The notes beneath the pieces were generated by a model. That model did not search any database and was not told where the DNA came from. It worked only from the letters and a program-made list of their open reading frames with translations. A stretch of 64,000 nt of DNA from Agarophyton chilense (taxonomy: Eukaryota; Rhodophyta; Florideophyceae; Gracilariales; Gracilariaceae), in assembly GCA_030374765.1 (NCBI GenBank), contig JARGXX010000002.1:930001-994000 (forward strand). The letters are read 5' to 3'. This document shows, piece by piece, positions 1-64,000 of this stretch (its first letter is position 1; every line of letters starts with the position of its first letter). A program made the position numbers and the translations under genes.

Positions 1-1
1 C

Positions 2-964
2 GCTAGCGATTATCAGATAGGGTGTGCCCTTTTTCTAACACACGAAGACGGCATATCACATCCTATTGGATACTGGTCGAGAACACTGCACCAGGCAGAC
101 AAGAACTACTCTGTGTCAGAAAAGGAATGCATTGCGATGGTTTGAGCTCTCAGAACTCTTAGATCTTACCTACAGGGTGCTCGCTTTACGGTCAATACCG
201 ATCAATCATGCCTCAGATGGATCATGTCGATTACTGACCCGTCGGGACGCTTAATGGGATGGGGTTTGCGCCTTTCAGAATTTGATTTCACAATCAACTA
301 CAAGAGGGGAACTTCAAACGTACACGCTGAGGCGTTATCGCAACTCGAGACCTTGGGAAAAACCCAATTGGAAATCGATGATGAGATACCATGTTTGGTA
401 ACGGAAAATTCGAGAACGAAAGTAGAAGAACTAGAAGATCTAGAAGAAGAAGATTATCAAATGAAATTACTGGTAGCTCATACTATGGACACTAATCCAG
501 AAGATCATCTCGAACGAATCTCTCTTGAAGAGCGTTCACGTGAAGAAGTCACATATGACCTCTGCGCGGCTATCCGCTCTCATCTTAGCGAGGGGAAGGG
601 TTTGCCTTTTCGTCTCGACGATCGAGGAGTCTTTGTTCGAACTGTTGATTTGTATGAGCAAATCGTGATACCACACTCTCTCAAGAGCAGAGTACTGCAT
701 TTGGCACATTATTCGCAAATGCCTGGTCATCCAGGAGTTACGAAGCTGTATCTAACCCTCAAAAGTGACTTTTATTGGCCAACTTTGGCAATGGACTGTC
801 ATGCGAGAGCTAAGATGTGCGTAATGTGCGCGAGGATTAGAGTGAAGCTCTGTAAAAAGAAGTCAGTGAAGCTCTTCCCAGCAATCGCACCTCTACAGTA
901 TGTCAGTATTGACATACCTGGGAAATTGATCAGCTCAAAGCGGGGAAACAGATACCTTTGGTAA
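2..964 (+). pseudogene. Gypsy element A: RNase H and integrase N-terminus (broken pol)
   Basis: This is the middle of a Ty3/gypsy pol gene cut by the window edge. The frame opens inside RNase H with G-Y-W-S-R and S-E-K-E-C, reads a stop at 143-145 where relatives have the Trp of V-W-A-L, and continues in the same frame through the R-L-S-E-F-D segment. It then enters the integrase HHCC zinc finger near 700-840 (His residues, then C-V-M-C) and the first catalytic Asp in Y-V-S-I-D-I-P. The frame closes at 962-964, one base out of phase with the integrase core that follows. The TGG-to-TGA stop and the frameshift make this copy non-functional unless recoded. Family assignment rests on the motif order RNase H, zinc finger, DD35E, which is typical of Metaviridae-type elements. 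Confidence 0.85.
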
Positions 965-2778
965 TATCTGATCGCTTCTCTAAGCTGGTTAAGACTGTTC
1001 CGCTGAAACGGATTACTGCTTCCATGATAGCACGAGCGTTTATCCAACATTGGGTTTATTACTACGGACCACCGGATACTCTGCTCTTAGATAATGACAA
1101 GCAATTCGTTCCACGCTTCTTTCAAAATGTATTCAGGATACTTGGAGTTAAGAACGTGTTCACTACGACGTATCATCAGAAATGTAACGGGCGGGTGGAA
1201 CGGTACAAACGTACACTACTCGCCGCAATTCGGCACTACATCGGAGAACAACCGAAGGACTGGGATATGTATACAGACACGCTTTGCTACGCGTACAAAA
1301 CGCAAGTGCATTCGACGACGAAGCTAACACCCTTTGAATTGCTAATATCTCGACGACCAGCGGCTTTGGAAAGCAAGGTAGATTCGGGCAGAACCGAAGA
1401 AGAGTCAATGCCGACGGCGGCTCAGTTTTTCCTACGCTGGAGGAATGAGTTGCGCAAACGCACTACACAGGCTGCAAAAAAGATGGGAAAGGCCCAAGCG
1501 CGCTACAAGCGAAATTACGACGCGTCAATGCGACTGGCACTCCCGGATATCCGAGTCGGAGGACACGTTTTCATGAGAGTGGAAAGCAAAGATAGCCGGA
1601 AGACCGGAAGAAAAAAGGAACGGAAACGCCGTCATAAGTTAGCGCCGATCGCTACAGGACCGCATGAAGTTGTAGAATTCTACGAATATACCGTGGTAAT
1701 ACGGAGAGGTACTGAGGTGGAGCGCATTTCTCGCGATCGAGTTGTTGGTGCGCCAGATCGAGAAGCTGACGTACAGCGAGAGGAATACACCCGTGGAGAT
1801 ATTGAGGTGCAGGAGCCACCACAGCCACTTGTTGTGCAGGAGCTTGCGGACATACTGCCGCAGGGCAGAATAATTTCAAAACTGCCACGTGGTGAAAAGA
1901 GTTCGGAAATCCGACGTACAGGGCTGAACAACAGTTTTGAGACACACGGCGCATCTACCCATGACATAATCATAGCTCCCACTGTAGCAGTGAGAGGAGA
2001 CACGGCGATCCGCACTGTGAGCGCGCAGCAATCTGTAGTCTCTCTCTCAGACCACGCGGTGGACGCGAAAGAAATTGAGGATGGAACCTCACGAATCAGA
2101 AGTCTTGAAGGCTCTACAAAGAGTCCTGATGACAGAACAGAATCGCCATTTGGCGTAGAATCAGAGCGAACCGAAGCTGAAATCAGCAAGCCCACTCTGC
2201 AAAACGGATTGAAGAGCGTAACTATATCTGAGGAGCGCAGAAGGTCTCAAGGAAAGAAGAACTCCACAAGGTACCCCGCAGTTGTGGAGACACCACATGG
2301 AGACAGTATGACTGTATCGGCTGACCCAGTTGCGGCGGATACCGAGCATTTGCGGAGACCCCCAGAACATCCAGACACCTTAAATCCGGAAGAGAAGAAG
2401 CCCAACGGGGCAAGCATAAGGCGTACAGTGGCAACTGAAGTCATGTTTTCGCGGCAAGGTTCGGAAAAAACGAGAAGGAAGTTGGAAGCACCGACAAGAC
2501 CGGAAAGATATAGGGAAACCAGACGACTGGCTTTGAGAACCTCGGAGGTGGATGAGACGACAGAACGTGATGACACGATTCCGAACACTACAGCAAACGC
2601 TATGGAACCTGTTGACAGGAGTGTCACCCCGACTGAGGAGTCCGCAACCGAGGAGATGGAATACATCATCGAACGAATTCCAGATCATGGATGGAATGCA
2701 AAGGACAACAGTTTACTGTTTAAAGTGGGTTGGTATGGGTATCGGAAGACGATACATGGGAGCCCATACGCAATATAA
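958..2778 (+). pseudogene. Gypsy element A: integrase core, long tail and chromodomain
   Basis: This continues pol in the -1 frame. It carries the second catalytic Asp (L-L-D-N-D-K-Q-F) and, exactly 35 residues later, the catalytic Glu (N-G-R-V-E-R-Y), so the DD35E spacing is intact. A basic GPY-like region near residues 210-250 (P-I-A-T-G-P-H-E-V-V) is followed by a tail of about 300 residues rich in charged and Ser/Thr residues. At about 2650-2740 a chromodomain begins with Y-I-I-E-R-I and V-G-W-Y-G-Y. Compared with the copy at 51.5 kb, four bases are missing just after that point, so the closing D-D-T-W motif is out of frame. Chromodomain integrases are known to steer insertion to particular chromatin. 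No ATG supports the start; the frame opens at TTG. Confidence 0.85.
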
Positions 2779-2894
2779 CACGATCACACGTGCTCGCGTA
2801 CTGCCAACGTGCTAAACTGGATGTTCCAGACACTATTGATGGCGGTCTAGGTGGTTTGGTTGTATCAGAAGAGCCTGATCGAATCTGATACCAA

Positions 2895-3006
2895 CAGAAG
2901 AATGAAGTAACTCCAGAAAGAGGAAGAATGAAGTGGATGTCAACAAGAAGTTAGAAGTGAAGAAAGAAGAGGAGATGCCTGCAGAAAGAAGAAGGAGCAA
3001 AGAAAT
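2895..3006 (+). other. Purine-rich tract between pol and convergent ORF
   Basis: This stretch is almost entirely A and G on the pol sense strand, so it is pyrimidine-rich in the sense of the opposing aORF. It fills the gap between the end of pol and the end of the convergent ORF. Equivalent tracts with the same strand bias occur in related copies near 38.17-38.28 and 42.02-42.11 kb, and in element B near 21.93-22.08 kb. Its role is unknown; a central polypurine primer or an RNA-processing signal are possibilities. Confidence 0.5.
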
Positions 3007-3024
3007 AGCCGAACATCAAAGGGT

Positions 3025-3038
3025 TTTATTTTTTTATT
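3025..3038 (-). terminator. Twin AATAAA poly(A) signals of element A aORF
   Basis: Read on the minus strand, two AATAAA hexamers (3033-3038 and 3025-3030) lie about 50 bases after the aORF stop at 3087. The same arrangement is kept in copy D at 42008-42013, on the plus strand. This suggests that the convergent ORF makes its own polyadenylated transcript. It is a sequence match only, with no transcript evidence. Confidence 0.45.
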
Positions 3039-3086
3039 TCAAGACTACCGATAGTCGGTTTGTGACAGTGCCCTCAGGCAAGAAGG

Positions 3087-4737
3087 TTAAGGAGTCGGGT
3101 TATCCGAGTTGATACCCATCGAGGAGCGCAAGAGATTCAGCATCGGTTGTCGCTTTTCTTGAACAAGGTGGGAGGAATCCCAGAGTCTTCGAGGAACTGC
3201 CTCAGATTTCCAAGCTCGGAATCGTGGGAAGCCACTGTGGGTCGAACAGGCTCAGATGCAGGGCTCCGCATCGCTACAGGGACCACTGGCTCCATGCCGT
3301 CGTTCTCACCCAAAGTGAGATCCTCGAGGATGACCTCTTCTAGCTCTTCATCGTAATCGATTTCTTGCATCTCGTCAACGATGGCGTCGGCATTCTGAGC
3401 AGTTGGATCGTGTATGGAACCAGTCGGCTGGGTCGGAGGCATTGCTCGCGGAGTTTCCCGGAGAACTTTGGCGTGATCGCCGTCGATATGCTGGTTAGTC
3501 CAGGGGTCGTATCAGACAAAGCCAGCGCCGGGACCGGGTCTTCCGGGTGAACAGTCGCGACGATGACGTCTTCTACCCTGCTGTTCAGAAGGAAGAAGGG
3601 TACAGTCGATCTGGTCAATGACATCCATCAGACGCAAAACTTCTTCGTGATTGGCACGTGAGCCCAGCACGAGCGACAGATCGAGTTCTCTCGCAAGTTG
3701 TCGAGCAATCGGGCTCTTATACCACAAACGATGTGTGTCGTAAACATCCCAAGGCATGAAAACGGCCATCTTCGCGATGAATTCACTGTAGACGACTACC
3801 CAATAACCGGAAAACGGATCATTCGCGAGTAAGGAACCTACGTAGGTGATTAAAGGACGGAGTTCCACAGGACAGCCACGTGGACTCTCGATCTCATGCC
3901 AGTATTGATGAATTGGAACGTAGCGCCTGACGCGCGAGTTATACCAAATTCGGTCTACTTCGAGCATCTGGTATGGAACCAAGTATCCCAGTCGAGATCT
4001 GGTACGGCGTTCACACCGGGGGAATTCCCAATACGGATTATTCCGATTGCGGAGATAGCGGAATTACGCGCGTAATTGAGGACTGTTGGAACAGAGGGCC
4101 ACGTTCGATACTCCACGAACACCGCGCCACCTTTGGACATCCAAAGCCGTTAGGTTTTCGACATACTTGTAGGCCTCGCCATTTGTTCTGGCACACCAGG
4201 TATCGAATTTCCAATCTTCATTGAGAGGTACCGAGCCGAAAATGCGGCGTAGTCACTGGTACACCAGACGGGGGAATCGTTCGCGCGCCTCGAGCAAGCT
4301 CTCGTTTCCGAAGTGACTGATCGCATTGTTTGGAAGGGCGCAATGGCTCATCTAATCTGTTGTAAACAACGTATGCCATGGGATACCATCGGAAAGGCGA
4401 CCGGCGACCCCATACTGATTCGTCAGAGCTTCGTCGCGGACCGCCGCAGGGAAAAACCAAGGCGCTCGCGCGTATAATGAAGAGGGCTACAGGGGTCTAG
4501 GCCGACGAAGTCCGCGTAATGTGGGAACCTCTGTACGGAGGAGGACGCAGGTTGCAGAACAGCTGCTGTGGAAGAAAGTTATGTAGGACCAGGACCGGAA
4601 GCCGATTGCGGCAAAGGGGCAGTTCGGGAGATTGGAGCGGAACCTCTAGGCGTTGCAGAAGTCTGCTGAATCGGAGGGTTGTCGAGATCGCCATAAGACG
4701 TCGGTGGATTGACCACGTAAGACGGAAGGTTGCTCAT
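3087..4737 (-). pseudogene. Convergent accessory ORF (aORF) of gypsy element A, degraded
   Basis: This is a protein gene of about 550 codons on the strand opposite to pol, lying between pol and the 3' LTR. I do not recognise the family. It starts M-S-N-L-P-S-Y (ATG at 4737) with a Pro/Ser/Thr/Gln-rich N-terminus of about 100 residues. Next come segments matching copies D and E (R-T-N-G-E-A-Y; R-W-R-G-V-R-G-V), then a Trp/Tyr-rich region at 3510-3980 (Y-W-V-V-V-Y-S-E-F; W-D-V-Y-D-T). After L-D-L...L-M-D-V-I-D comes a Y-D-P-W-T-N core, an acidic stretch and D-S-G-I-P-P. The frame is broken by several shifts and by TGA at 3512-3514 where relatives have Trp. The true end matches D and E as S-S-M-G...P-T-P, stop 3087-3089. 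No signal peptide or membrane segment is evident. Confidence 0.6.
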
Positions 4738-5091
4738 CGCGAGATGTCAGATACAAGAAAAGTTTGAAGGATCGAATGGCGAGATGATCGCAAGGTGGAT
4801 TGGGAAAACACAAGGTTGTGATTCGAAAAGAAGAATCAGAATGTCCGAGAAGCGCGCTGCGATTGCTTTTACAGACAATGCGTCGCGGGGGCTCCGCTCT
4901 TAACGGGGGGGATATGTACCATTCTGGATGCACCTGAGTTCGACCGTTCGAAATACTACGAAGTCGCGATACGGCATTCATAAGCTATTTCTTGGGATAT
5001 ACTCGGTTACGAGAAGTTATGAGAAGATTTAATTCATGGAAAGGATTGGACAGGAGAAATTTAATTAGGAAGTACTGTATTTAGTGTACAC
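4738..5091. promoter_or_regulatory. Leader between aORF start and 3' LTR (possible antisense promoter)
   Basis: This segment of about 350 bp separates the aORF start from the inner edge of the 3' LTR. It is recognisably conserved with 40898-41246 (D), 36156-36484 (E) and 35193-35572 (G); for example, all share a block reading CTTATGAATGCC or close to it on the aORF strand. Short frames through it are not consistent between copies, so I read it as non-coding. Its position makes it the likely 5' region of the antisense transcript. No TATA box or other core element is convincing. Confidence 0.4.
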
Positions 5092-5695
5092 TGTAAGGTG
5101 CCATCACAAAATATTTTATTTGGTATTATTTAAATAATGGTTTAGTGGCACTCCACGTGTATGCATTACTGTACAGTACTTGCTTTGCCTCTTGGCACAT
5201 TAAAGGGCGCGAGACCCAGGTGAGGACGGCGAAGGCCAACCAACAACCAACCAACCTAAAGACCTTCTTGGTGAGTGCTAGAAATCCTAAAGTGGTTCAC
5301 CACAAAGGGGCACCTATAGCATCAGTTCTCAACCGTTCTGAGCTATAGATCTTGTTCCGAGGATACCCTCTACTATTGCGCGTTTATTGCCCTTTTTCTA
5401 CAGCTTTCTGTGTGTGTGTGTGTGTGTTGTTTCGTTGTTGTTTTCTCTACTGTTACCTGGTTATTTGTGTTATCACAAAGGTTGTCGAGCCGATATCGTG
5501 TGCATTACATACAGCCGTATCCGGATATCCGCCTCGTAAATAAACGTACTATCCCCATGGTTCAGGCACACCTGGTTGCTTTCCGCACACTCTCTTCTTA
5601 TCTAGTAACCGTCGCTCGCAAGGCGACACCCGCTCTTCGCATTTATTGCTGTGAATACCCACTGCACCGAGACCTCTACAGGCCTGAACACCATA
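5092..5695 (+). mobile_element. 3' LTR of gypsy element A
   Basis: The LTR begins TGTAAGGTGCC and ends near ACACCATA. It aligns over its whole length with the minus-strand LTR at 40290-40897 and more weakly with those at 34610-35192 and 35573-36155. Those copies end in TACCACA or close variants, so the expected end here is a mutated CCACA. A (TG)n run lies at about 5409-5428. The right boundary is uncertain by a few bases because no target-site duplication can be tested. Confidence 0.75.
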
Positions 5696-6260
5696 CTCTT
5701 GGATGGGTTTCCCGAGCGGAGTTTTCATCTCTCACTCCAGACTAATTGATGTGGCCGATGAAATCCACAAGATGGATAAAGTCGGTATGATTCTCACGTT
5801 ATCCCAGGACAAGGGAAAGATCGATACCTCTCACACATCTTTGCGCTGTTGGCGACATGCAGCAAACTCTAAAGCTATCATAAGCTTCCTAAATAAAGAA
5901 AACGGCCGTCTTTGCGATAAACACGGTATAAACTCCCATCCAATATCTTGAGGGCGGGTAGCTTAGAAAATTAGGTCCAATGTAAGAAATCGAAAGTAAG
6001 GGCTCTACGGGGAAATTGGACTTTCTGTCACCGCCAAATGTCCCGGTTTGCCGATGTCACACCCGAAGCGCGAGTTCTGCCGAATGCGACCGATCTAAAT
6101 AATTTGATACGGCACCAAATAGCCCAATCGAGATAGAGTACGATGTTTCCAACGAGGATAATCCCAGTAGAAAATCTAAATCTTGCGTAGGAAGCGGAAA
6201 TCTGGACGGAGATGAGGTTGTTAAAAGTAGAGATCTACGATAGCAGAAGCTGGTATTGTT
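5696..6260 (-). pseudogene. aORF fragment of an older gypsy copy (H)
   Basis: Immediately outside the LTR of element A lies DNA that again resembles the aORF middle region. Read on the minus strand it shows L-V-P-Y-Q, then an N-S-R segment, then a degraded counterpart of the Y-W-V-V-V-Y region, with many stops and shifts. Its order and orientation match the aORF of element A at about 3480-4060. The simplest reading is that A inserted into the aORF of an older element in the same orientation. Too decayed to encode a product. Confidence 0.5.
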
Positions 6261-7782
6261 TCCATGTTAACGGTTATATGCGGCCAGTTCTTGCTCTGAT
6301 GATGACAATCGATGACCAATCGCCGCCTCTCTTCCCCTGAAGAGTTCTGGTACCATACTGTGAAGGCTGAGGAAATCATTAGTCCTCCTATGCCTTGTTC
6401 ATTGCGGAGTCTAGTGTGATCTCGTCGTAAATGTTCTCTTTCAAAACTGTTTCAAAGTTTTTTTCTGCGGATATTTTTTGTCTCGCAACGTCTGTATAAT
6501 TTTTGGAAGCAAAAAATTACTTCCGAATGAGACTGCAGGTAGATCCATGACCCCAACGTAAATGGCTCGTGCCACATAACTTGGCGCCCTGAGATGCCAT
6601 GCTATTTGTCTGCGAGCAACGCAGCCAGTTTTCAAAGCGGACACTCCCGAAAAAACCGCTTCCGAGACTGGGATGTCTAAAGGCCCCATTTCTTGGACGT
6701 GTTTCCTTCCTTCGGCTGCCCATCTTTAGCGATTCTTAACAACTGAGATATCCGGTACATTTCCAACTCTTTCGCTTTCTATATCTCAATACAGCGAGTC
6801 AAAGCTTCTTATGAAGCCCGATAAGACTCTGAAAAGACAAAATCGTGTATTTTCAACGACAAGTGCAAATTGTTTTTCAAAAATTCGATACTTTGTCTCG
6901 ATACTTCACAAAAGTACTGCCCACGAATCGTAACGACTTCTTATGCTACTCAGTAGAATCTCCTGCCAATAACAGCAACTAAAGAAGTTGTTTAGATCTA
7001 GGCTTGACTTTCTTCCCGATTCGTATACATGTGAGCCCAAGTTACAGCCATACGCCGGTGGCGATGATTAATTATCATATTTTAGCAGAACGGTTTTCTC
7101 TATATCTCAACTCGTTACAAAACGAGGTAGCCGGCGGTTTGAAGAAACACAAGTGACTCAGCGTGACGTGTACATCTTGGGTGAACATCGTTTTTTCGTC
7201 ATCAATGTTTTTTATAGCAATCCTCCGCCCGGCAAGACACAAGTCTTTTTCCGTCGGCTTAGCAACCTCTCAAGATTCTTGAAACTGCAAAAAATTCAAA
7301 CCATCTTGTTGAAGGTTCGAAGGTATATTAACATACATGATGCTCGCATTTTGATCGCACGAATTGTGAAGATATCTCTTTTTCGGTTTAAGGGTAGCTT
7401 CTTGAAAGGAAAGGACATGGTAGTGCTGGTGTAAAGTGCTCAGTCTGGTTTAGCCGTACTCGTACTCTTCAAAGCACGCTCTTTAGCCTTAAAAGTTGAT
7501 CGCTGTCCTGTTCGGACAAACTCGCAAATCGTAAATGGATGGTAAAGGAATTTATGGACAAAACCGATGTAATCCAGGGTATCCCGGCCAAAAACCAACC
7601 GCACGACGCGAAAATGATGTCGAGAGAATCGCCACATTTGTCGCTTTGTTAAAAGAAAGCATAGAATACACCAATAATCAGTGTAATGCTCTGAGAACGG
7701 TCGAATGGCACAAATGATAGGACAGTCACGGCGCATTTTCCCATTTAATTAGCTTTATTTGAGGCAAACTACAGCTTTTATG
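6261..7782. other. No gene recognised
   Basis: Only short, unremarkable frames are seen on both strands; the longest, about 93 codons at 7153-7434 on the plus strand, has no motif I recognise. The frames at 7440-7736 may be diverged flanks of the transposase relic to the right. Confidence 0.4.
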
Positions 7783-8543
7783 TCAACCATAGAGCTGCGT
7801 TCTGAACGATGCGCGACCTCCCGCAATGGCTCGCTTCAACGCCATCAGATGTTGCCGCGCTTTGAAAAGTTCAACGCTCATGCCGCTAAAGATAGATCGC
7901 ACGCGATCGCGATCAGCATGAAAGCAAGCAGCGGCTTTAAGCTGCACATGGAGACGCTTGTCAGCAGCGCGAGCTCGCCCGAGCTTTTGGCAGAATTCTT
8001 GATCTCTTCGTACGACATCTGTAGCATGCTTTGCGCGTGCCGTATCCATCATAGTTTCGGACGTCATAACGCAACCAATAGTTGTATCAATGTAGACACA
8101 GACCACATTCTGAGCATCCGAACCCAACACCCTCTCCTTGTAGTCTATGCATCGCTTTTAAAACCATTTCTCCAGTTTTGCACCCGACAGCGTCTTGTGT
8201 AACGTAGCATTTCCAGGTCGAGGAACACCAAGAACCCGCTCAGGAGCGACGGCCCACAACCCTGTCCGACGAAAGCCAGCCTCAATAACTTTTCTTATAA
8301 ACGCAGCGTAGAACGCCTCACGGAGCAGCGCCATACTTGAAAACATATCAATATGTTAGCATTAGAATCATCGAGGGTAACTTCCGCGCTAACCCTGTTC
8401 AGATGAGACTTAAAAGAATAAAACATCATAGCACCTAGAGGCTGTGTCTTTCCAGTACTATGTGCTGGGAGAGAATATACAATTATGTCGTTCTTGTAAA
8501 ACTTTAGAGCAACGTCTGCTAGTATAACCGGTCGGGGCACCAT
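7783..8543 (-). pseudogene. Pogo/DDE_1-type transposase relic 1
   Basis: Two overlapping minus-strand frames carry hallmarks of the DDE_1 (pogo/Tigger/jerky) transposase C-terminal half. These are a segment L-K-F-Y-K-N-D-I-I-V-Y-S-L-P-A-H-S followed by Q-P-L-G and F-Y-S-F-K-S-H-L (family pattern: LPAHtS..QPLD..F..fK), and then F-I-R-K-V-I-E-A-G-F-R-R-T-G (family: A...GFr.TGiwP). The catalytic Asp of QPLD is Gly here. The domain is split between frames, so it is a fossil. The frame at 7783-8130 may be its C-terminal extension. Confidence 0.6.
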
Positions 8544-9159
8544 TCATATGGTACCCGATATATCGGGGACCACGTCACGACATTTATGAGTAATATTAGT
8601 TTTTAGTATTTAAGACACCTTAAAAGGTATGTTATTTAAGCCTCGACAGTAGTACCGTAATGGACGAATGGACGTGCAAGGCTGGGGTTACACACATGAT
8701 ACGTGTATGGACCAGGGTTGGTTTGCACTACTATAGTCTACACGTGTAGTTTACTTTCTAGAATAGACTTAAGCGATGGCTTCACGGCCATTGGTACCAC
8801 CAAGTAAATGGTAACCGAGTGCTTGGATCTAGATTATGTCGCCTACGCGAGTCTCCGTCTCTTAACGGGAGGAATCGCGACCGGTTTGTCTAATCTATCC
8901 CCTCGGGAAGCTCAGGCGTCACTGTACCATTGTTTTTCGTGTGTTTCTTTCTCTTGTTGGTTTTCCTGTGTTTAGGAAAGTACAATGCCCCTATAAAGGG
9001 TTGTTTTTACCCGTCTTGGTTTCGCTTAGCCAGTGTGGATGCCACTTTCATAGGTATGTACGCGTGGTCGTGCGTCCTATTTCTCCCTACTTTTTCGTTT
9101 AATACTCCGCTGTTGTCTACGGAATATTCTTGTCCTTGGATCCCCCTTTGATTCTTCCC
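8544..9159. other. No gene recognised
   Basis: AT-variable DNA without a credible reading frame. It may be sequence inserted between, or separating, two transposase fossils. Confidence 0.35.
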
Positions 9160-9629
9160 CCCTTTTCAGGGTTCATCACCTTCGTAGGTATTGCCTGAAC
9201 CATAGTGGTCTTACATCCACGCATCGATGGCACGAAGGCTCGTTCGCTGAATTACGCCTCTTCACGAGAGCGGGACTCGAACACCCGAGAGGTATTTGCC
9301 TATCTGGGATTGCTCTACAAAAACCAATCGAGAACAACCAGTGATTTATGCGCCTCTTATGCGTCGTAAAACAGTAAAATCTTGCAACCACCAGTGAATA
9401 GATCCTGAATATAGTCCACAAAACGTTGGGCTCACGCCTGGAAAATAACCGAGTCAACACCACCAGTCTCTGAACTGGTCCCAATCAAATCCTTCTTTCG
9501 TAAAAAAGCGGTCGGAGTTTTTTGTACTGCAAGGCAATTTGGGTTGACGATGCGATAAATGATTATTGTTCCTTTCAAAACTAAGAGCAAAGGCCCAATA
9601 ACTTCAGCTCCACTTACAACAAAGATCAT
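9160..9629 (-). pseudogene. Pogo/DDE_1-type transposase relic 2
   Basis: The minus-strand frame from 9629 reads V-S-G-A-E-V-I-G-P-L-L-L-V-L-K-G-T, then G-G-V-D-S-V-I-F-Q-A. Continuing past stops and a frame change, it gives F-V-D-Y-I-Q-D-L-F...L-L-F-Y-D-A-x-E-A-H-K-S. This is the order of the DDE_1 core: a strand ending VLKG, then the VDS.xF..W helix, then the metal-binding Asp followed by A-H. It overlaps in domain content with relic 1, so it is a second copy rather than its missing half. Confidence 0.5.
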
Positions 9630-11460
9630 AGTACCTCTGTCTTTGTAGCGATACTAGTTTATTTCCATGTCCCGCGCTCCACCTCTCGGGAAATGACGGC
9701 TCAATAAAGACACTTCTGTGATATACTTGTCCTGTGTGACACCAACTGCGTCAAGATTGAAATTACGTTGAGCGTCAACATTATTCTCTTTTACCAGATT
9801 CTCTAAGGTTGTAAAATGATGCATCAATCTTTACCCATTTACCGATTTCAAACGCTTTTTTCCTGTGAAAGTGGACGCACGAAGGACGGTATTCTTTTGT
9901 AGCGTTTTCGAAAGCTTCGAAATATATAATTCAAAAAGTTCCTGTAATCAAATGAAAGAGCAAGTTGTCGGTTGGAAATAAGATTTGCGAAAAAAGTTTA
10001 GATGTATTCATGAAGGTAACGGTTTGAAAGGGATGTGCTCCATAGTGCATAACGCATCAAGAATGAGAGAATGCATTGTTATTTTTCGTCAAAAATACCG
10101 CGGTGATGTCCTGGGTTTCTGTTGCGAAATAAGTTCTTTCGATAGTAGAGCTTAGCTCAAGGAATAACTACTTTCTTTGAGACAGACCGGTAGGAACAAT
10201 TTGTAGCTAATGAATGAGGTTCCTGGCTTATGACCAATTCATAGGACTTGTTTGCTACGAAGAGCAGTATGTCTATATATGCAGATAAGTAATTATATTT
10301 GGATAAAAAAAACTGAGTTCAACCTATCGGTGTCAGAAATCAGCATCTGGTTGCAAGATCTGTTAGTTAAATCTTTTGAAAAGCTTTTCATATCTGGTAT
10401 TGAAGGTACTGAATACGAAAATGTCATTTACTTTTCAATCAAGTCAAACGTTTTGGAGGAAATTGACAGTCTTAAGTCGAAATATGAAATATCAAGGCTA
10501 TATTTTGAAAAATATTTAATTTTAGATATAATTCCAGCGTCCAGAAATTGGCGTCGCGTTCTATCGTTAGAGAACTAGTCTCAACTGTACTGTTTTCAAA
10601 ATTTGTACGATCGAATTTTTGGTAAAAATCAGTGGTTGCACGGAGATGAGTTGAGAGCAAAGGGAGAATCGAGACATGTGGAAAGCGTCTCTGCACTTCC
10701 CGTAGAAATGCTTTCAGAAGCTTTCTTTACCAGTTATTCGTCCTACCTCCACCGCAATCGTAGTGCTGTGGACGTCACAGAAAGTATAATATACGCTGCG
10801 GTGCCTTGCACTCCGGCGCTACTCGTCGACGGGCAAAAGGGAATTATTTAAAAAAGATTACTGCTCGCCGCATCTCGGAGATGCGCCAGCTCACTTGCAG
10901 CCCACAGTACACAGCTATAATGGACACGTTCAAACAATGCTGCACAGTGCACCCCCCTTTAGTCCCGTCTCGTAAGGAAGCGATTGAGGTAGTATGTGGA
11001 AGACAGTGGCGTGCTCTTCTGTCCTTGCGAGACAGCTGCGCGTACGAAGACAGTTGCGTCCCTTGCTCTCCCGAGAGACAGTCGCGCACACCGTATATTC
11101 GTCACGCTCGGCCAACCGCGAGGGTTCACGCCGCTCGCTACCTCTTGAACGTAGTCTTCATTGCTGTAGATTTCAAAAAAGTGTTATGAACGCGCATTCA
11201 ATTTAAAGCGCAGTTCAACTTTTTTTCACACACGCCGCATTGTATCTGAAATGGTCGGATAGACCCTGGATAACATAGAAAGATCGACGAGTTAACGAGG
11301 AATACCCGCTACCGAAACCATTTCTTTGTTGTGATTCCAAACTGAAGCGCTTACCGGAAAGTTTTTGTATTCGAGAGCACTTCTTATCTCGTAGCGTTCG
11401 AGTGGGACGTGCTCTCTTTGCCAATCCATCAGACATCACAGACGCCACTTCTTTTACACA
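9630..11460. other. No gene recognised
   Basis: The longest frames (10252-10578 plus, 108 codons; 10806-11189 plus, 127 codons) show no motif that I recognise. The second is cysteine- and arginine-rich in a way typical of chance frames. They could be diverged exons or chance. Confidence 0.35.
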
Positions 11461-12121
11461 TTGTTTAATATCGTTCGCTCACATGTTGAATCGCCTCCAC
11501 TTTCATGCAGCGACTGTGCATCCGTCGCAGTGGCCAACTATCGAAAGCATGCCATAAACTCTTCCCTGACCGTGAACCGAACCAGCATCCCACATTCCGA
11601 ATCCCTATCACACTCACACAGCATTTTCGACATTGCCTCCGAAATTGTTCGTCGTGAAATGGGCAGTGGACCTTTCGTGGAAATACTTGTTCGAACTGGC
11701 AAGGCTCACTCATAATTCGCGAACAAAAAAAAAACCGTCCGCCTTTCAAAACTGGTTGTCCTCATGCGTCGATCGCCTACTTGATGCTGCCAGTGCCAAG
11801 AACATGCCTGTATACGTTGCCACCGACCTCTTCAATGAAGGCTGGAAGGGCGGGGAATCTGCAAAGTCATCGGCTCATGACGCTTTACGTCAAGCTAGAA
11901 AGAAACTAAAAGCCAAGCCAATGGTGAACCTCAATGTCAACAAGGAGCGCCACTTGGTTAGTCAGGATCACATGGGAATGGCATCAGCCATCGATGCAGG
12001 CATTTCTATGTCTGCCGCACATTTTATTTTCGCGGAGCCGTCGAATTTCGGTGGGTGGGTTCGGAATATGCGAAAGTCACGAGGCGGGACTTTCGAAACT
12101 GTGTCGTGTCCTTACAACTGA
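11461..12121 (+). pseudogene. Broken glycosyltransferase-like gene (O-fucosyltransferase-like C-terminus?)
   Basis: The first frame ends in F-D-I-A-S-E-I-V-R-R-E-M-G...V-R-T-G-K-A-H-S and stops at 11713-11715. The next frame carries on with W-L-S-S-C-V-D-R-L-L-D-A-A-S, P-V-Y-V-A-T-D-L-F and, near its end, D-A-G-I-S-M-S-A-A-H-F-I-F-A. The pattern V-R-T-G, then V-A-T-D, then D...I...A..F resembles the C-terminal donor-binding half of O-fucosyltransferase-type enzymes. That assignment is by eye and tentative. An A-run at about 11727-11736 sits close to the frame change. It is probably a pseudogene or a 3' exon of a decayed gene. Confidence 0.35.
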
Positions 12122-12666
12122 AAAAGAGGATATGCGGGAAATTTTTGAGCGGCATGGCAGGATTCTCGGCAAAACGCCCTCTAAAAATGACCTGTTGAAG
12201 TGTTTCTGCTTTCATATGGATCCCACACACACAGATGCGACGACAAGGTCGCGTGTGAAGCAATCTGAACTGGCTACTTCTCGAGCCAATCTGCGAGGAT
12301 TATTTCTGAATACAACGGTTCCCTCTACTTTATATAAGCCTCGTATAAACACAAACATTTACGAGCACAACGAAACACAGTGCATATGCTTTCAACAAAT
12401 GCTGGAGAGCACGAATAAAAGAAGGACAAACTTTGCATCAACATAATGTTCACTCCAGATTGATAGCAGTGCCAATGTTTATCGAAATCGTCGGCAAAAG
12501 ATTCGAGACACCATAAGACTGAAATATGAATGCGTTCAATCAAAAGTTGGATAAACACTATTTCAGAAAAACGTCCCGTATCCTCGATTTCTTAGGTTCC
12601 CATAGTCAGATGCTCCATATACCGTGACGAGCTTCACATAACGAATACGAATACCACAAGATAAAC
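12122..12666. other. 3' flank of the channel gene; no gene recognised
   Basis: This interval lies downstream of the minus-strand channel gene. A frame at 11934-12446 on the plus strand runs out of the glycosyltransferase-like relic but shows no motif. No canonical AATAAA is obvious close to the channel stop. Confidence 0.35.
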
Positions 12667-14940
12667 TTACACTTCCTCTCTCTTCGCAGCCCGATCTGGT
12701 ACGTATCCAACTTGTTCATTCGGATGCTCGGATTCTAGTCCTTCGCTTTCCGTTCCGTAATCAGGTTCTCCGTATGTATCCACCGCCTCTTCAACACCAT
12801 TCAAATTAGAAAACTCTGGAACTCTTGCGCCAGGTTGCTTGTACACGCCACTGTACGTGCTGGGAATTTCATTAAGTTTCGATGAGCTTTCAAACATGTC
12901 ATGCAAACTTCCATGCTCCGAAATTCTTTCGTATCGTTTAGCAATGACGATCGACAGCAGGATTGTGGCAATTGTGGGAATGATACACACAATTGCTGGA
13001 GCGGGTGCCTTCTTGAGACCAAGCACGGCGATCACGACCAACTGCTTAAGAATGAGGCCGCAGAATGTACCCCAATATGCGCCGGTGTACATATCACCGC
13101 CTCCCTCCCAGGGCTGGAAGCAGCTGAACAGCAACATGTACTTGAACCCAAGGAATGCGATACCGAAGTACACGATACCGCATAGAGGCACCAATGGAGA
13201 GAAACTTGTGTACATGAGAGAGAGAAACATGATGAGCATCGCATGTCCAGAGTAGCGGAAGAATTGGAACACACCACCTCCAGTGCGAGCCTTGCGTTGC
13301 TGACGCTCAGTTTTTGAAAGCTTCATCATGATGAAGCGAACAATAACGCGCACAACACCACTGAACATCAACGGAAGTGCGAAAAGCGCCTGCCACAGGA
13401 TGAAGGTTGCGAAGAATACACCATTACCAGGCACTTCGCTCGCCAGACTGTCAATGACCTGAACCGGATCATCAATGATCTTTTGCGGATTCTGGAAAAA
13501 GGAACTTCCAAGCACAATGACAAAGAATGAACCGTACACAGTGAAGAAAAAGAAGTAGTCCCTCGTCTTCCTCTCAACAATCGAGTACGACACGACTCGT
13601 TCTTGGCTGACAAGAAATCGGAACAGCGTCGGAATCAAACTGATAAGAACAGACATAACAATGACAGGGAGCAAACCTTCGATAAGTGAGGCCAATTGAG
13701 CGCTAGTATCCTCGATTTTTGTGGTCCAGCCAAATCCGTCAAGTTCGCCGAGCTTTTGCAAACTGAACAGAGCAGCTATCGCAGCTGCAGGAATGGTCCA
13801 GAACAGTGTGAACACAACAACAAAGGCAGCGACGGCAACTGTGCGCATTTCGGCTTGGTAACTGGGCACAGAAAACGCCGCCCAGTTGATATTGTTCGGC
13901 TCGCCCGCGCGACATAAATTCCAAGCAGTGGCGCTTGTAGCAACGTTGGCCTGTGCCAATACAGACGCGGCACGCTTGTTGGTGAGCACAAGAATGGCGG
14001 ATGGGGTGATAGTGGCTTCGTTGCCTGCCTCAAGCAGTTCAGTACTGAGCTTCTCCTGTTCGTTCTGCCAGTAATCAAGGGCGTCCACCTTGGGTTTGTG
14101 GCACATCATGCATCCACACACTCCAGGACGAAACTCGGGGCTGACTCCCTTGACGGACTTGATGTACTCTGCAAGCTCACGCTTTGTGACGGCGGCTTCA
14201 AGCTTGTTCTTGAGTTTGACGGCGTTTGCACATTGCTTCATGATGATAACCTCGGAGATTTGACCAGGCACGACGAGTTCAAATCGGCGACGAACGGCTT
14301 CCTCGTTGCGACAGTCTTCGGGGATGTCAAGCACGGCCAAAGCATAGTTGACGGGGGTTTCGGAGTTTCGAAATTCGCGTCGATAGTTGGCATAGAGCTT
14401 GTAGTCGGCCCTCATGAAGTAGAGCACGACAGCGGCGACAACAAACTCGGTGACGACGACGACCCACAACCTATCGCTTTGCGGGGGCACGTTTGCAAGC
14501 GAGATGATTCGCAGACCCTCAACACGACTGGGGTCATTGGGATTGTCAAGCGTGCTATTGATGCGTCCCGTGCCGAACACAGGCATGAGGATGACAACCG
14601 AGAAAGTGCCGACGATGACAAGGATGGTGAAACAGGTGCGGATGAAGCGCAGAAACATGGCAGCGTCCAAGCCTATCTTGCGGGCAACTTGGCGTTCTGG
14701 GGTGGCGAAAAGAGGTTTGATCCATCCGAAAAAGGAATCGGAGGGGGGAGGGTAAGTGAGGCCAACCCTGTTGCCATTGTAATCATCGTAGGACATCCAT
14801 GTATTCAACAAGCGGCGATGATAGTAAACGTCTGGAACTCGGTTGCGTAAGATGCAAAAAGCAAGGGTAAAGACGATTCCAAGCGCAACGGCGATGGCAA
14901 GACCGTACAGAAAACCGCCGGTAGCGCTGTCGAGCGCCAT
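12667..14940 (-). CDS. OSCA/TMEM63-type (CSC1-like, DUF221) mechanosensitive cation channel
   Basis: A 757-residue membrane protein, intact and without introns, starting at ATG 14940 and ending at 12667. The layout is that of the OSCA/TMEM63 family, channels opened by membrane tension or osmotic stress and permeable to cations including Ca2+. TM0 is at about residues 8-30. A conserved G-L-D-A...F-L-R-F-I-R segment leads into TM1 at about 97-122, and TM2 lies at about 157-176. A cytosolic loop follows at about 180-360 (V-L-D-I-P-E-D; C-G-C-M-M-C-H-K). The RSN1_7TM/DUF221 core, about 375-700, contains F-W-T-I-P-A-A and many hydrophobic helices. A polar acidic tail occupies about 705-757. Its length matches the family. 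It forms a small host-gene island with the monooxygenase downstream on the same strand. Plasma membrane location is known for relatives but not shown here. Confidence 0.9.
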   Translation of the reverse strand: MALDSATGGFLYGLAIAVALGIVFTLAFCILRNRVPDVYYHRRLLNTWMSYDDYNGNRVGLTYPPPSDSFFGWIKPLFATPERQVARKIGLDAAMFLRFIRTCFTILVIVGTFSVVILMPVFGTGRINSTLDNPNDPSRVEGLRIISLANVPPQSDRLWVVVVTEFVVAAVVLYFMRADYKLYANYRREFRNSETPVNYALAVLDIPEDCRNEEAVRRRFELVVPGQISEVIIMKQCANAVKLKNKLEAAVTKRELAEYIKSVKGVSPEFRPGVCGCMMCHKPKVDALDYWQNEQEKLSTELLEAGNEATITPSAILVLTNKRAASVLAQANVATSATAWNLCRAGEPNNINWAAFSVPSYQAEMRTVAVAAFVVVFTLFWTIPAAAIAALFSLQKLGELDGFGWTTKIEDTSAQLASLIEGLLPVIVMSVLISLIPTLFRFLVSQERVVSYSIVERKTRDYFFFFTVYGSFFVIVLGSSFFQNPQKIIDDPVQVIDSLASEVPGNGVFFATFILWQALFALPLMFSGVVRVIVRFIMMKLSKTERQQRKARTGGGVFQFFRYSGHAMLIMFLSLMYTSFSPLVPLCGIVYFGIAFLGFKYMLLFSCFQPWEGGGDMYTGAYWGTFCGLILKQLVVIAVLGLKKAPAPAIVCIIPTIATILLSIVIAKRYERISEHGSLHDMFESSSKLNEIPSTYSGVYKQPGARVPEFSNLNGVEEAVDTYGEPDYGTESEGLESEHPNEQVGYVPDRAAKREEV

Positions 14941-16450
14941 AGTGGGACGTGCGAGCGGCGACGAGAAGCGGGCGCAAATGGGCGGCGGAGCAGAAGAATC
15001 GGGCGGGGATACACGCGACCAACCTCCGGCGAAGCAATAAGTGCGTGAAACGGGCGAGAAGCGAAGAGTAAGAGAGCGCGGAAGGGGCCAGTAAAGAGGG
15101 GTCGAACGACGTGTGTGTGAGCTGTCGATACGTATGTATTATGGCGGGGCAATACGGGGCCGGCGCATGTTGGTGGCAGATATGTCAAAACAAGTGAAAA
15201 TTTGCCCCTGTTCGGAGTGATTTTTTTTGGCTAGAGGGGGGGGGGTGGGGAAGAGGGTAGGGGGAGGCGAACGACAAAAGAATTGGCGTGGCTCCAGGAC
15301 CGGCGTAAGCACGGTGTCACGCGGTGGCGAGCTGTCGAAAGAGCGTGAGCGCGACGTCATACGCAGGTGGCTGCACGCTTGGAGCCGTTAAAGAGCGTGA
15401 CATGGACTCAAGTGTAAGCGCTACTATTTGCTCAATGCTGTCTGTAAGCCGGACGCGCGCACGTGATGGACGGGTGCATGTGACGCGTGCTGATGATGCA
15501 CACCCACCTACGTGTCACACTGCGGATGAAGTTGCGCTATTGTACTTGTGACTAGCAGTTCCGTACCAAGGGTAGCAATTGCCCAGAAGAACAGTGCAAG
15601 CGCTGTAGCACAAAGATCGTGACCAATACAAATATCGCCGTCACGCACATCTCACATGATCACAAACGAGTCACACTTTGCTGTGTAGACGCTTGCTTTT
15701 CAACGCTGCTTCCATTCTAGAGCGCTTCGCAAATGTAAGCGCTGCTCGACATGTGCACTAACTCTTCTCCTTGATAACTCCCCACCGTATGCCCGACGCC
15801 GCTGTCCCGAATCAATTACTCCTCACCCTCCACACATCGCATTCAGAATCTGAATGCGATCACAAGCACACAACACAAATGCCGTGTCATGCCGACAGCT
15901 TCACGGGCGGCAGCCATTCTTTTCAGACCTAACAATTAACTAAATCTCCTTGCCCTAACAAAACATAACGGCTAAACGCCGTCATCCGAAACGCGTGCAA
16001 TGGCGCTCATTTGTTGGGCCCCCGCATGATGTGCAGTCATTTGCTTGCTTACATCCACAAGTCTTCGCCTCGGTGCCTTTTGTATCGGCTTCGAAAACAC
16101 ACAACGACAATTGCAGAACGTTACCCTTTGCAGAACAACCGACAACTTAATCCAAAACCATACAAGCATCTTAAGAAACACAGTGTATTGGAAAAATCAT
16201 CCAAATTTTGCGAGAAGGAGCACCCGTGCCATGAGACATCAAAACCAAATCAGGTATGGGCCATCAAAACGTTGGGTCTCTATCCGTCACAGGATGCCGC
16301 ATACTCGCAGGAAAGAAGAAATCCATCGTAAAAAAGAGCCTATATGAACAACGTGGATAGAGACAGAAACACGCACAATGGCTGGACTGAATTCCATACA
16401 GAGTATAATCATCATCAACAAATAACAACCCCGAATTTCAGCTGAGATAA
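14941..16450. other. Intergenic spacer between the two host genes
   Basis: No coding frame is credible. The upstream side of the channel gene holds a G-rich run at about 15235-15266 (eleven G, T, four G, then AAGAG). On the minus strand, which is the sense strand of the channel gene, this is C-rich and lies about 300 bp before its start. It may belong to the promoter region. The remainder shows nothing distinctive. Confidence 0.4.
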
Positions 16451-18133
16451 CTAGTGAAAACTGCCAGACATGAAAACCCCGATGAACGGTAAAAGCACTA
16501 AAATGCTGCAAATCATCATTCGAACTGTCGTCGCATCGTACAATCGTATAACTTCGGAAAACGGCAGATCCCTCGACACAAGTTCTAATAAACTTGGAGA
16601 AAAGAACTTTGGAAATCGTCTTGAAAGAATTGTGCGCAGTCTCGTGTCTGCGATTTGAATACCAACCTCGAAAGATGATCGCTGAGCTACGAATCCTGTT
16701 GAGCGACGTATGTATTTCAGCAGTCCTCTAACGTCCTTTCCACGCTCTGTTTCGTACTCTCGAAGAACGTCCTCAACGGTTGAATCTGAACTGAATTGAC
16801 CCAATACATTCATAAACACCTCAACGTCCTCAAAGGCCGAATTCAGTCCCTGGCCTCTGTCAGGTGGAAACGAATGTGCGGCGTCTCCGAGAAAGAGTAC
16901 CCCACCCGACGGATCAGCGCCGACGTGAACTGCTAGTGATTCAAGGCGCGTCGAGTTAGGAAACCTTAACGGTTTCGATTCCACAAACTTCTTCATGTTC
17001 TCGAAGCTGATATGCGTCCGAGCTTGTAGTTGAGGTAAAACCTCGTCGAACAGTTTGTAGCCCTCTTCAACAGTTTTTAGAGACCATAATTCACTTTTCT
17101 TTGGCTGAACGAAAGAGCCAATTCTTCCACCGCAGCAACTGATCATCTCGGGATGCATGGGGAAGAACGTAATCCAAAAACTCTTTGCCGGTGGAGTTCC
17201 TCCTTTTGGCAATAATCGATGAATGACGACAATTTCTTCAGAAACATCACTTTCATTACTATAGTTAGTGACATAATCTGCAGACACGGGAATTGATTTC
17301 ACAAGTTTTCCTGTTGTCGGAGTTGGCAAAGAGTCTTTTCCAAGCCCATGCAGACTTCGAAAAAGACTCTTGTTTTCGTCCGCAGATTTTGTGAGCGTTT
17401 CACTCACAATACTGTTCTTTCCATCACATGCGAGAATGAGCTTCGTGCGAACGCTATATTTCTTCTTATCGGAGCACAAAGACAGCTCCATCTCTCCAGA
17501 TTTATCGTAAGAGACATTGGTCACTCTGGTTCGCTTTAGGAACGTGATGTTGGCAAAGTTCTTTGAGTAGGATTGAAACGTTTCGACTATGGAGAGCCTT
17601 GTATGGAAAGTTCGAATACCTGTACCGGGGAAGCGCATAACTCCTAACTCCAGGGATCTACCATCGGCGTCTATGTTGATTTGGCGTTGACTTCGGTAAG
17701 GTACGCCAAGAGCTTTTACCTCTTGCAACAGTGAAGGTAGCATCCCCAGTGCTTTCATACCACGAGTATTGATTGCGAGGGCGTAAGCCTTCAACGGGTC
17801 AAAGCGACCGAGATCATCATCCTGCTCCACAACAGTGACTGGAATATTGCGTTGCGCCATGAGAATTGCGGAAAGCAGGCCAGTTGGGCCGCCTCCTACA
17901 ATTATCGTATTGGCATCTCGAACTGCGTCTGGTACGGTATTTCTTGTACTATGGTCTTGATCCAATGGTGAAGTCACCATGACAGGCCTAAACCTTGCAG
18001 ATGAATGTAAGTATCTTGGGCATGTTTTTCGGGGTTTGCGATTCTGACGTGCCAAGGCAAAACGCTCAACAAAAGCAAACTTTGAAGGCGTTGCAACCGG
18101 AAGGAATCCTGTGAACACGACGTGATCGGCCAT
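16451..18133 (-). CDS. FAD-dependent monooxygenase, kynurenine 3-monooxygenase-like
   Basis: A 560-residue flavoprotein of the p-hydroxybenzoate hydroxylase fold. Such enzymes use NAD(P)H and O2 to hydroxylate aromatic substrates; the substrate here is not known. Visible motifs are the dinucleotide-binding G-G-G-P-T-G at residues 80-85, the A-C-D-G motif near 235 and the second FAD motif G-D-A-A-H at 416-420, followed by R-G-Q-G-L-N and F-E-D. A hydrophobic C-terminal segment (about 539-556) resembles the membrane anchor of kynurenine 3-monooxygenase. About 75 residues precede the first FAD motif and are rich in Arg, Ser and Pro, which suggests an organelle-targeting extension. The start is the ATG at 18133; the frame stays open upstream to a TTG at 18208. 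UbiH-like enzymes are an alternative. Confidence 0.8.
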   Translation of the reverse strand: MADHVVFTGFLPVATPSKFAFVERFALARQNRKPRKTCPRYLHSSARFRPVMVTSPLDQDHSTRNTVPDAVRDANTIIVGGGPTGLLSAILMAQRNIPVTVVEQDDDLGRFDPLKAYALAINTRGMKALGMLPSLLQEVKALGVPYRSQRQINIDADGRSLELGVMRFPGTGIRTFHTRLSIVETFQSYSKNFANITFLKRTRVTNVSYDKSGEMELSLCSDKKKYSVRTKLILACDGKNSIVSETLTKSADENKSLFRSLHGLGKDSLPTPTTGKLVKSIPVSADYVTNYSNESDVSEEIVVIHRLLPKGGTPPAKSFWITFFPMHPEMISCCGGRIGSFVQPKKSELWSLKTVEEGYKLFDEVLPQLQARTHISFENMKKFVESKPLRFPNSTRLESLAVHVGADPSGGVLFLGDAAHSFPPDRGQGLNSAFEDVEVFMNVLGQFSSDSTVEDVLREYETERGKDVRGLLKYIRRSTGFVAQRSSFEVGIQIADTRLRTILSRRFPKFFSPSLLELVSRDLPFSEVIRLYDATTVRMMICSILVLLPFIGVFMSGSFH

Positions 18134-19703
18134 GATAATGTTTTGCCTTCGGGTAAACGAAAGTGGAGGTTTGGTGCTTCGAGAACAGAGCTTTCCAAGA
18201 CCATTCAAGGTGGCGTCAAAATGCGGTCATGACGGAAACTGGCACCAATCCCCCATGCATTAGGGTATTGCAGCCGCTGTTGGTTCGCTACGGTGCGGGA
18301 TTTGATCTCACGATGTATCACGGTGCCAAGCGTAAAAGCACTTCAGGACGTGAAGAAAGAAAATTCAGAAATCGAGCTGCTTACACCCCCGACCGCCATA
18401 TTGCGGAATCCTTCCGCACATCTTTGCAGTCCGTGAGCTTCCGAGTGATGCAGAAAATATTTGGAAAATCTTCATTTCCAGGCATGTTCAGCACATTCGT
18501 AAAGCCGCACTTGCAGGACGACGTTTCCATCGATGACCGTTACATCTCCGCCGTCCCTTTTGGCAATCACCGGCCGACCACCACATCTCTCGTCCACTTC
18601 ACTGTCTTCAGGAGTCATTCTCAGTGTCAGAGGAGCGTCACCCATTCACCAAGTAGCGGTGAGTCCATTGGGGCTTCCAACGTGCACCCTGCTCAATAGC
18701 AGCGTGAAATAGACGCGTTTGCATTGCATCCTCCCCCAAATTGGCACTGCAGCCACTGCTCAGGTCTCCAAAGTTACCTCTCAACCCCTATTCTCATTTC
18801 GGTCTTGTTCTGAATGCAGGTCGGTACTTTCTCGTACGCTATGCATATGCGCTGGGGTTGACACGAATCAAAAACCCAGCAAGGCCGGCATCTGAGTACA
18901 AAATAGAGGACTCCTGAAAACATAAAAACGCAAAATGTGTGTACACAGTTTGTGCAATTTTGAACCATATGTGTATGCACAAATCCCTGTTTCAGACCAT
19001 CCAATTGAACGTGCTAGGTTGTAGTATTCCGCATCCCCCTTTTGCTTTTTCGCCGTCCCCAACGGCAACCCCAGCTTCTCCACCCGCTATCAGCAGGGCT
19101 CCCACAAATCCATCTTTAACCCCTCCGCCTGCACGCTCACGCCACAAATCGCGCGTCAAGAGCTTCGCGAAGATGCGCACCGTCGCTATCACCGGAATTT
19201 ATCCCCAAAGTGTCCCTTTGCAACTGCGCGCGCCAACCGTCACATACCACTCTTTCACCTCGTTTCCAACCGCGTGCACACTTTAAATACGCCTTGCACT
19301 ACCAAAATTTCTAGCGGAAACTTTCTCGAGTAAGGTCTTAGGAACAACGGCGACTGCAAGCCATGCCAATTCAGAAAAACAATCTCGCCGTTACTTCGCG
19401 TCAGCCTTCGGCGCAGCTTCAGTAGCACCGTCGGCAGTTTAGGGAGTACCTGACCTTCATGTAGCCACTGCCTCGATCGCCGATCTGTCAACTCTCTCAG
19501 CCGCTCCAATTTCACGAACGACCCTTAACGAGCGCCATGGGGCGCGAGGATCCGGGCGTCGGTTCAGTCGAGGACGTCAGGTCCCTCTAGCAGACACGGT
19601 AGACATGGAAGAGGTAAAGAACGGCCTACGGGCGATCGTGGCGCAACGTTCTTGAAGGAAGAGATAAATTGCTTACTGGACGCTATCAAAGAAACTCTAC
19701 CGG
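18134..19703. other. No gene recognised; left flank of element B
   Basis: A plus-strand frame (18163-18699) overlaps the 5' end of the monooxygenase gene and has no motif; it is probably chance. The rest is moderately pyrimidine-rich DNA with short frames only. Confidence 0.4.
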
Positions 19704-19971
19704 TGTAGAGCAACGCCCAGTCAGGGGATACTTGAAGATGCAACTCATAGAATGAGGATTGAACCCTCCGAGGGTTATGATTATGATCCCCTCTATGGTG
19801 TGCTGAGGTGGCACTGTTTTCTGGTTATATTTCGCCTATAAGGGAAAATTCGGATGGCCCATGGTTGGATTGCCCTCGTGATACACGTGGCTTAATTTTG
19901 GCACCGAATTTCGGATATTTGTTAGAACGTTGGATTTTTGGGCCCTGGCAGTGGGATCTCCACGTGTATGG
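19704..19971 (+). repeat. Inverted LTR fragment beside element B
   Basis: These 268 bases start TGTAGAGCAACGCCC and are a near-perfect inverted copy of the outer end of the 3' LTR of element B (about 20618-20885). They share that LTR's private variants rather than those of the 5' LTR at 29365-30278. The fragment stops exactly where the LTR of B starts, so the two form a palindrome-like structure with no spacer on one side. Confidence 0.85.
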
Positions 19972-20885
19972 TGTGGAGCAAAACCCGGCGACGGGAAGTG
20001 CTCTCAAGGTGTTCGAAGCCTTGCTCCCTGGGGGAGGCAGACTCAGAGACAGAGCCCTCCGTTCCACCCGTAGTGTGGGGTGTAACTCCCACGGGGGATT
20101 CCGGCAGTACCGACGGAGGTGAGGGGTAGAAACCGTTGGATCGGGAATGGGTATGGGTATCCCAAAGAATGGGGGAAAATCCGGCGAAGAGGAAAAACGG
20201 GGCGAGGGTCGGGCACTAACGGGCACCGGACCCGAGAACCAGAAAAGGGGCGAAACAACAAAAGAAACCCAATACAGGGGCGAAAACCTGTCCTCGAAAG
20301 GAAACACAAAAAGCACGCAACAAGTAAGCAGAACCCCCACGGGGTATCGTGCACGCAGGTCGTCTGAGCGGTCCCAAGGGGGTGGTTGCACGGAACCCAA
20401 ACGTGGGCACTCTCCAAGTGGAGTCGTGTCCCTACGCAGGCGTTGCTAACCAGAGCCCGTTCCGGGTTGTAAGGCCGAAACGATGGCGACGAAGAACCTC
20501 TAAAGGTATCGAAGACCAACCTTGGTTGTCATTTACTCTGAGCTCGGACTGTCAGATCTCGCCTCCCTAAGTAGGGCCCACTAACTAAACTCTACAGTAG
20601 TGCACACCTGCTCAGGGCCATACACGTGGAGATCCCACTGCCAGGGTCCAAAAATCCAACGTTCTAACAAATATCCGAAATTCGGTGCCAAAATTAAGCC
20701 ACGTGTATCACGAGGGCAATCCAACCATGGGCCATCCGAATTTTCCCTTATAGGCGAAATATAACCAGAAAACAGTGCCACCTCAGCACACCATAGAGGG
20801 GATCATAATCATAACCCTCGGAGGGTTCAATCCTCATTCTATGAGTTGCATCTTCAAGTATCCCCTAACTGGGCGTTGCTCTACA
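19972..20885 (-). repeat. 3' LTR of element B
   Basis: 914 bp, matching 29365-30278 along the full length. In element orientation it starts TGTAGAGCAACGCC and ends GGGTTTTGCTCCACA. It lies directly after a purine tract, as a 3' LTR should. Confidence 0.9.
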
Positions 20886-20898
20886 TCTCCCCCTCCTT
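20886..20898 (-). promoter_or_regulatory. Polypurine tract of element B
   Basis: In element orientation AAGGAGGGGGAGA sits immediately before the TG of the 3' LTR, where plus-strand DNA synthesis is primed in LTR retrotransposons. Confidence 0.8.
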
Positions 20899-20927
20899 AA
20901 GACGAGGAAGAACATTCCGAGCCGCGG

Positions 20928-21863
20928 GTGTCTAACTTTCCGATCACTATACATACTAATCTCCCAATGGGGTCCTTCACCACTTCTGAGGATCGCCACA
21001 AAACCGGCACATCGGTACAACTTTCTTCTACTCCTCCGACTTTCGGCGATACGCAACCTCTCGCAGCAGCGGTTTCGACTAGCCCTCTCAAGGGAATGAA
21101 CCCATACGTGATCAACCCACTCTCGGGGCCATCGGCCTCCGCGCCGGGGGACAACGAAGCTCCCCAGCAGGGTGGAGATTTCTCCGATGCTACGGACCAT
21201 CATGCGTCAGATCGACCTTGTCCCAGCGTTGGGTTCGGCCAGCAACGTGCAGGACCTGTATCCAATCTTGGACGTGATCGACAACACCCAATGGGATCGA
21301 GTTCCAGTGGCAAATCAACCCGCAGGGGAAGGATCCGCGCGAGACAAGTCTCCTGGCCGGTACGATCCGGGCTCCGGTAACTGGGTCTATTACAATCCCT
21401 TCGAAGGGGTTCGCATCAGCGAGGCGCAAGCACGGGCGCTGATTGACTTGCCTCGACCGATGCCGGTGGGACACCCGACGGGGTTCATTTATACCGACGA
21501 TTACGAGTACGAGCCTCCAGTAGACCTGGACGATCCAGCGTTGGATAACGACGTGCCAGCTCCTAGTGGAGTACTCCCTGTGGAGCCATCTGCACCCTTC
21601 CAACCAGTGGGAACGATCTCAGCTGCGGCGGCGAATGCATCCAATGGCGGTCCATCTGCTCCCCCCGGGTGGGGTGTGACACCCTTGCGCATGCGCCGGT
21701 TGCCACTCCGCAAGCGGATAGTGTGCGACAAGGCCTCGTGAACGCAGGCATTCCGATTCCCCCGGGTATGACGGATGTGAGCCAGATGTTGGCTTTCGCC
21801 TCGGCGTACCATCAGGGTCAGAATCCCAACGGTGGGGCGGGTCCCTCCTCGGGCTTTCCGTAG
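20928..21863 (+). pseudogene. Convergent accessory ORF (aORF) of element B, internally deleted
   Basis: The frame starts M-S-N-F-P-I-T at 20928, only 43 bases from the 3' LTR, on the strand opposite to gag-pol. After a Ser/Thr/Pro-rich N-terminus (about 75 residues) the reading moves to the +1 frame near 21170. There Q-I-D-L-V-P-A-L-G-S...L-D-V-I-D parallels the L-D-L-S-L-V-L-G-S...L-M-D-V-I-D of element A. A core N-W-V-Y-Y-N-P-F follows, then an acidic D-D-Y-E-Y-E-P stretch. Near 21665 the frame returns to the first phase and ends with N-A-G-I-P-I-P-P and a Gly/Pro tail, stop at 21863. The Trp-rich middle region of A, E and C is missing. The product is unrecognised. Confidence 0.6.
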
Positions 21864-21929
21864 TTCCGCCTTCGGGCAATTGTAAAGTCCATAGCTTGGC
21901 GAAAATAGTAAACTTCTGATATTTGCATA

Positions 21930-22085
21930 ACTTCTTTTCTTCTTCCTTCCTAGGATCTTAACTTCTACTTCATCTTCTTCATTCCTTTTTAGGATCTTCT
22001 TCATCTTCTGCCCTTCCTAGGGTCCAATCTTCTTCTTAATCTTCTTCTCAACTTCGTGGGTCTTCTTTTCCTTTTTTCATCATAA
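21930..22085 (+). other. Pyrimidine-rich tract between aORF and pol of element B
   Basis: Dense runs of CTTCTT and TTCC occupy the gap between the ends of the aORF and pol. The strand bias is the same, relative to the two genes, as in element A and its relatives. Confidence 0.5.
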
Positions 22086-22310
22086 ACTGTCCCGATAACC
22101 GGTGTTGTGTTCCCCGGTTAACGGCGCTAGGCCGAGGGCCAGTAGACCTTTCCTCTCAATACGTGTTCTTCGGGATACTCTCCTAGATTCCGTGACGGTT
22201 GAGAAACCGCGACGCGGTAGCGTCTCCAATCTCAGGGGGATAACACTTCAACGTCAACCCGAGCTACGGGGACGAATGTTGCTCTGGTGCAACGCGCCGT
22301 GCGACGGAGG

Positions 22311-22410
22311 CGGTTTGCGCGACGGTTGGTCGTCAGAGCCTTTTGATTGGCTCGGTGAGGCGGGTTGCGCCACGGTTGGTCGTCAGAGCCTTTTGATTGG
22401 CTCGGTGCCA
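22311..22410. repeat. Two-copy 50 bp tandem repeat
   Basis: Two adjacent units share ACGGTTGGTCGTCAGAGCC and the following TTTTGATTGGCTCGGTG, with a few differences at their starts. They lie beyond the stop of pol B. A 27 bp block ending CAAGCGGAT at 22438-22464 also occurs inside the aORF at 21693-21719. Confidence 0.8.
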
Positions 22411-22571
22411 TTCGACGTGTGCCACATAAATGCGCGGGCGCCGGTTGCCACTCCGCAAGCGGATGTGAGGTGGCGCTTTCGGCACGCGCTAGCACTCTCC
22501 TGAGCTGTCTCCGACGGGTCTCACTTATTTCTTTCCCATTCCTGAGGGTTCCAGTGTCTCCATAGGAGTTC

Positions 22572-25500
22572 CTATTCCCATTCCATGACGGAGAGCCAAA
22601 TTTGGTCAACCTCGTCGTGGAGATCTTCCCCGTGCGGGTCCGCTGACACAGCTCGTTCCCGAGAAAGCGGGGTTTGAGTGTGCGACATCTCAGTGTCTCT
22701 TCCGCGGCGGCGGGTGATCGTCGGCTCTATAGGCGTTCCGGGTGCGGAGTTCTCCACACGACTCTCCCTAGGCGGGTTTTCGTCATCTTTTCTGACGTCG
22801 TGCTCGGCTGGGTCGGCGGTGATGTCGTTACCCATACGCTGGGGTTGTGACTTCTCTGTCGCCGGCTCGGTCGGGCTCGCCGTCTCACTGTGAGAACTAG
22901 ATTTCCTGTTAGGGAGACTGGCTGACGCCGAAACATCGTCCTGCGAAAGAACTAAGTCCTCCTCCCCCTCCTTAGGCGGAGATCCAGGAGGCTTGACTAC
23001 CTCCGGTGGGGGAGTAACTCTGTAAGAGTTCGTTGGCTGGGCCCTTGAGGGAGCGGGCCCAGGTTCGGGAATATCCGAAGTTTCCGGTAGGTCGGTTAAA
23101 CCACCTTCCGGGTGCGGAAGTATAACGGGGCGGGGGTTCGAATCTCCGCCTGACGGGTTAACTTCCGTTGAATCATCCTTTGTGGAGGGCGTTGGTGCCG
23201 ACACCACTTCCACATTTGGGTTGGGCGCTCGTGTGATGCGGTCCCTGGAGATCCGTTCGTGGCGGTTAGCGATATCCAATACCACCGTGTCCGGGTCTAC
23301 AGAAACCACACGATAGGGTCCGTCTGCAATTGGCGAAAGCTTGTGCCTACGTTCCTTTTCAGGATTGTAGTACTCCTTTCGAAGGAAGACGAAGTCGTCG
23401 GGCTCCACCTGAGGTAGAGGTTTGCGAACCCGATTGTCAAAGTCCTTCTTGTAGGCGCGTTGAGCTTTGTCCATTGCTTTCCGGGCTATCCGCACCATCT
23501 TCGTAAGGCACTCCTTCCAGGCTTCTCGGTACAATCCCGGTGACGGGTACGTCGACAGCGTCGGTTGAGCCTCAATGGCGACCGGCGGCGGTGTCTTCGA
23601 CAGTACCAGTTCGAATGGGGATAACGATGCAACCCGATGTATCTGGGTGTTGTATGCATACGTGATAGCGTCTGTGTACAAGTCCCAATTTTTGGGGTGA
23701 TCCGCAACATACGATCTCAAAGCGTTGAGTATCGTGCGGTTAAACCTCTCCACCTGGCCGTTCCCCTGAGGGTGATACGTAGTAACAAATAAATTCCTTA
23801 CATCAAGGATTCGACATACATCCTGAAAGAACTTTGATGCGAATTGCCCTCCGTTGTCGGATAACAACTGCACCGGCGGTCCATATACGAACACCCAATG
23901 GGACACGAACGCTTGCGCGACGGTAGCGGCGGTGATCCGCTTCAGCGGCACAGTTCTCGTTAGCTTAGAGAATCTGTCGGAAATGACAAGCAGATACCGA
24001 TGACCTCGGGGCGTCCTGATAAACTCCCCTAGGATGTCTATGGCCAGGAATTCGAGTGGAGCCCGTGCCGGGAACAGCGTCAACTTCTTAGAGTGCTTCC
24101 GAAGTTTGACGTCATTCTTGGCGCAATTGGCGCAGGCCCGTCTGACGGCGTAACAATCGAATGCCATTGCCGGCCAGTAAAAGTCCCTTCTCAACGTGAG
24201 GTACAGTTTTCTTCCCCCGGGGTGGGCGCCAACCTTCAAATAGTGAGTGAGGTGTAATACCCTCTGTTGTAGGGTGTGCGGCACCACTATCCTCGGGCGA
24301 GGTCCAACGGTCCTGATTAGGTAACCCTGATCGTCGTCCTCGAAAGGTAACTGAAATCCTCCGTTGAGGCGAGCCCGAATCCGTGTACAGAATGGGTCGA
24401 GCTTTTGCCCGCGTATCATCTCCTCTGGAGAGATAGGTATAAAAGAGCCGGTCGGCGAATCCAGACTCTCGTTGACGAGTATATCGTCACAAACATCATC
24501 CTTCAGCGGTTGAGCTCTTCCCTTGAGGTCCGATACCATAAAGCATGGGATGTCATCGTCCTCGTAGGGTTCCGTTTCCGCTGTGGTTCCCAAGCGGGAT
24601 AGTGCATCAGCCTGAGTGTTCAGCTTCCCTTTCTTGTACAGGATCTCAAAGTCGAATTCCGACAGTCGGAGACGCCAGCGCATAAGGCGGCCCGAGGGTT
24701 CGGAGATCTCCAGGAGCCAACGCAAGCATGCGTGGTCCGTATGGACTTTGAAACGAGTACCCATCAGATAGGGGCGAAGTGTAGCTAAGGCCCACACAAC
24801 GGCTAAACATTCTTTCTCGGAGACCGAGTAGTTCCTTTCATGGACATTCAGGGAACGTGACCAGTACCCAATAGGGTGACGTTCAACATCCTCAGAGGAT
24901 TGGAACAGTGCACACCCTACTTGGTTTGCACTAGCATCGGTGTCCACTTCGTAAGGGAGCCCAGGATTGGGTAGAGCCAAGATTGGCGGTGATGTTACGG
25001 CATTCACCAATGCCGTGAAGGCAGACGCTTCCGCGTCGCCAAAAGGTTCCAGTTCAACTGGTTGTCCCTTCGTCAGGAGCCTGTTGAGGGGGGTGGCAAT
25101 ATCCGCAAAGTTCGGGACGAATCGGCGATACACGTTACACAGACCTAAGAAGGATCGCAACTCCGTTTGAGTTTTCGGGTGTTTTGCTTCCTTCAAGAAT
25201 TTCACTCGTACTTCATCGATTGAAAGCTCTCCGGGACGGATGATATGACCCAGATACTTAACCGAGTCGGTGAAAAACTCGCACTTCTTGAGTTTCAAGG
25301 TGATTCCCGCGTCGCGGAGTATCTTCATTACGTCCCTGACGTGTTCGAGGTGGTCATCCAGGTTGTTGGAGAAGACAATCATGTCGTCTAAATACACTAG
25401 ACACGTCCTCCACTTGAAGGGAGCCAACAGAATGTCTATCGCCCGTTGAAACGTTTCGGGGGCCTTTGTCAACCCAAAACGCATCCTCCGGAATCGGAAA

Positions 25501-25784
25501 AGTCCTTGATGACACACGAAAGCCGTTTTGTCTCGATCTTCCTCCCTAATAGGGACTTGCCAGTAGCCCGAATTGGCGTCGAGGGTAGAGAAAACAGTAG
25601 CGCTTCCAAGGGAGTCGATGTATTCGTCCATCCGAGGGATCGGGTACACATCCTTAATGGTTACCTCGTTCAGGCGTCTGTAATCGATGTCGAAACGCCA
25701 CGATCCATCCGGTTTCGGAACTAACAGCACTGGTGAGGCCCAAGCGGACTGGGCAGGTTCAATTACGCCCGCTTTAAGCATCTT
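22572..25784 (-). CDS. Element B pol: reverse transcriptase, RNase H, integrase
   Basis: An open frame of about 1070 codons. Numbering from the Met at 25781, the RT shows T-L-D-A-N-S-G-Y-W at about 66-74 and Y-L-D-D at 130-133. RNase H has D-T-D-A-S at 280-284, S-E-K-E-C and T-D-H near 348-350. The integrase zinc finger has His residues at 510-520 and C-A-N-C at 550-553. The catalytic triad is D582, D642 (S-D-N-G-G-Q-F) and E678 (G-Q-V-E-R-F), with exactly 35 residues between the last two. A GPY-like motif (A-D-G-P-Y-R-V-V) precedes a long Pro/Ser/Glu-rich tail. The frame follows the protease frame in phase, separated by one UAG at 25785-25787. All catalytic residues look intact. Confidence 0.9.
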   Translation of the reverse strand, partial: KMLKAGVIEPAQSAWASPVLLVPKPDGSWRFDIDYRRLNEVTIKDVYPIPRMDEYIDSLGSATVFSTLDANSGYWQVPIREEDRDKTAFVCHQGLFRFRRMRFGLTKAPETFQRAIDILLAPFKWRTCLVYLDDMIVFSNNLDDHLEHVRDVMKILRDAGITLKLKKCEFFTDSVKYLGHIIRPGELSIDEVRVKFLKEAKHPKTQTELRSFLGLCNVYRRFVPNFADIATPLNRLLTKGQPVELEPFGDAEASAFTALVNAVTSPPILALPNPGLPYEVDTDASANQVGCALFQSSEDVERHPIGYWSRSLNVHERNYSVSEKECLAVVWALATLRPYLMGTRFKVHTDHACLRWLLEISEPSGRLMRWRLRLSEFDFEILYKKGKLNTQADALSRLGTTAETEPYEDDDIPCFMVSDLKGRAQPLKDDVCDDILVNESLDSPTGSFIPISPEEMIRGQKLDPFCTRIRARLNGGFQLPFEDDDQGYLIRTVGPRPRIVVPHTLQQRVLHLTHYLKVGAHPGGRKLYLTLRRDFYWPAMAFDCYAVRRACANCAKNDVKLRKHSKKLTLFPARAPLEFLAIDILGEFIRTPRGHRYLLVISDRFSKLTRTVPLKRITAATVAQAFVSHWVFVYGPPVQLLSDNGGQFASKFFQDVCRILDVRNLFVTTYHPQGNGQVERFNRTILNALRSYVADHPKNWDLYTDAITYAYNTQIHRVASLSPFELVLSKTPPPVAIEAQPTLSTYPSPGLYREAWKECLTKMVRIARKAMDKAQRAYKKDFDNRVRKPLPQVEPDDFVFLRKEYYNPEKERRHKLSPIADGPYRVVSVDPDTVVLDIANRHERISRDRITRAPNPNVEVVSAPTPSTKDDSTEVNPSGGDSNPRPVILPHPEGGLTDLPETSDIPEPGPAPSRAQPTNSYRVTPPPEVVKPPGSPPKEGEEDLVLSQDDVSASASLPNRKSSSHSETASPTEPATEKSQPQRMGNDITADPAEHDVRKDDENPPRESRVENSAPGTPIEPTITRRRGRDTEMSHTQTPLSRERAVSADPHGEDLHDEVDQIWLSVMEWE

Positions 25785-26912
25785 CTACACCTGAGATTTC
25801 TCCTCTTCCCGAGCTTTCGGTCCAGCCCTGTAAGGGTGTTGGGCAATAGGCCGAGTGTTCGGTAACAAGTCGATGCGGTGTTCTGTAATCCCAATAGTTC
25901 CAAGGGAACCATCCCACATGGGGGTAAATTCACGAAGCATGTGCCTCAGCTTCTCCCGATGAGATGCGGGTACATGGTTGAGATCCCATTTCTCCAATTC
26001 CTGAACAGGATCCGTCTGGTCTGCTCCTGTGATAGGGGCCGTAACCTCCTGAGGTTTAAAGTGTTCAGCGTGTGGGGCTGCAGTCGTATGCTCACCGTCT
26101 TCCGCGATTTCGGCAGTGTCCTCCCCCTCCTTCGGGTCCGCCACACCAAGGACCTCTGCGATAGAGATCTTTGTAGGTACGACCGCATGCGGGTGTGAAA
26201 GAACAGAACCCAGGATCTGGTGTTTGACCAAATGCTGCGTTGTCTTTCCAAAGTTGGCTACCAAAACCTTGAAAGGTTTATCCGGTTCCACGGAGACAAC
26301 CCCATTCGCAAGGGCGAGTTGACGCCGCGTATACAGAGACGGGTTCGGTTGTACCACATGCACACCAATTTGCTTGGTAACAACTGTGACCCAAACCTGG
26401 GTTTCTGGCGGGATAGCCACTGACTTCGCAACCTTTACCCGTGTAGACACCGGGTCCTTCTTCACAGATTCCTGCGCGACAGGGAGAGGAACGCGTGTTC
26501 GCGCTGCTCCCTGTAAGGGTTTACGAACGATTGGGATCGTAGACCCGTCTTCGAGTTCCACAGTTCTATTCCGAGGACGGATGGCTTCCACGAAGCGGTC
26601 GCAAAAGTCACAACCCAGTATGACTGGTGCTGCAAGTGACTTGCATACAATAAACTTTAGCTGAACGAAATAGGAGCCTAACCTCACCATGAGGGAAATT
26701 GTACCCAGTGTCCGTAGCGGGTTGTTGTTCGCATCGGCGATATCCAAACGTGGACCGGTACGAACTTGAACCCGGAGCAGCGGGGGTAACAATTCAACAT
26801 GAATTAAGTTAGGAGCGGCTCCTGTATCCAGGACAGATATTTGACGAACCATAAACTGGTTGGACAGGCCGAAGTCGGCGAATACTTTCCAATTCCGCTT
26901 GGCCATTACCAT
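25785..26912 (-). CDS. Element B aspartic protease and RT N-terminal region
   Basis: A frame of 375 codons from ATG 26912, with the retropepsin signature V-L-D-T-G-A-A-P-N near residues 28-36 and a second conserved strand V-I-L-G-C-D-F-C-D near 93-101. The following 200 residues lead into the RT and include the R-I-D-L-L-P-N-T motif typical of sequence just upstream of gypsy RT. It ends at an in-frame UAG with the RT frame directly behind it. A further stretch in the same phase (27104-26916) lies between gag and this ATG and ends in UGA one codon upstream, so gag and pol are in different phases with a short open lead-in. Element F keeps a similar start (M-I-M-Q-K-R-N), which supports this ATG. 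Confidence 0.8.
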   Translation of the reverse strand: MVMAKRNWKVFADFGLSNQFMVRQISVLDTGAAPNLIHVELLPPLLRVQVRTGPRLDIADANNNPLRTLGTISLMVRLGSYFVQLKFIVCKSLAAPVILGCDFCDRFVEAIRPRNRTVELEDGSTIPIVRKPLQGAARTRVPLPVAQESVKKDPVSTRVKVAKSVAIPPETQVWVTVVTKQIGVHVVQPNPSLYTRRQLALANGVVSVEPDKPFKVLVANFGKTTQHLVKHQILGSVLSHPHAVVPTKISIAEVLGVADPKEGEDTAEIAEDGEHTTAAPHAEHFKPQEVTAPITGADQTDPVQELEKWDLNHVPASHREKLRHMLREFTPMWDGSLGTIGITEHRIDLLPNTRPIAQHPYRAGPKAREEEKSQV

Positions 26913-27106
26913 AACTCAATCCGGAATACGGAGATTACGGGACCGTATCCACGGGCGACGAAGGACACTAAAGTATCCCGAGTTAACGTCGGTGTCAGCC
27001 GTTCTCCTTGAGAGGATAGTCATAGCTGGGGAGCGAAACCGGAGCGCCTCGGGCGTCTTCAACTCCGGCTTAGAAGACGCCCCTCCCGCAGGGGAGACTC
27101 CCAAGT

Positions 27107-29137
27107 TTAGTTTTTCGAAGCGGACCCCACCGAATTCGGTGCAGCTGCCTCGAAGGGGACCGGTTGTTCCCCGTTCGCGGGTACAAGTTCTGTATCCCTG
27201 TCAGCAAGGTGAGTTCGGAGTATCCTTTGTTCCTCATAGGACCTACTCGGGACTCGAGCTTTCTCCTCAGGGGTCAGAGCCTCGTACTGAGCGATAATTC
27301 GTGAACCCTCCCGCAGGGGAAATGTGCAGTCTGGTGCTTTGTGACCACGGAGGTAACACAAATAGCAAATCAGCTCTGCCGGGTTCGGTTGTGGACGTGA
27401 ATCCACGCGACGTGGTGCTGTATTTCTCCATCCGGGGCGAGAGAACCGAGCAGCGGTATTCGCAAAAGGTAGCGATGCGGCTGGCACCCTCCGTCCGTGG
27501 GTATAGAGCGCAGGGTCTTCATCCGTAGTCGGAGCGGATGTCGACGGCAACTCAGACGTACCCATAGATTCGGGGTTACTTCCCATGAAGTGAATGTTAT
27601 CATTGACCCCCACAGGGGCAGGGCCTCCTGCGAGTGACAAAGACGAGTTACCTCCATCGGCGAGAAGTGCACTTGTCGGCCGACTCTTTCGGTTCTGCCG
27701 GGCACGGAGAGTATCCCCCTCAGCCTGGGCGTACTGAACCAATTCCAAGTAGGTCAGCTTGCGCTTCTCTTCCCGATGTCGGGCAACCAATGCCCTTATC
27801 GAGGGGTCCAAACCATCCACAAACATGGAGCATCTCTCGTAGGCGGGGAATACATTCCCGCATCGGTGAAACGCTTTATTTAAGCGAGTTGAATATACCG
27901 TTTCGGTTTCCATCGGCTTCTGCCGCGTATCCCTCAATGCAAGGATTGCTTCCTGAATCGCATTTCCAGTAGCGTATGACCTCAAGAGGTACTGCACCGC
28001 TTCGGGCCAGCACATGACTCCCCCTTCCGAGGCTCGGGATGATCCACGGACGGAGTTGAACTGGTCTTCAGCCATCCCCTTTAAGAAATAGGGTAATGCA
28101 AGATACGCTTGCGCTTCACTCATACCGAGGATGTCAGCCTCCTGGACGAACCTCGCAAGGAAATCGAGCACCAGAATTGGGTCTGTTCCTGTGAACTCCC
28201 TCTTCTGTAGGGTGATGCTCAGCCTTTTGATGTAGTCCTTGACCTTAACCGTTCCGCGGGATGTTCGATCTCCCGAAGGGTTATCCAACCGGTAATAGCG
28301 GTACGATAGCAGCTTCCGATAGAGAGGATTCGTCGATTTCAGCTCCCTTAATCCAAGGTGTTTCCTACCCTTCTTCCGGGTACGGATTGCCCCTTGAGAG
28401 ATGTAAGTAGCCTTCGACCGAGTCGCCCGGGATGACCGGCGTCCATCTTCACTATCCGAAGATTCGGAGGACGAACTCGATGACGAGCGATTGGGATCAG
28501 AATCCGATAACTCCTCTTGGAGGTGAACGCTCTTCTTTGACTTGCGGCGGTCCCGTTTAGCGGAGCGGTGTTCTTCGTCTTCCGAAACGTCGGGTTTATC
28601 CTTCGAGGCTTCTGTGTCTCCGTCCATACAGATAATGGCCTCGAGGGTGTCCAGCCGAGCTCGGAAGCGTTCCGCTTGCACGCGGTGTTTCTCCACGAGG
28701 CTCCGGTACTCCTGGATAAAGACCCCAGGGGTACCAAAGCTTTCCAAAAAGCAGTTCACATCCCTCCTCAGGGTACGAAGGTCATCGGCGACTCCCCGCA
28801 CCTGGGCGTCCTCCACCCTGAGGCGGAGGGTAGTAACCTCCTGAAGGAGCTCGATATGAGCCGCGTTGGCGATATCAATTCGAGTCTCCAGGCGCTGTAA
28901 TTCAGGGTCGGCCCGACTTCGGGGTGCTGCTGAGGGGGTCTCCACCACTGGAGCTGGGCCCACAGCCACGACCTCTCGAGGACCTGAAACCACTGAGGGT
29001 GCTCTCCGAGTGTCCGGATCGATACCGGAATCGTTCCGACCTTCGGGAATAGAGCTCCTCGACCTAGGCGGGGCCGGGGGCACTGAATCCGCTTGACGGT
29101 TCGATCCAGTCCTGGAACCACGGGTAGGCGGCGTCAT
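27107..29137 (-). CDS. Element B gag polyprotein
   Basis: 676 codons from ATG 29137. Residues 1-90 are Pro/Ser/Arg-rich and about 95-170 have coiled-coil-like heptads. A basic/acidic Ser-rich linker (about 185-245) follows. A retrotransposon gag capsid-like region covers about 270-480 (F-L-A-R-F-V-Q-E-A-D; Y-L-L-R-S-Y-A-T-G-N; L-N-K-A-F-H-R-C-G-N). Close to the C-terminus is a CX2CX4HX4C zinc knuckle, C-Y-L-C-Y-L-R-G-H-K-A-P-D-C, at 591-604. Gag forms the virus-like particle and the knuckle binds element RNA. The frame is intact. Confidence 0.85.
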   Translation of the reverse strand: MTPPTRGSRTGSNRQADSVPPAPPRSRSSIPEGRNDSGIDPDTRRAPSVVSGPREVVAVGPAPVVETPSAAPRSRADPELQRLETRIDIANAAHIELLQEVTTLRLRVEDAQVRGVADDLRTLRRDVNCFLESFGTPGVFIQEYRSLVEKHRVQAERFRARLDTLEAIICMDGDTEASKDKPDVSEDEEHRSAKRDRRKSKKSVHLQEELSDSDPNRSSSSSSSESSDSEDGRRSSRATRSKATYISQGAIRTRKKGRKHLGLRELKSTNPLYRKLLSYRYYRLDNPSGDRTSRGTVKVKDYIKRLSITLQKREFTGTDPILVLDFLARFVQEADILGMSEAQAYLALPYFLKGMAEDQFNSVRGSSRASEGGVMCWPEAVQYLLRSYATGNAIQEAILALRDTRQKPMETETVYSTRLNKAFHRCGNVFPAYERCSMFVDGLDPSIRALVARHREEKRKLTYLELVQYAQAEGDTLRARQNRKSRPTSALLADGGNSSLSLAGGPAPVGVNDNIHFMGSNPESMGTSELPSTSAPTTDEDPALYTHGRRVPAASLPFANTAARFSRPGWRNTAPRRVDSRPQPNPAELICYLCYLRGHKAPDCTFPLREGSRIIAQYEALTPEEKARVPSRSYEEQRILRTHLADRDTELVPANGEQPVPFEAAAPNSVGSASKN

Positions 29138-29348
29138 GCTGCAGACACGACACCGACGATTCGGGGTAACGATGAAATTCGATCACTAGATTCCCGGAGA
29201 ACGGATGACGTAACACAAAACAAAAATAAAAACCAATTCCACCCTTCCCAAAGGGGACCACTACAACAAATCTTCACGACGGTGCTTCCTCTTCCAAGAG
29301 ATATTCCAACACGTGGATGACCAACCCAAAAGTCCGAGAACGGCTTCT

Positions 29349-29362
29349 AAGTCGGGAGACCA
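29349..29362 (-). promoter_or_regulatory. tRNA primer-binding site of element B
   Basis: On the minus strand, TGGTCTCCCGACTT lies two bases after the 5' LTR. It would pair with a tRNA 3' end AAGTCGGGAGACCA. The same 14-mer follows the 5' LTRs of elements C (42698-42711) and F (59759-59772). I cannot name the tRNA from memory with confidence. Confidence 0.85.
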
Positions 29363-29364
29363 CT

Positions 29365-30278
29365 TGTGGAGCAAAACCCGGCGACGGGAAGTGCTCTCAA
29401 GGTGTTCGAAGCCTTGCTCCCTGGGGGAGGCAGACTCAGAGACAGAGCCCTCCGTTCCACCCGTAGTGTGGGGTGTAACTTCCATGGGGGATTCCGGCAG
29501 TACCGACAGAGGTGAGGGGTAGAAACCGTTGGATCGGGAATGGGTATGGGTATCCCAGAGAATGGGGGAAAATCCGGCGAAGAGGAAAAACGGGGCGAGG
29601 GTCGGGCACTAACAGGCACCGGACCCGAGAACCAGAAAAGGGGCGAAACAACAAAAGAAACCCAATACAGGGGCGAAAACCTGTCCTCGAAAGGAAACAA
29701 AAAAAGCACGCAACAAGTAAGCAGAACCCCCACGGGGTATCGTGCACGCAGGTCGTCTGAGCGGTCCCAAGGGGGTGGTTGCACGGAACCCAAACGTGGG
29801 CACTCTCCAAGTGGAGTCGTGTCCCTACGCAGGCGTTGCTAACCAGAGCCCGTTCCGGGTTGTAAGGCCGAAACGATGGCGACGAAGAACCTCTAAAGGT
29901 ATCGAAGACCAACCTTAGTTGTCATTTACTATGAGCTTCGGACTATCAGATCTCATCTCCCTAAGTAGGGCCCACTAACTAAACTCTACAGTAGTGCACA
30001 CTTGCTCAGGGCCATACACGTGGAGATCCAACTGTCAGGGCCCAAGAGTCCAACTTTCTACAAATATCCGAAAATCGGTGCCAAAATTAAGCCACGTGTA
30101 TCACGGGGCCAATCCAACCATGGGCCATCCGAATTTTCCCTTATAGGCGAAATATAACCAGAAAACAGTGCCTCCTCAGCACACCTTAGAGGGGATCATA
30201 ATCATAACCCTCGGAGGGTTCAATCCTCATTCTATGAGTTGCATCTTCAAGTGTCCCCTGACTGGGCGTTGCTCTACA
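29365..30278 (-). repeat. 5' LTR of element B
   Basis: 914 bp, matching 19972-20885, with TGTAGAG and CTCCACA termini in element orientation. It is bounded on the inside by the primer-binding site. Confidence 0.9.
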
Positions 30279-30310
30279 GTAATTATATTAAATTTAGTAC
30301 AATAGTGGAG

Positions 30311-30400
30311 TGGCCACCTGGCACTGTAGCCAGTGCTGGCCAGGTCTCTGACACTAGGTCAGAGACCGTGCCTTGCTGGCACCTCCCGGATGATCTGGAG
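30311..30400. repeat. Cluster of short perfect hairpins
   Basis: Three adjacent inverted repeats: GCACTG/CAGTGC near 30321-30336, GGTCTCTGAC/GTCAGAGACC with a five-base loop at 30343-30367, and GTGCC/GGCAC just after. They may be the terminal structure of a small DNA transposon or of the Harbinger element to the right. Confidence 0.5.
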
Positions 30401-30638
30401 AGTGCAGTCCATTGCATATAGGTAACTGCACCTCCCCCATCCTAATCTGATAAAGACAGGCACCCCTTGGGTCACGACGATACCTTTCGGTTCATCGTTT
30501 CTCAACTACCACACAGGCTTTCCCGCGCGTCGACGCCTACCATCGTTCACCTACACGGTATAGGCTAGTTGCCCCGCCGTTTGCCCCTGCGGGTTTTCAC
30601 GGTGCCCTGTTACCATCGAAATTTATTACGTCTACCTT

Positions 30639-31628
30639 CTAAGGTTGAGCGTCACCACGCTCCCGAGACAAGACAGTAGCATACCCCAGAGGTGATTGTA
30701 CGACAAGGTAGTTGAACAAGTAGAAAACCAAGTTGAGAATCAGTCTGCGTTCTCCTCTTTCCTTGCAAATGAACCTATCTTTAAGGCGAGGGAATGATCC
30801 TTGAAATGCATGCATGCCACATTCTGAGGCTTGTCTCGCGGAGGTGGCCTGTCGAGCCTTAACAAATGTCGTTTAGGAGTAAGTAAGAGGCACATCCTGA
30901 GACGACTTGATTAGAAAGGGATGTGTGGCTCGACAGAACGCTTAATCGACGACACTGGTTCCTCCCGTACCGGTGAAAGTTTCCTGAAGCTTCTTATTAA
31001 TAGATCCCCATTCCGAAATGGTAGAATCGTGCGTGGAGCCCGATGCATTGATTACACAAGCAATTACGACACCACTAGGGGCGAAAACGAAAACATTCCC
31101 AACATAGTGGTCATGGGTCCAGCCATTTTAAAACATGTTTTGAATGACATGATCGCCTGCCTGCTGTAACAGTAGCTTCAAGCCGTTGACTAATACATAT
31201 AAATCGGATAGAACAGAGTACTTAGATGCAAAAGAAGATTGAAACATAGAAATTTCTTCATCTGTAGGCGTCCGTATAGCAGCGTTCGGCTCTTTAGAGA
31301 AAATTTTTGGTAGAATCCGTCTCCCCAAGCGTAGAAATAGACTAGTCACAAACGCAGTAGTCCCAAAAATCATGTAGAGAACCATCTCCGATCCTCGTGT
31401 CTGGTACCACGAAAGCATCAGAGCCAAGCACTGCAGACCTGTCATTGATCGGGGCCTCCCTCGCCTCATCGCACGAGGAAGAAACTTCTTAATTCTTCCG
31501 TTAGCACTGTAGAGCGAGTAGCAGGAATATACTTCTTCGAACGGAAGCAAGAGGGTCTGAAATTTTCTATGATCCAGCCCGGTAAGCGTGATAAGGGCCT
31601 GATCCTGCTCAGACACAAATAAGGTCAT
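30639..31628 (-). pseudogene. PIF/Harbinger-type transposase pseudogene
   Basis: A single 330-codon frame interrupted by three UAA stops. It reads G-R-P-R-S-M-T near codon 57, an N-A-A-I-R-T-P-T-D-E-E block, then L-V-N-G-L-K-L where the family has D-G-L-K (first catalytic Asp changed to Asn). Q-N-M-F-stop-N-G-W-T-H-D-H-Y-V follows, then S-T-H-D-S, T-S-V-V-D (second Asp) and R-Q-A-S-E (third acidic residue, Glu), ending with F-Y-L-F-N. These are the landmarks of Harbinger (DDE_4) transposases in the right order. The stops replace expected residues such as Tyr in F-Y-N-G-W. The partner Myb-like protein of autonomous Harbinger elements is not seen. Confidence 0.8.
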
Positions 31629-31654
31629 AAACGCTGATTGTGATGGTGCTTGGA

Positions 31655-31790
31655 GAGCGGCTCTTGTGATGCGCCCGTCACGGTGGCGGCGGGCTGCATC
31701 AGAGATTCTATTCCTGAAAAGATGTCTCGGCTGGGTGACTCTCCGACGATGTTGGAGAGTGATGAGAAGTTGATGGTAAATAGAGGCTTT
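31655..31790. repeat. Dispersed repeat shared with 61105-61235
   Basis: This stretch, just upstream of the Harbinger start, shares the block GGGCTGCATCAGAGATTC and flanking similarity with 61105-61235, in the same orientation. Read on the minus strand both can encode G-I-E-S-L-M-Q-P-A followed by T-G-A-S, so it may be the 5' end of a Harbinger family transcript. Confidence 0.6.
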
Positions 31791-32234
31791 GTTTGTAGCC
31801 GTCAGTTGAGGGTTGTTCCGCGTAGAACTTGTTTCAAAATTGGCGAGTGTTTGAAACGGCTACTCGCAGATAGCTACATATCATTTCTGTGGTATTCTCG
31901 CGTACTAAAGTAAAATGTGCGTACTATTTCGCGTGGACTAATTTATGTTTTCAGAAATCCTCCAATGTTGTCCCATGCTGCCAACATGCACTATTGGCCG
32001 CAGACCACTGACTGAGAACAATATTGCAGTAATTCTACTCCGTAACTAGGAATGCAAGGGAGCAGGGTGTGTCGCATACTGCATCACAATTCCTCGAGCA
32101 AAGAAGTACGGACGTGCTACATCTTTGCAAACAGTTATTCGTAAAGCAGTTGCGTATCGTATGTATTCACGTTTTTTCTATTCCCAGCGCCCCAAAAGTA
32201 AGAAAAACGCTCAAATAAAAGAACTACTCAATCC
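31791..32234. other. No gene recognised
   Basis: Short frames only; no repeat or motif noted. Confidence 0.35.
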
Positions 32235-32618
32235 ATGCGCTTGCGCCAAACCATCACCGTAATATCGGTGCCAATTCTTCCCGGATACAAGAGCAATAAT
32301 TTTTCGCACGCATTTTGTGTAGCTGTTTATCGAATAATAGGGAGCCGTTTCAGTTCTCATTGCCGACCTGTATCGCCAGACCTCTATGCGATCTGGTGTG
32401 TTTCGTTTCGGGTCACAACAGAATTATTTGCGGACCCCATTGACGAGAATGGTGTATTCCAAGACTTCTGTAGTACAGATGCTTTTGATGCAGATTTTGA
32501 GAGCGTCCGGGTATGGGAATATGTCGATGCGACCCTCGAGGGAGGCTGCGGTAACCCACCGTTCGATAAATCGCTCCTAGAAAAGATGGTTACGGAGTTT
32601 AACAAAGGAGCGCGGTGA
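32235..32618 (+). pseudogene. PCIF1-like adenine methyltransferase fragment
   Basis: The C-terminal half of this 127-codon frame reads T-E-L-F-A-D-P-I-D-E-N-G-V-F, then D-A-F-D-A-D-F-E-S, then G-G-C-G-N-P-P-F-D-K-S-L-L. The order E-L-F-A-(S)-P-(I/L)-N, a D-x-D-F-G-S-like turn and then N-P-P-F is that of the catalytic domain of PCIF1-type N6-adenosine methyltransferases, where N-P-P-F is the catalytic motif. The frame stops soon after, without the rest of the domain, so it is probably a truncated pseudogene. The N-terminal half is not recognisable. Other N6-adenine methyltransferases share N-P-P-F, so the subfamily is tentative. Confidence 0.4.
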
Positions 32619-34609
32619 AGAGGCCCTTACTGGTGATGCGTCCTACTCCCACTGGTTAAGTCAATAGGCATGTTAGAACGTACTTCTTTGTCCTCTAAAA
32701 CCTTCATGCTACGCCATTTACTAGCAGAGTGCCTTCTTTTTCTCAATGAAGAAGGTGTTTTCTGAATGCCCTTTCAACGCTTCGCAAATGACACAAAATT
32801 GCGTCCCACAAAATTGCTTTCCACTCAACCTATCGAGCTCATTCCGCCTTTTCCAGCTTTGGAGCGCAGATCGACATCTTTTCCTGAAGCGCTTTGGATC
32901 AGGAATGATGGACCATCCGGAAGCCAAATAACGGAAATCTGTACATAAAAGAAGTGGCCGGCTGCATTTCCAACGAATGGGTTTGGGAGTAGCGTAGTGT
33001 CGACAACGAACCGCGAGTGAACATGCTTTTAAGTCAGAAAAACGTAGGCATTTGATCTTTTTCTCGAGTTCGCACAGCATGGCAAACAAACATCGGAAAA
33101 TGGGCTTTTAGATGTATTTGACATCAAAATGTTATTCGTGTTTTTCATCGCCGAAGCTACCTCCAGAAAGCCTCAGATTTGCGTTTTGGATGCGCTGTTC
33201 GGAGTTATGATTCCAGTCAATGAGACAATGTGCATCGAGTGATGGTACAGGACTTGACGATAAATGCGTCGATGCACTGCAGCCAGTTGGAAAAGTCGTC
33301 CACGTTCCTCCACGGAGATGATCAAAACCTTGATTTTGCACAGGGGACAAAACCCTAGAAAAAGAAATACCAAAAAAAATGATGCCCATATCTTTTCGGA
33401 TTGCTCACTGTTGAGAACTTCTTGCAAAAAGAGGATAATGGATTGCGAATGCAACCTGTTTTGGGCGGTTGCGTAGGTTGCACTACAATTCGTTGTAACA
33501 ATCACACTATCGAAAGTTAACGATAGATCGAATGGTCATTTGAATATGTAGCCTAGTCTAGTAGACGTTGAACTAGAATGACGCTGCTTACTAGGAGCGA
33601 CAGAGACTTACACCATGATCCCAGCCACTATAAAAGAGCTCGGGACAAGAGAACTTCTTCTCTTCTCAAAAAACCATCGAACACCAACCTTCAACTTCTT
33701 CATCACAGCTTTCCTCAATAGCATCTCTGTCTTTCGCGTCTTTTTGCCTTTTTTTCAAATTCTAAGCCGTTTACGCCAAATTTGCCGCGCTGCCACATTC
33801 TACTCCGTCTACATCAACTCTTCAATATCTACTTCATGTACACCGAATCGAACTTTGCACAACACTCACAAGCTGTTTGTTGGTTTAAGACTATTTTACA
33901 GTTGACGCAACTGATGACAGAAATTTTTTGCCGATTGCTAATTTCCACTTTTGAAAAAACAAAAACGTTCTCTGAGCTTGGAAATAACCCTGTTGTTAAC
34001 CATGCACATGCACAATTCGAAAGAGAATTCTTAGATCAACGCACGCCATGCATGACCGTCGAGCAACCCAGACTGTCCAACGCTTGCAGCTCACCTGCTT
34101 GGGAAAACTATCACCGCGCAAAGACCGATCTCACTTGGTTCTTGGAGTACCTTCGAATTTTTCCTTACGTTTCTTCAGTCCGTTACTTCTACCCCATTAC
34201 TCCATTGTTTATAAGATTTATTTATCCCCGACCTGATGTAGACTATCGCAAACACATTCTCAGCATATCTGACGAAGAGTTTACCCGAATGTATCGACTA
34301 ATGAAAGCACAATTTTTGTTACTTTTTTCCGGTGCCACATGCTACAATTGAGGGCAGCTAAAGAAAAAAATTCGCGATCACTCGGGAGGTCCCACCAGCT
34401 GTAATGCTTTTATTGAAATTGCGCTTGTTAGTTGGAGAAAGCTTGGACTTATAGTGGCCTTTTGATATAGAAATTTATATTGTTTACAGTTTATTTGAAG
34501 AGACTTTACATGCCTTGAACAGATTTTTTCTAAGTATAATATTTCCAACTGCAGGAGAAATTTCGAACTTTTCGTAAGAGTCCATTTGAAGATGTTATAG
34601 ACGCCCTCG
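32619..34609. other. No gene recognised
   Basis: Several 60-190-codon frames on both strands, the longest at 33782-34351 plus, have no recognisable motifs. They could be decayed transposon DNA. Confidence 0.35.
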
Positions 34610-35192
34610 TGTGATATTACCCTGGTGACTGTAGAGGTCGGTAGCAGAATGGATGTTTACAAAAAGTACTGCAGAGAGCAGGTGTCGCCTTGCGAACAAC
34701 TGTCCTTGGAAGGAGTAGTGTGTGAGAAAAAGGCCAAGAACTCCTGATGAAGATAACGATACTTTTAGACACGAGACGGTAGTGCAGGTGGGTCTGTACG
34801 CATGAAACACGGAATCAGCCCGATAAATCTATGCATATAACAAACGATCAATAACAAAACACACAAACAAACATACAAAACATAGTAATAAAGATAGAGA
34901 AACGGCAAAATAACGGAGAAATTTCTTCGAAACAAGAACTATAGCTCAGATGCGGTTGGCACTGATGCTACAAGTGCACCTGCGTCGATAAGGACTTTAG
35001 GATTCCTCGCGAAAACCAAGATGGTGATAAATTGGTTGTGGGTTGGCCTCTGTCTTCCTCACCCGGGCCCGAGCGCCGTTAATTAGGCCAGGGTGAAGAG
35101 GAACTATATTAATGTAATTTATACTCTATGGTGTGCCATGAAAAAATTATTCTAAAATAAACGAATTAATTATTTGGTGATCACATTGTACA
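34610..35192 (-). mobile_element. LTR of gypsy copy G
   Basis: 583 bp aligning with the LTRs at 35573-36155 and 40290-40897 in the same orientation. Termini in element orientation are TGTACAAT and near ATATCACA. Shared internal blocks include AGACCCAAG-like and ACCAAGATGGTG-type sequences. It is followed on its inner side by the aORF leader, so it is a 3' LTR. Confidence 0.7.
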
Positions 35193-35572
35193 TGTGTGCA
35201 GTAGTTCAGTTTTATTAAATTATTTTAAATTTCCAATTCTTTCCTAAGGCATTCTTCTTATAGCATCTCGTTATTGAGTACAGTACCAAGAATAGCTTAT
35301 GAATGCCGCACATTGACTTCGGTGGTTTTCGAACATTCGAATCAATATGGATTCCGAATGCTACATTTCGACGGAATATCGATAGAGATACAGCAACCAT
35401 CTTTAGCAAAAGTTGCAGATCCCTGTATGTATCACAACAGGAAAAACATTTTTGCAATTGCCATTCAGGCTGTGGTTGAAGCAGACTAAAGCTTTTGTTG
35501 TATCTCCGCAAGCCACGTTTAAACTACTCAGGATTCGACTTCTCTCACAGCTATTAAATTTTACGAGTTGTT
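35193..35572 (+). pseudogene. aORF leader and first codons of gypsy copy G, truncated
   Basis: This stretch resembles the leader between LTR and aORF of elements A, D and E (GCTTATGAATGCC block about 107 bases from the LTR). It is cut off at about the expected aORF start by the LTR of copy E. No reading frame survives. Confidence 0.5.
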
Positions 35573-36155
35573 TGTGGTATTCTACAGGAGACTTTAAGAT
35601 TCTCGATATCCGTGTGGATGTCCACAGTAAAAACCGCAGAAGCGGGCGTCTCCCTGCAAGCGACTGTTCATAAAAGAAGATATGTGAGAGAGGATGGTCA
35701 GTGAAGCCTGAGGAAATGAACGATGCTTGTATATACGAGATGATATTCCAGGTGGGGCGGTACTTAAGAAACACGATATCGGCTCGACAACCATTGTGAA
35801 CTAGCACAAAACAAAAACAAAAAAACCAACATACAAAACAAAAAATAAAGGAAGCCGTAAACAAAGCGAAGGGGAGAATATGCTCGGAACAAGAGCCATG
35901 GATCACATGCGATTAGCACAGAGCGATTAGGCTATAGGTGCTCCTACGTCGATGACGTCTCTAGGAATCCTCGGCAACACCAAGATGGTGGTAAGTTGGT
36001 TATTGTTGGCCTCTGTCTTCCTCATCCGGGGCCAAGCGCTCTTTGCTGTGCCCGGAGGCAAAAGGGCTACTGTATTGTAATGTCTTCACTGTGTTGTTCC
36101 ACAAAGTAATTATTTTAAAATGAACGAATTAAGTATTTGGTGGTTCCACTGTGCA
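35573..36155 (-). mobile_element. 3' LTR of gypsy copy E
   Basis: 583 bp, ends TGCACAG...TACCACA in element orientation, related to the LTRs of A, D and G. It lies inside copy G and is followed by the leader and aORF of E. Confidence 0.75.
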
Positions 36156-36484
36156 AGCGTACAGTAGTACAGTGCTACTGAATTAATCCTAATTTTCAAT
36201 CTTTCCATGAAGTATCTTCTCATAGTATGTCGATCCATAATACAGTACAAAGAGTAGCTTATGAACGCCTTATATCGACTTGGATAAGTTTCGATCATTT
36301 GATTCAATATGCATCTCAAAAGCTACAAGACACATCGTTAAGAGCGAAGCACCCGCAACGCAAGTACATAAAAGCGTAGTCACAGCGTGCTTCACTCCGT
36401 CTTCACGATCTCAACAAACTCCCAAACGTTTCGTTTTAACAAGACCGCTTCTCAAGTCTTCTTGAACAATCTGCGATATTCGCG

Positions 36485-38109
36485 ATGAGCAATCCCCGCT
36501 ATGTGAGGTATCCACGAACGTCTTACGATGACCTGGATGAACCAGCACATCATCACAAAACTACCTCGTTGAGACGTTCCGATCCGGGATCACAAACAGA
36601 GCTTCTGTTGACTTCTTCCTCAGGTTCTAGCCCTTCAGATCTTTCTTCAACAGCAGCCGTTCTGCAACCACCATCGTCTACGATTCAGAATTTCCCGCAC
36701 TATAGGAACCTCGTCGGGCGGAACCCGATGCACCACACTGCGCTTTTTCCTAGTGCTCACTGGTCTTACTCGGTGGCTGTCCGCGACGAAAATCACATTG
36801 GTCAGTACGTAGTCGTTGGTCGACTTCCTGACGGTATTCCGTGATATTTGCTACCCACAAGGGACTGGCTCATACCTTGTGCGATTCTAAACAAAGCGGT
36901 AAGTCGCTTTGGCTCCCAAAGCGTGGCAAAATCCCGCGCAAAGTTCACTCGACTATTGTTCAAGCGGATGCGCAGCGTGATTGGGACCCTTCCCTTAAAA
37001 GAATGTTGGAACTTCTATACCTGGATCTACAGAACGAACGGAGAAGCTTAATCTTATGTCGAGAACCTCATGGATATGAATGTCCAACCGTGGCGCGGCG
37101 TACGCGGAGTATCCAACATGGCTCTCTGTTTTCACAGTTTTCAGATACGAGCAGAGTTTTCCTACCTTCACACGCGCGATAATCTCCATTGGGAACTCCC
37201 TCGATGGGAGAGGCGTACTTGATCACGACTAGAATACTTGGTCTCGTACCAAATGCTGTAGATCAACCAGATTCGGTATAACTCGTTCATCGGGCGCTAC
37301 GTTTCTATCGCCAGTTATTGCCATTTAATAGAGTTCTCGTGGTTTTTCTGTGAATCCCACCCCAGTGATCACCTCCGCAAGTTCCCAACTTTCTAATGAT
37401 CCGTTCTCCGATTGCTGGGTAGTCGTCTACAGGGATTCCATCGTGAAGATGGCCGCTTTTGTTCGATGGGATGTGTATGACACTTATTGTCTGTGGTACA
37501 TGAGCCCAATGGCCCGACAACTTTCAAGACAGCTCGATCTTTTCCTAATATCGGTATCACGGGCAAATCACCAAGAGTTTCCGCACCTGATGAGCTGTCT
37601 CGTCTTTATTATTCCCCTGCAAGAACTGCGCCTGGCGGCCATTTCGTATGGTATGATCAATGGACCAAAGAACACATCGATGGCGATCACGCCAATACCG
37701 TACTGGAAACCAGAGAGAGATTCTTCCTACGCAGCCAACTGGCAGTCAATTTGAGTCTGTGCATCTTAATTCCGACGCACTCGAGGACAAGCTCCAAGAA
37801 ATTGATTGCGATGAAGAGCCTGAAGAGGCGGGCTTCGAAGTCACCGTTCTAACGATAAATGACGGCATTGAGCCGATAACTTTTGCTGAATCACAAACAG
37901 ATGGCTGTGAGTCAACAGCTGAGATTCATAATCCTTCCTACGAAGCCGAAAAGCCGGTGGTGTCGTCGCATAATCCGGAACTCGACAATTTGAGGCGGTT
38001 CTTCGGGTACGCAAGGATTCCTCTCGATTCCAATCAAGGTCACGGGCAGCAGAGTTTGAGTCGCTTGCGCTCCTCGATGGGCAACCACCCCGGAACTCCA
38101 AGCCCGTGA
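36485..38109 (+). pseudogene. aORF of gypsy copy E, nearly full length
   Basis: About 540 codons from M-S-N-P-R-Y-V to the stop at 38107-38109, convergent with the minus-strand pol remains of copy E. One phase carries the Ser-rich N-terminus, V-V-G-R-L-P-D-G-I-P (then TGA where D has Trp), A-V-S-R-F-G and R-T-N-G-E-A (then TAA where D has Tyr). The phase changes near 37350, giving C-W-V-V-V-Y, W-D-V-Y-D-T and R-Q-L-D-L. It changes again for V-W-Y-D-Q-W-T and an I-D-C-D-E-E-P-E-E acidic stretch. The last codons S-S-M-G...P-S-P match A in frame. The stops fall at residues conserved in other copies, so the gene was once intact. Function unknown. Confidence 0.65.
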
Positions 38110-38167
38110 GGTCGCACCTCATTTGTACTGTAGTAGACCGTCTAGCGGTATAAAATTGAGATAAACT

Positions 38168-38275
38168 CTTTCACTTCTGCCTCCAGATAATTTGTTTTCA
38201 TTTTTTTCTACTCCTTGGTTCTCAGCTGCTTCTTCATCTACATGATACTTCATGCTGCTTTCTGTCCTCCTAGAA
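38168..38275 (+). other. Pyrimidine-rich tract of copy E
   Basis: T- and C-rich DNA just after the aORF stop, in the same position and strand sense as the tracts in elements A, D and B. Confidence 0.4.
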
Positions 38276-38508
38276 ATGAAAATAGATCAGGCCTTCTTGA
38301 GACCTTTGTTTCTTCTTGTCGCTTTAGGGATCACATTAGATCAGGCCTTTCTGAGACCGTCAAACCGACTAGAGCGTCATTAATATTACTGGAAATATCC
38401 ACCTTAGCTCTTCTAGAGTACGATATCCCGTGAGATCGTGGTAAGTGATGTATAGGCTCCTATGTATCATCTGTTATCTGTAGCATGCTATTCATGGCTT
38501 ATGATTCG

Positions 38509-40289
38509 TTAGATAAGGTACTCTTCTCCTCCATTGAGCGACGTTGAGGCCGAGATAGCGCCATTGTGATCAGGTCCTGCCGTACGTACTTCGTGTACAG
38601 CCGAATGAGTGTGCTCCAAGTTCAATTTCTTCCCTGAAGTATCTGATGTCGCGTTACAGATTTCATCAGGTTTGATCACTTCTTGGTGTTTCAGGGCGAG
38701 TCTTCTGGATTCCCGTGATCTATCCAGTTCAGCCGAGGCCTCCAACACAGCGCTCTCTTTATCCGATTCTTTCGGCGATAAAGCGATGTCTCTTCTCGCG
38801 GTACGTCTTTTTTCTGCTCTTGCGGCCATTTATGATTTTACGCTAATAGTAGCGGTGGGCGTGGGGCAAATACCCTGTCGCACGGCATCCTTCGACGAAG
38901 GGTCAGCCGATATAACCTTGTAAGTAAACTGTGGTCTTTCCGCTTTAACTCCATATCCCTCAAGATCAAGATCCCTTTTCTCCTTGTGAGATTCCTTCAC
39001 ATTTCAAGTGATATACGTGTCTTTCCATCGGAGTAGCAGAACCTTTCTGCTGATTTCAGATTTTTCCTTGTGGTGTAATACTATAGGTGTCGTAATAGTT
39101 ACGACCTCAGGTTCTCCTGTTGATGGTTCTACGATGCAAGGTGCGCGACCACCTTCAAATGAAGTTTTTTTCACTGTTTTTTCCGAAGTCATCGGTATTC
39201 TTCACGTTAACGTGACCTGGTGTGGGAGCTGCAGCTCGTTGCGTGCTCACGACGCGTGTGGTCAATTCCGCTCCCCTCTGACCTCCAAGGTCCAAAATCC
39301 TACCCATCGATGCGCTGTGTGGCGGTGCCCCGCTTATTGACGAAATGCGCCGGTTCTCCGGATCGTCCCAGATACGTGGCAATATTTTTGAGATAATTTT
39401 GTTCTTAGGCGCAAGTCCCCAGGCGCCTGTATTGTAGGGCTCCGCGGTTGTGTTTTCACCTCAGTATGCACAAGAGTCAAACCTGTCGGCTGCAAATCAT
39501 CTTCAGGGATCGGCATGACGCCACCTACACCTGAACGTAATGCACTCACCACTCTATCACGTGAAATGCGCTCAACTTCCTTATCTCTTCCGATAAAAAC
39601 CGTGTGCTCGTCGACTTGAACAACTTCATACGGTCCGGTTGCGATTGGAGCTAAATTGTTACGGGGTTTTCGTATTTTTCCTTCTCTGGTTTTTCGATTA
39701 TCCTTGTTTTCTATTCTCACGAAGGCGTGTCCTCGAACTCGGACATCCGGAAGTGTCCGCCATACTGACGCGTCGTAATTGTGTTTGTAGCGTGCTTCGG
39801 TCTTTTCCGGTCTGCGTTGGTTGTGGTTGTGTGGTGCTTTTGCGCAGCTCGTTCCTTTAGCGTAGGTGAAACTGAGCCAGCATCGGCATATCCTCATCTT
39901 CGGTTCTGTCCGGGCGAATCTAGATTGGTAACACTGGTGGGAGGAGTGATAGAACCAGCTCTAATGGCGCTATCTTCGTATTCGAATGAACCTGCGTATC
40001 GCACGCGTAACAAAGCGTGTCCGCATAAAGATCCCGGTTCTTGTGATTTTCAGCGATGTAGTGCCGTAGTGCAGCGAGTAATGTACGATTGTACCATTCC
40101 ACCTGCCCGTTACATTGCGGATAATACGTCGTTGTGAACACGTTCTAAATTCCCAGTATCTTGCATACATCTTTTAAGAAGCGTGCAACGAATTTTTTAC
40201 CATTATCTGAGAGCAGAGTGTCCGGCGGTCCGTAGAAATATACGCAGTGGTGGGTAAACGCTCGTTTTATCACGGCAGCAGTGTTCCGT
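38509..40289 (-). pseudogene. Integrase, tail and chromodomain remnant of copy E
   Basis: Read from the right, the integrase core begins within the R-I-T-A-type segment and keeps Y-F-Y-G-P-P-D-T-L-L-S-D-N-G-K (second catalytic Asp). N-G-Q-V-E-W follows, where the catalytic Glu is present but the next Arg is Trp. The GPY-like region appears at about 39650-39590 (A-T-G-P-Y-E-V-V). The tail is broken by shifts, and the frame ends at 38509 in G-E-E-Y-L-I, the start of the chromodomain. The first part of the integrase is missing because the LTR of copy D sits at 40290. Confidence 0.75.
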
Positions 40290-40897
40290 TGTGGTATTCT
40301 ACTGAAGACTGTAGAGGTCTCGGTGCAGTGGGTATCCACAGAAATAACCGCGAAGAGCGGGTGTCGCCTTGCGAGTGGCGGTTCTTAGATAAGAAGAGAG
40401 CATGTGGAAAGCAACCAGGTATGCCTGAACAATAGGAATATTACGTGTATTCACGAGGCGAATGTCCAGATACAGCGGTACGTAATGCACACGAGATCGG
40501 CTCGACAACCCTTGTGATAACACAAATAACCGTGTAACAGTAGGTAAAACAAGAAAGAAACAACACACACACACACACACACAGAAAGCTGTAGAAGAAG
40601 GGCGGTAAACGCGCAACAGTAGAGGGTCTTCTCGGAACAAGACCTATAGCTCAGAACGGTTAAGAATTGATATTATAGGTGCTTCTTTGTGGTCAACCAC
40701 TTTAGGATTTCTAGGACTCACCAAGATGGTGTTTTGGTTTGTGGCTAGTTGGCCTTTCGCCGTCCTCACCTGGGCCTTGCGCCCTTTAATGTGCCAAGAG
40801 GCAAGGCCAGTACTGTACAGTAATGCATACACGTGTTGTGCTACTACACAAATACCTAAATAATACCAAATAAAATATTTGGTGATGGCACCTTACA
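40290..40897 (-). mobile_element. 3' LTR of gypsy copy D
   Basis: 608 bp with TGTAAGG...TACCACA termini in element orientation, the closest relative of the 3' LTR of element A. It interrupts the integrase of copy E. A CA/TG microsatellite lies at about 40562-40582, matching that in A. Confidence 0.8.
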
Positions 40898-41246
40898 GTG
40901 TACACTGGATACAATACTTCTTTATAAAATTTCTCCTATCCAAACCTTTCCATGATGTAATTATTTTCATAACCTCTGGTAATCGAGTATATCCTAAGCA
41001 ATACCTTATGAATGCCGTATCGCGACTTCGTAGTATTTTGAACGGTCGAACTCGGGGGCATCCAGAATGCTATATATCCCCCGGTTAAGAGCGGAGCACC
41101 CGCGACGCATTGTCTGTAAAATAAATGGCAGCGCTTCTCGGGCATTCCCATTCTTCTTTTCGTATCACAACGTTGTGTTTCCCCAATCCACCTCGCGACC
41201 ATCTCGCTATTCCATCGATCAAGATTTTCTTGTATCTGACATCACG

Positions 41247-41951
41247 CGATAAGCAACTTTTTGTCTCACGTGATCAATTCACCTACGTCCTAGGACGATC
41301 TCGACAACCCTCCGATTCAGCAGACTTCTGCGACGCCTAAAGGTTCCGCTCCAATCTCCCGAATTACCCCTTTGCCGTAATCGGCTTCCAGTCCTAGTCC
41401 TGCATACCTTTCCTCCACAGCAGCTGTTCTGCAACCTGCGTCCTCCTCCATACAGAGGTTGCCGCATTACGCGAACTTTTCCGGCCGAAACCCCTTAAAG
41501 CACTCTGCATTATACGTGCGAGCGTCTTGGTTTTCCCCTGCGGCGGTCCGCGACGAAGCTCTGATGAATCAGTAGATGCTCGCCGGTCGCCTTTCCGATG
41601 GTATCCCATGGCATGCGTTGTTTCCAACAGATTGGCTGAGACATTGCGCCCTTCCAAAAAATGCAATCAGTCGCTTCGGAAACGAGAGCTTTCTCAATGC
41701 GCGCGAACGATTCACCCGTCTGGTGTACCCGCGATTACGCCGCATTATAGGCTCGGTGCCTATCAATGAGGATTGGAAATTCGATACCTTCTCTGCCAGA
41801 ACAAATGGAGAGGCCTACTCGTATGTCGGGAACCTAGCGGCTTTGGATGTCCAAAGGTGGCGCGGTGTTCGTGGAGTATCCATCGTGGCAGCAGATGCTG
41901 AATCTCTTGCACTCCTCGATGGATATGAACTCAGATAAGCCAAATCCCTAA
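41247..41951 (+). pseudogene. aORF of gypsy copy D, start lost and middle deleted
   Basis: The expected start is ATA-AGC-AAC (Met to Ile) at about 41247. The frame then runs in one phase with stops in the N-terminal third. A clean section of 120 codons from 41576 gives G-R-L-S-D-G-I-P-W, F-P-T-D-W-L, I-S-R-F-G, R-F-T-R-L-V, R-T-N-G-E-A-Y and R-W-R-G-V-R-G-V. It then jumps straight to the C-terminal end (S-S-M-D...K-P-N-P, stop 41949-41951), having lost about 1 kb that A and E keep. The preserved part is the best copy of the N-terminal domain in the window. Confidence 0.6.
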
Positions 41952-42007
41952 CTCTCTGGCCTGAGGGCACTGTAACAAACCGACTAGCGGTAATCTTGAG
42001 ATAAAAA

Positions 42008-42013
42008 AATAAA
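42008..42013 (+). terminator. AATAAA signal after the aORF of copy D
   Basis: AATAAA about 57 bases after the aORF stop, matching the twin signals in element A in position and context. Confidence 0.4.
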
Positions 42014-42239
42014 ACGTGTTGATCTTCTGCAACTTTTTTGCTTCACTTCTAACTTCTTGTTGACCTCCACTTCATTTTTTTCCCTCCTGGAGTTTCTTCA
42101 TACTTCGGTAGGGATCGGATTCGATCAGGCTCTCCTAACACAACCAAACCGACGAGAGAGTTATCAATATTGTCTGGGACATCCAGTTTACCACGTCGCC
42201 AGTACGTGAGCACTTGTGATCGTGGTATATTGCGTATGG

Positions 42240-42244
42240 GCTCC
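42240..42244. repeat. Target-site duplication of element C, left copy
   Basis: GCTCC here and at 51520-51524 flank element C. Joining the outer sides of the two copies restores the order of element A at about 2757-2775 (TACATGGGAGC, then the CCATACGCAATATA region), which proves that C landed in a family A element. Confidence 0.85.
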
Positions 42245-42694
42245 TTTGAAGGAGCAATGATTACGATTGAGCTCTGTAAGCCGCCGGGCCCTGAGGTATC
42301 TTACAGACGACACGTGGACGGGTCGACCTCAGGTGGACTCATGTTGATTATTAATTTATTTTAATATGTGTAATAGATTAGCATTACAATTCCAAAGAGA
42401 TCTCAGCGCCTCGCCAGTACTAGTTACTTGGCTCGAGTGACGCTTCTCCCTTAGAGTAAGGTAGGCCCCGTTCGGATACTAAATAACCCCCTTTGGTATG
42501 TTAGTTCCACCAATTGGTCTTCAAGCCATCCATCGTTTCCGTAGCTCCAACCTGCAAGACTACGCAGTAAACGCCAGCCCATTGTACCAAGTACTCTGGG
42601 AGTGCCGCCGTCAAGGATTCGAACCTTAGGATCCGCTCTACCACGCTACCACCGGTCGAGAACCGTACGCTGACCCACCACACATTGCGTTACA
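42245..42694 (+). repeat. 5' LTR of element C
   Basis: 450 bp, beginning TTTGAAGGAGC (mutated from TGTTAAGG as in the other LTR) and ending GCGTTACA. It aligns with 51076-51519. Near its 3' end the opposite strand resembles a tRNA: GTGGTAGAGCG, then AAGGTTCGAATCCTT. Confidence 0.85.
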
Positions 42695-42697
42695 TTT

Positions 42698-42711
42698 TGG
42701 TCTCCCGACTT
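42698..42711 (+). promoter_or_regulatory. tRNA primer-binding site of element C
   Basis: TGGTCTCCCGACTT, three bases after the 5' LTR, identical to the sites of elements B and F. Confidence 0.85.
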
Positions 42712-42819
42712 AGAATCCCTTTGGAATAATTGAGCGGACCACTGGAACGAAGAATTATACGGATTATAACCTTTGGTTTAATTCCCCAACGGACCCGAAG
42801 TACAGAAGGAACCGCCATT

Positions 42820-44736
42820 ATGGATGCAGGAAACACATCCAACCGACCAGACGATAGGACTCCTGCGGCAGGAACAGCTGTCACTGCAACTCCGACGATG
42901 TCGCCTGAAACTCAGGTTGATAATGTTAGTGACCGCAGGAGCACGAGCACCCAGCAGCAAGCAGTACTGACTCCATTGCACAACTCTGAAAGGATTCGCC
43001 GAGAACACACGGTGGCAGCGCGATTACGAGAACGCCTCACCAGGGCCCCCTCTAGCCCAGGGACACCCCAAGGAGAACCCCGTAAGACTGGAGGAATTAG
43101 AAAGAACATTCCCGCAGGACTTGCCGACCTTCTCTGGCCCCGTCTCTGTGAGCTCTGCTCAGCCCATTTGGATTCCATTGTGGACATGCGACTCGCTACG
43201 GCGATCGCTGACCATACAGATTACCTCATGACGCGAATATTCCCTAAGGTAATAGAGTCTCAGTTATTCATAGACTCCCTCCTGCAGGCCGTTCAAGGAG
43301 CATTCACCAGCCAGTCAAGCAATGCGGTCCCTAGGACCACTTCACAAGTTAACCATCCGGTTTACATATGACAACCCCCTACCGAACCCCCAGGAGTGGC
43401 AATATTACCTACTCCTCGCCGGGAACGCTATCATGAAAACCCAAAGGAAGGGCAATCTAGAAGCAGACAAGAGGCTTCGCGTCTAGAAGAGAGACAGATT
43501 GCTCGACCCAAAGGACAATATGAGGTACAGCGACCTCAGGGCTCCATCGGATCTGATAGAGAGAGCGATTCTTTTGGTCCCCATTCCGCTGGAAAGGAAA
43601 GAAGTACCCGCAGGAAAAAGAAGCACAGAAAGAGCAAAAGAAGAGACCGTTCGGAAACGAGTGATTCCGATTGAGACTCAACCGAAACGACCGACTCGGA
43701 AGTGAATGAGGCTGCCGATCGAGGCCTCAAACCACTGACAACAACCAACAACCTTTTCCTTAATGTTCTAGAGTACCGTAATTACCGGCTGGCCGACAAG
43801 TATCCGAAATATTCTGGTTCGGTGGCCCGAAGAGTCGCCAAATGGGCCAAACGGATGCAGCTAACCAATACGGACAAGTTCTCGGGTTCAAATCTCATTT
43901 CTATCCTTAGGTTTCTCAGTTTGTTCCGTACGGCCTGTGATCAGAATGGTGTCCACGAGAGCCCCGCTCTGTACCTTTTCCAATTCTCCCTTACAGGACA
44001 GGCGCGTGACCGAGTGGTTTCAAAGATAATTGGCACAACTGACCTCGTAGATGCTCAAGACCGTGAGATCCTCAGGTCATACCCTCAGGTTGTTCATTTC
44101 ATTTTCGAAACCTACGCCACGGATGACGTTGTAATGGATGCCACCCAGGAAGTAATCTCCTCTAGGCAGAGCTCCAACATGACAGAATCGGCTTTCGCAG
44201 ACGACCTATGGAAGAAGGCTTACCGATGTGGAAATGTATTCTCGGAAAGGCGGTTCAAACTTCACTTCACCACGAGACTACTCCCTGCCGTTCGGGCACA
44301 TGTCCGCAAGTACTACACGAAAAACCCATACTACTCCTTCCGAAGGCTCGTCACCTATGCCGAAGGTTTTGGCCGAACCTACAGGACTTCCACGCCGAAT
44401 ACTGAAATATCCGCAGGACACGCAACCGCATTTCGTAAACCGAACCAATTCCATTTGGTTCGCTCCATGGAATCGGACATGGAATCATCACTCCATTACG
44501 CCGATTCAAGAGATGTTCTCCATGTCGATTTCTGTGCTCCTCCGTCCGGGCCCCCATCATATACCTCCCAGGGAACTACAGCGACCACTGTACCACCAAC
44601 GCCCAAGTATTCTCCCTTTCCGCCCCGCACGGACGTTCTTGTTCGCGCCCCAAGGGCTTGCTTCCTCTCCCTTTCCATGGCCCAACCTGTGACTGCACGA
44701 GGTAACTGCCTCAGGACGCACGCAAAAGCCACCTAG
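42820..44736 (+). pseudogene. Element C gag
   Basis: One phase from ATG 42820 to a stop at 44734-44736, about 638 codons, interrupted by UGA at 43369-43371 and 43672-43674. It has a Thr/Ser/Pro-rich N-terminus and a helical region (R-L-C-E-L-C-S-A-H-L-D). A basic Ser-rich linker (R-K-K-K-H-R-K-S-K-R-R-D) follows. A capsid-like region near 43760-44400 is parallel to element B (L-F-R-T-A-C-D-Q; Y-L-F-Q-F-S-L; W-K-K-A-Y-R-C-G-N-V-F). I do not see an intact CCHC knuckle near the end, unlike in B. Confidence 0.75.
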
Positions 44737-45172
44737 CCTTAAGGAAAGAGAATTACAGGGTACGGCGATCCGAAGGAATGTTTAACTCGATACAGCAACG
44801 AGCCACAGGAACCCCTGTAAGCTCACGCCATGCCACGCCTCTGGATACTCCAATCTAAGCCCCACAGGTCGGCGCCATTGTAGATCCTACAGAAGACCCC
44901 GAAGAAGAATCTTATCCTCAGGAAGAAGCAGAAACCCCATCGGAAAACTCTTGGAGGGTCGATGCGAGGCAAATCCTTTCTTTTTAAGCCCCTGCCTCAA
45001 CCAATTGGACGGTCATGGGCCAAAGAGCTCTTCACCTCCCAATAATAACCAACCGGAATGGACCACTTAAGTTGAACCACAATTGGAACACAGTAACGAC
45101 CCTGTCTATATCCTCAGGAAAGAGAATTAAAAAGTTCGAGTAGCCGTAGAAATTCGTTCCAACAACTCTCGA

Positions 45173-48163
45173 GTGACCACAGCCACGTTGGACACAGGCG
45201 CTGGGCCCAACTTGGTCGATCCTAAGCTACTCCAACTGGGTTGGAAAGATTTCTTTCAGGCAAGGAAGACCCTAAGAATTACCGATGCATCACGTAGACA
45301 AATGGACATTAAAGGGATAGTACCACTTTACCTCAAGTTAGGACAATTCAAAGTCCGCAAGTGGTTCGTTATATGTCCTAGCTTGGGCGCTGAGGCATTC
45401 CTAGGGACCTCCTTTATCGATCGATACATCAAGGCCATTTACCCAGGCCTTAGGAAAGTCGCATTCTATCGCGCCCCTTCCATCTCCATAACTTGTTCCG
45501 CCCCAGGGCCAGAAGCTAGCCGCAAACGAGCGGTTGTCTCCGAAAACACGAAGTCCAACAAGGTTCGCCTGTCAAAGGCCATAACGATACCGCCGATGAC
45601 CCGAATCGCTATATCGGTCCATTACCTGTTTTCAGGACTCGTAACAATTCAGAACAACCCGAAAACGGTTCTGAAGCACCTTACCTTGATGGCAAATGGA
45701 GTTATGGACATCCAGCATAACAGGTCGTTTTTGGTCACAATCAGCAACTTCCGAGATATACCCGTGCGGTTACCCAAAGGCACAGCGATGGGTATCACTC
45801 TACCCGCGCCCGTGGCCATTATGGAGGCCGAAATGGATAACCTTGAAACGCCGACTCCTGACGAGGACGTCGACTCTTGGGAGGGGACGGTCGCTATCGG
45901 CGCAGAATTCGAATCCTATATGCCCCAGGTACTTGATCTCCTCAGTGAATACCAGGCCTTGTGGTCAGGTAGATTGGGTATGATCAGAGCCACTACACAC
46001 CACATTGACCTTAACGATGACGCTAGACCACAGTTCCAGCACCCATACCGTATCGGCCTTGAAGGTAGGAAAATTGTCGCCGACCAGATGGAAAAGATGC
46101 GCAAATCTCAAGTCATAGAGCCGGCGCCTCCAAACCAATCGGAATGGGCAAGTCCCCTTGTCCTTCTGGCAAAGAAAGATGGCTCCGTCAGGTTCTGTGT
46201 CGACTACAGGAAGCGTCACGCAGTAACCAAGAGGGACTCATACCCGATACCCCGCATGGACGAGTGTCTGGATTTCTTAGGCGAATCTGTCGCATTTACC
46301 ACACTGGACGCTAACTATGGATACTGGCAAATCCCTTTGGACGAAGATACGAGAGCGCTTACAACCTTTACCACCCATGAAGGTCTGTTCAGATTTACTC
46401 GCATGACCTTTGTTTTGAAGAATGCACCAGCAACTTTCGAAGGAGTGGTGGACATCAAACTGTCCAGAGTCAAATGAAAATTCGCTCTGGTCAATTTGGA
46501 TGACGTCATAATCTTCTCACGGACCGTAAAGGAACACCTTCGCCGCGTGAAGAAGGTGCTAACAATCATACAGGACGCTGGAGTAACATTGAAACTCCGC
46601 AAATGCGCTTTCTTCCAGGCCTCAGTGGACTATCTCGGTCACATTTTCCTTTCAGGAAAGCTAACGGTAGACACACGGACCACAAATTCGATTCGCCAGG
46701 CTCAGCCTCCTAGGACCCACACGGAACTACGATCCTTCGTGGGCTTGTGCAATGCTTACCAACGGTTCGTCCAAGGGTTTGCCAAGATCTCGGCCCCTCT
46801 CAACGCGATTCTGAAGAAGGGAACACCTTCGTAGTTCGGAGTCCTCACCGACGACCAGTACGAGGCATTTCAGACCCTAAAGGAGAAATTGCCGAACCCA
46901 CCTATATTGGCTTTTCCAAAGCCCAATAGGCCCCTTGTCCTGGATACAGATGCCTCTGATACCAAAGTGGGATGTGCACTGCTACAGGAACATGAGTCAC
47001 CGAAGGACTATCGACCTATTGGATATTGGAGCAGATCGTTCACCAGCGCGGAGCGAAACTACAGTACTACCAAAAAGGAATGTCTAGCCATCATATGGTC
47101 CGTATTGACACTCCGTCCGTACCTCGAGGGAACCAGGTTTGCCATTAGGACAGACCACGATTCACTCCGCTGGTTACTCAATATGACCGATGCATCAAGT
47201 CGCCTCGCTAGGTGGCGCCTAAGGCTGTCAGAATATGACTACCAGATAACCTATTGGCCAGGCATCCAGCACCAGGCAGCAGATTCCGTGTTGCGAATCA
47301 TCAACGACGGAACTGATGACACTCCATTGGACGACCTAATTCCTACCCCCTTCACAGATGATGGACCTCAGGGTTATACGGAAACGGATGACCTTGTGGG
47401 TAAGGTCCAATCGGATGATCCTGACCTAAAAGAGAACGAAGTATACCTATTGAACTGGGAGACAGTACCGCCCAATTCGAAACCATCTCAGGTTAATGCG
47501 ATAGTCCTGGAAGAAAAAGAGCTCCTCCCTATAACTGTTGAGTAACTCCTACAGGCGCAGGTCGAAGACAAGTACAACAAGGAAGCAGCCCAATTGGCAG
47601 GAACTCCTAGATGCATATTCGACTATGACCGATTTGGACTACTATGTTGCCGCTCACCGCTGGATGGCGCACTCCAACGGGTAATACTAACTTCGCTGAG
47701 GGCGCGATTCCTATACCTGGCCCATTTCCCTCGCATGGCTAGTCACTCTGGAGGCTGACGAATGTACCAGACCCTTAGAAATTTCTTCCACTTGCCACTA
47801 ATGGCGAAGGACCTGTGGCAAACGGCACGGAACTGTACATCGTCCACAGAAATCCGAGGGTCCTGCGCCAATCATCAGGCCAAATTGAAGCTCTTCTTCG
47901 CCGCAGGTCCGATGGAATTTGTCGCGATGGATATGCTTGGGCCTCTGCCAAAGTCGTCACATGGGAAACGGTTTGTCTTGGTTATAACACATAGGTTTAC
48001 TAAGCTTACCCGAGCCCTACCTTTAGGGAAGACAACAGCAACGGATGTTGCCACGGCCTTCCTGTCCCTCTCGGTATATCCATATGGCATCCCTCTCTAC
48101 CTCCTTACAGATAACGCAGCTAGTTTGTATCCAAATCTTTCTCACACGATTGTGCAACCTTAG
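45173..48163 (+). pseudogene. Element C pol: protease, RT, RNase H, integrase N-half
   Basis: One phase with five stops (46475, 46832, 47543, 47758, 48161). The protease signature T-L-D-T-G-A-G-P-N is at the very start. The RT keeps V-D-Y-R-K and T-L-D-A-N-Y-G-Y-W, but the Y-L-D-D motif reads N-L-D-D (46496 region), so the Tyr is lost. RNase H shows L-D-T-D-A-S, K-K-E-C-L-A and R-T-D-H-D-S-L-R-W. The integrase zinc finger (47.70-47.86 kb) is incomplete. The first catalytic Asp (V-A-M-D-M-L-G) and the second (L-T-D-N-A) are present. Confidence 0.8.
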
Positions 48164-48174
48164 ATATCAAACAT

Positions 48175-49161
48175 GTGACCACTTCGGCGTACCACTCGCA
48201 AACCAATGGGAAAGCCGAATGCTTTAACCGCACCCTTCTGGATCGATTGGCGCACTACGTATCGAAACACCAATTGGACTGCGACAACTACGTTGGGCCA
48301 CTGGTTTACGCCTACAATGCGCAGGTGCACGCTTCCACAACACCTTTCGACTTAACGCTAACAAGAGCGCCGCCGCCGATAGCTGTGGACGTTCAGGAGT
48401 CTATCATACCCCAGGACATAACCGAAGGAATGAAACCTACCCAGGTGAAGCGCTATTCGCTCCGAAGCCTCGACAGCATTATACAATCGGCGAGAACTAT
48501 ACTGACCAAAGCCCAACGGCGTTACAATGTCAATTTCGACAAAGCCGTTTGGAACACACCGACCTTTGGGAAAGGAGAACTTGTTTTCCTGGACCGGCCA
48601 CCGAGGGACAGTGAGGACCTCTACGATACTACGCGGAAGCTCTTACCCCGCTTTAAGGGACCATACAAAGTTCTTAAGGCCAATGAACACACCATCACGT
48701 TTCTCCTTGGCGGCCTACAGGACACCGTGTCTATTGACGGCGTGACACAAGCACCCAGTTTCTCCGGAACACCAAAGTCCCAGCACCCTGGCCCAACGGA
48801 AGCACTAGGACCTCAGGTTGACGCTCAACTCTCCAAACCCCCTCAGGCAGTTCTAGGGGACTCGAATAGCCCCATAGACACGATGGTTAGTGCCAACTAC
48901 TATGACCCATCGCTCCCAACCGACTCCGATGGATTCGCCCTTTTGGACAACACTCTCCTGCCGGAGAATGAATACAAACCGGAATATGTGATTGAGAGCA
49001 TCATCTCCGCCGGTCGGGGAGAAGATGGAATTATGCGCTATCGCGTCCGTTCGTTCGACTGAACACCTGAGGAAGACACTTGGCAAGAGCCTCAAACCAT
49101 TCCGGCTAATTTATCGCCCGCTATTAGCGGAAGCGCTCGGAACACCAACAAGGCTCACTAA
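48175..49161 (+). pseudogene. Element C pol: integrase C-half and chromodomain
   Basis: This continues in a new phase. It opens with V-T-T-S-A-Y-H-S-Q-T-N-G-K-A-E-C-F-N-R-T, which supplies the catalytic Glu, then a basic region with K-G-P-Y-K-V (GPY-like), then a polar tail. The end is a chromodomain: Y-V-I-E-S-I-I-S-A-G, Y-R-V-R-S-F, UGA at 49060-49062 and T-P-E-E-D-T-W-Q-E in the same phase, stop at 49159-49161. It ends only about 98 bases from the stop of the convergent aORF. Confidence 0.8.
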
Positions 49162-49259
49162 GGCGGCGCAGGAGCAACTCTGTAGTCCTCATTGGAACCT
49201 GCAGGAGCGAAACCGAGACTGGGGTCACCCGATGAGCGAACTGAACCACTAGGACCGGC

Positions 49260-50639
49260 CTAAGCCAGCCGAGCACGCTGCTTCGGCGGAGATTCACCTG
49301 AGGAATTATTGCCACCATCAAACGCCTCCGGGTCACTTAAATTTAGACCATACCAGGCATCCGAGTCGGCAGTAACCCTCTGGGACATCACTTTAGCATT
49401 TTGCTGCATGATATTGACCATGGCAGTCTTCAGGTCCTGACCCTGTTGAACAACCGCGGCGTAGCGCGCCGAGCAACGCGCCCAGGAGCAAGCTTCCCTC
49501 AGGACAGTTGCAATGTCCATCAAGGCCGTAATACCAACGGTACGGCAGACATAACGGATATCCGAAGCCACAGCCGTGACCGAAGCAGAAAAATATGGTA
49601 ACGGAGAGGACGAAGCGATGTCGATGCCCCCAGTGGACGCTTGAGTCAGTGCATCACCTACAGGACTTCCGTCCTCGACAGAATCCTCGCCAGGAGAGAT
49701 GTCCACCTGGGCGACGGGCGGCTCATAAGAAAGCTCGTTCTGAAGAGCAGCGCCCGGAGGAGCTGGAGGAAAGGAAGCAGTCGGCAACATCACAGCGGAC
49801 TCGACCGGAGAATTAACGCTCTCTACGGGCAGGACGAAGGGATCTTCACCGAAGGATTCTCCATCGTACATACCAGCAGGAATCAACGGCGTGGCTCCCA
49901 CATCAGGCTCGAAGCACAGGGGATCGAACCCAATGGCCTTCGGATAATAGTCGGCCACATGCCTCGGGATGTCCGATGGTTGATTCCTCAAATGCTTGGC
50001 GGGATAGGCACGATTGTCCTCCCAACTCGGCGGATGTAGCGGATTCGGCCTGAATGAGTTGGTACCATGGTCATACCAAAGGAACCTGGGAGTCTTGCCC
50101 CAATCCACCTGTAGGAAACGATCCAAAAGCTTGGTCTCGTCGATGTCGAACTGGGTCCCACGGACGATATTCTGGATGCCCAGGTTCCTTAAGAAACGGA
50201 TCATGATATCCGGGAGCGGGACTAGGCGACCTCGAGGACCGGGTATGTTCTCTTCCTACCGTACCCTCCAATTCTCTGAACGGACATTACCACAGATTCC
50301 GTTCTTCGAGGTATCCAGGAAGGCCATAAAGGACATCACGCCAAACTCAACGAAGAGTACCTGCCAAGACTTCCACGACCTTTGGAAATCTTCCGCAAAG
50401 GACGGAAGAATGTAATGACACACTCCCCGCGGATTTCCTCCGATGGTATGGTCATAGCGGTCCCCGTGACGTTCGTAAGCCACTTGGTATACCGAAGAGC
50501 TCCCCGCTTGGTTGTTCGAAGACATGTTACCGCTGCCCACGGATTGGTCCGCGGGGAAATGGATGGGTAAGCCAACGGAGGCAACATAGTCCGAAGGAAA
50601 AACGGCGTATCCGACGGTCTTATAAGGCGAGTTCGGCAT
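49260..50639 (-). pseudogene. Convergent accessory ORF (aORF) of element C
   Basis: 459 codons in one phase from M-P-N-S-P-Y-K (ATG 50639), interrupted once by UAG at 50256-50258. This is the least damaged aORF in the window. The middle region W-Q-V-L-F-V-E-F...F-M-A-F parallels Y-W-V-V-V-Y-S-E-F...M-A-V-F of element A. The core D-I-D-E-T-K-L-L-D-R-F then P-R-F-L-W-Y-D-H-G-T-N matches the W-Y-D-P-W-T-N of A and the Y-Y-N-P-F of B. An F-E-P-D-V patch follows, as in B. The last 170 residues are Ala/Pro/Ser-rich, then helical (V-Q-Q-G-Q-D-L-K-T-A-M), with a basic end. It has no signal peptide and no known domain that I recognise. Confidence 0.65.
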
Positions 50640-51075
50640 CGCGCGCGACCAATGAAAAAGTACCACGATAGGAGGACGAGGTGACGGAATCGACCCGAAC
50701 GGAGTGACAGGCGTGGACCATGGTGGGCGAATCGCGGAGGGTCGCCAAAGGAACAAGGGAGCCTAAGGAAGGCCCAAATGACCGTCAGAGAAGAAGAAGC
50801 CAATAGACCGTGTCGGCAACGCGACGCCAGGAATGCGCCGGCCATGCACCTATGGCCAGCGCTCACAGCGCGTAGGAGTTTCAATCTTTAGGCAAATTAA
50901 TTGCCCTTCGACGCCGATGGTCAGCGGACGCTTCCCCGCATCCTTGCAGGCGAGGACGACGCGACGTCCCGTCGCGCCCAATAATCCTCGGAGCGACTAA
51001 GCGCTCACTTCCCCTGCGCCAATCATGAGTAAATCTGGACTTTGCCGTGACGGCTGAATCCGTAGGAGGGTTATA
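50640..51075. promoter_or_regulatory. Leader between aORF C and 3' LTR
   Basis: 436 bp between the aORF start and the 3' LTR, the equivalent of the leaders in family A. It ends in GTAGGAGGGTTATA before the LTR, a weak polypurine tract at about 51062-51072. The minus-strand frame at 50336-50884 overlaps it but is out of phase with the conserved aORF. Confidence 0.35.
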
Positions 51076-51519
51076 TGTTAAGGAGCGATGATAAAGAATG
51101 AGCTCTATAAGCCGCCGGGGCCTGAGGTTTCTTACAGACGCCACTGGCCGACCTCGGCTGGACTCATTTGGATAATTAATTTATTTTAATTAGTGTAATA
51201 GATTAGCATTACAGTGCCAGGGAGATCCCAGCGCCTCGCCAGTACTATTTACTTGGCTCGAGTGACGCTTCTCCCTTAGAGTGAGGTACGCCCCGTTACG
51301 ATACTAAATAACCCCCTTTGGTACATTAGTTCCACCATTTGGTCTTTCAACCATCCATCGTTTCCATAGCTTCGACATGTAGGACTACGTAGTGAACGAC
51401 AGCCCATTGCACCAAGTACTCTGGGAGTGCCGCCGTCAATGACTCGAACCTTAAGACCAGCTCTACCACGCTACAACCGGTCGAGACCCGTACGTTGACC
51501 CACCAGACATTGCGTTACT
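51076..51519 (+). repeat. 3' LTR of element C
   Basis: 444 bp, TGTTAAGG start and GCGTTACT end (last base changed from A), aligned with 42245-42694. It is followed by the GCTCC target duplication. Confidence 0.85.
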
Positions 51520-51524
51520 GCTCC

Positions 51525-53850
51525 CATGTATCGTCTTCTGGTTGATACCCATACCAACGCACTTGAAATAGTACACTGTTGTTCTTTGCATGCCATCCAT
51601 GATCTAGAATGCGTTCGATGATGTATTCCATCTCCTCGGTTGCGGACTCCTCAGTCGGGGTGACACTCCTGTCAACAGGTTCCGTAGCGTTCGCTGTAGC
51701 GTTCGGAATCGTGTCATCACTTTCTGTCGACTCATCCACCTCCGGGGTTCTCAAAGCCAGTCGTCTGGTTTCCCTAAATCTTTCCGGTATGGCCGGTGCT
51801 TCCAACTTTCTTCTCGGTTTTTCCGAACCATGCGCCGAAAACGCGACTTCAGTTGCCACTGTACGCTTTAGTCTTGCTCCGTTGGGCTTCTTCTCTTCCG
51901 GACTTAAGCTTTACGGATGTTCTGGGGGTCTCCGCAAATGCTCGGTATCCGCCGCGAATGGGTCCGCCGATACAGTCGTACTGTCTCCAGGTGGCGTCTC
52001 CACAACTGCGGTGTCTCTTGTGGACTTTTTCTTTCGTTGACACCTGCTGCGCTCCTCAGGGAGAGTTCCGCTCTTCAATCCGTTTTGCAGAATTGGCTTG
52101 CTGATCTCAGCTTCGATTTCTTTTGATTCAACGCCAAATAGCGAATCTGTTCTGTCATCAGGACTCCTTGTAGAGCCTTCCCGACTTCTGATACGTGAGG
52201 TTTCATCTTCAATTTCTTTCGCGTCAACCACTTGGTCTGAGGGAGAGACTGCAGTTTGCTGCGCACTCACATTGCGGATCATTGTTTCTCCTCTCACTGC
52301 TACAGTGGGAGCTGTGATTATGTCATGGGCGGATGCGCCGTGTGTCTCAAAACTGTTGTTCAGCCGTGTACGTCGGATTTCCGAACTCTTTTCACCACGT
52401 GGCAGTTTTGAAATTATTCTGCCCTGCGGCAGTATGTCCCCAAAGTCCTGCACAACTAATGGATATGGTGGCTCCTGCACTTCAATATCTCCACGGGTGG
52501 ATTCCTCTCATTGTACGTCAGCTTCTCTTTCTGGCGCACCAACTCCTCGATCTCAAGAAATGCGCTCGACCTCAGTACCTCTCCGTATTACCAAGGTATA
52601 TTCGTCGAAATCGACAACTTCTTGCAGTCCTGTAGCAATCGGCGCTAGATTATGACTGCGTTTCCATTCCTTGTCCTCTCCAGTCTTCCGGCTATCTTTC
52701 CTTTCCACTCTCACGAAAACGTGTCCTCCGACTCGGATATCCGGGAGTGCCCGTCGCATTGACGCGTCCTACTTACGCTTGTAGCGCGCATGGGCCTTTA
52801 CCATCTTTTTTGCAGCCTGTGTGATGCTTTTGCGCAACTCAATTCTCCAGCGTAGGTGAAGTTCAGCCGGCGTCGGCATTGACTCTTCTTCGGTTCTGTC
52901 CGAATCTTCCTTGATTGGCAAAGCCACTGGTCGGCGAGTTATTACCAATTTAAAGGGAGTTCGCTTCGCCGTCGAACTCACTTGCGTATTGTACGCGTAG
53001 CAAAGCGTGTCTGTATACAGTTCCCAGTCGTTCGGGTATTCTCCGATGTAGTGCCGAATTGCGGCAAAGAGCGTACGGTTGTACCGTTCCACCTGCCCGT
53101 TACATTGAGGATGATATGTCGTGGTGAACAAGTTCTGAACTCCAAGTATGCTGCATACATCTTGAAAGAAGCGTGCAACGAATTGCTTGCCATTATCTGA
53201 GGGCAGAGTATCCGGTGGTCCGTAGTAATAAACCCAATTGTGAATAAACGCTCGTGCTATCACGGAAGCAGTAATTCGTTTCAGCCGAACAGTCTTAACC
53301 AGCTTAGAGAAGCGATCAGTTATAACCAAAAGTATCTGTTTCCCCGCTTCGAGCGGATCAATTCCCCAGGTATGTCAATACTGACATACTGTAGAGGTGG
53401 GATTGCTGGGAACAGCTTCAGTGGCTTCTTCCTTTCCCAAAGCTTCACTCTATTCCTCGCGCACATTACGGACATCTTAGCTCTCGCATGATAATCCATT
53501 GCCAAACTGGGCGAGTAAAAGTCCTTTCTGAGGGTTAGATACAGCTTCGTACCTCCTCGATGAACAGACATTTGCAAATAATGTTCCAAATGCAGTACTA
53601 TTTTCTTGAGAGCATGTGGTATCACGATTTGCTCATACGATTCAACATTTCGAACAAAGATTCCTCGATAGTCGAGACGAGAAGGCAACACCTCCCCCCC
53701 GTTAAGACGAGAGCGGATAGCCGCGCAGAAGGCATCTGTGACTTGTTCACGTAATAGCTCTTCAAGAGAGATTCGTTCAAGCCAATTCTCGAGCCGCTTG
53801 CTCTGTCCTTAACTTCAGGTCGTTTTTCCATTTCAGATGGTTCTTTTCCG
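51525..53850 (-). pseudogene. Gypsy copy D: integrase, tail and chromodomain
   Basis: The right half of copy D. It begins near the RNase H-integrase linker (about 53850). The zinc finger is partly lost (its first Cys reads Tyr). It shows the same one-base frameshift as element A at about 53326-53330 before V-I-T-D-R-F-S-K. The core keeps S-D-N-G-K-Q-F and, 35 residues on, N-G-Q-V-E-R-Y. A GPY-like region near 52620 and a long polar tail with shifts follow. The chromodomain (51519-51650) is complete in one frame: Y-I-I-E-R-I-L-D-H, V-R-W-Y-G-Y-Q-P-E-D-D-T-W-E. Element C interrupts it right after D-D-T-W-E. The aORF and LTR of this copy lie at 40290-42239. Confidence 0.8.
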
Positions 53851-54918
53851 TTGTCGGCTTGTGTTCTCGACTTCGTCCAACTTAATAGGTAGTGATGGTG
53901 AGCCACGGGATATCACGAGATCAAAAGGAGCCGCGTTTGTAGACGTATGCACTTGCGTGTTGTACGCATAACAGAGTGTATCTGTGTACATGTCCCACTC
54001 CTTCGAGTGATCCGCGATGTAATGTCTAAGAGCGGCTAATAACGTACCGTTGTAGCGTTCCACCTGACCATTACACTGTGGGTGGTATTTCGTGGTAAAC
54101 ACGTTCTTGATGCCCATTATGCGACATACGTTCTGAAAGAACTTAGCAACAAACTGCTTTCCATTATCTGATGGCAGAACTTCCGGCGGTTTGTACACAT
54201 GCACCCAATGTTATATGAAAGCCTGAGCTATTACCGAGGCGGTTATCCTCTTCAACGATACAGTGAGTACGAGTTTTGAGAATCGATCCGTAATTACCAA
54301 TAGGTAGAGATATCCTTGATTGGAACGAGTTAGCTCTCCAAGTATATCGATGCTCACGAATTGTAGAGGCGCCTTCGCCAGGAACAGGGTAATCTTTTAC
54401 CTCTTTTTATAGAGGTTCACGCGATTCATCGCAGACGTTCGACATAGCTTTACCGTAGCATGGCAGTCCACTGCCGACGTTGGCCAATAGAAGTACCTTC
54501 TTAGGGTAATAAACAATCTTGTTCCTCCTGGGTGTCCAGATAGCTTCGCATATAGGGCGAAGTAGAGTAAACGACTCTTCAAAGCGTGCGGAACCAGGAT
54601 CTCATCATGCTTTGCTGCATGTGTGAGCAATATACCTCGTGAATCTAGGGAAAAGGGCTTATCCTTCCCCCCGTTAAGACGAGAGCATATCGCTGTACCG
54701 AAGTCATCTGTGAGTTTCTCATTGAAGAGCTCAGTGATCGAGATACGTTCGAGTTGATCAGGAGCTTCAGTTCCATGGTTTGACATGAGAGGTTCCAATT
54801 GGGAGTGATCATTTTCATCTTCTTGATCTTCAAAATGTGTTTCATCTTTTTTCGTCTCCATCGAGAAACAAGTTATATCGTCATCGATTTCTTCTTGGGT
54901 TTCCCCAAAGGTTTCCAA
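53833..54918 (-). pseudogene. Element F: RNase H-integrase linker, zinc finger and core
   Basis: Two frames. 54918-54397 carries the zinc finger region (G-H-P-G-G-T-R-L-F; A-V-D-C-H-A-T-V-K-L-C). 54204-53833 carries L-P-S-D-N-G-K-Q-F and, with 35-residue spacing, N-G-Q-V-E-R-Y. Between them, at about 54.3 kb, the R-F-S-K segment reads without the one-base loss seen in A and D. The sequence stops in the linker after the core, where copy D begins in the same orientation, so the integrase is present twice in a row at this junction. Confidence 0.75.
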
Positions 54919-54960
54919 TCGCGGTGAAGCGTCGGCTTGTATGCTAGCCAGTCCCTTCTT

Positions 54961-56100
54961 CTATTTAACTCCTAAATCGAATTCAGATAGTCGTAAGCGC
55001 CCACGTGTTAATCTCCCGGAGTGATCTGTTATTGATAAAAAACATCGTAGGGATGAATGATCCGTATGGATGGTAAACGTTTCTCTCTGGATATGGGGTC
55101 GTAAAGTAGTCAGCGCCCATACTATCGCAAGGCATTCCTTTTCTGATACGGAGTAATTCTTCTCTGCAACATTCAGCGTTCGTGACGAGTAACCGATTGT
55201 TTCCTTTGACCGTCCGGATGGGTCTGACAAAGGGCGCACCTTACTTGATACTCACTGGAGTTGGTATCCAAAGAATAGGGTAGATTGGGTTTAGGTACGG
55301 CCAAGATTGGTGCTGTGACGAGTTTCGTCTTTAAAGTCTTGGGGGCTTCGTGTTCGGCGGGTCCGAATTCCTCGAGCTTAAGAGGCTGTCCTTTACGCAA
55401 CAATGCGTTCAATGGAACTACAATGTGAGAGTAGCGCGGTATGAATCGTCTGCAGAAGTTACATAATCAAGGGAAGGATCGCAATTGAGTCTGTGTCGAC
55501 GGTGGTTGCGATTCGCGAACTGCGGCTGTTTGCGCTTCTTGAATTGCAAGCTGACCGGGCCTAATTATGTGGCCCAAGTACTTCACAGTAGTAGCGAAAC
55601 ATTCGCATTTCTGGAACTTCAAGGTAATACCTGCTGTCTGCAACGCTTTAAGACTGTCCTGTACATGTCGCTTTCCATATCTTCAGAGAAGATAATGACA
55701 TCGTCCAAGTAGACTAAACGTGTTTTTCATTTATACTTCGAGAGTAGTATGTCCAGGGTACGCTGGAAAGTTACCGGAGCATTGGTAAGTCCAAAGAGCA
55801 TGCGCTTGAATCGGTATAGTCTAGCGTGTGACACAAATGCAGTCTAATACTGACCTTTTTGGCTACCAGAACCTGCCAATAGCCAGTGTTGGCCCCAAGC
55901 GTGGTGAACACGTTCGAATCGCCCAACCTGTCTATACACTCGTCCATGCGAGGTAGTGGATATGTATCTCGTATTGTAATTGCGTTGAGTTTCCGGTAGT
56001 CGACGCAAAATCGTAAAGAACCATCAAGTTTTGGGTCTAACATCACAGGTGAAGCCCAAGCATATCGTGCTGCTTCTATTAATCCTGCTTCGAGCATCTT
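54961..56100 (-). pseudogene. Element F: reverse transcriptase and RNase H
   Basis: RT begins with M-L-E-A-G-L-I-E-A-A and L-R-F-C-V-D-Y-R-K-L-N. The catalytic motif-A Asp is Gly (T-L-G-A-N-T-G-Y-W). The Y-L-D-D-V-I-I-F-S motif survives in another frame near 55700. RNase H remains include S-L-D-T-N, S-E-K-E-C-L-A-I-V-W-A and H-T-D-H-S-S-L-R. Several frameshifts make it inactive. Confidence 0.75.
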
Positions 56101-56351
56101 GGAAACATTGTTCTCCTCGGTCTGACGAGTTTGCTGCCCTGCTCTGTAAGGTGGCTGAGAAATGAGACGAGATATCGGAATAACATCAATATGATGTTCT
56201 GTGGCGGAAATCTCTCCTAGTTTTCCACTCCACAGAGAGGCAAACTTTTCATTATTTGTTTTATTCTTTCCTTATATCCTTCAGGAACATTCTCGAGAAT
56301 TAGTTCTTCGACCAACTTATCTGGGTCCTACTGTTCTTCTGTTGGTTTCAA

Positions 56352-57176
56352 CTACTGTCTGGGACCTTTATGTACGCCAGTTGATTCGTCTGACACATCA
56401 TTAAACCCTAGTACTTCTGCGGTAGAGACATGAGTCAGAACCACTGCTATTGGGTGAGGCAGAGCAGCTGCATCGATCTGATTCTTCGGTGAACGATAAT
56501 CGTTATCCGTAAAGTTACTGATGAGTATTTGGAACAGTTTTTCAGGTTCAACTTGGACAATTCCATTAGCTGCGAGAATTATTCGATGCTCGTACATAGC
56601 TGCATTAGGCTGGACTACCACGGGACCGTGTCGTTGTGTTATAACTTGTACCAATGTTTGGGGTTGAGCCTTTAACACTGTAGCTTTGGACACACGAATC
56701 TTCGGTGATGTACGACCACGAGCCAACTCGTCTTTCATTGAGGTTGGAAGTGAAGTGGCTGTAGGGACTCTTCGAAATGGTCTTTTCACTACAGGCACTG
56801 TCGAGCCATCGTCTATCGTGACTAGTCGACTTCGAGGGCGGATTGCTTCGACATTTCTGTCACTATAATCCTCACACCCCAGAACAACTGGTGCGGCCAG
56901 TAACTTGCATACAATAAACGTCACCTTCACTAAAAAGTGCCCGAGTCGAACGAGCATCTTCATGGTTGCAAGTGTTCTCACTGAATTCCTATTAACATCT
57001 CGGATATCCGGCAACGGACCGCAACGAATTTGTTCCTGATCGGTGGGTCCTAGTTCGGATATCCGAATAAAGTTCGATCCGGCGCCTATGTCAAAAACTG
57101 TCAGGCGGCGGATCAATAAATCCTTTTCCGAGCCGATGTCAGCGTAAAATTTGTAGTTCCTCTTCTGCATTATCAT
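56352..57176 (-). pseudogene. Element F: aspartic protease region
   Basis: A frame of 274 codons from M-I-M-Q-K-R-N, parallel to the start of the protease frame of element B. The retropepsin D-T-G is D-I-G here (V-F-D-I-G-A-G-S-N-F), and V-V-L-G-C-E-D-Y-S-D corresponds to the second conserved strand. The downstream part lines up with B up to H-V-S-T-A-E-V-L-G. The changed active-site triplet suggests inactivity. Confidence 0.75.
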
Positions 57177-57599
57177 AATAAAGTTTTCCCGTTTCGACGG
57201 ATAAGTATAACGTTTCCGAGGACGTTTGATTTCACATTCAAACTGTACTCGCTTTCAAACGAATGGATTCAATCCGCTCGACGGAAGATGATGAGTCTTC
57301 ATCAGAACCTTGGGACTCCAAGCACGGGAACAAGGAGGAGAGTACTCCCTGGTGGGCTCTACGCCATGGAATAGGGCCGACCCCGTAAGGGTTCCCTCAC
57401 TTAGTTTACCGACTGAGGCGGGTCGTTCGTCCTTGAAGCGTTGCTTCCAATTTGCGGATTAGCCTGGGGTGCTTCAGTTTTCTGAATTACTAGAGCTTCA
57501 GATTGACGTCCAGGATGGTAGCTGAAGCCATGCTTTCACCTTCCAGTAGGTACCAGCCGGCACTCGGGTTCTTTCCTCCACTGAGAGAGTCTCGTAATT

Positions 57600-59559
57600 C
57601 GTGAAGACGCGAACTAAATCCTTTGCAGGAAGGTTACATTCTGAAGACATATTATGACGGCCATAGCACAGCTAGCATATTAAGACTTCACGGCGTGCTG
57701 CCGACATCGGTTGTGATCGATACGCTATTCGCGTATCCACCCATCCAGGTTTTCTATTCTTGAATCCTCCCTCCGGGGGACTCTTGTATGCACTGGATAC
57801 TGGGCGTCTGCCCTCCATAGCCATTAGAGCTTGTTCGTCCTGGGATTCTGAGTGAAGTAGATCCTCTGTGGGCACCGATGAGTGCCCATAATCCATGAAG
57901 TGAATAGCATCGTGTTCCGATTGGATATCGTGTCCAACACACGACGACTCTCGAGATTCCACTGGAGGTTCCAGGTGGAACACCTTTCGAGTGAGCTTTG
58001 CGGCTTGTTTGCGTCTTTCCTCTGCTTAGGGGCCACCAAGCGTTATGGTGTTCTGCGTAACTCTGCGAGCTCTTACCGCGTCACTTTCAGCTTTCGAAAA
58101 CTGAACCAACTCCAGAAATGGGGGTTTTCATGCTTCTCTCGAAATCAAGCCACTAGAGATTTGATGTTGGGATTGAGCCCATCGATGAACAAGGTAGTCT
58201 TATCCTCCGTTCAGTGAAAGTTTCCACAGCGCGTGGCCATTTGGTTAAGCCTAGAGCTATACTCTGCTTCTCCCTCACCAAGTTTTTGAGTCACCTCACG
58301 GAGATCCAGGATAACCTGTCGGATTGCATTCGATGTGGCATAGAATCGCAGGAAGTACTGCACTGCCTCCGTCCAGGATGTTACACTTCCTTCGTCAGCT
58401 GTCAGGGATCCGCAAACGGAGCGATATTGCTCGGACGCAAAACCCTTCAAGAAATCTGGTAATGAAAACCAAGCTTGAGGTTCACTCATTTCTAAGGTTT
58501 ACGCCTCGGCAACGAAACGAGTCAGGAACTCGATAACGAGAATGGATGTTTTTCCAATAAAACCTAGATCATTTAGTCCAATCTTCAAACGCTTAATGTG
58601 GTCCTTAGCCATTGCGGTTTCGCGACCCGATAGCTTCTTTTCTTCTTTCTTTAGGCCATAATAATTGTAGTCCAAAACATTCGGATAGAACGGATTCGTA
58701 CAAGAAAGTGGCCTGAGACGCTTGTAAGTAGGACATTTCTTTCTTAATAGCTAAGAATACTTGTTTCTCCTCCTAGAACGGGAACTATGATGATCATCAT
58801 CACTGGAATCTTCAGTGGACGTATTCGACGAGTCAGACTCCTCAGCACTGGAGTTCTCATCCTCCGATCCTGATGAATCATCACTGGAGTCCAGCTTGGA
58901 CTTTCGATTCTTGCGACGTCTTGACTTCGATTTCTTCGAACGCTCTTCCTTCAAGGGGATTTCATTTTTGTCTTTCACGACTTGGGTAACAGTAGTCTGC
59001 GCATTCACTACTGCCTCCAGACGAGGGTTAAATCGAGCGAGGATTTCCTCCACGTCAACGGTCAGGCCCGGTAAAGCCTCCGGAGCATTACTATGCATTT
59101 CCATTACTTGGTTCAAATCCTCTCGCAGAGTTCCCACAACCGCAGAAATCAGGTCCTTTTCTTCTCGACGAGCGAGTACGCCTTATTCTCGGCCCAAGCG
59201 CTCGACATCTTCGGTAATAATTGTCATCTGCGATTCCAATCGAATGATTTGCTCACGATAGGCGTTTGACTCAGATTTGAGACGAAGCACCTGAGCGCGT
59301 AAATCATTTTCTCCAGCAGTAATTACGAGCTGTTGGTATCTAGGTTTATTATGGGAACCATTTGCATCGGTGGCTGGTTCAATAGCCAACACCACGGGCA
59401 TGGGTACATCCGAAAGATCTCGTCTATCTGTTACCGAATGAGAACATTTCAAAGCCTGACGGAATCTCCGGCTTCTGTAGATCAGGCGATCCTCGGTCGT
59501 GGACGTGGTTCTGAAGGACCCGGGGCACCAGTACTTGACTGGGTCTTGTTATTCGGCAT
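57600..59559 (-). pseudogene. Element F: gag
   Basis: It starts at ATG 59559 (M-P-N-N-K-T-Q) and is broken by many stops and shifts. Visible parts are a coiled-coil-like block (59452-59183) and a basic then Ser/Asp/Glu-rich linker near 58.80-58.95 kb. A capsid-like piece at 58489-58211 matches B (F-L-K-G-F-A-S-E-Q-Y; A-V-Q-Y-F-L-R-F-Y-A-T-S-N-A). Near 57.65 kb a degraded zinc knuckle C-stop-L-C-Y-G-R-H-N-M-S-S-E-C precedes a C-terminal segment parallel to B. Confidence 0.7.
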
Positions 59560-59758
59560 TCCGTACAAATCCAATGTTCGGAGACGAAATAATTGAGGTC
59601 TTCAATTGAATACGACAGCGTAGTTAGCTACGGACTTCTATAATAGCTGGGCGTGTTTTGAAACCGCTCACGAGATCGTGTTCCACACGAATTAAATATC
59701 GGTATCGATTCCACGTTCCAGGTGCTAAATATTTGGAGTAGCCAACTATAGTGTTTCG

Positions 59759-59772
59759 AAGTCGGGAGACCA
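59759..59772 (-). promoter_or_regulatory. tRNA primer-binding site of element F
   Basis: Minus-strand TGGTCTCCCGACTT, two bases inside the 5' LTR, identical to elements B and C. Confidence 0.85.
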
Positions 59773-59774
59773 CT

Positions 59775-60421
59775 TGTACTATCCGCTCTAACGCAGAGAG
59801 GGTACATCTGCGACAGTGTTCGGGACTGCCGAATGGGTGCTTGCGGCTAAGGAGAAGATGTGGTATAGCACAACACTAGCGAGCTAGAATGGTAGTTGTA
59901 AGGCCCCTCCCGCCAATGAGGGTGGTTGGTACCATGGAAGGGACAACTACTTGTTGTAGCTCGTCCGGATCTCCGGTTAAGCAATCCTGAACAAGGAACA
60001 AGTCAGTTGAAAACAAGTTGTTGTCTCCTTTACTTTTAGGTCGGCGCTCCGCTCGGTGCCATTTACTGTGCACAGAGATCAGCGCCGCACATAATAATAT
60101 CTAGATATCAACTTGGTTAGTCAAATAATTCCTCTACAGTACGGGATAAAAAGCTCTAAATGGGCGTCCGCCTACGAAGGGTAGGATTGGTTTCCACGTG
60201 GCTACTCACTATATGCGCCGTTGGAAATCCGGTATTTCCCTACAAAGGGTCTAATCGGATGCGCCGTTGCAGACCGAGATCCCACGTGTAACATACCACT
60301 TCACGGGCTATCTGCGGAAAGCCGCTTCATAAATTCATTCTAGCCGTTGCACTCACTTATGAGCATCATCATACTTAGCCAAAATAATTCCATCGGCATT
60401 CCGACTGTGTAGAATACTACA
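59775..60421 (-). mobile_element. 5' LTR of element F
   Basis: The inner boundary is firm: TGTAC at 59775 beside the primer-binding site. The outer boundary is an estimate, placed at TACTACA (60415-60421) by weak similarity to the outer end of the LTR of element B. No second copy of this LTR is in the window to confirm the length. Confidence 0.5.
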
Positions 60422-60556
60422 GCTTTTTTGATTGTATTCATCTCTCTATCTCTCGATAGATAAATTCTGACCGGTGAAGACCATGTGGCACAAGTCCGAT
60501 ACAGATTAGGGGATAGCACCAGGCGGTCAAACGGCGAAACGAGAAACGCGACAGCC

Positions 60557-60857
60557 GAGGAGGAGCGGAGACCGAAGACCGAGGTAGCGCAAAAGCCGAA
60601 AGACGGGGAAGCGCAGAGATCGAAAGCCGAGAAAGCGTAGAGTCCGAAGGCTAAAAAAGAGCAGGAGCCGTGATCTAAAGAAGCGCAGAGGCCGTAATCC
60701 TGGGAATCGCAGATGACAAAAGCCGAGAAAGCGCAGAGGCCGAAAGAAAAGGAAGCGCAAAAGCCGGGAGCCGAAGAAGTGCACAGGCTGAAAGCCAGAA
60801 AGAGCAGAGGCTGTAAGCCGAGAAATCGCAAAAGTCGAAAACTGAGGAAGCGCGGAG
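60557..60857. repeat. 24 bp minisatellite, about 12.5 units
   Basis: Tandem units of 24 bases close to GAGAAAGCGCAGAGGCC plus GAAAGCC, with one 23-base unit. The period is a multiple of three, so frames run through it on both strands (8-residue repeats: K-A-E-K-A-Q-R-P on the plus strand, L-C-A-F-S-A-F-G on the minus). Units are diverged from each other, which suggests an old array. Confidence 0.9.
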
Positions 60858-61104
60858 AGGCACTGCAGTACTGTGCAAACCTAGGCATATGCTGTCACGT
60901 TGGAATTACGAGGCTAAAGCCTCTCTGTTGCCTTTTTCTCTGACCGTGGGTGCCACCACCGCCGGCGGCCGTACAATTTTTTTCTTTCAGTGCGAGCTAC
61001 TGAATACGGCGCAGCGCACAAGTGATGGTGTTTGTGTCTTGTTGCGACTTCGCCTGGCATGAGGCCCATGGATAGTAGCAATGAACAATGATTGCGAAGA
61101 AACT

Positions 61105-61235
61105 TGGAGAGTGGCTCGTGCGATGCACCGGTCGCGATGGAGGCGGGCTGCATCAGAGATTCTATTCCTGTTAGCAGGGTGACTCTCCGGCTATGTTGGA
61201 GAAGGCTGAGAAGTTGATGTTTTAACCCAAAGTCT
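61105..61235. repeat. Dispersed repeat shared with 31655-31790
   Basis: The second copy of the block that lies upstream of the Harbinger-like pseudogene. No transposase core follows here, so it is a fragment or solo relic. Confidence 0.6.
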
Positions 61236-61374
61236 GCGTAGAGACAATTACTTCCGGAGACTTGACTAAAATTGACGCCACTGCGTTTGGTCGAGTTAAG
61301 CATTACTCCACCTCCCCGTGGTGTCGACTGGGCAGCATGAGCTGGCTAACTGAGTAAGTCAGGGAGCGATCCCT

Positions 61375-61416
61375 GAGGGAAGTTATCAAGCCTACGGAGG
61401 CCTGATAACTTCCCTC
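61375..61416. repeat. 18 bp stem hairpin
   Basis: GAGGGAAGTTATC pairs perfectly with GATAACTTCCCTC. The stem extends inward by five positions with one mismatch, leaving a six-base loop. An inverted partial third copy (ATCAGGCCTCCG) follows at about 61429-61440. It could form a cruciform or be the terminus of a small transposon. Confidence 0.7.
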
Positions 61417-62767
61417 TCCAACAGGATTATCAGGCCTCCGTCGGCCAGTGATTCCTATTACGTTGGTGTATTTTTCAAAAGTCTTGAAACTTGTTTAAAA
61501 TTTCTGAGAAAATAAATTACCGGTGTCACAAGGCTCGGCATTGCGGTATGCTGGTGAAAAAAATATCTTAAGGCTCTGTTCGACTAAATGAAAAGCTTAC
61601 ATTGGTTCCTGTATGGGCTGTTTTCCATTGGGCTTTATTGGCGTTTCTTGTGTTAGAGTACGGAAACCAAATTATGTAAGGTCTTTCTTTAATTGGATAC
61701 CCAAAGGTTTTTACGACGTATGCAAGTTTATCGTCAGTGTAATCCGGGACGTCGTGTATAGTTCGTACCGGGACGTGGGTTCTACATGTTCTTTAATCGA
61801 GTCCTATAAGTGTTCTTGAAGTTGCATTTCGTAAATAAATGTTTTTGTGATATTGGTGTTTGGTTTTGGAAGGGTTTTGCTGAAAATCCATTGTTCAAAT
61901 TTCTGTACTATGCGCCCTACGTAATGACACAGGGAGCGATGTTTAAAGCACCAAGGTTTTTCCAGTAGTTACTATGAGTAGTGTTGTCGAGGCACGAATC
62001 TCAGGGACGCGGTGGATACGAAGCCCAGTTCTAGTTTCACTTGTAACGGGGTTGGGTGACGGCTGGATCTCTTTAGGTCGCGCGCTCATCCAGGAGCTGC
62101 CCTCCTAAAAGCGCAAGGCTGCACTACGGGTTAAAGTACTCCCGAGGACGGAATGGGCTGATCGTCCTTAGAGGTGATGGACCAGCTACAAATAAAATTT
62201 CAAACTGCAGGCCTCTTGGGCATAAAATCGAGAGCATGGGGGAGGATGCCTTGGGCATCATAAGAGAAGCTTTTCGGGGTAGGCTTTCAGTTTACATTGG
62301 AGAAAAGTCGCAGAGAAAAAAGAAGCTCTCCCTCGTGTAATTAGAAATGTGATACCGGGGATCCCTAAAGAGGGTGAGGTGCATGTCTTATTTCATTGAA
62401 TTGAAGACAAAAGGTACCGATATAGTGTCGGAGGAACTGCGCCGAAAGCGGGATCTACTGTAGGAGTAGCAAATACTCGAGTTGTAACCGGCTCGGATAA
62501 AAATCCTCAAGGGCTTTCTAAACGCGTGACGGGGAGCAAGGAGGGTGAATCCTCCAGTGAATACGACTCCGGGACCGCTCCGGATTCTGACTCAGACAAA
62601 GAGGCTACAACACGCCCAGTGAAATGCAGACAATTCTTTCTTTAATGGAGGGGTTGGAAAAGGCGCAGAAACGCATGACCAAAGACATTAACGAATTGAA
62701 GGGGTCGCGGAAGAGTTCGAAGAAAAAATAGGAGGGGGAAGTCTTTCTTGTAGACGTCAAACAGGCT
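61417..62767. other. Flank of the right-end retroelement; no gene recognised
   Basis: AT-rich DNA up to about 61.9 kb, then more GC-balanced sequence that may be the 5' region of the element to the right. Frames from 62540 show Ser/Asp-rich and Lys-rich stretches with stops. Confidence 0.35.
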
Positions 62768-63419
62768 ATGGAATGAGTCGTTCTCGATTCCGGTAATCAT
62801 TCTGGCTCAGAGTCCGACAATGGCGATGAGGAATTTTCAAGCCTTGCGAGGAAGGCTTTGAATTCGAAGTGGCAGAAGGCGAAAAAGGAGTTCTGGGTTG
62901 TTTTCGCTAACAAACCCTTTCTTGAACAATATATTTCTATTGACAGTCTTGAAGGGGAATATATGCTCTGCAAAATCTTGAAGAATTATCGGATGGTCTC
63001 TGCGTGGGTTAAGGGTCGTCACTTGACGGGTATTAGTGACCACCGGGAAGCTGCAGCGTTGGCTCGGGTTATTAACTGCCTCATCAGCTCGTTGGGCCTT
63101 ATGCGCGCTAAAATTGAGTTGGCGGTAGATTTGGTAATTCGTAGGTTGGCAAAAGTTACAATGGTTGATAAGACTGGCAACTGAAAAGCGGCCAGAGAAC
63201 TCGAAGAAGATCACGACGATTTGATAAGCGAGTCCATGAAGCTCACAAGTTTCAAAAGTCTGCAAAACTTTGTAAGCAGTTTAAGAAAAATAAGTGTGCT
63301 TTGCGCAAGCAAGAAGACGGGAACTACGAAAACAACCACAACGACAACGAGAGTTTTTAATAAGATGGACATGCTGGACGTGCTTCGTATTGCAGGGGCG
63401 TCCGACATAGAGGACTAAA
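62768..63419 (+). pseudogene. First ORF (gag-like) of an unclassified retroelement
   Basis: One phase reads V-V-L-D-S-G-N-H-S-G-S-E-S-D, then a helical segment (W-Q-K-A-K-K-E-F-W; A-A-L-A-R-V-I-N-C-L-I), a stop at 63182-63184, then a Lys/Thr-rich end with stop at 63417-63419. There is no zinc knuckle and no similarity that I recognise to the gypsy gags here. Its place before an RT-like frame suggests a nucleocapsid-type role. Confidence 0.35.
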
Positions 63420-63452
63420 ATACAAAAACACAAGCGCAAGACAACGACAAAA

Positions 63453-64000
63453 GTGGAGACAGAAGAAAAAAAATTTCAAAGCATACTTGAGAGACTTCGA
63501 AGAGGGCTTCATTGCTTGTATGACGGGCATATCTACCCCTTTCTAACGGTACAAGAGAGAAATTCTGTCCAAAGACAGGCGAGCAATATCTTGCAGATCA
63601 TCGGAGAGGAATCATTTCGCCGAAATTATTTCGTTGCGGAGGAATCTGTAGGAGAGGTTGATTCTTCGTTCGAATATAATGACCCACAGCAATAGGTCTG
63701 GCGGAATCTTGATCGAATATTATTGCCAGAAAATGGTCTGGCAGAGTCGGCCGATATTATATCATTACTACCGGAAGATATACAGCACCTATATATGACG
63801 AAAAAAACTATTCGGAAGGACGAAGGGGCTAATAGAGCTAAGAAGCTATTTTGCGGAGTGAAGGCGAAGGATTACCGTACTGTTATTAGATAATTGGTTG
63901 AAGGCGGGTTAATAGATCTGAGGTAGAGAAAACCGGAAGTTGTGAATGGGGTTTTTGCGGTCCCTATTTAAGAGGAAAAGCAAAGGCTCATAACCAACGC
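63453..64000 (+). pseudogene. Possible reverse transcriptase N-terminus, cut by the window edge
   Basis: One phase with several stops. The last part reads G-G-L-I-D-L-R, then V-V-N-G-V-F-A-V-P-I-stop-E-E-K-Q-R-L-I-T-N-A. The pattern G-x-I...G-x-F-x-V-x-K...R-x-I-x-x-A is that of the first conserved block of a reverse transcriptase, unlike the gypsy form P-V-L-L-V-P-K-P-D-G-S. Only the N-terminal part is inside the window, so the class is open. Confidence 0.4.

Follow-up and report, generated by a model that had tools for sequence, protein, structure and literature searches.

A candidate antisense accessory gene family shared by diverged gypsy-type LTR retrotransposons of red algae

Antisense reading frames lying between pol and the 3' LTR are described over several families of plant gypsy elements, including maize Grande (gene23), rice RIRE2 and Silene Retand (TRP28/PF04195); the function of the gene23/TRP28 proteins is given there as unknown, with a nuclear or regulatory role proposed (PMC11963269, PMC7264820). 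Also described are brtn, an antisense extra gene of the gypsy-type element Boty of Botrytis (PMC7264820, PMC8365987), and HBZ, an antisense gene of the retrovirus HTLV-1 with a nuclear location (PMC11963269), and an antisense promoter is placed in the 3' LTR of HTLV (PMC7264820).

The window analysed here, a stretch of DNA of 64,000 nucleotides, contains gypsy-type elements with a comparable frame, termed acc. Like the plant frames, acc is antisense, lies between pol and the 3' LTR and is conserved across several families. It differs from TRP28, which contains PF04195 (Transposase_28), in that this family was absent from the matches reported for 15 A3 and 6 A2 members with E up to 10, in a search whose HMMER filters drop very weak matches. 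Also, the Retand elements, from flowering plants, are not chromoviruses, whereas the acc elements belong to red algae and carry a chromodomain in family A-I. The likeness to brtn, whose host is a fungus, is one of antisense extra gene and by description only. HBZ is a short leucine-zipper protein, whereas acc is large and gives no match to a leucine-zipper-type domain. acc is best read as a new case among the antisense accessory ORFs of gypsy elements, the layout itself being already known in plants and fungi. A search of open-licence papers, covered mostly by their listing, returned no report of antisense genes in LTR elements of red algae. With acc, such a gene is seen in a lineage distant from flowering plants: it is old and selected, survives unbroken in some copies, and shows no likeness to plant TRP28 that could be detected.

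The first-pass annotation had placed the frame at six sites, and all six were recovered on the strands it had assigned by tblastn with acc proteins from elsewhere. In element A (family A-I), acc occupies 3066..4737 on the minus strand (72-79% identity to an unbroken genomic copy by tblastn, and translations), with its start codon at 4735-4737 (-), and is interrupted by several stops and frameshifts, including five in-frame stops over residues 81-527. The 3' part of pol of this element (integrase region and tail) lies at 146..2778 (+), its integrase core match (E 1.6e-4) being below Pfam's cut-off. The 3' LTR spans 4915..5681 (+), as placed by string position, sequence and the A-E alignment, whose end at 5681 is taken as the outer edge; a G-rich tract ends just before it, at 4914. 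The broken acc fragment D follows at 5658..6439 (-) and is nearer the second A family, A-II, than A-I (tblastn 48-65% and 43-49%, respectively); no pol was seen for it. Element H contains a broken acc at 36485..38109 (+) (translations; tblastn 43-58% to A-I, match 36485-38106), convergent with a pol remnant at 38473..40291 (-) found by tblastn. In element E, also of family A-I, acc is located at 41247..41972 (+) by tblastn (match 41249-41972), with residues 212-530 deleted, and is separated by the nested element B from its pol at 51509..53781 (-) (blastn 88.9% to A, tblastn 79%).

Element B is bounded by a 5' LTR at 42249..42693 (+), 87% to 51080-51518, and a 3' LTR at 51076..51518 (+), 436 bp from the acc start. 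Its pol frames, at 45131..49062 (+), give an RT match in 45131-46477 and an integrase end in 48124-49062, with matches below Pfam's cut-off. The acc of B, at 49260..50639 (-), was delimited by tblastn over 49302-50396 and by translation for the first ~87 codons, to 50639; it has one in-frame stop and lacks ~590 bp present in other copies. Element C extends from a 3' LTR at 19972..20885 (-) to a 5' LTR at 29365..30278 (-), which are 97% to each other, and has frames over 22572..29182 (-), consisting of a pol (22572-25784) with RT, RNase H and integrase matches and no chromodomain match, a frame at 25785-26915, and a frame at 27107-29182, without a Pfam match, which is labelled putative gag from where it lies and from a CCHC pattern noticed on inspection. 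The acc remnant of C, at 20928..21863 (+) (translation, tblastn, and hhalign of C against the A family at 99.5%), consists of an N-terminal piece (GTG at 20928), 42 bp from the inner edge of the 3' LTR, followed, with no core, by the C-terminal third (21178-21860). An LTR adjoins the acc start in A, B and C, and in A, B, C, E and H acc is opposite in strand to pol (tblastn), as had been noted. The open frame of 460-550 codons that had been described occurs in none of the window copies, all of which are broken or lack part of the gene.

Profile comparisons show a single homologous protein family in A, B and C. hhalign joined A and C at 99.5% (E 1e-22, score 162; best of 100 column shuffles 28) and A and B at 94.8% (E 5e-8, score 68; best of 100 column shuffles 29), and since both scores exceed every shuffle (100 each), a chance origin of these similarities is excluded; a B profile run in reverse, however, reached 30.6 and so exceeded all of the shuffles. 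A profile of 20 sequences gave the A-B link once more (91.7%, E 8e-7), and BLASTP gave it for A-II and two relatives (E 2e-4 to 3e-3, 21-23% identity); A-I and B gave no BLASTP match at E up to 1, and the link depends on profiles. C and B, at 0.9% in the profile comparison, show no direct match and are linked only via A. Of the three families first proposed, the homology of A, B and C therefore stands, and the number gives way to about five acc lineages in the window, namely A together with E, then H (43-58% to A-I), D (closer to A-II), C and B.

The genome searched (79.8 Mb, 135 contigs) yielded 79 acc rows; for 33 of them a pol match was listed no more than 4 kb away, and for 46 none was listed nearby. 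All 33 (31 A-I, 2 A-II) are convergent with pol; two are pieces beside one pol, giving 32 elements. As in the class of additional antisense ORFs named aORF-3R, acc runs against gag-pol in the interval from pol to the 3' LTR, and it occurs in many copies and more than one species, with orientation known from the host genome only and the core lost in C. Unbroken copies are present elsewhere in the genome, and none lies in the window. Relatives of up to 658 residues occur in Agarophyton chilense, in Gracilariopsis chorda and in records of environmental origin. Scans of viral contigs and of prokaryote genome contigs gave 25 and 15 pattern matches, respectively, none of them confirmed as a relative. 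The Agarophyton chilense relatives may come from the host itself, in which case this is not an independent species. Also, acc-like proteins may sit in annotations as host 'hypothetical proteins', such as BWQ96_08668 of Gracilariopsis chorda.

The best explanation as a whole, with a probability of roughly 0.55, is that one group of red-algal gypsy-type LTR retrotransposons has acc as a true gene, which has descended together with pol from a time before the families diverged. Antisense transcription from a promoter within or beside the 3' LTR would produce an acc mRNA overlapping the end of the genomic RNA, and the protein would enter the nucleus, bind DNA or chromatin and regulate the transcription, silencing or integration of its own element, by analogy with the proposals for plant gene23/TRP28 and with HBZ in HTLV-1. 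That acc is such a nuclear regulator is quite possible. The A-I pol chromodomain ties this group of elements to chromatin and is counted in favour. It was found in the A-I copy scanned (E 4e-11), another B copy has a chromodomain-like pol C-terminus (23 bits, cut-off 25.1) and the C copy scanned gave no match; a pattern scan returned 3/8 A-I, 15/30 B and 1/30 C loci, in part because of neighbouring elements. More tentatively, acc may be an undescribed family, its fold unlike any among solved structures, that is expressed antisense from the 3' LTR and acts on chromatin to control the element. If so, together with TRP28, brtn and HBZ, antisense regulators at one position would have arisen independently several times in LTR elements, hinting that the position itself favours their origin. 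acc bears on what antisense accessory genes do for LTR retrotransposons, and its unbroken copies, with the core-less C elements as a natural contrast, make it a testable family.

The predicted layout of acc comprises a disordered N-terminus, a core of ~380 residues, an acidic linker and, in most members, a C-terminal helix-loop-helix. In the structural model (pLDDT 80, pTM 0.78) the conserved core is globular, without known relatives, and mostly helical, with conserved Trp and charged residues. Searches with acc against Pfam, solved-structure sequences, Foldseek (PDB and viral models) and VIA-align returned nothing significant, in agreement with the earlier impressions of a protein without a recognisable domain, perhaps undescribed; the Foldseek comparison that had been suggested left the core model without a match. 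Weak E3_binding matches (best E 0.029) fall inside core helices and are not believed. In the full-length model, two C-terminal helices surround an 11-residue loop, and a pattern written after the tails were seen fits 13/13 of the proteins given; P0012, P0015 and P0016, outside these 13, have no such tail in the alignment. The tail is similar in pattern to the Ish1 motif, with sub-threshold matches in two proteins (E 0.056 and 0.092; 14.2 and 13.5 bits, cut-off 26.6), and presumably also resembles SAP/LEM-type helix-loop-helix motifs.

A large protein with a globular, mostly helical core and conserved Trp and charged residues could also be structural, such as an additional capsid-like or particle-associated component encoded on the antisense strand. 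We consider such a packaging role unlikely: the core matches no solved chain, capsid or otherwise, a frame labelled gag by its position is already present in element C, and C was amplified without the core. C had been taken for a merely shortened copy, yet all 40 scored C matches (among 585 first-look candidates) lack the core and span the same core-less stretch. The M-(S/P)-N start thought to be shared by all families does not extend to C, where it is V-S-N, with GTG in 20/20 copies in which the string was found (30 copies). Since C elements amplified without the core, an element does not strictly require acc in cis; as C keeps just the last third, the protein may be supplied in trans or dispensed with.

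A selected antisense RNA, forming dsRNA for or against silencing, with the reading frame incidental or secondary, is improbable. The transcripts would overlap, C keeps the region and not the core, and the idea was raised for plant elements by Vicient and Casacuberta (PMC7264820). Selection between A-II and A-I, however, acts on amino acids: dN/dS is 0.18-0.22 (kappa 1) or 0.30-0.33 (kappa 2) in 4/4 pairs, all sharing one A-I copy and rough as a ratio, with dS near saturation (pS 0.64-0.72), and differences per codon position are about 0.36/0.30/0.62, third positions being the most variable. The same frame is also kept in other records and species. Within A-II, dN/dS is 0.77-1.15 (6 pairs); the near-one outcome on which the earlier proposal might have foundered thus appears within a family and not between the two, and shows insertions decaying after transposition. 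Among B variants, N/S is lower in shared variants (307/190) than in singletons (601/227; Fisher p 5e-5). A-I (24/19 against 273/132, p 0.13) and A-II (27/15 against 257/105, p 0.38) differ in the same direction without reaching significance, and C gives no sign of constraint (18/4 against 109/44, p 0.44). The low between-family and near-neutral within-family ratios imply that the protein was under selection while the elements were active. acc is almost certainly a selected protein, as first suggested, in line also with the homology, the unbroken copies and the foreign relatives.

LTR elements recombine and capture genes, and the similarity among families might have arisen by recent recombination or by separate capture of one host gene. 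Identities to A for acc and pol are 75/79% in E, 43-58/32-50% in H, 32/46-50% in C and 21-23/31-32% in B; these are pairwise values, without trees, the acc values being measured from an unbroken A-I copy or, for B, from A-II and two relatives. As acc and pol identity fall in the same order (E, H, C, B), recent recombination is not favoured, and the common descent proposed earlier is upheld. No precomputed Pfam domain is recorded for the relatives listed, which likewise speaks against capture, and this origin is very unlikely.

acc lies in the place of env in retroviruses, between pol and the 3' LTR, and an envelope-like protein for cell-to-cell spread was tried as a candidate. Such a protein, expected in sense orientation with a signal peptide and a membrane helix, is barely tenable here: acc is antisense to pol, has a little-hydrophobic N-terminus and, on a rough check, no strong membrane segment, the best 19-residue mean hydropathy being 0.91-1.63 in 11/11 proteins. 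Two of these values, 1.60 and 1.63, come up to the level commonly used to call membrane helices.

Finally, the opposite strand as the true coding strand can be practically dismissed: among four unbroken A-II copies checked, the frame facing acc stays open over 271 codons in three and over 226 in the fourth, but it reaches only 153 codons in A-I, and its first codon positions pair with the most variable, third positions of acc, so that it behaves as a shadow of the acc frame.

The accessory protein (acc) that red-algal gypsy elements encode antisense to gag-pol, between pol and the 3' LTR, is real, selected and undescribed, and the selection on a shared protein that the first-pass annotation had suggested is supported by between-family dN/dS values of 0.18-0.33 and by profile homology of A with both C and B. 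The six antisense places claimed in the window were each matched, on the strands indicated, by acc proteins taken from elsewhere: A (3066-4737, minus), the fragment D (5658-6439, minus), C (20928-21863, plus), H (36485-38109, plus), E (41247-41972, plus) and B (49260-50639, minus). Pol was seen on the other strand in A, B, C, E and H; the long reading frames described there are not intact, 0 of 6 being unbroken. Element B (42249-51518, LTRs at 42249-42693 and 51080-51518) is nested within E (40309-53781), between E acc and E pol, with parts of E on either side. Two host-type genes lie between elements, both on the minus strand, encoding an RSN1-type calcium-dependent channel (12667-15138) and a FAD-binding monooxygenase-like protein (16451-18226).

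A profile of 15 A-type sequences aligned over 199 columns with the C remnant (99.5%) and over 181 columns with the B proteins (94.8%), and a larger profile (20 sequences) matched B at 91.7%. Column-shuffled controls (100 per target) reached at best 28 (C) and 29 (B) versus real values of 162 and 68, and the reversed profile gave 17.0 and 30.6, respectively. Direct BLASTP linked A to C (best E 7e-20) and gave a hint of A-B similarity for the second A family (A-II) and two relatives (E 2e-4 to 3e-3); A-I, the family of A and E, had no BLASTP match to B at E up to 1. A direct profile comparison of C with B gave no match. Identity to A declines in the same order for acc and pol (E, H, C, B), a parallel in pairwise identity that fits inheritance with pol rather than recent exchange.

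Relatives of acc, compared as proteins, occur in Agarophyton chilense, perhaps the host species itself (A-type and B-type), in Gracilariopsis chorda (one hypothetical protein) and in environmental records (33-58% identity, 220-658 residues, fragments among them); a scan of viral contigs and prokaryote genomes confirmed none. The gene recurs across the genome: at least 42 DNA matches, counted as pieces, were obtained with A, 72 with B and 40 with C, each search having scored 40 out of 315, 634 and 585 first-look candidates, respectively. Protein search added A-II (~51% identical); 7 of 79 rows in the A-type search were stop-free, one being a fragment. One A-I copy is open across 558 codons, as are 4 of 10 fetched A-II copies (chosen for few stops) over 560 codons, and stop-free frames of 698 and 749 codons occur among the B rows. 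Another acc search gave stop-free frames of 651-681 codons in 8/83 rows, at least seven of which look, from coordinates alone, like one more acc family (G000:C22:1088159, C115:1600499, C135:1381197, C3:1155391, C1:52582, C99:209907, C26:89827 and perhaps C7:562096). Of 79 acc rows, 33 (31 A-I and 2 A-II, two of the rows lying beside the same pol) have a pol listed no more than 4 kb away, and all 33 are convergent with it; the other 46 have no listed match.

A dN/dS near one across copies, named beforehand as evidence against selection, is found within A-II, where six pairs of unbroken copies gave 0.77-1.01 (kappa 1) or 0.87-1.15 (kappa 2); A-II versus A-I lies far below (0.18-0.22 and 0.30-0.33, four pairs sharing one A-I copy). 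Since synonymous sites are near saturation, the sturdier sign is the contrast among codon positions 1, 2 and 3, with A-II/A-I differences of about 0.36, 0.30 and 0.62. After removal of near-duplicates (1/8 A-I, 0/10 A-II, 2/30 B, 1/30 C), N/S was lower in variants common to several copies than in singletons for B (p 5e-5) and, not significantly, for A-I and A-II; C ran in the opposite direction, also not significantly. Constrained during spread and near neutral after insertion, acc behaves as a working gene of an element would. Several A-II copies (loci L069-L074) keep a long shadow frame of 271 codons on the strand facing acc, and codon-position variation speaks against its being coding.

Among the matches listed for A-type and B-type members, no Pfam family scored above cut-off, and no solved chain matched acc significantly by sequence. 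Modelled at full length, acc gives a mixed result (pLDDT 64, pTM 0.58; residues 1-81 and 462-522 under 50), while the model of the globular core alone (379 residues) is good and chiefly helical (pLDDT 80, pTM 0.78). Searches with the core model gave nothing in the PDB up to E 10, no VIA match among 8 chains and no viral model under E 2.1, which is no proof of a new fold. A variable acidic stretch follows the core (the richest 40 residues include 9-17 acidic ones in 10/10 proteins examined), and the tail is modelled as two helices around a loop. A tail pattern composed after inspection of the tails fits 13/13 proteins, C and B included, P0012, P0015 and P0016, in which the alignment shows no such tail, having been left out; likeness of the tail to Ish1 is below threshold. 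Published work (PMC11963269, PMC7264820) places antisense TRP28 ORFs in 97% of Retand clusters and proposes a regulatory role. Antisense ORFs of this kind are an already known class; the literature searched contained no report of the acc family or of red-algal carriers. The function proposed for acc is a reasoned guess.

The core is absent from C: 40/40 scored matches, with identities of 96-100%, cover one and the same stretch lacking it. C acc keeps an N-terminal piece starting with GTG rather than ATG (20/20 copies where the string could be located, among 30) and the final 225 codons, with a frame of precisely this length open in 20/30 copies. Such core-less elements suggest that acc can be lost or borrowed. 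The C pol in the window had no chromodomain match. The LTRs of this C copy are 97% identical, so it is fairly young. The distance from acc to the LTR is 177 bp in A and 436 bp in B; in C, 42 bp separate the start of the acc piece from the edge of the LTR, and a purine tract (pol strand) lies between them. From this layout, any acc transcript in C would have to begin in or very near the LTR. A C LTR piece at 19704-19971 is inverted relative to the C 3' LTR (20618-20885; 99% identity), making the LTR end locally palindromic.
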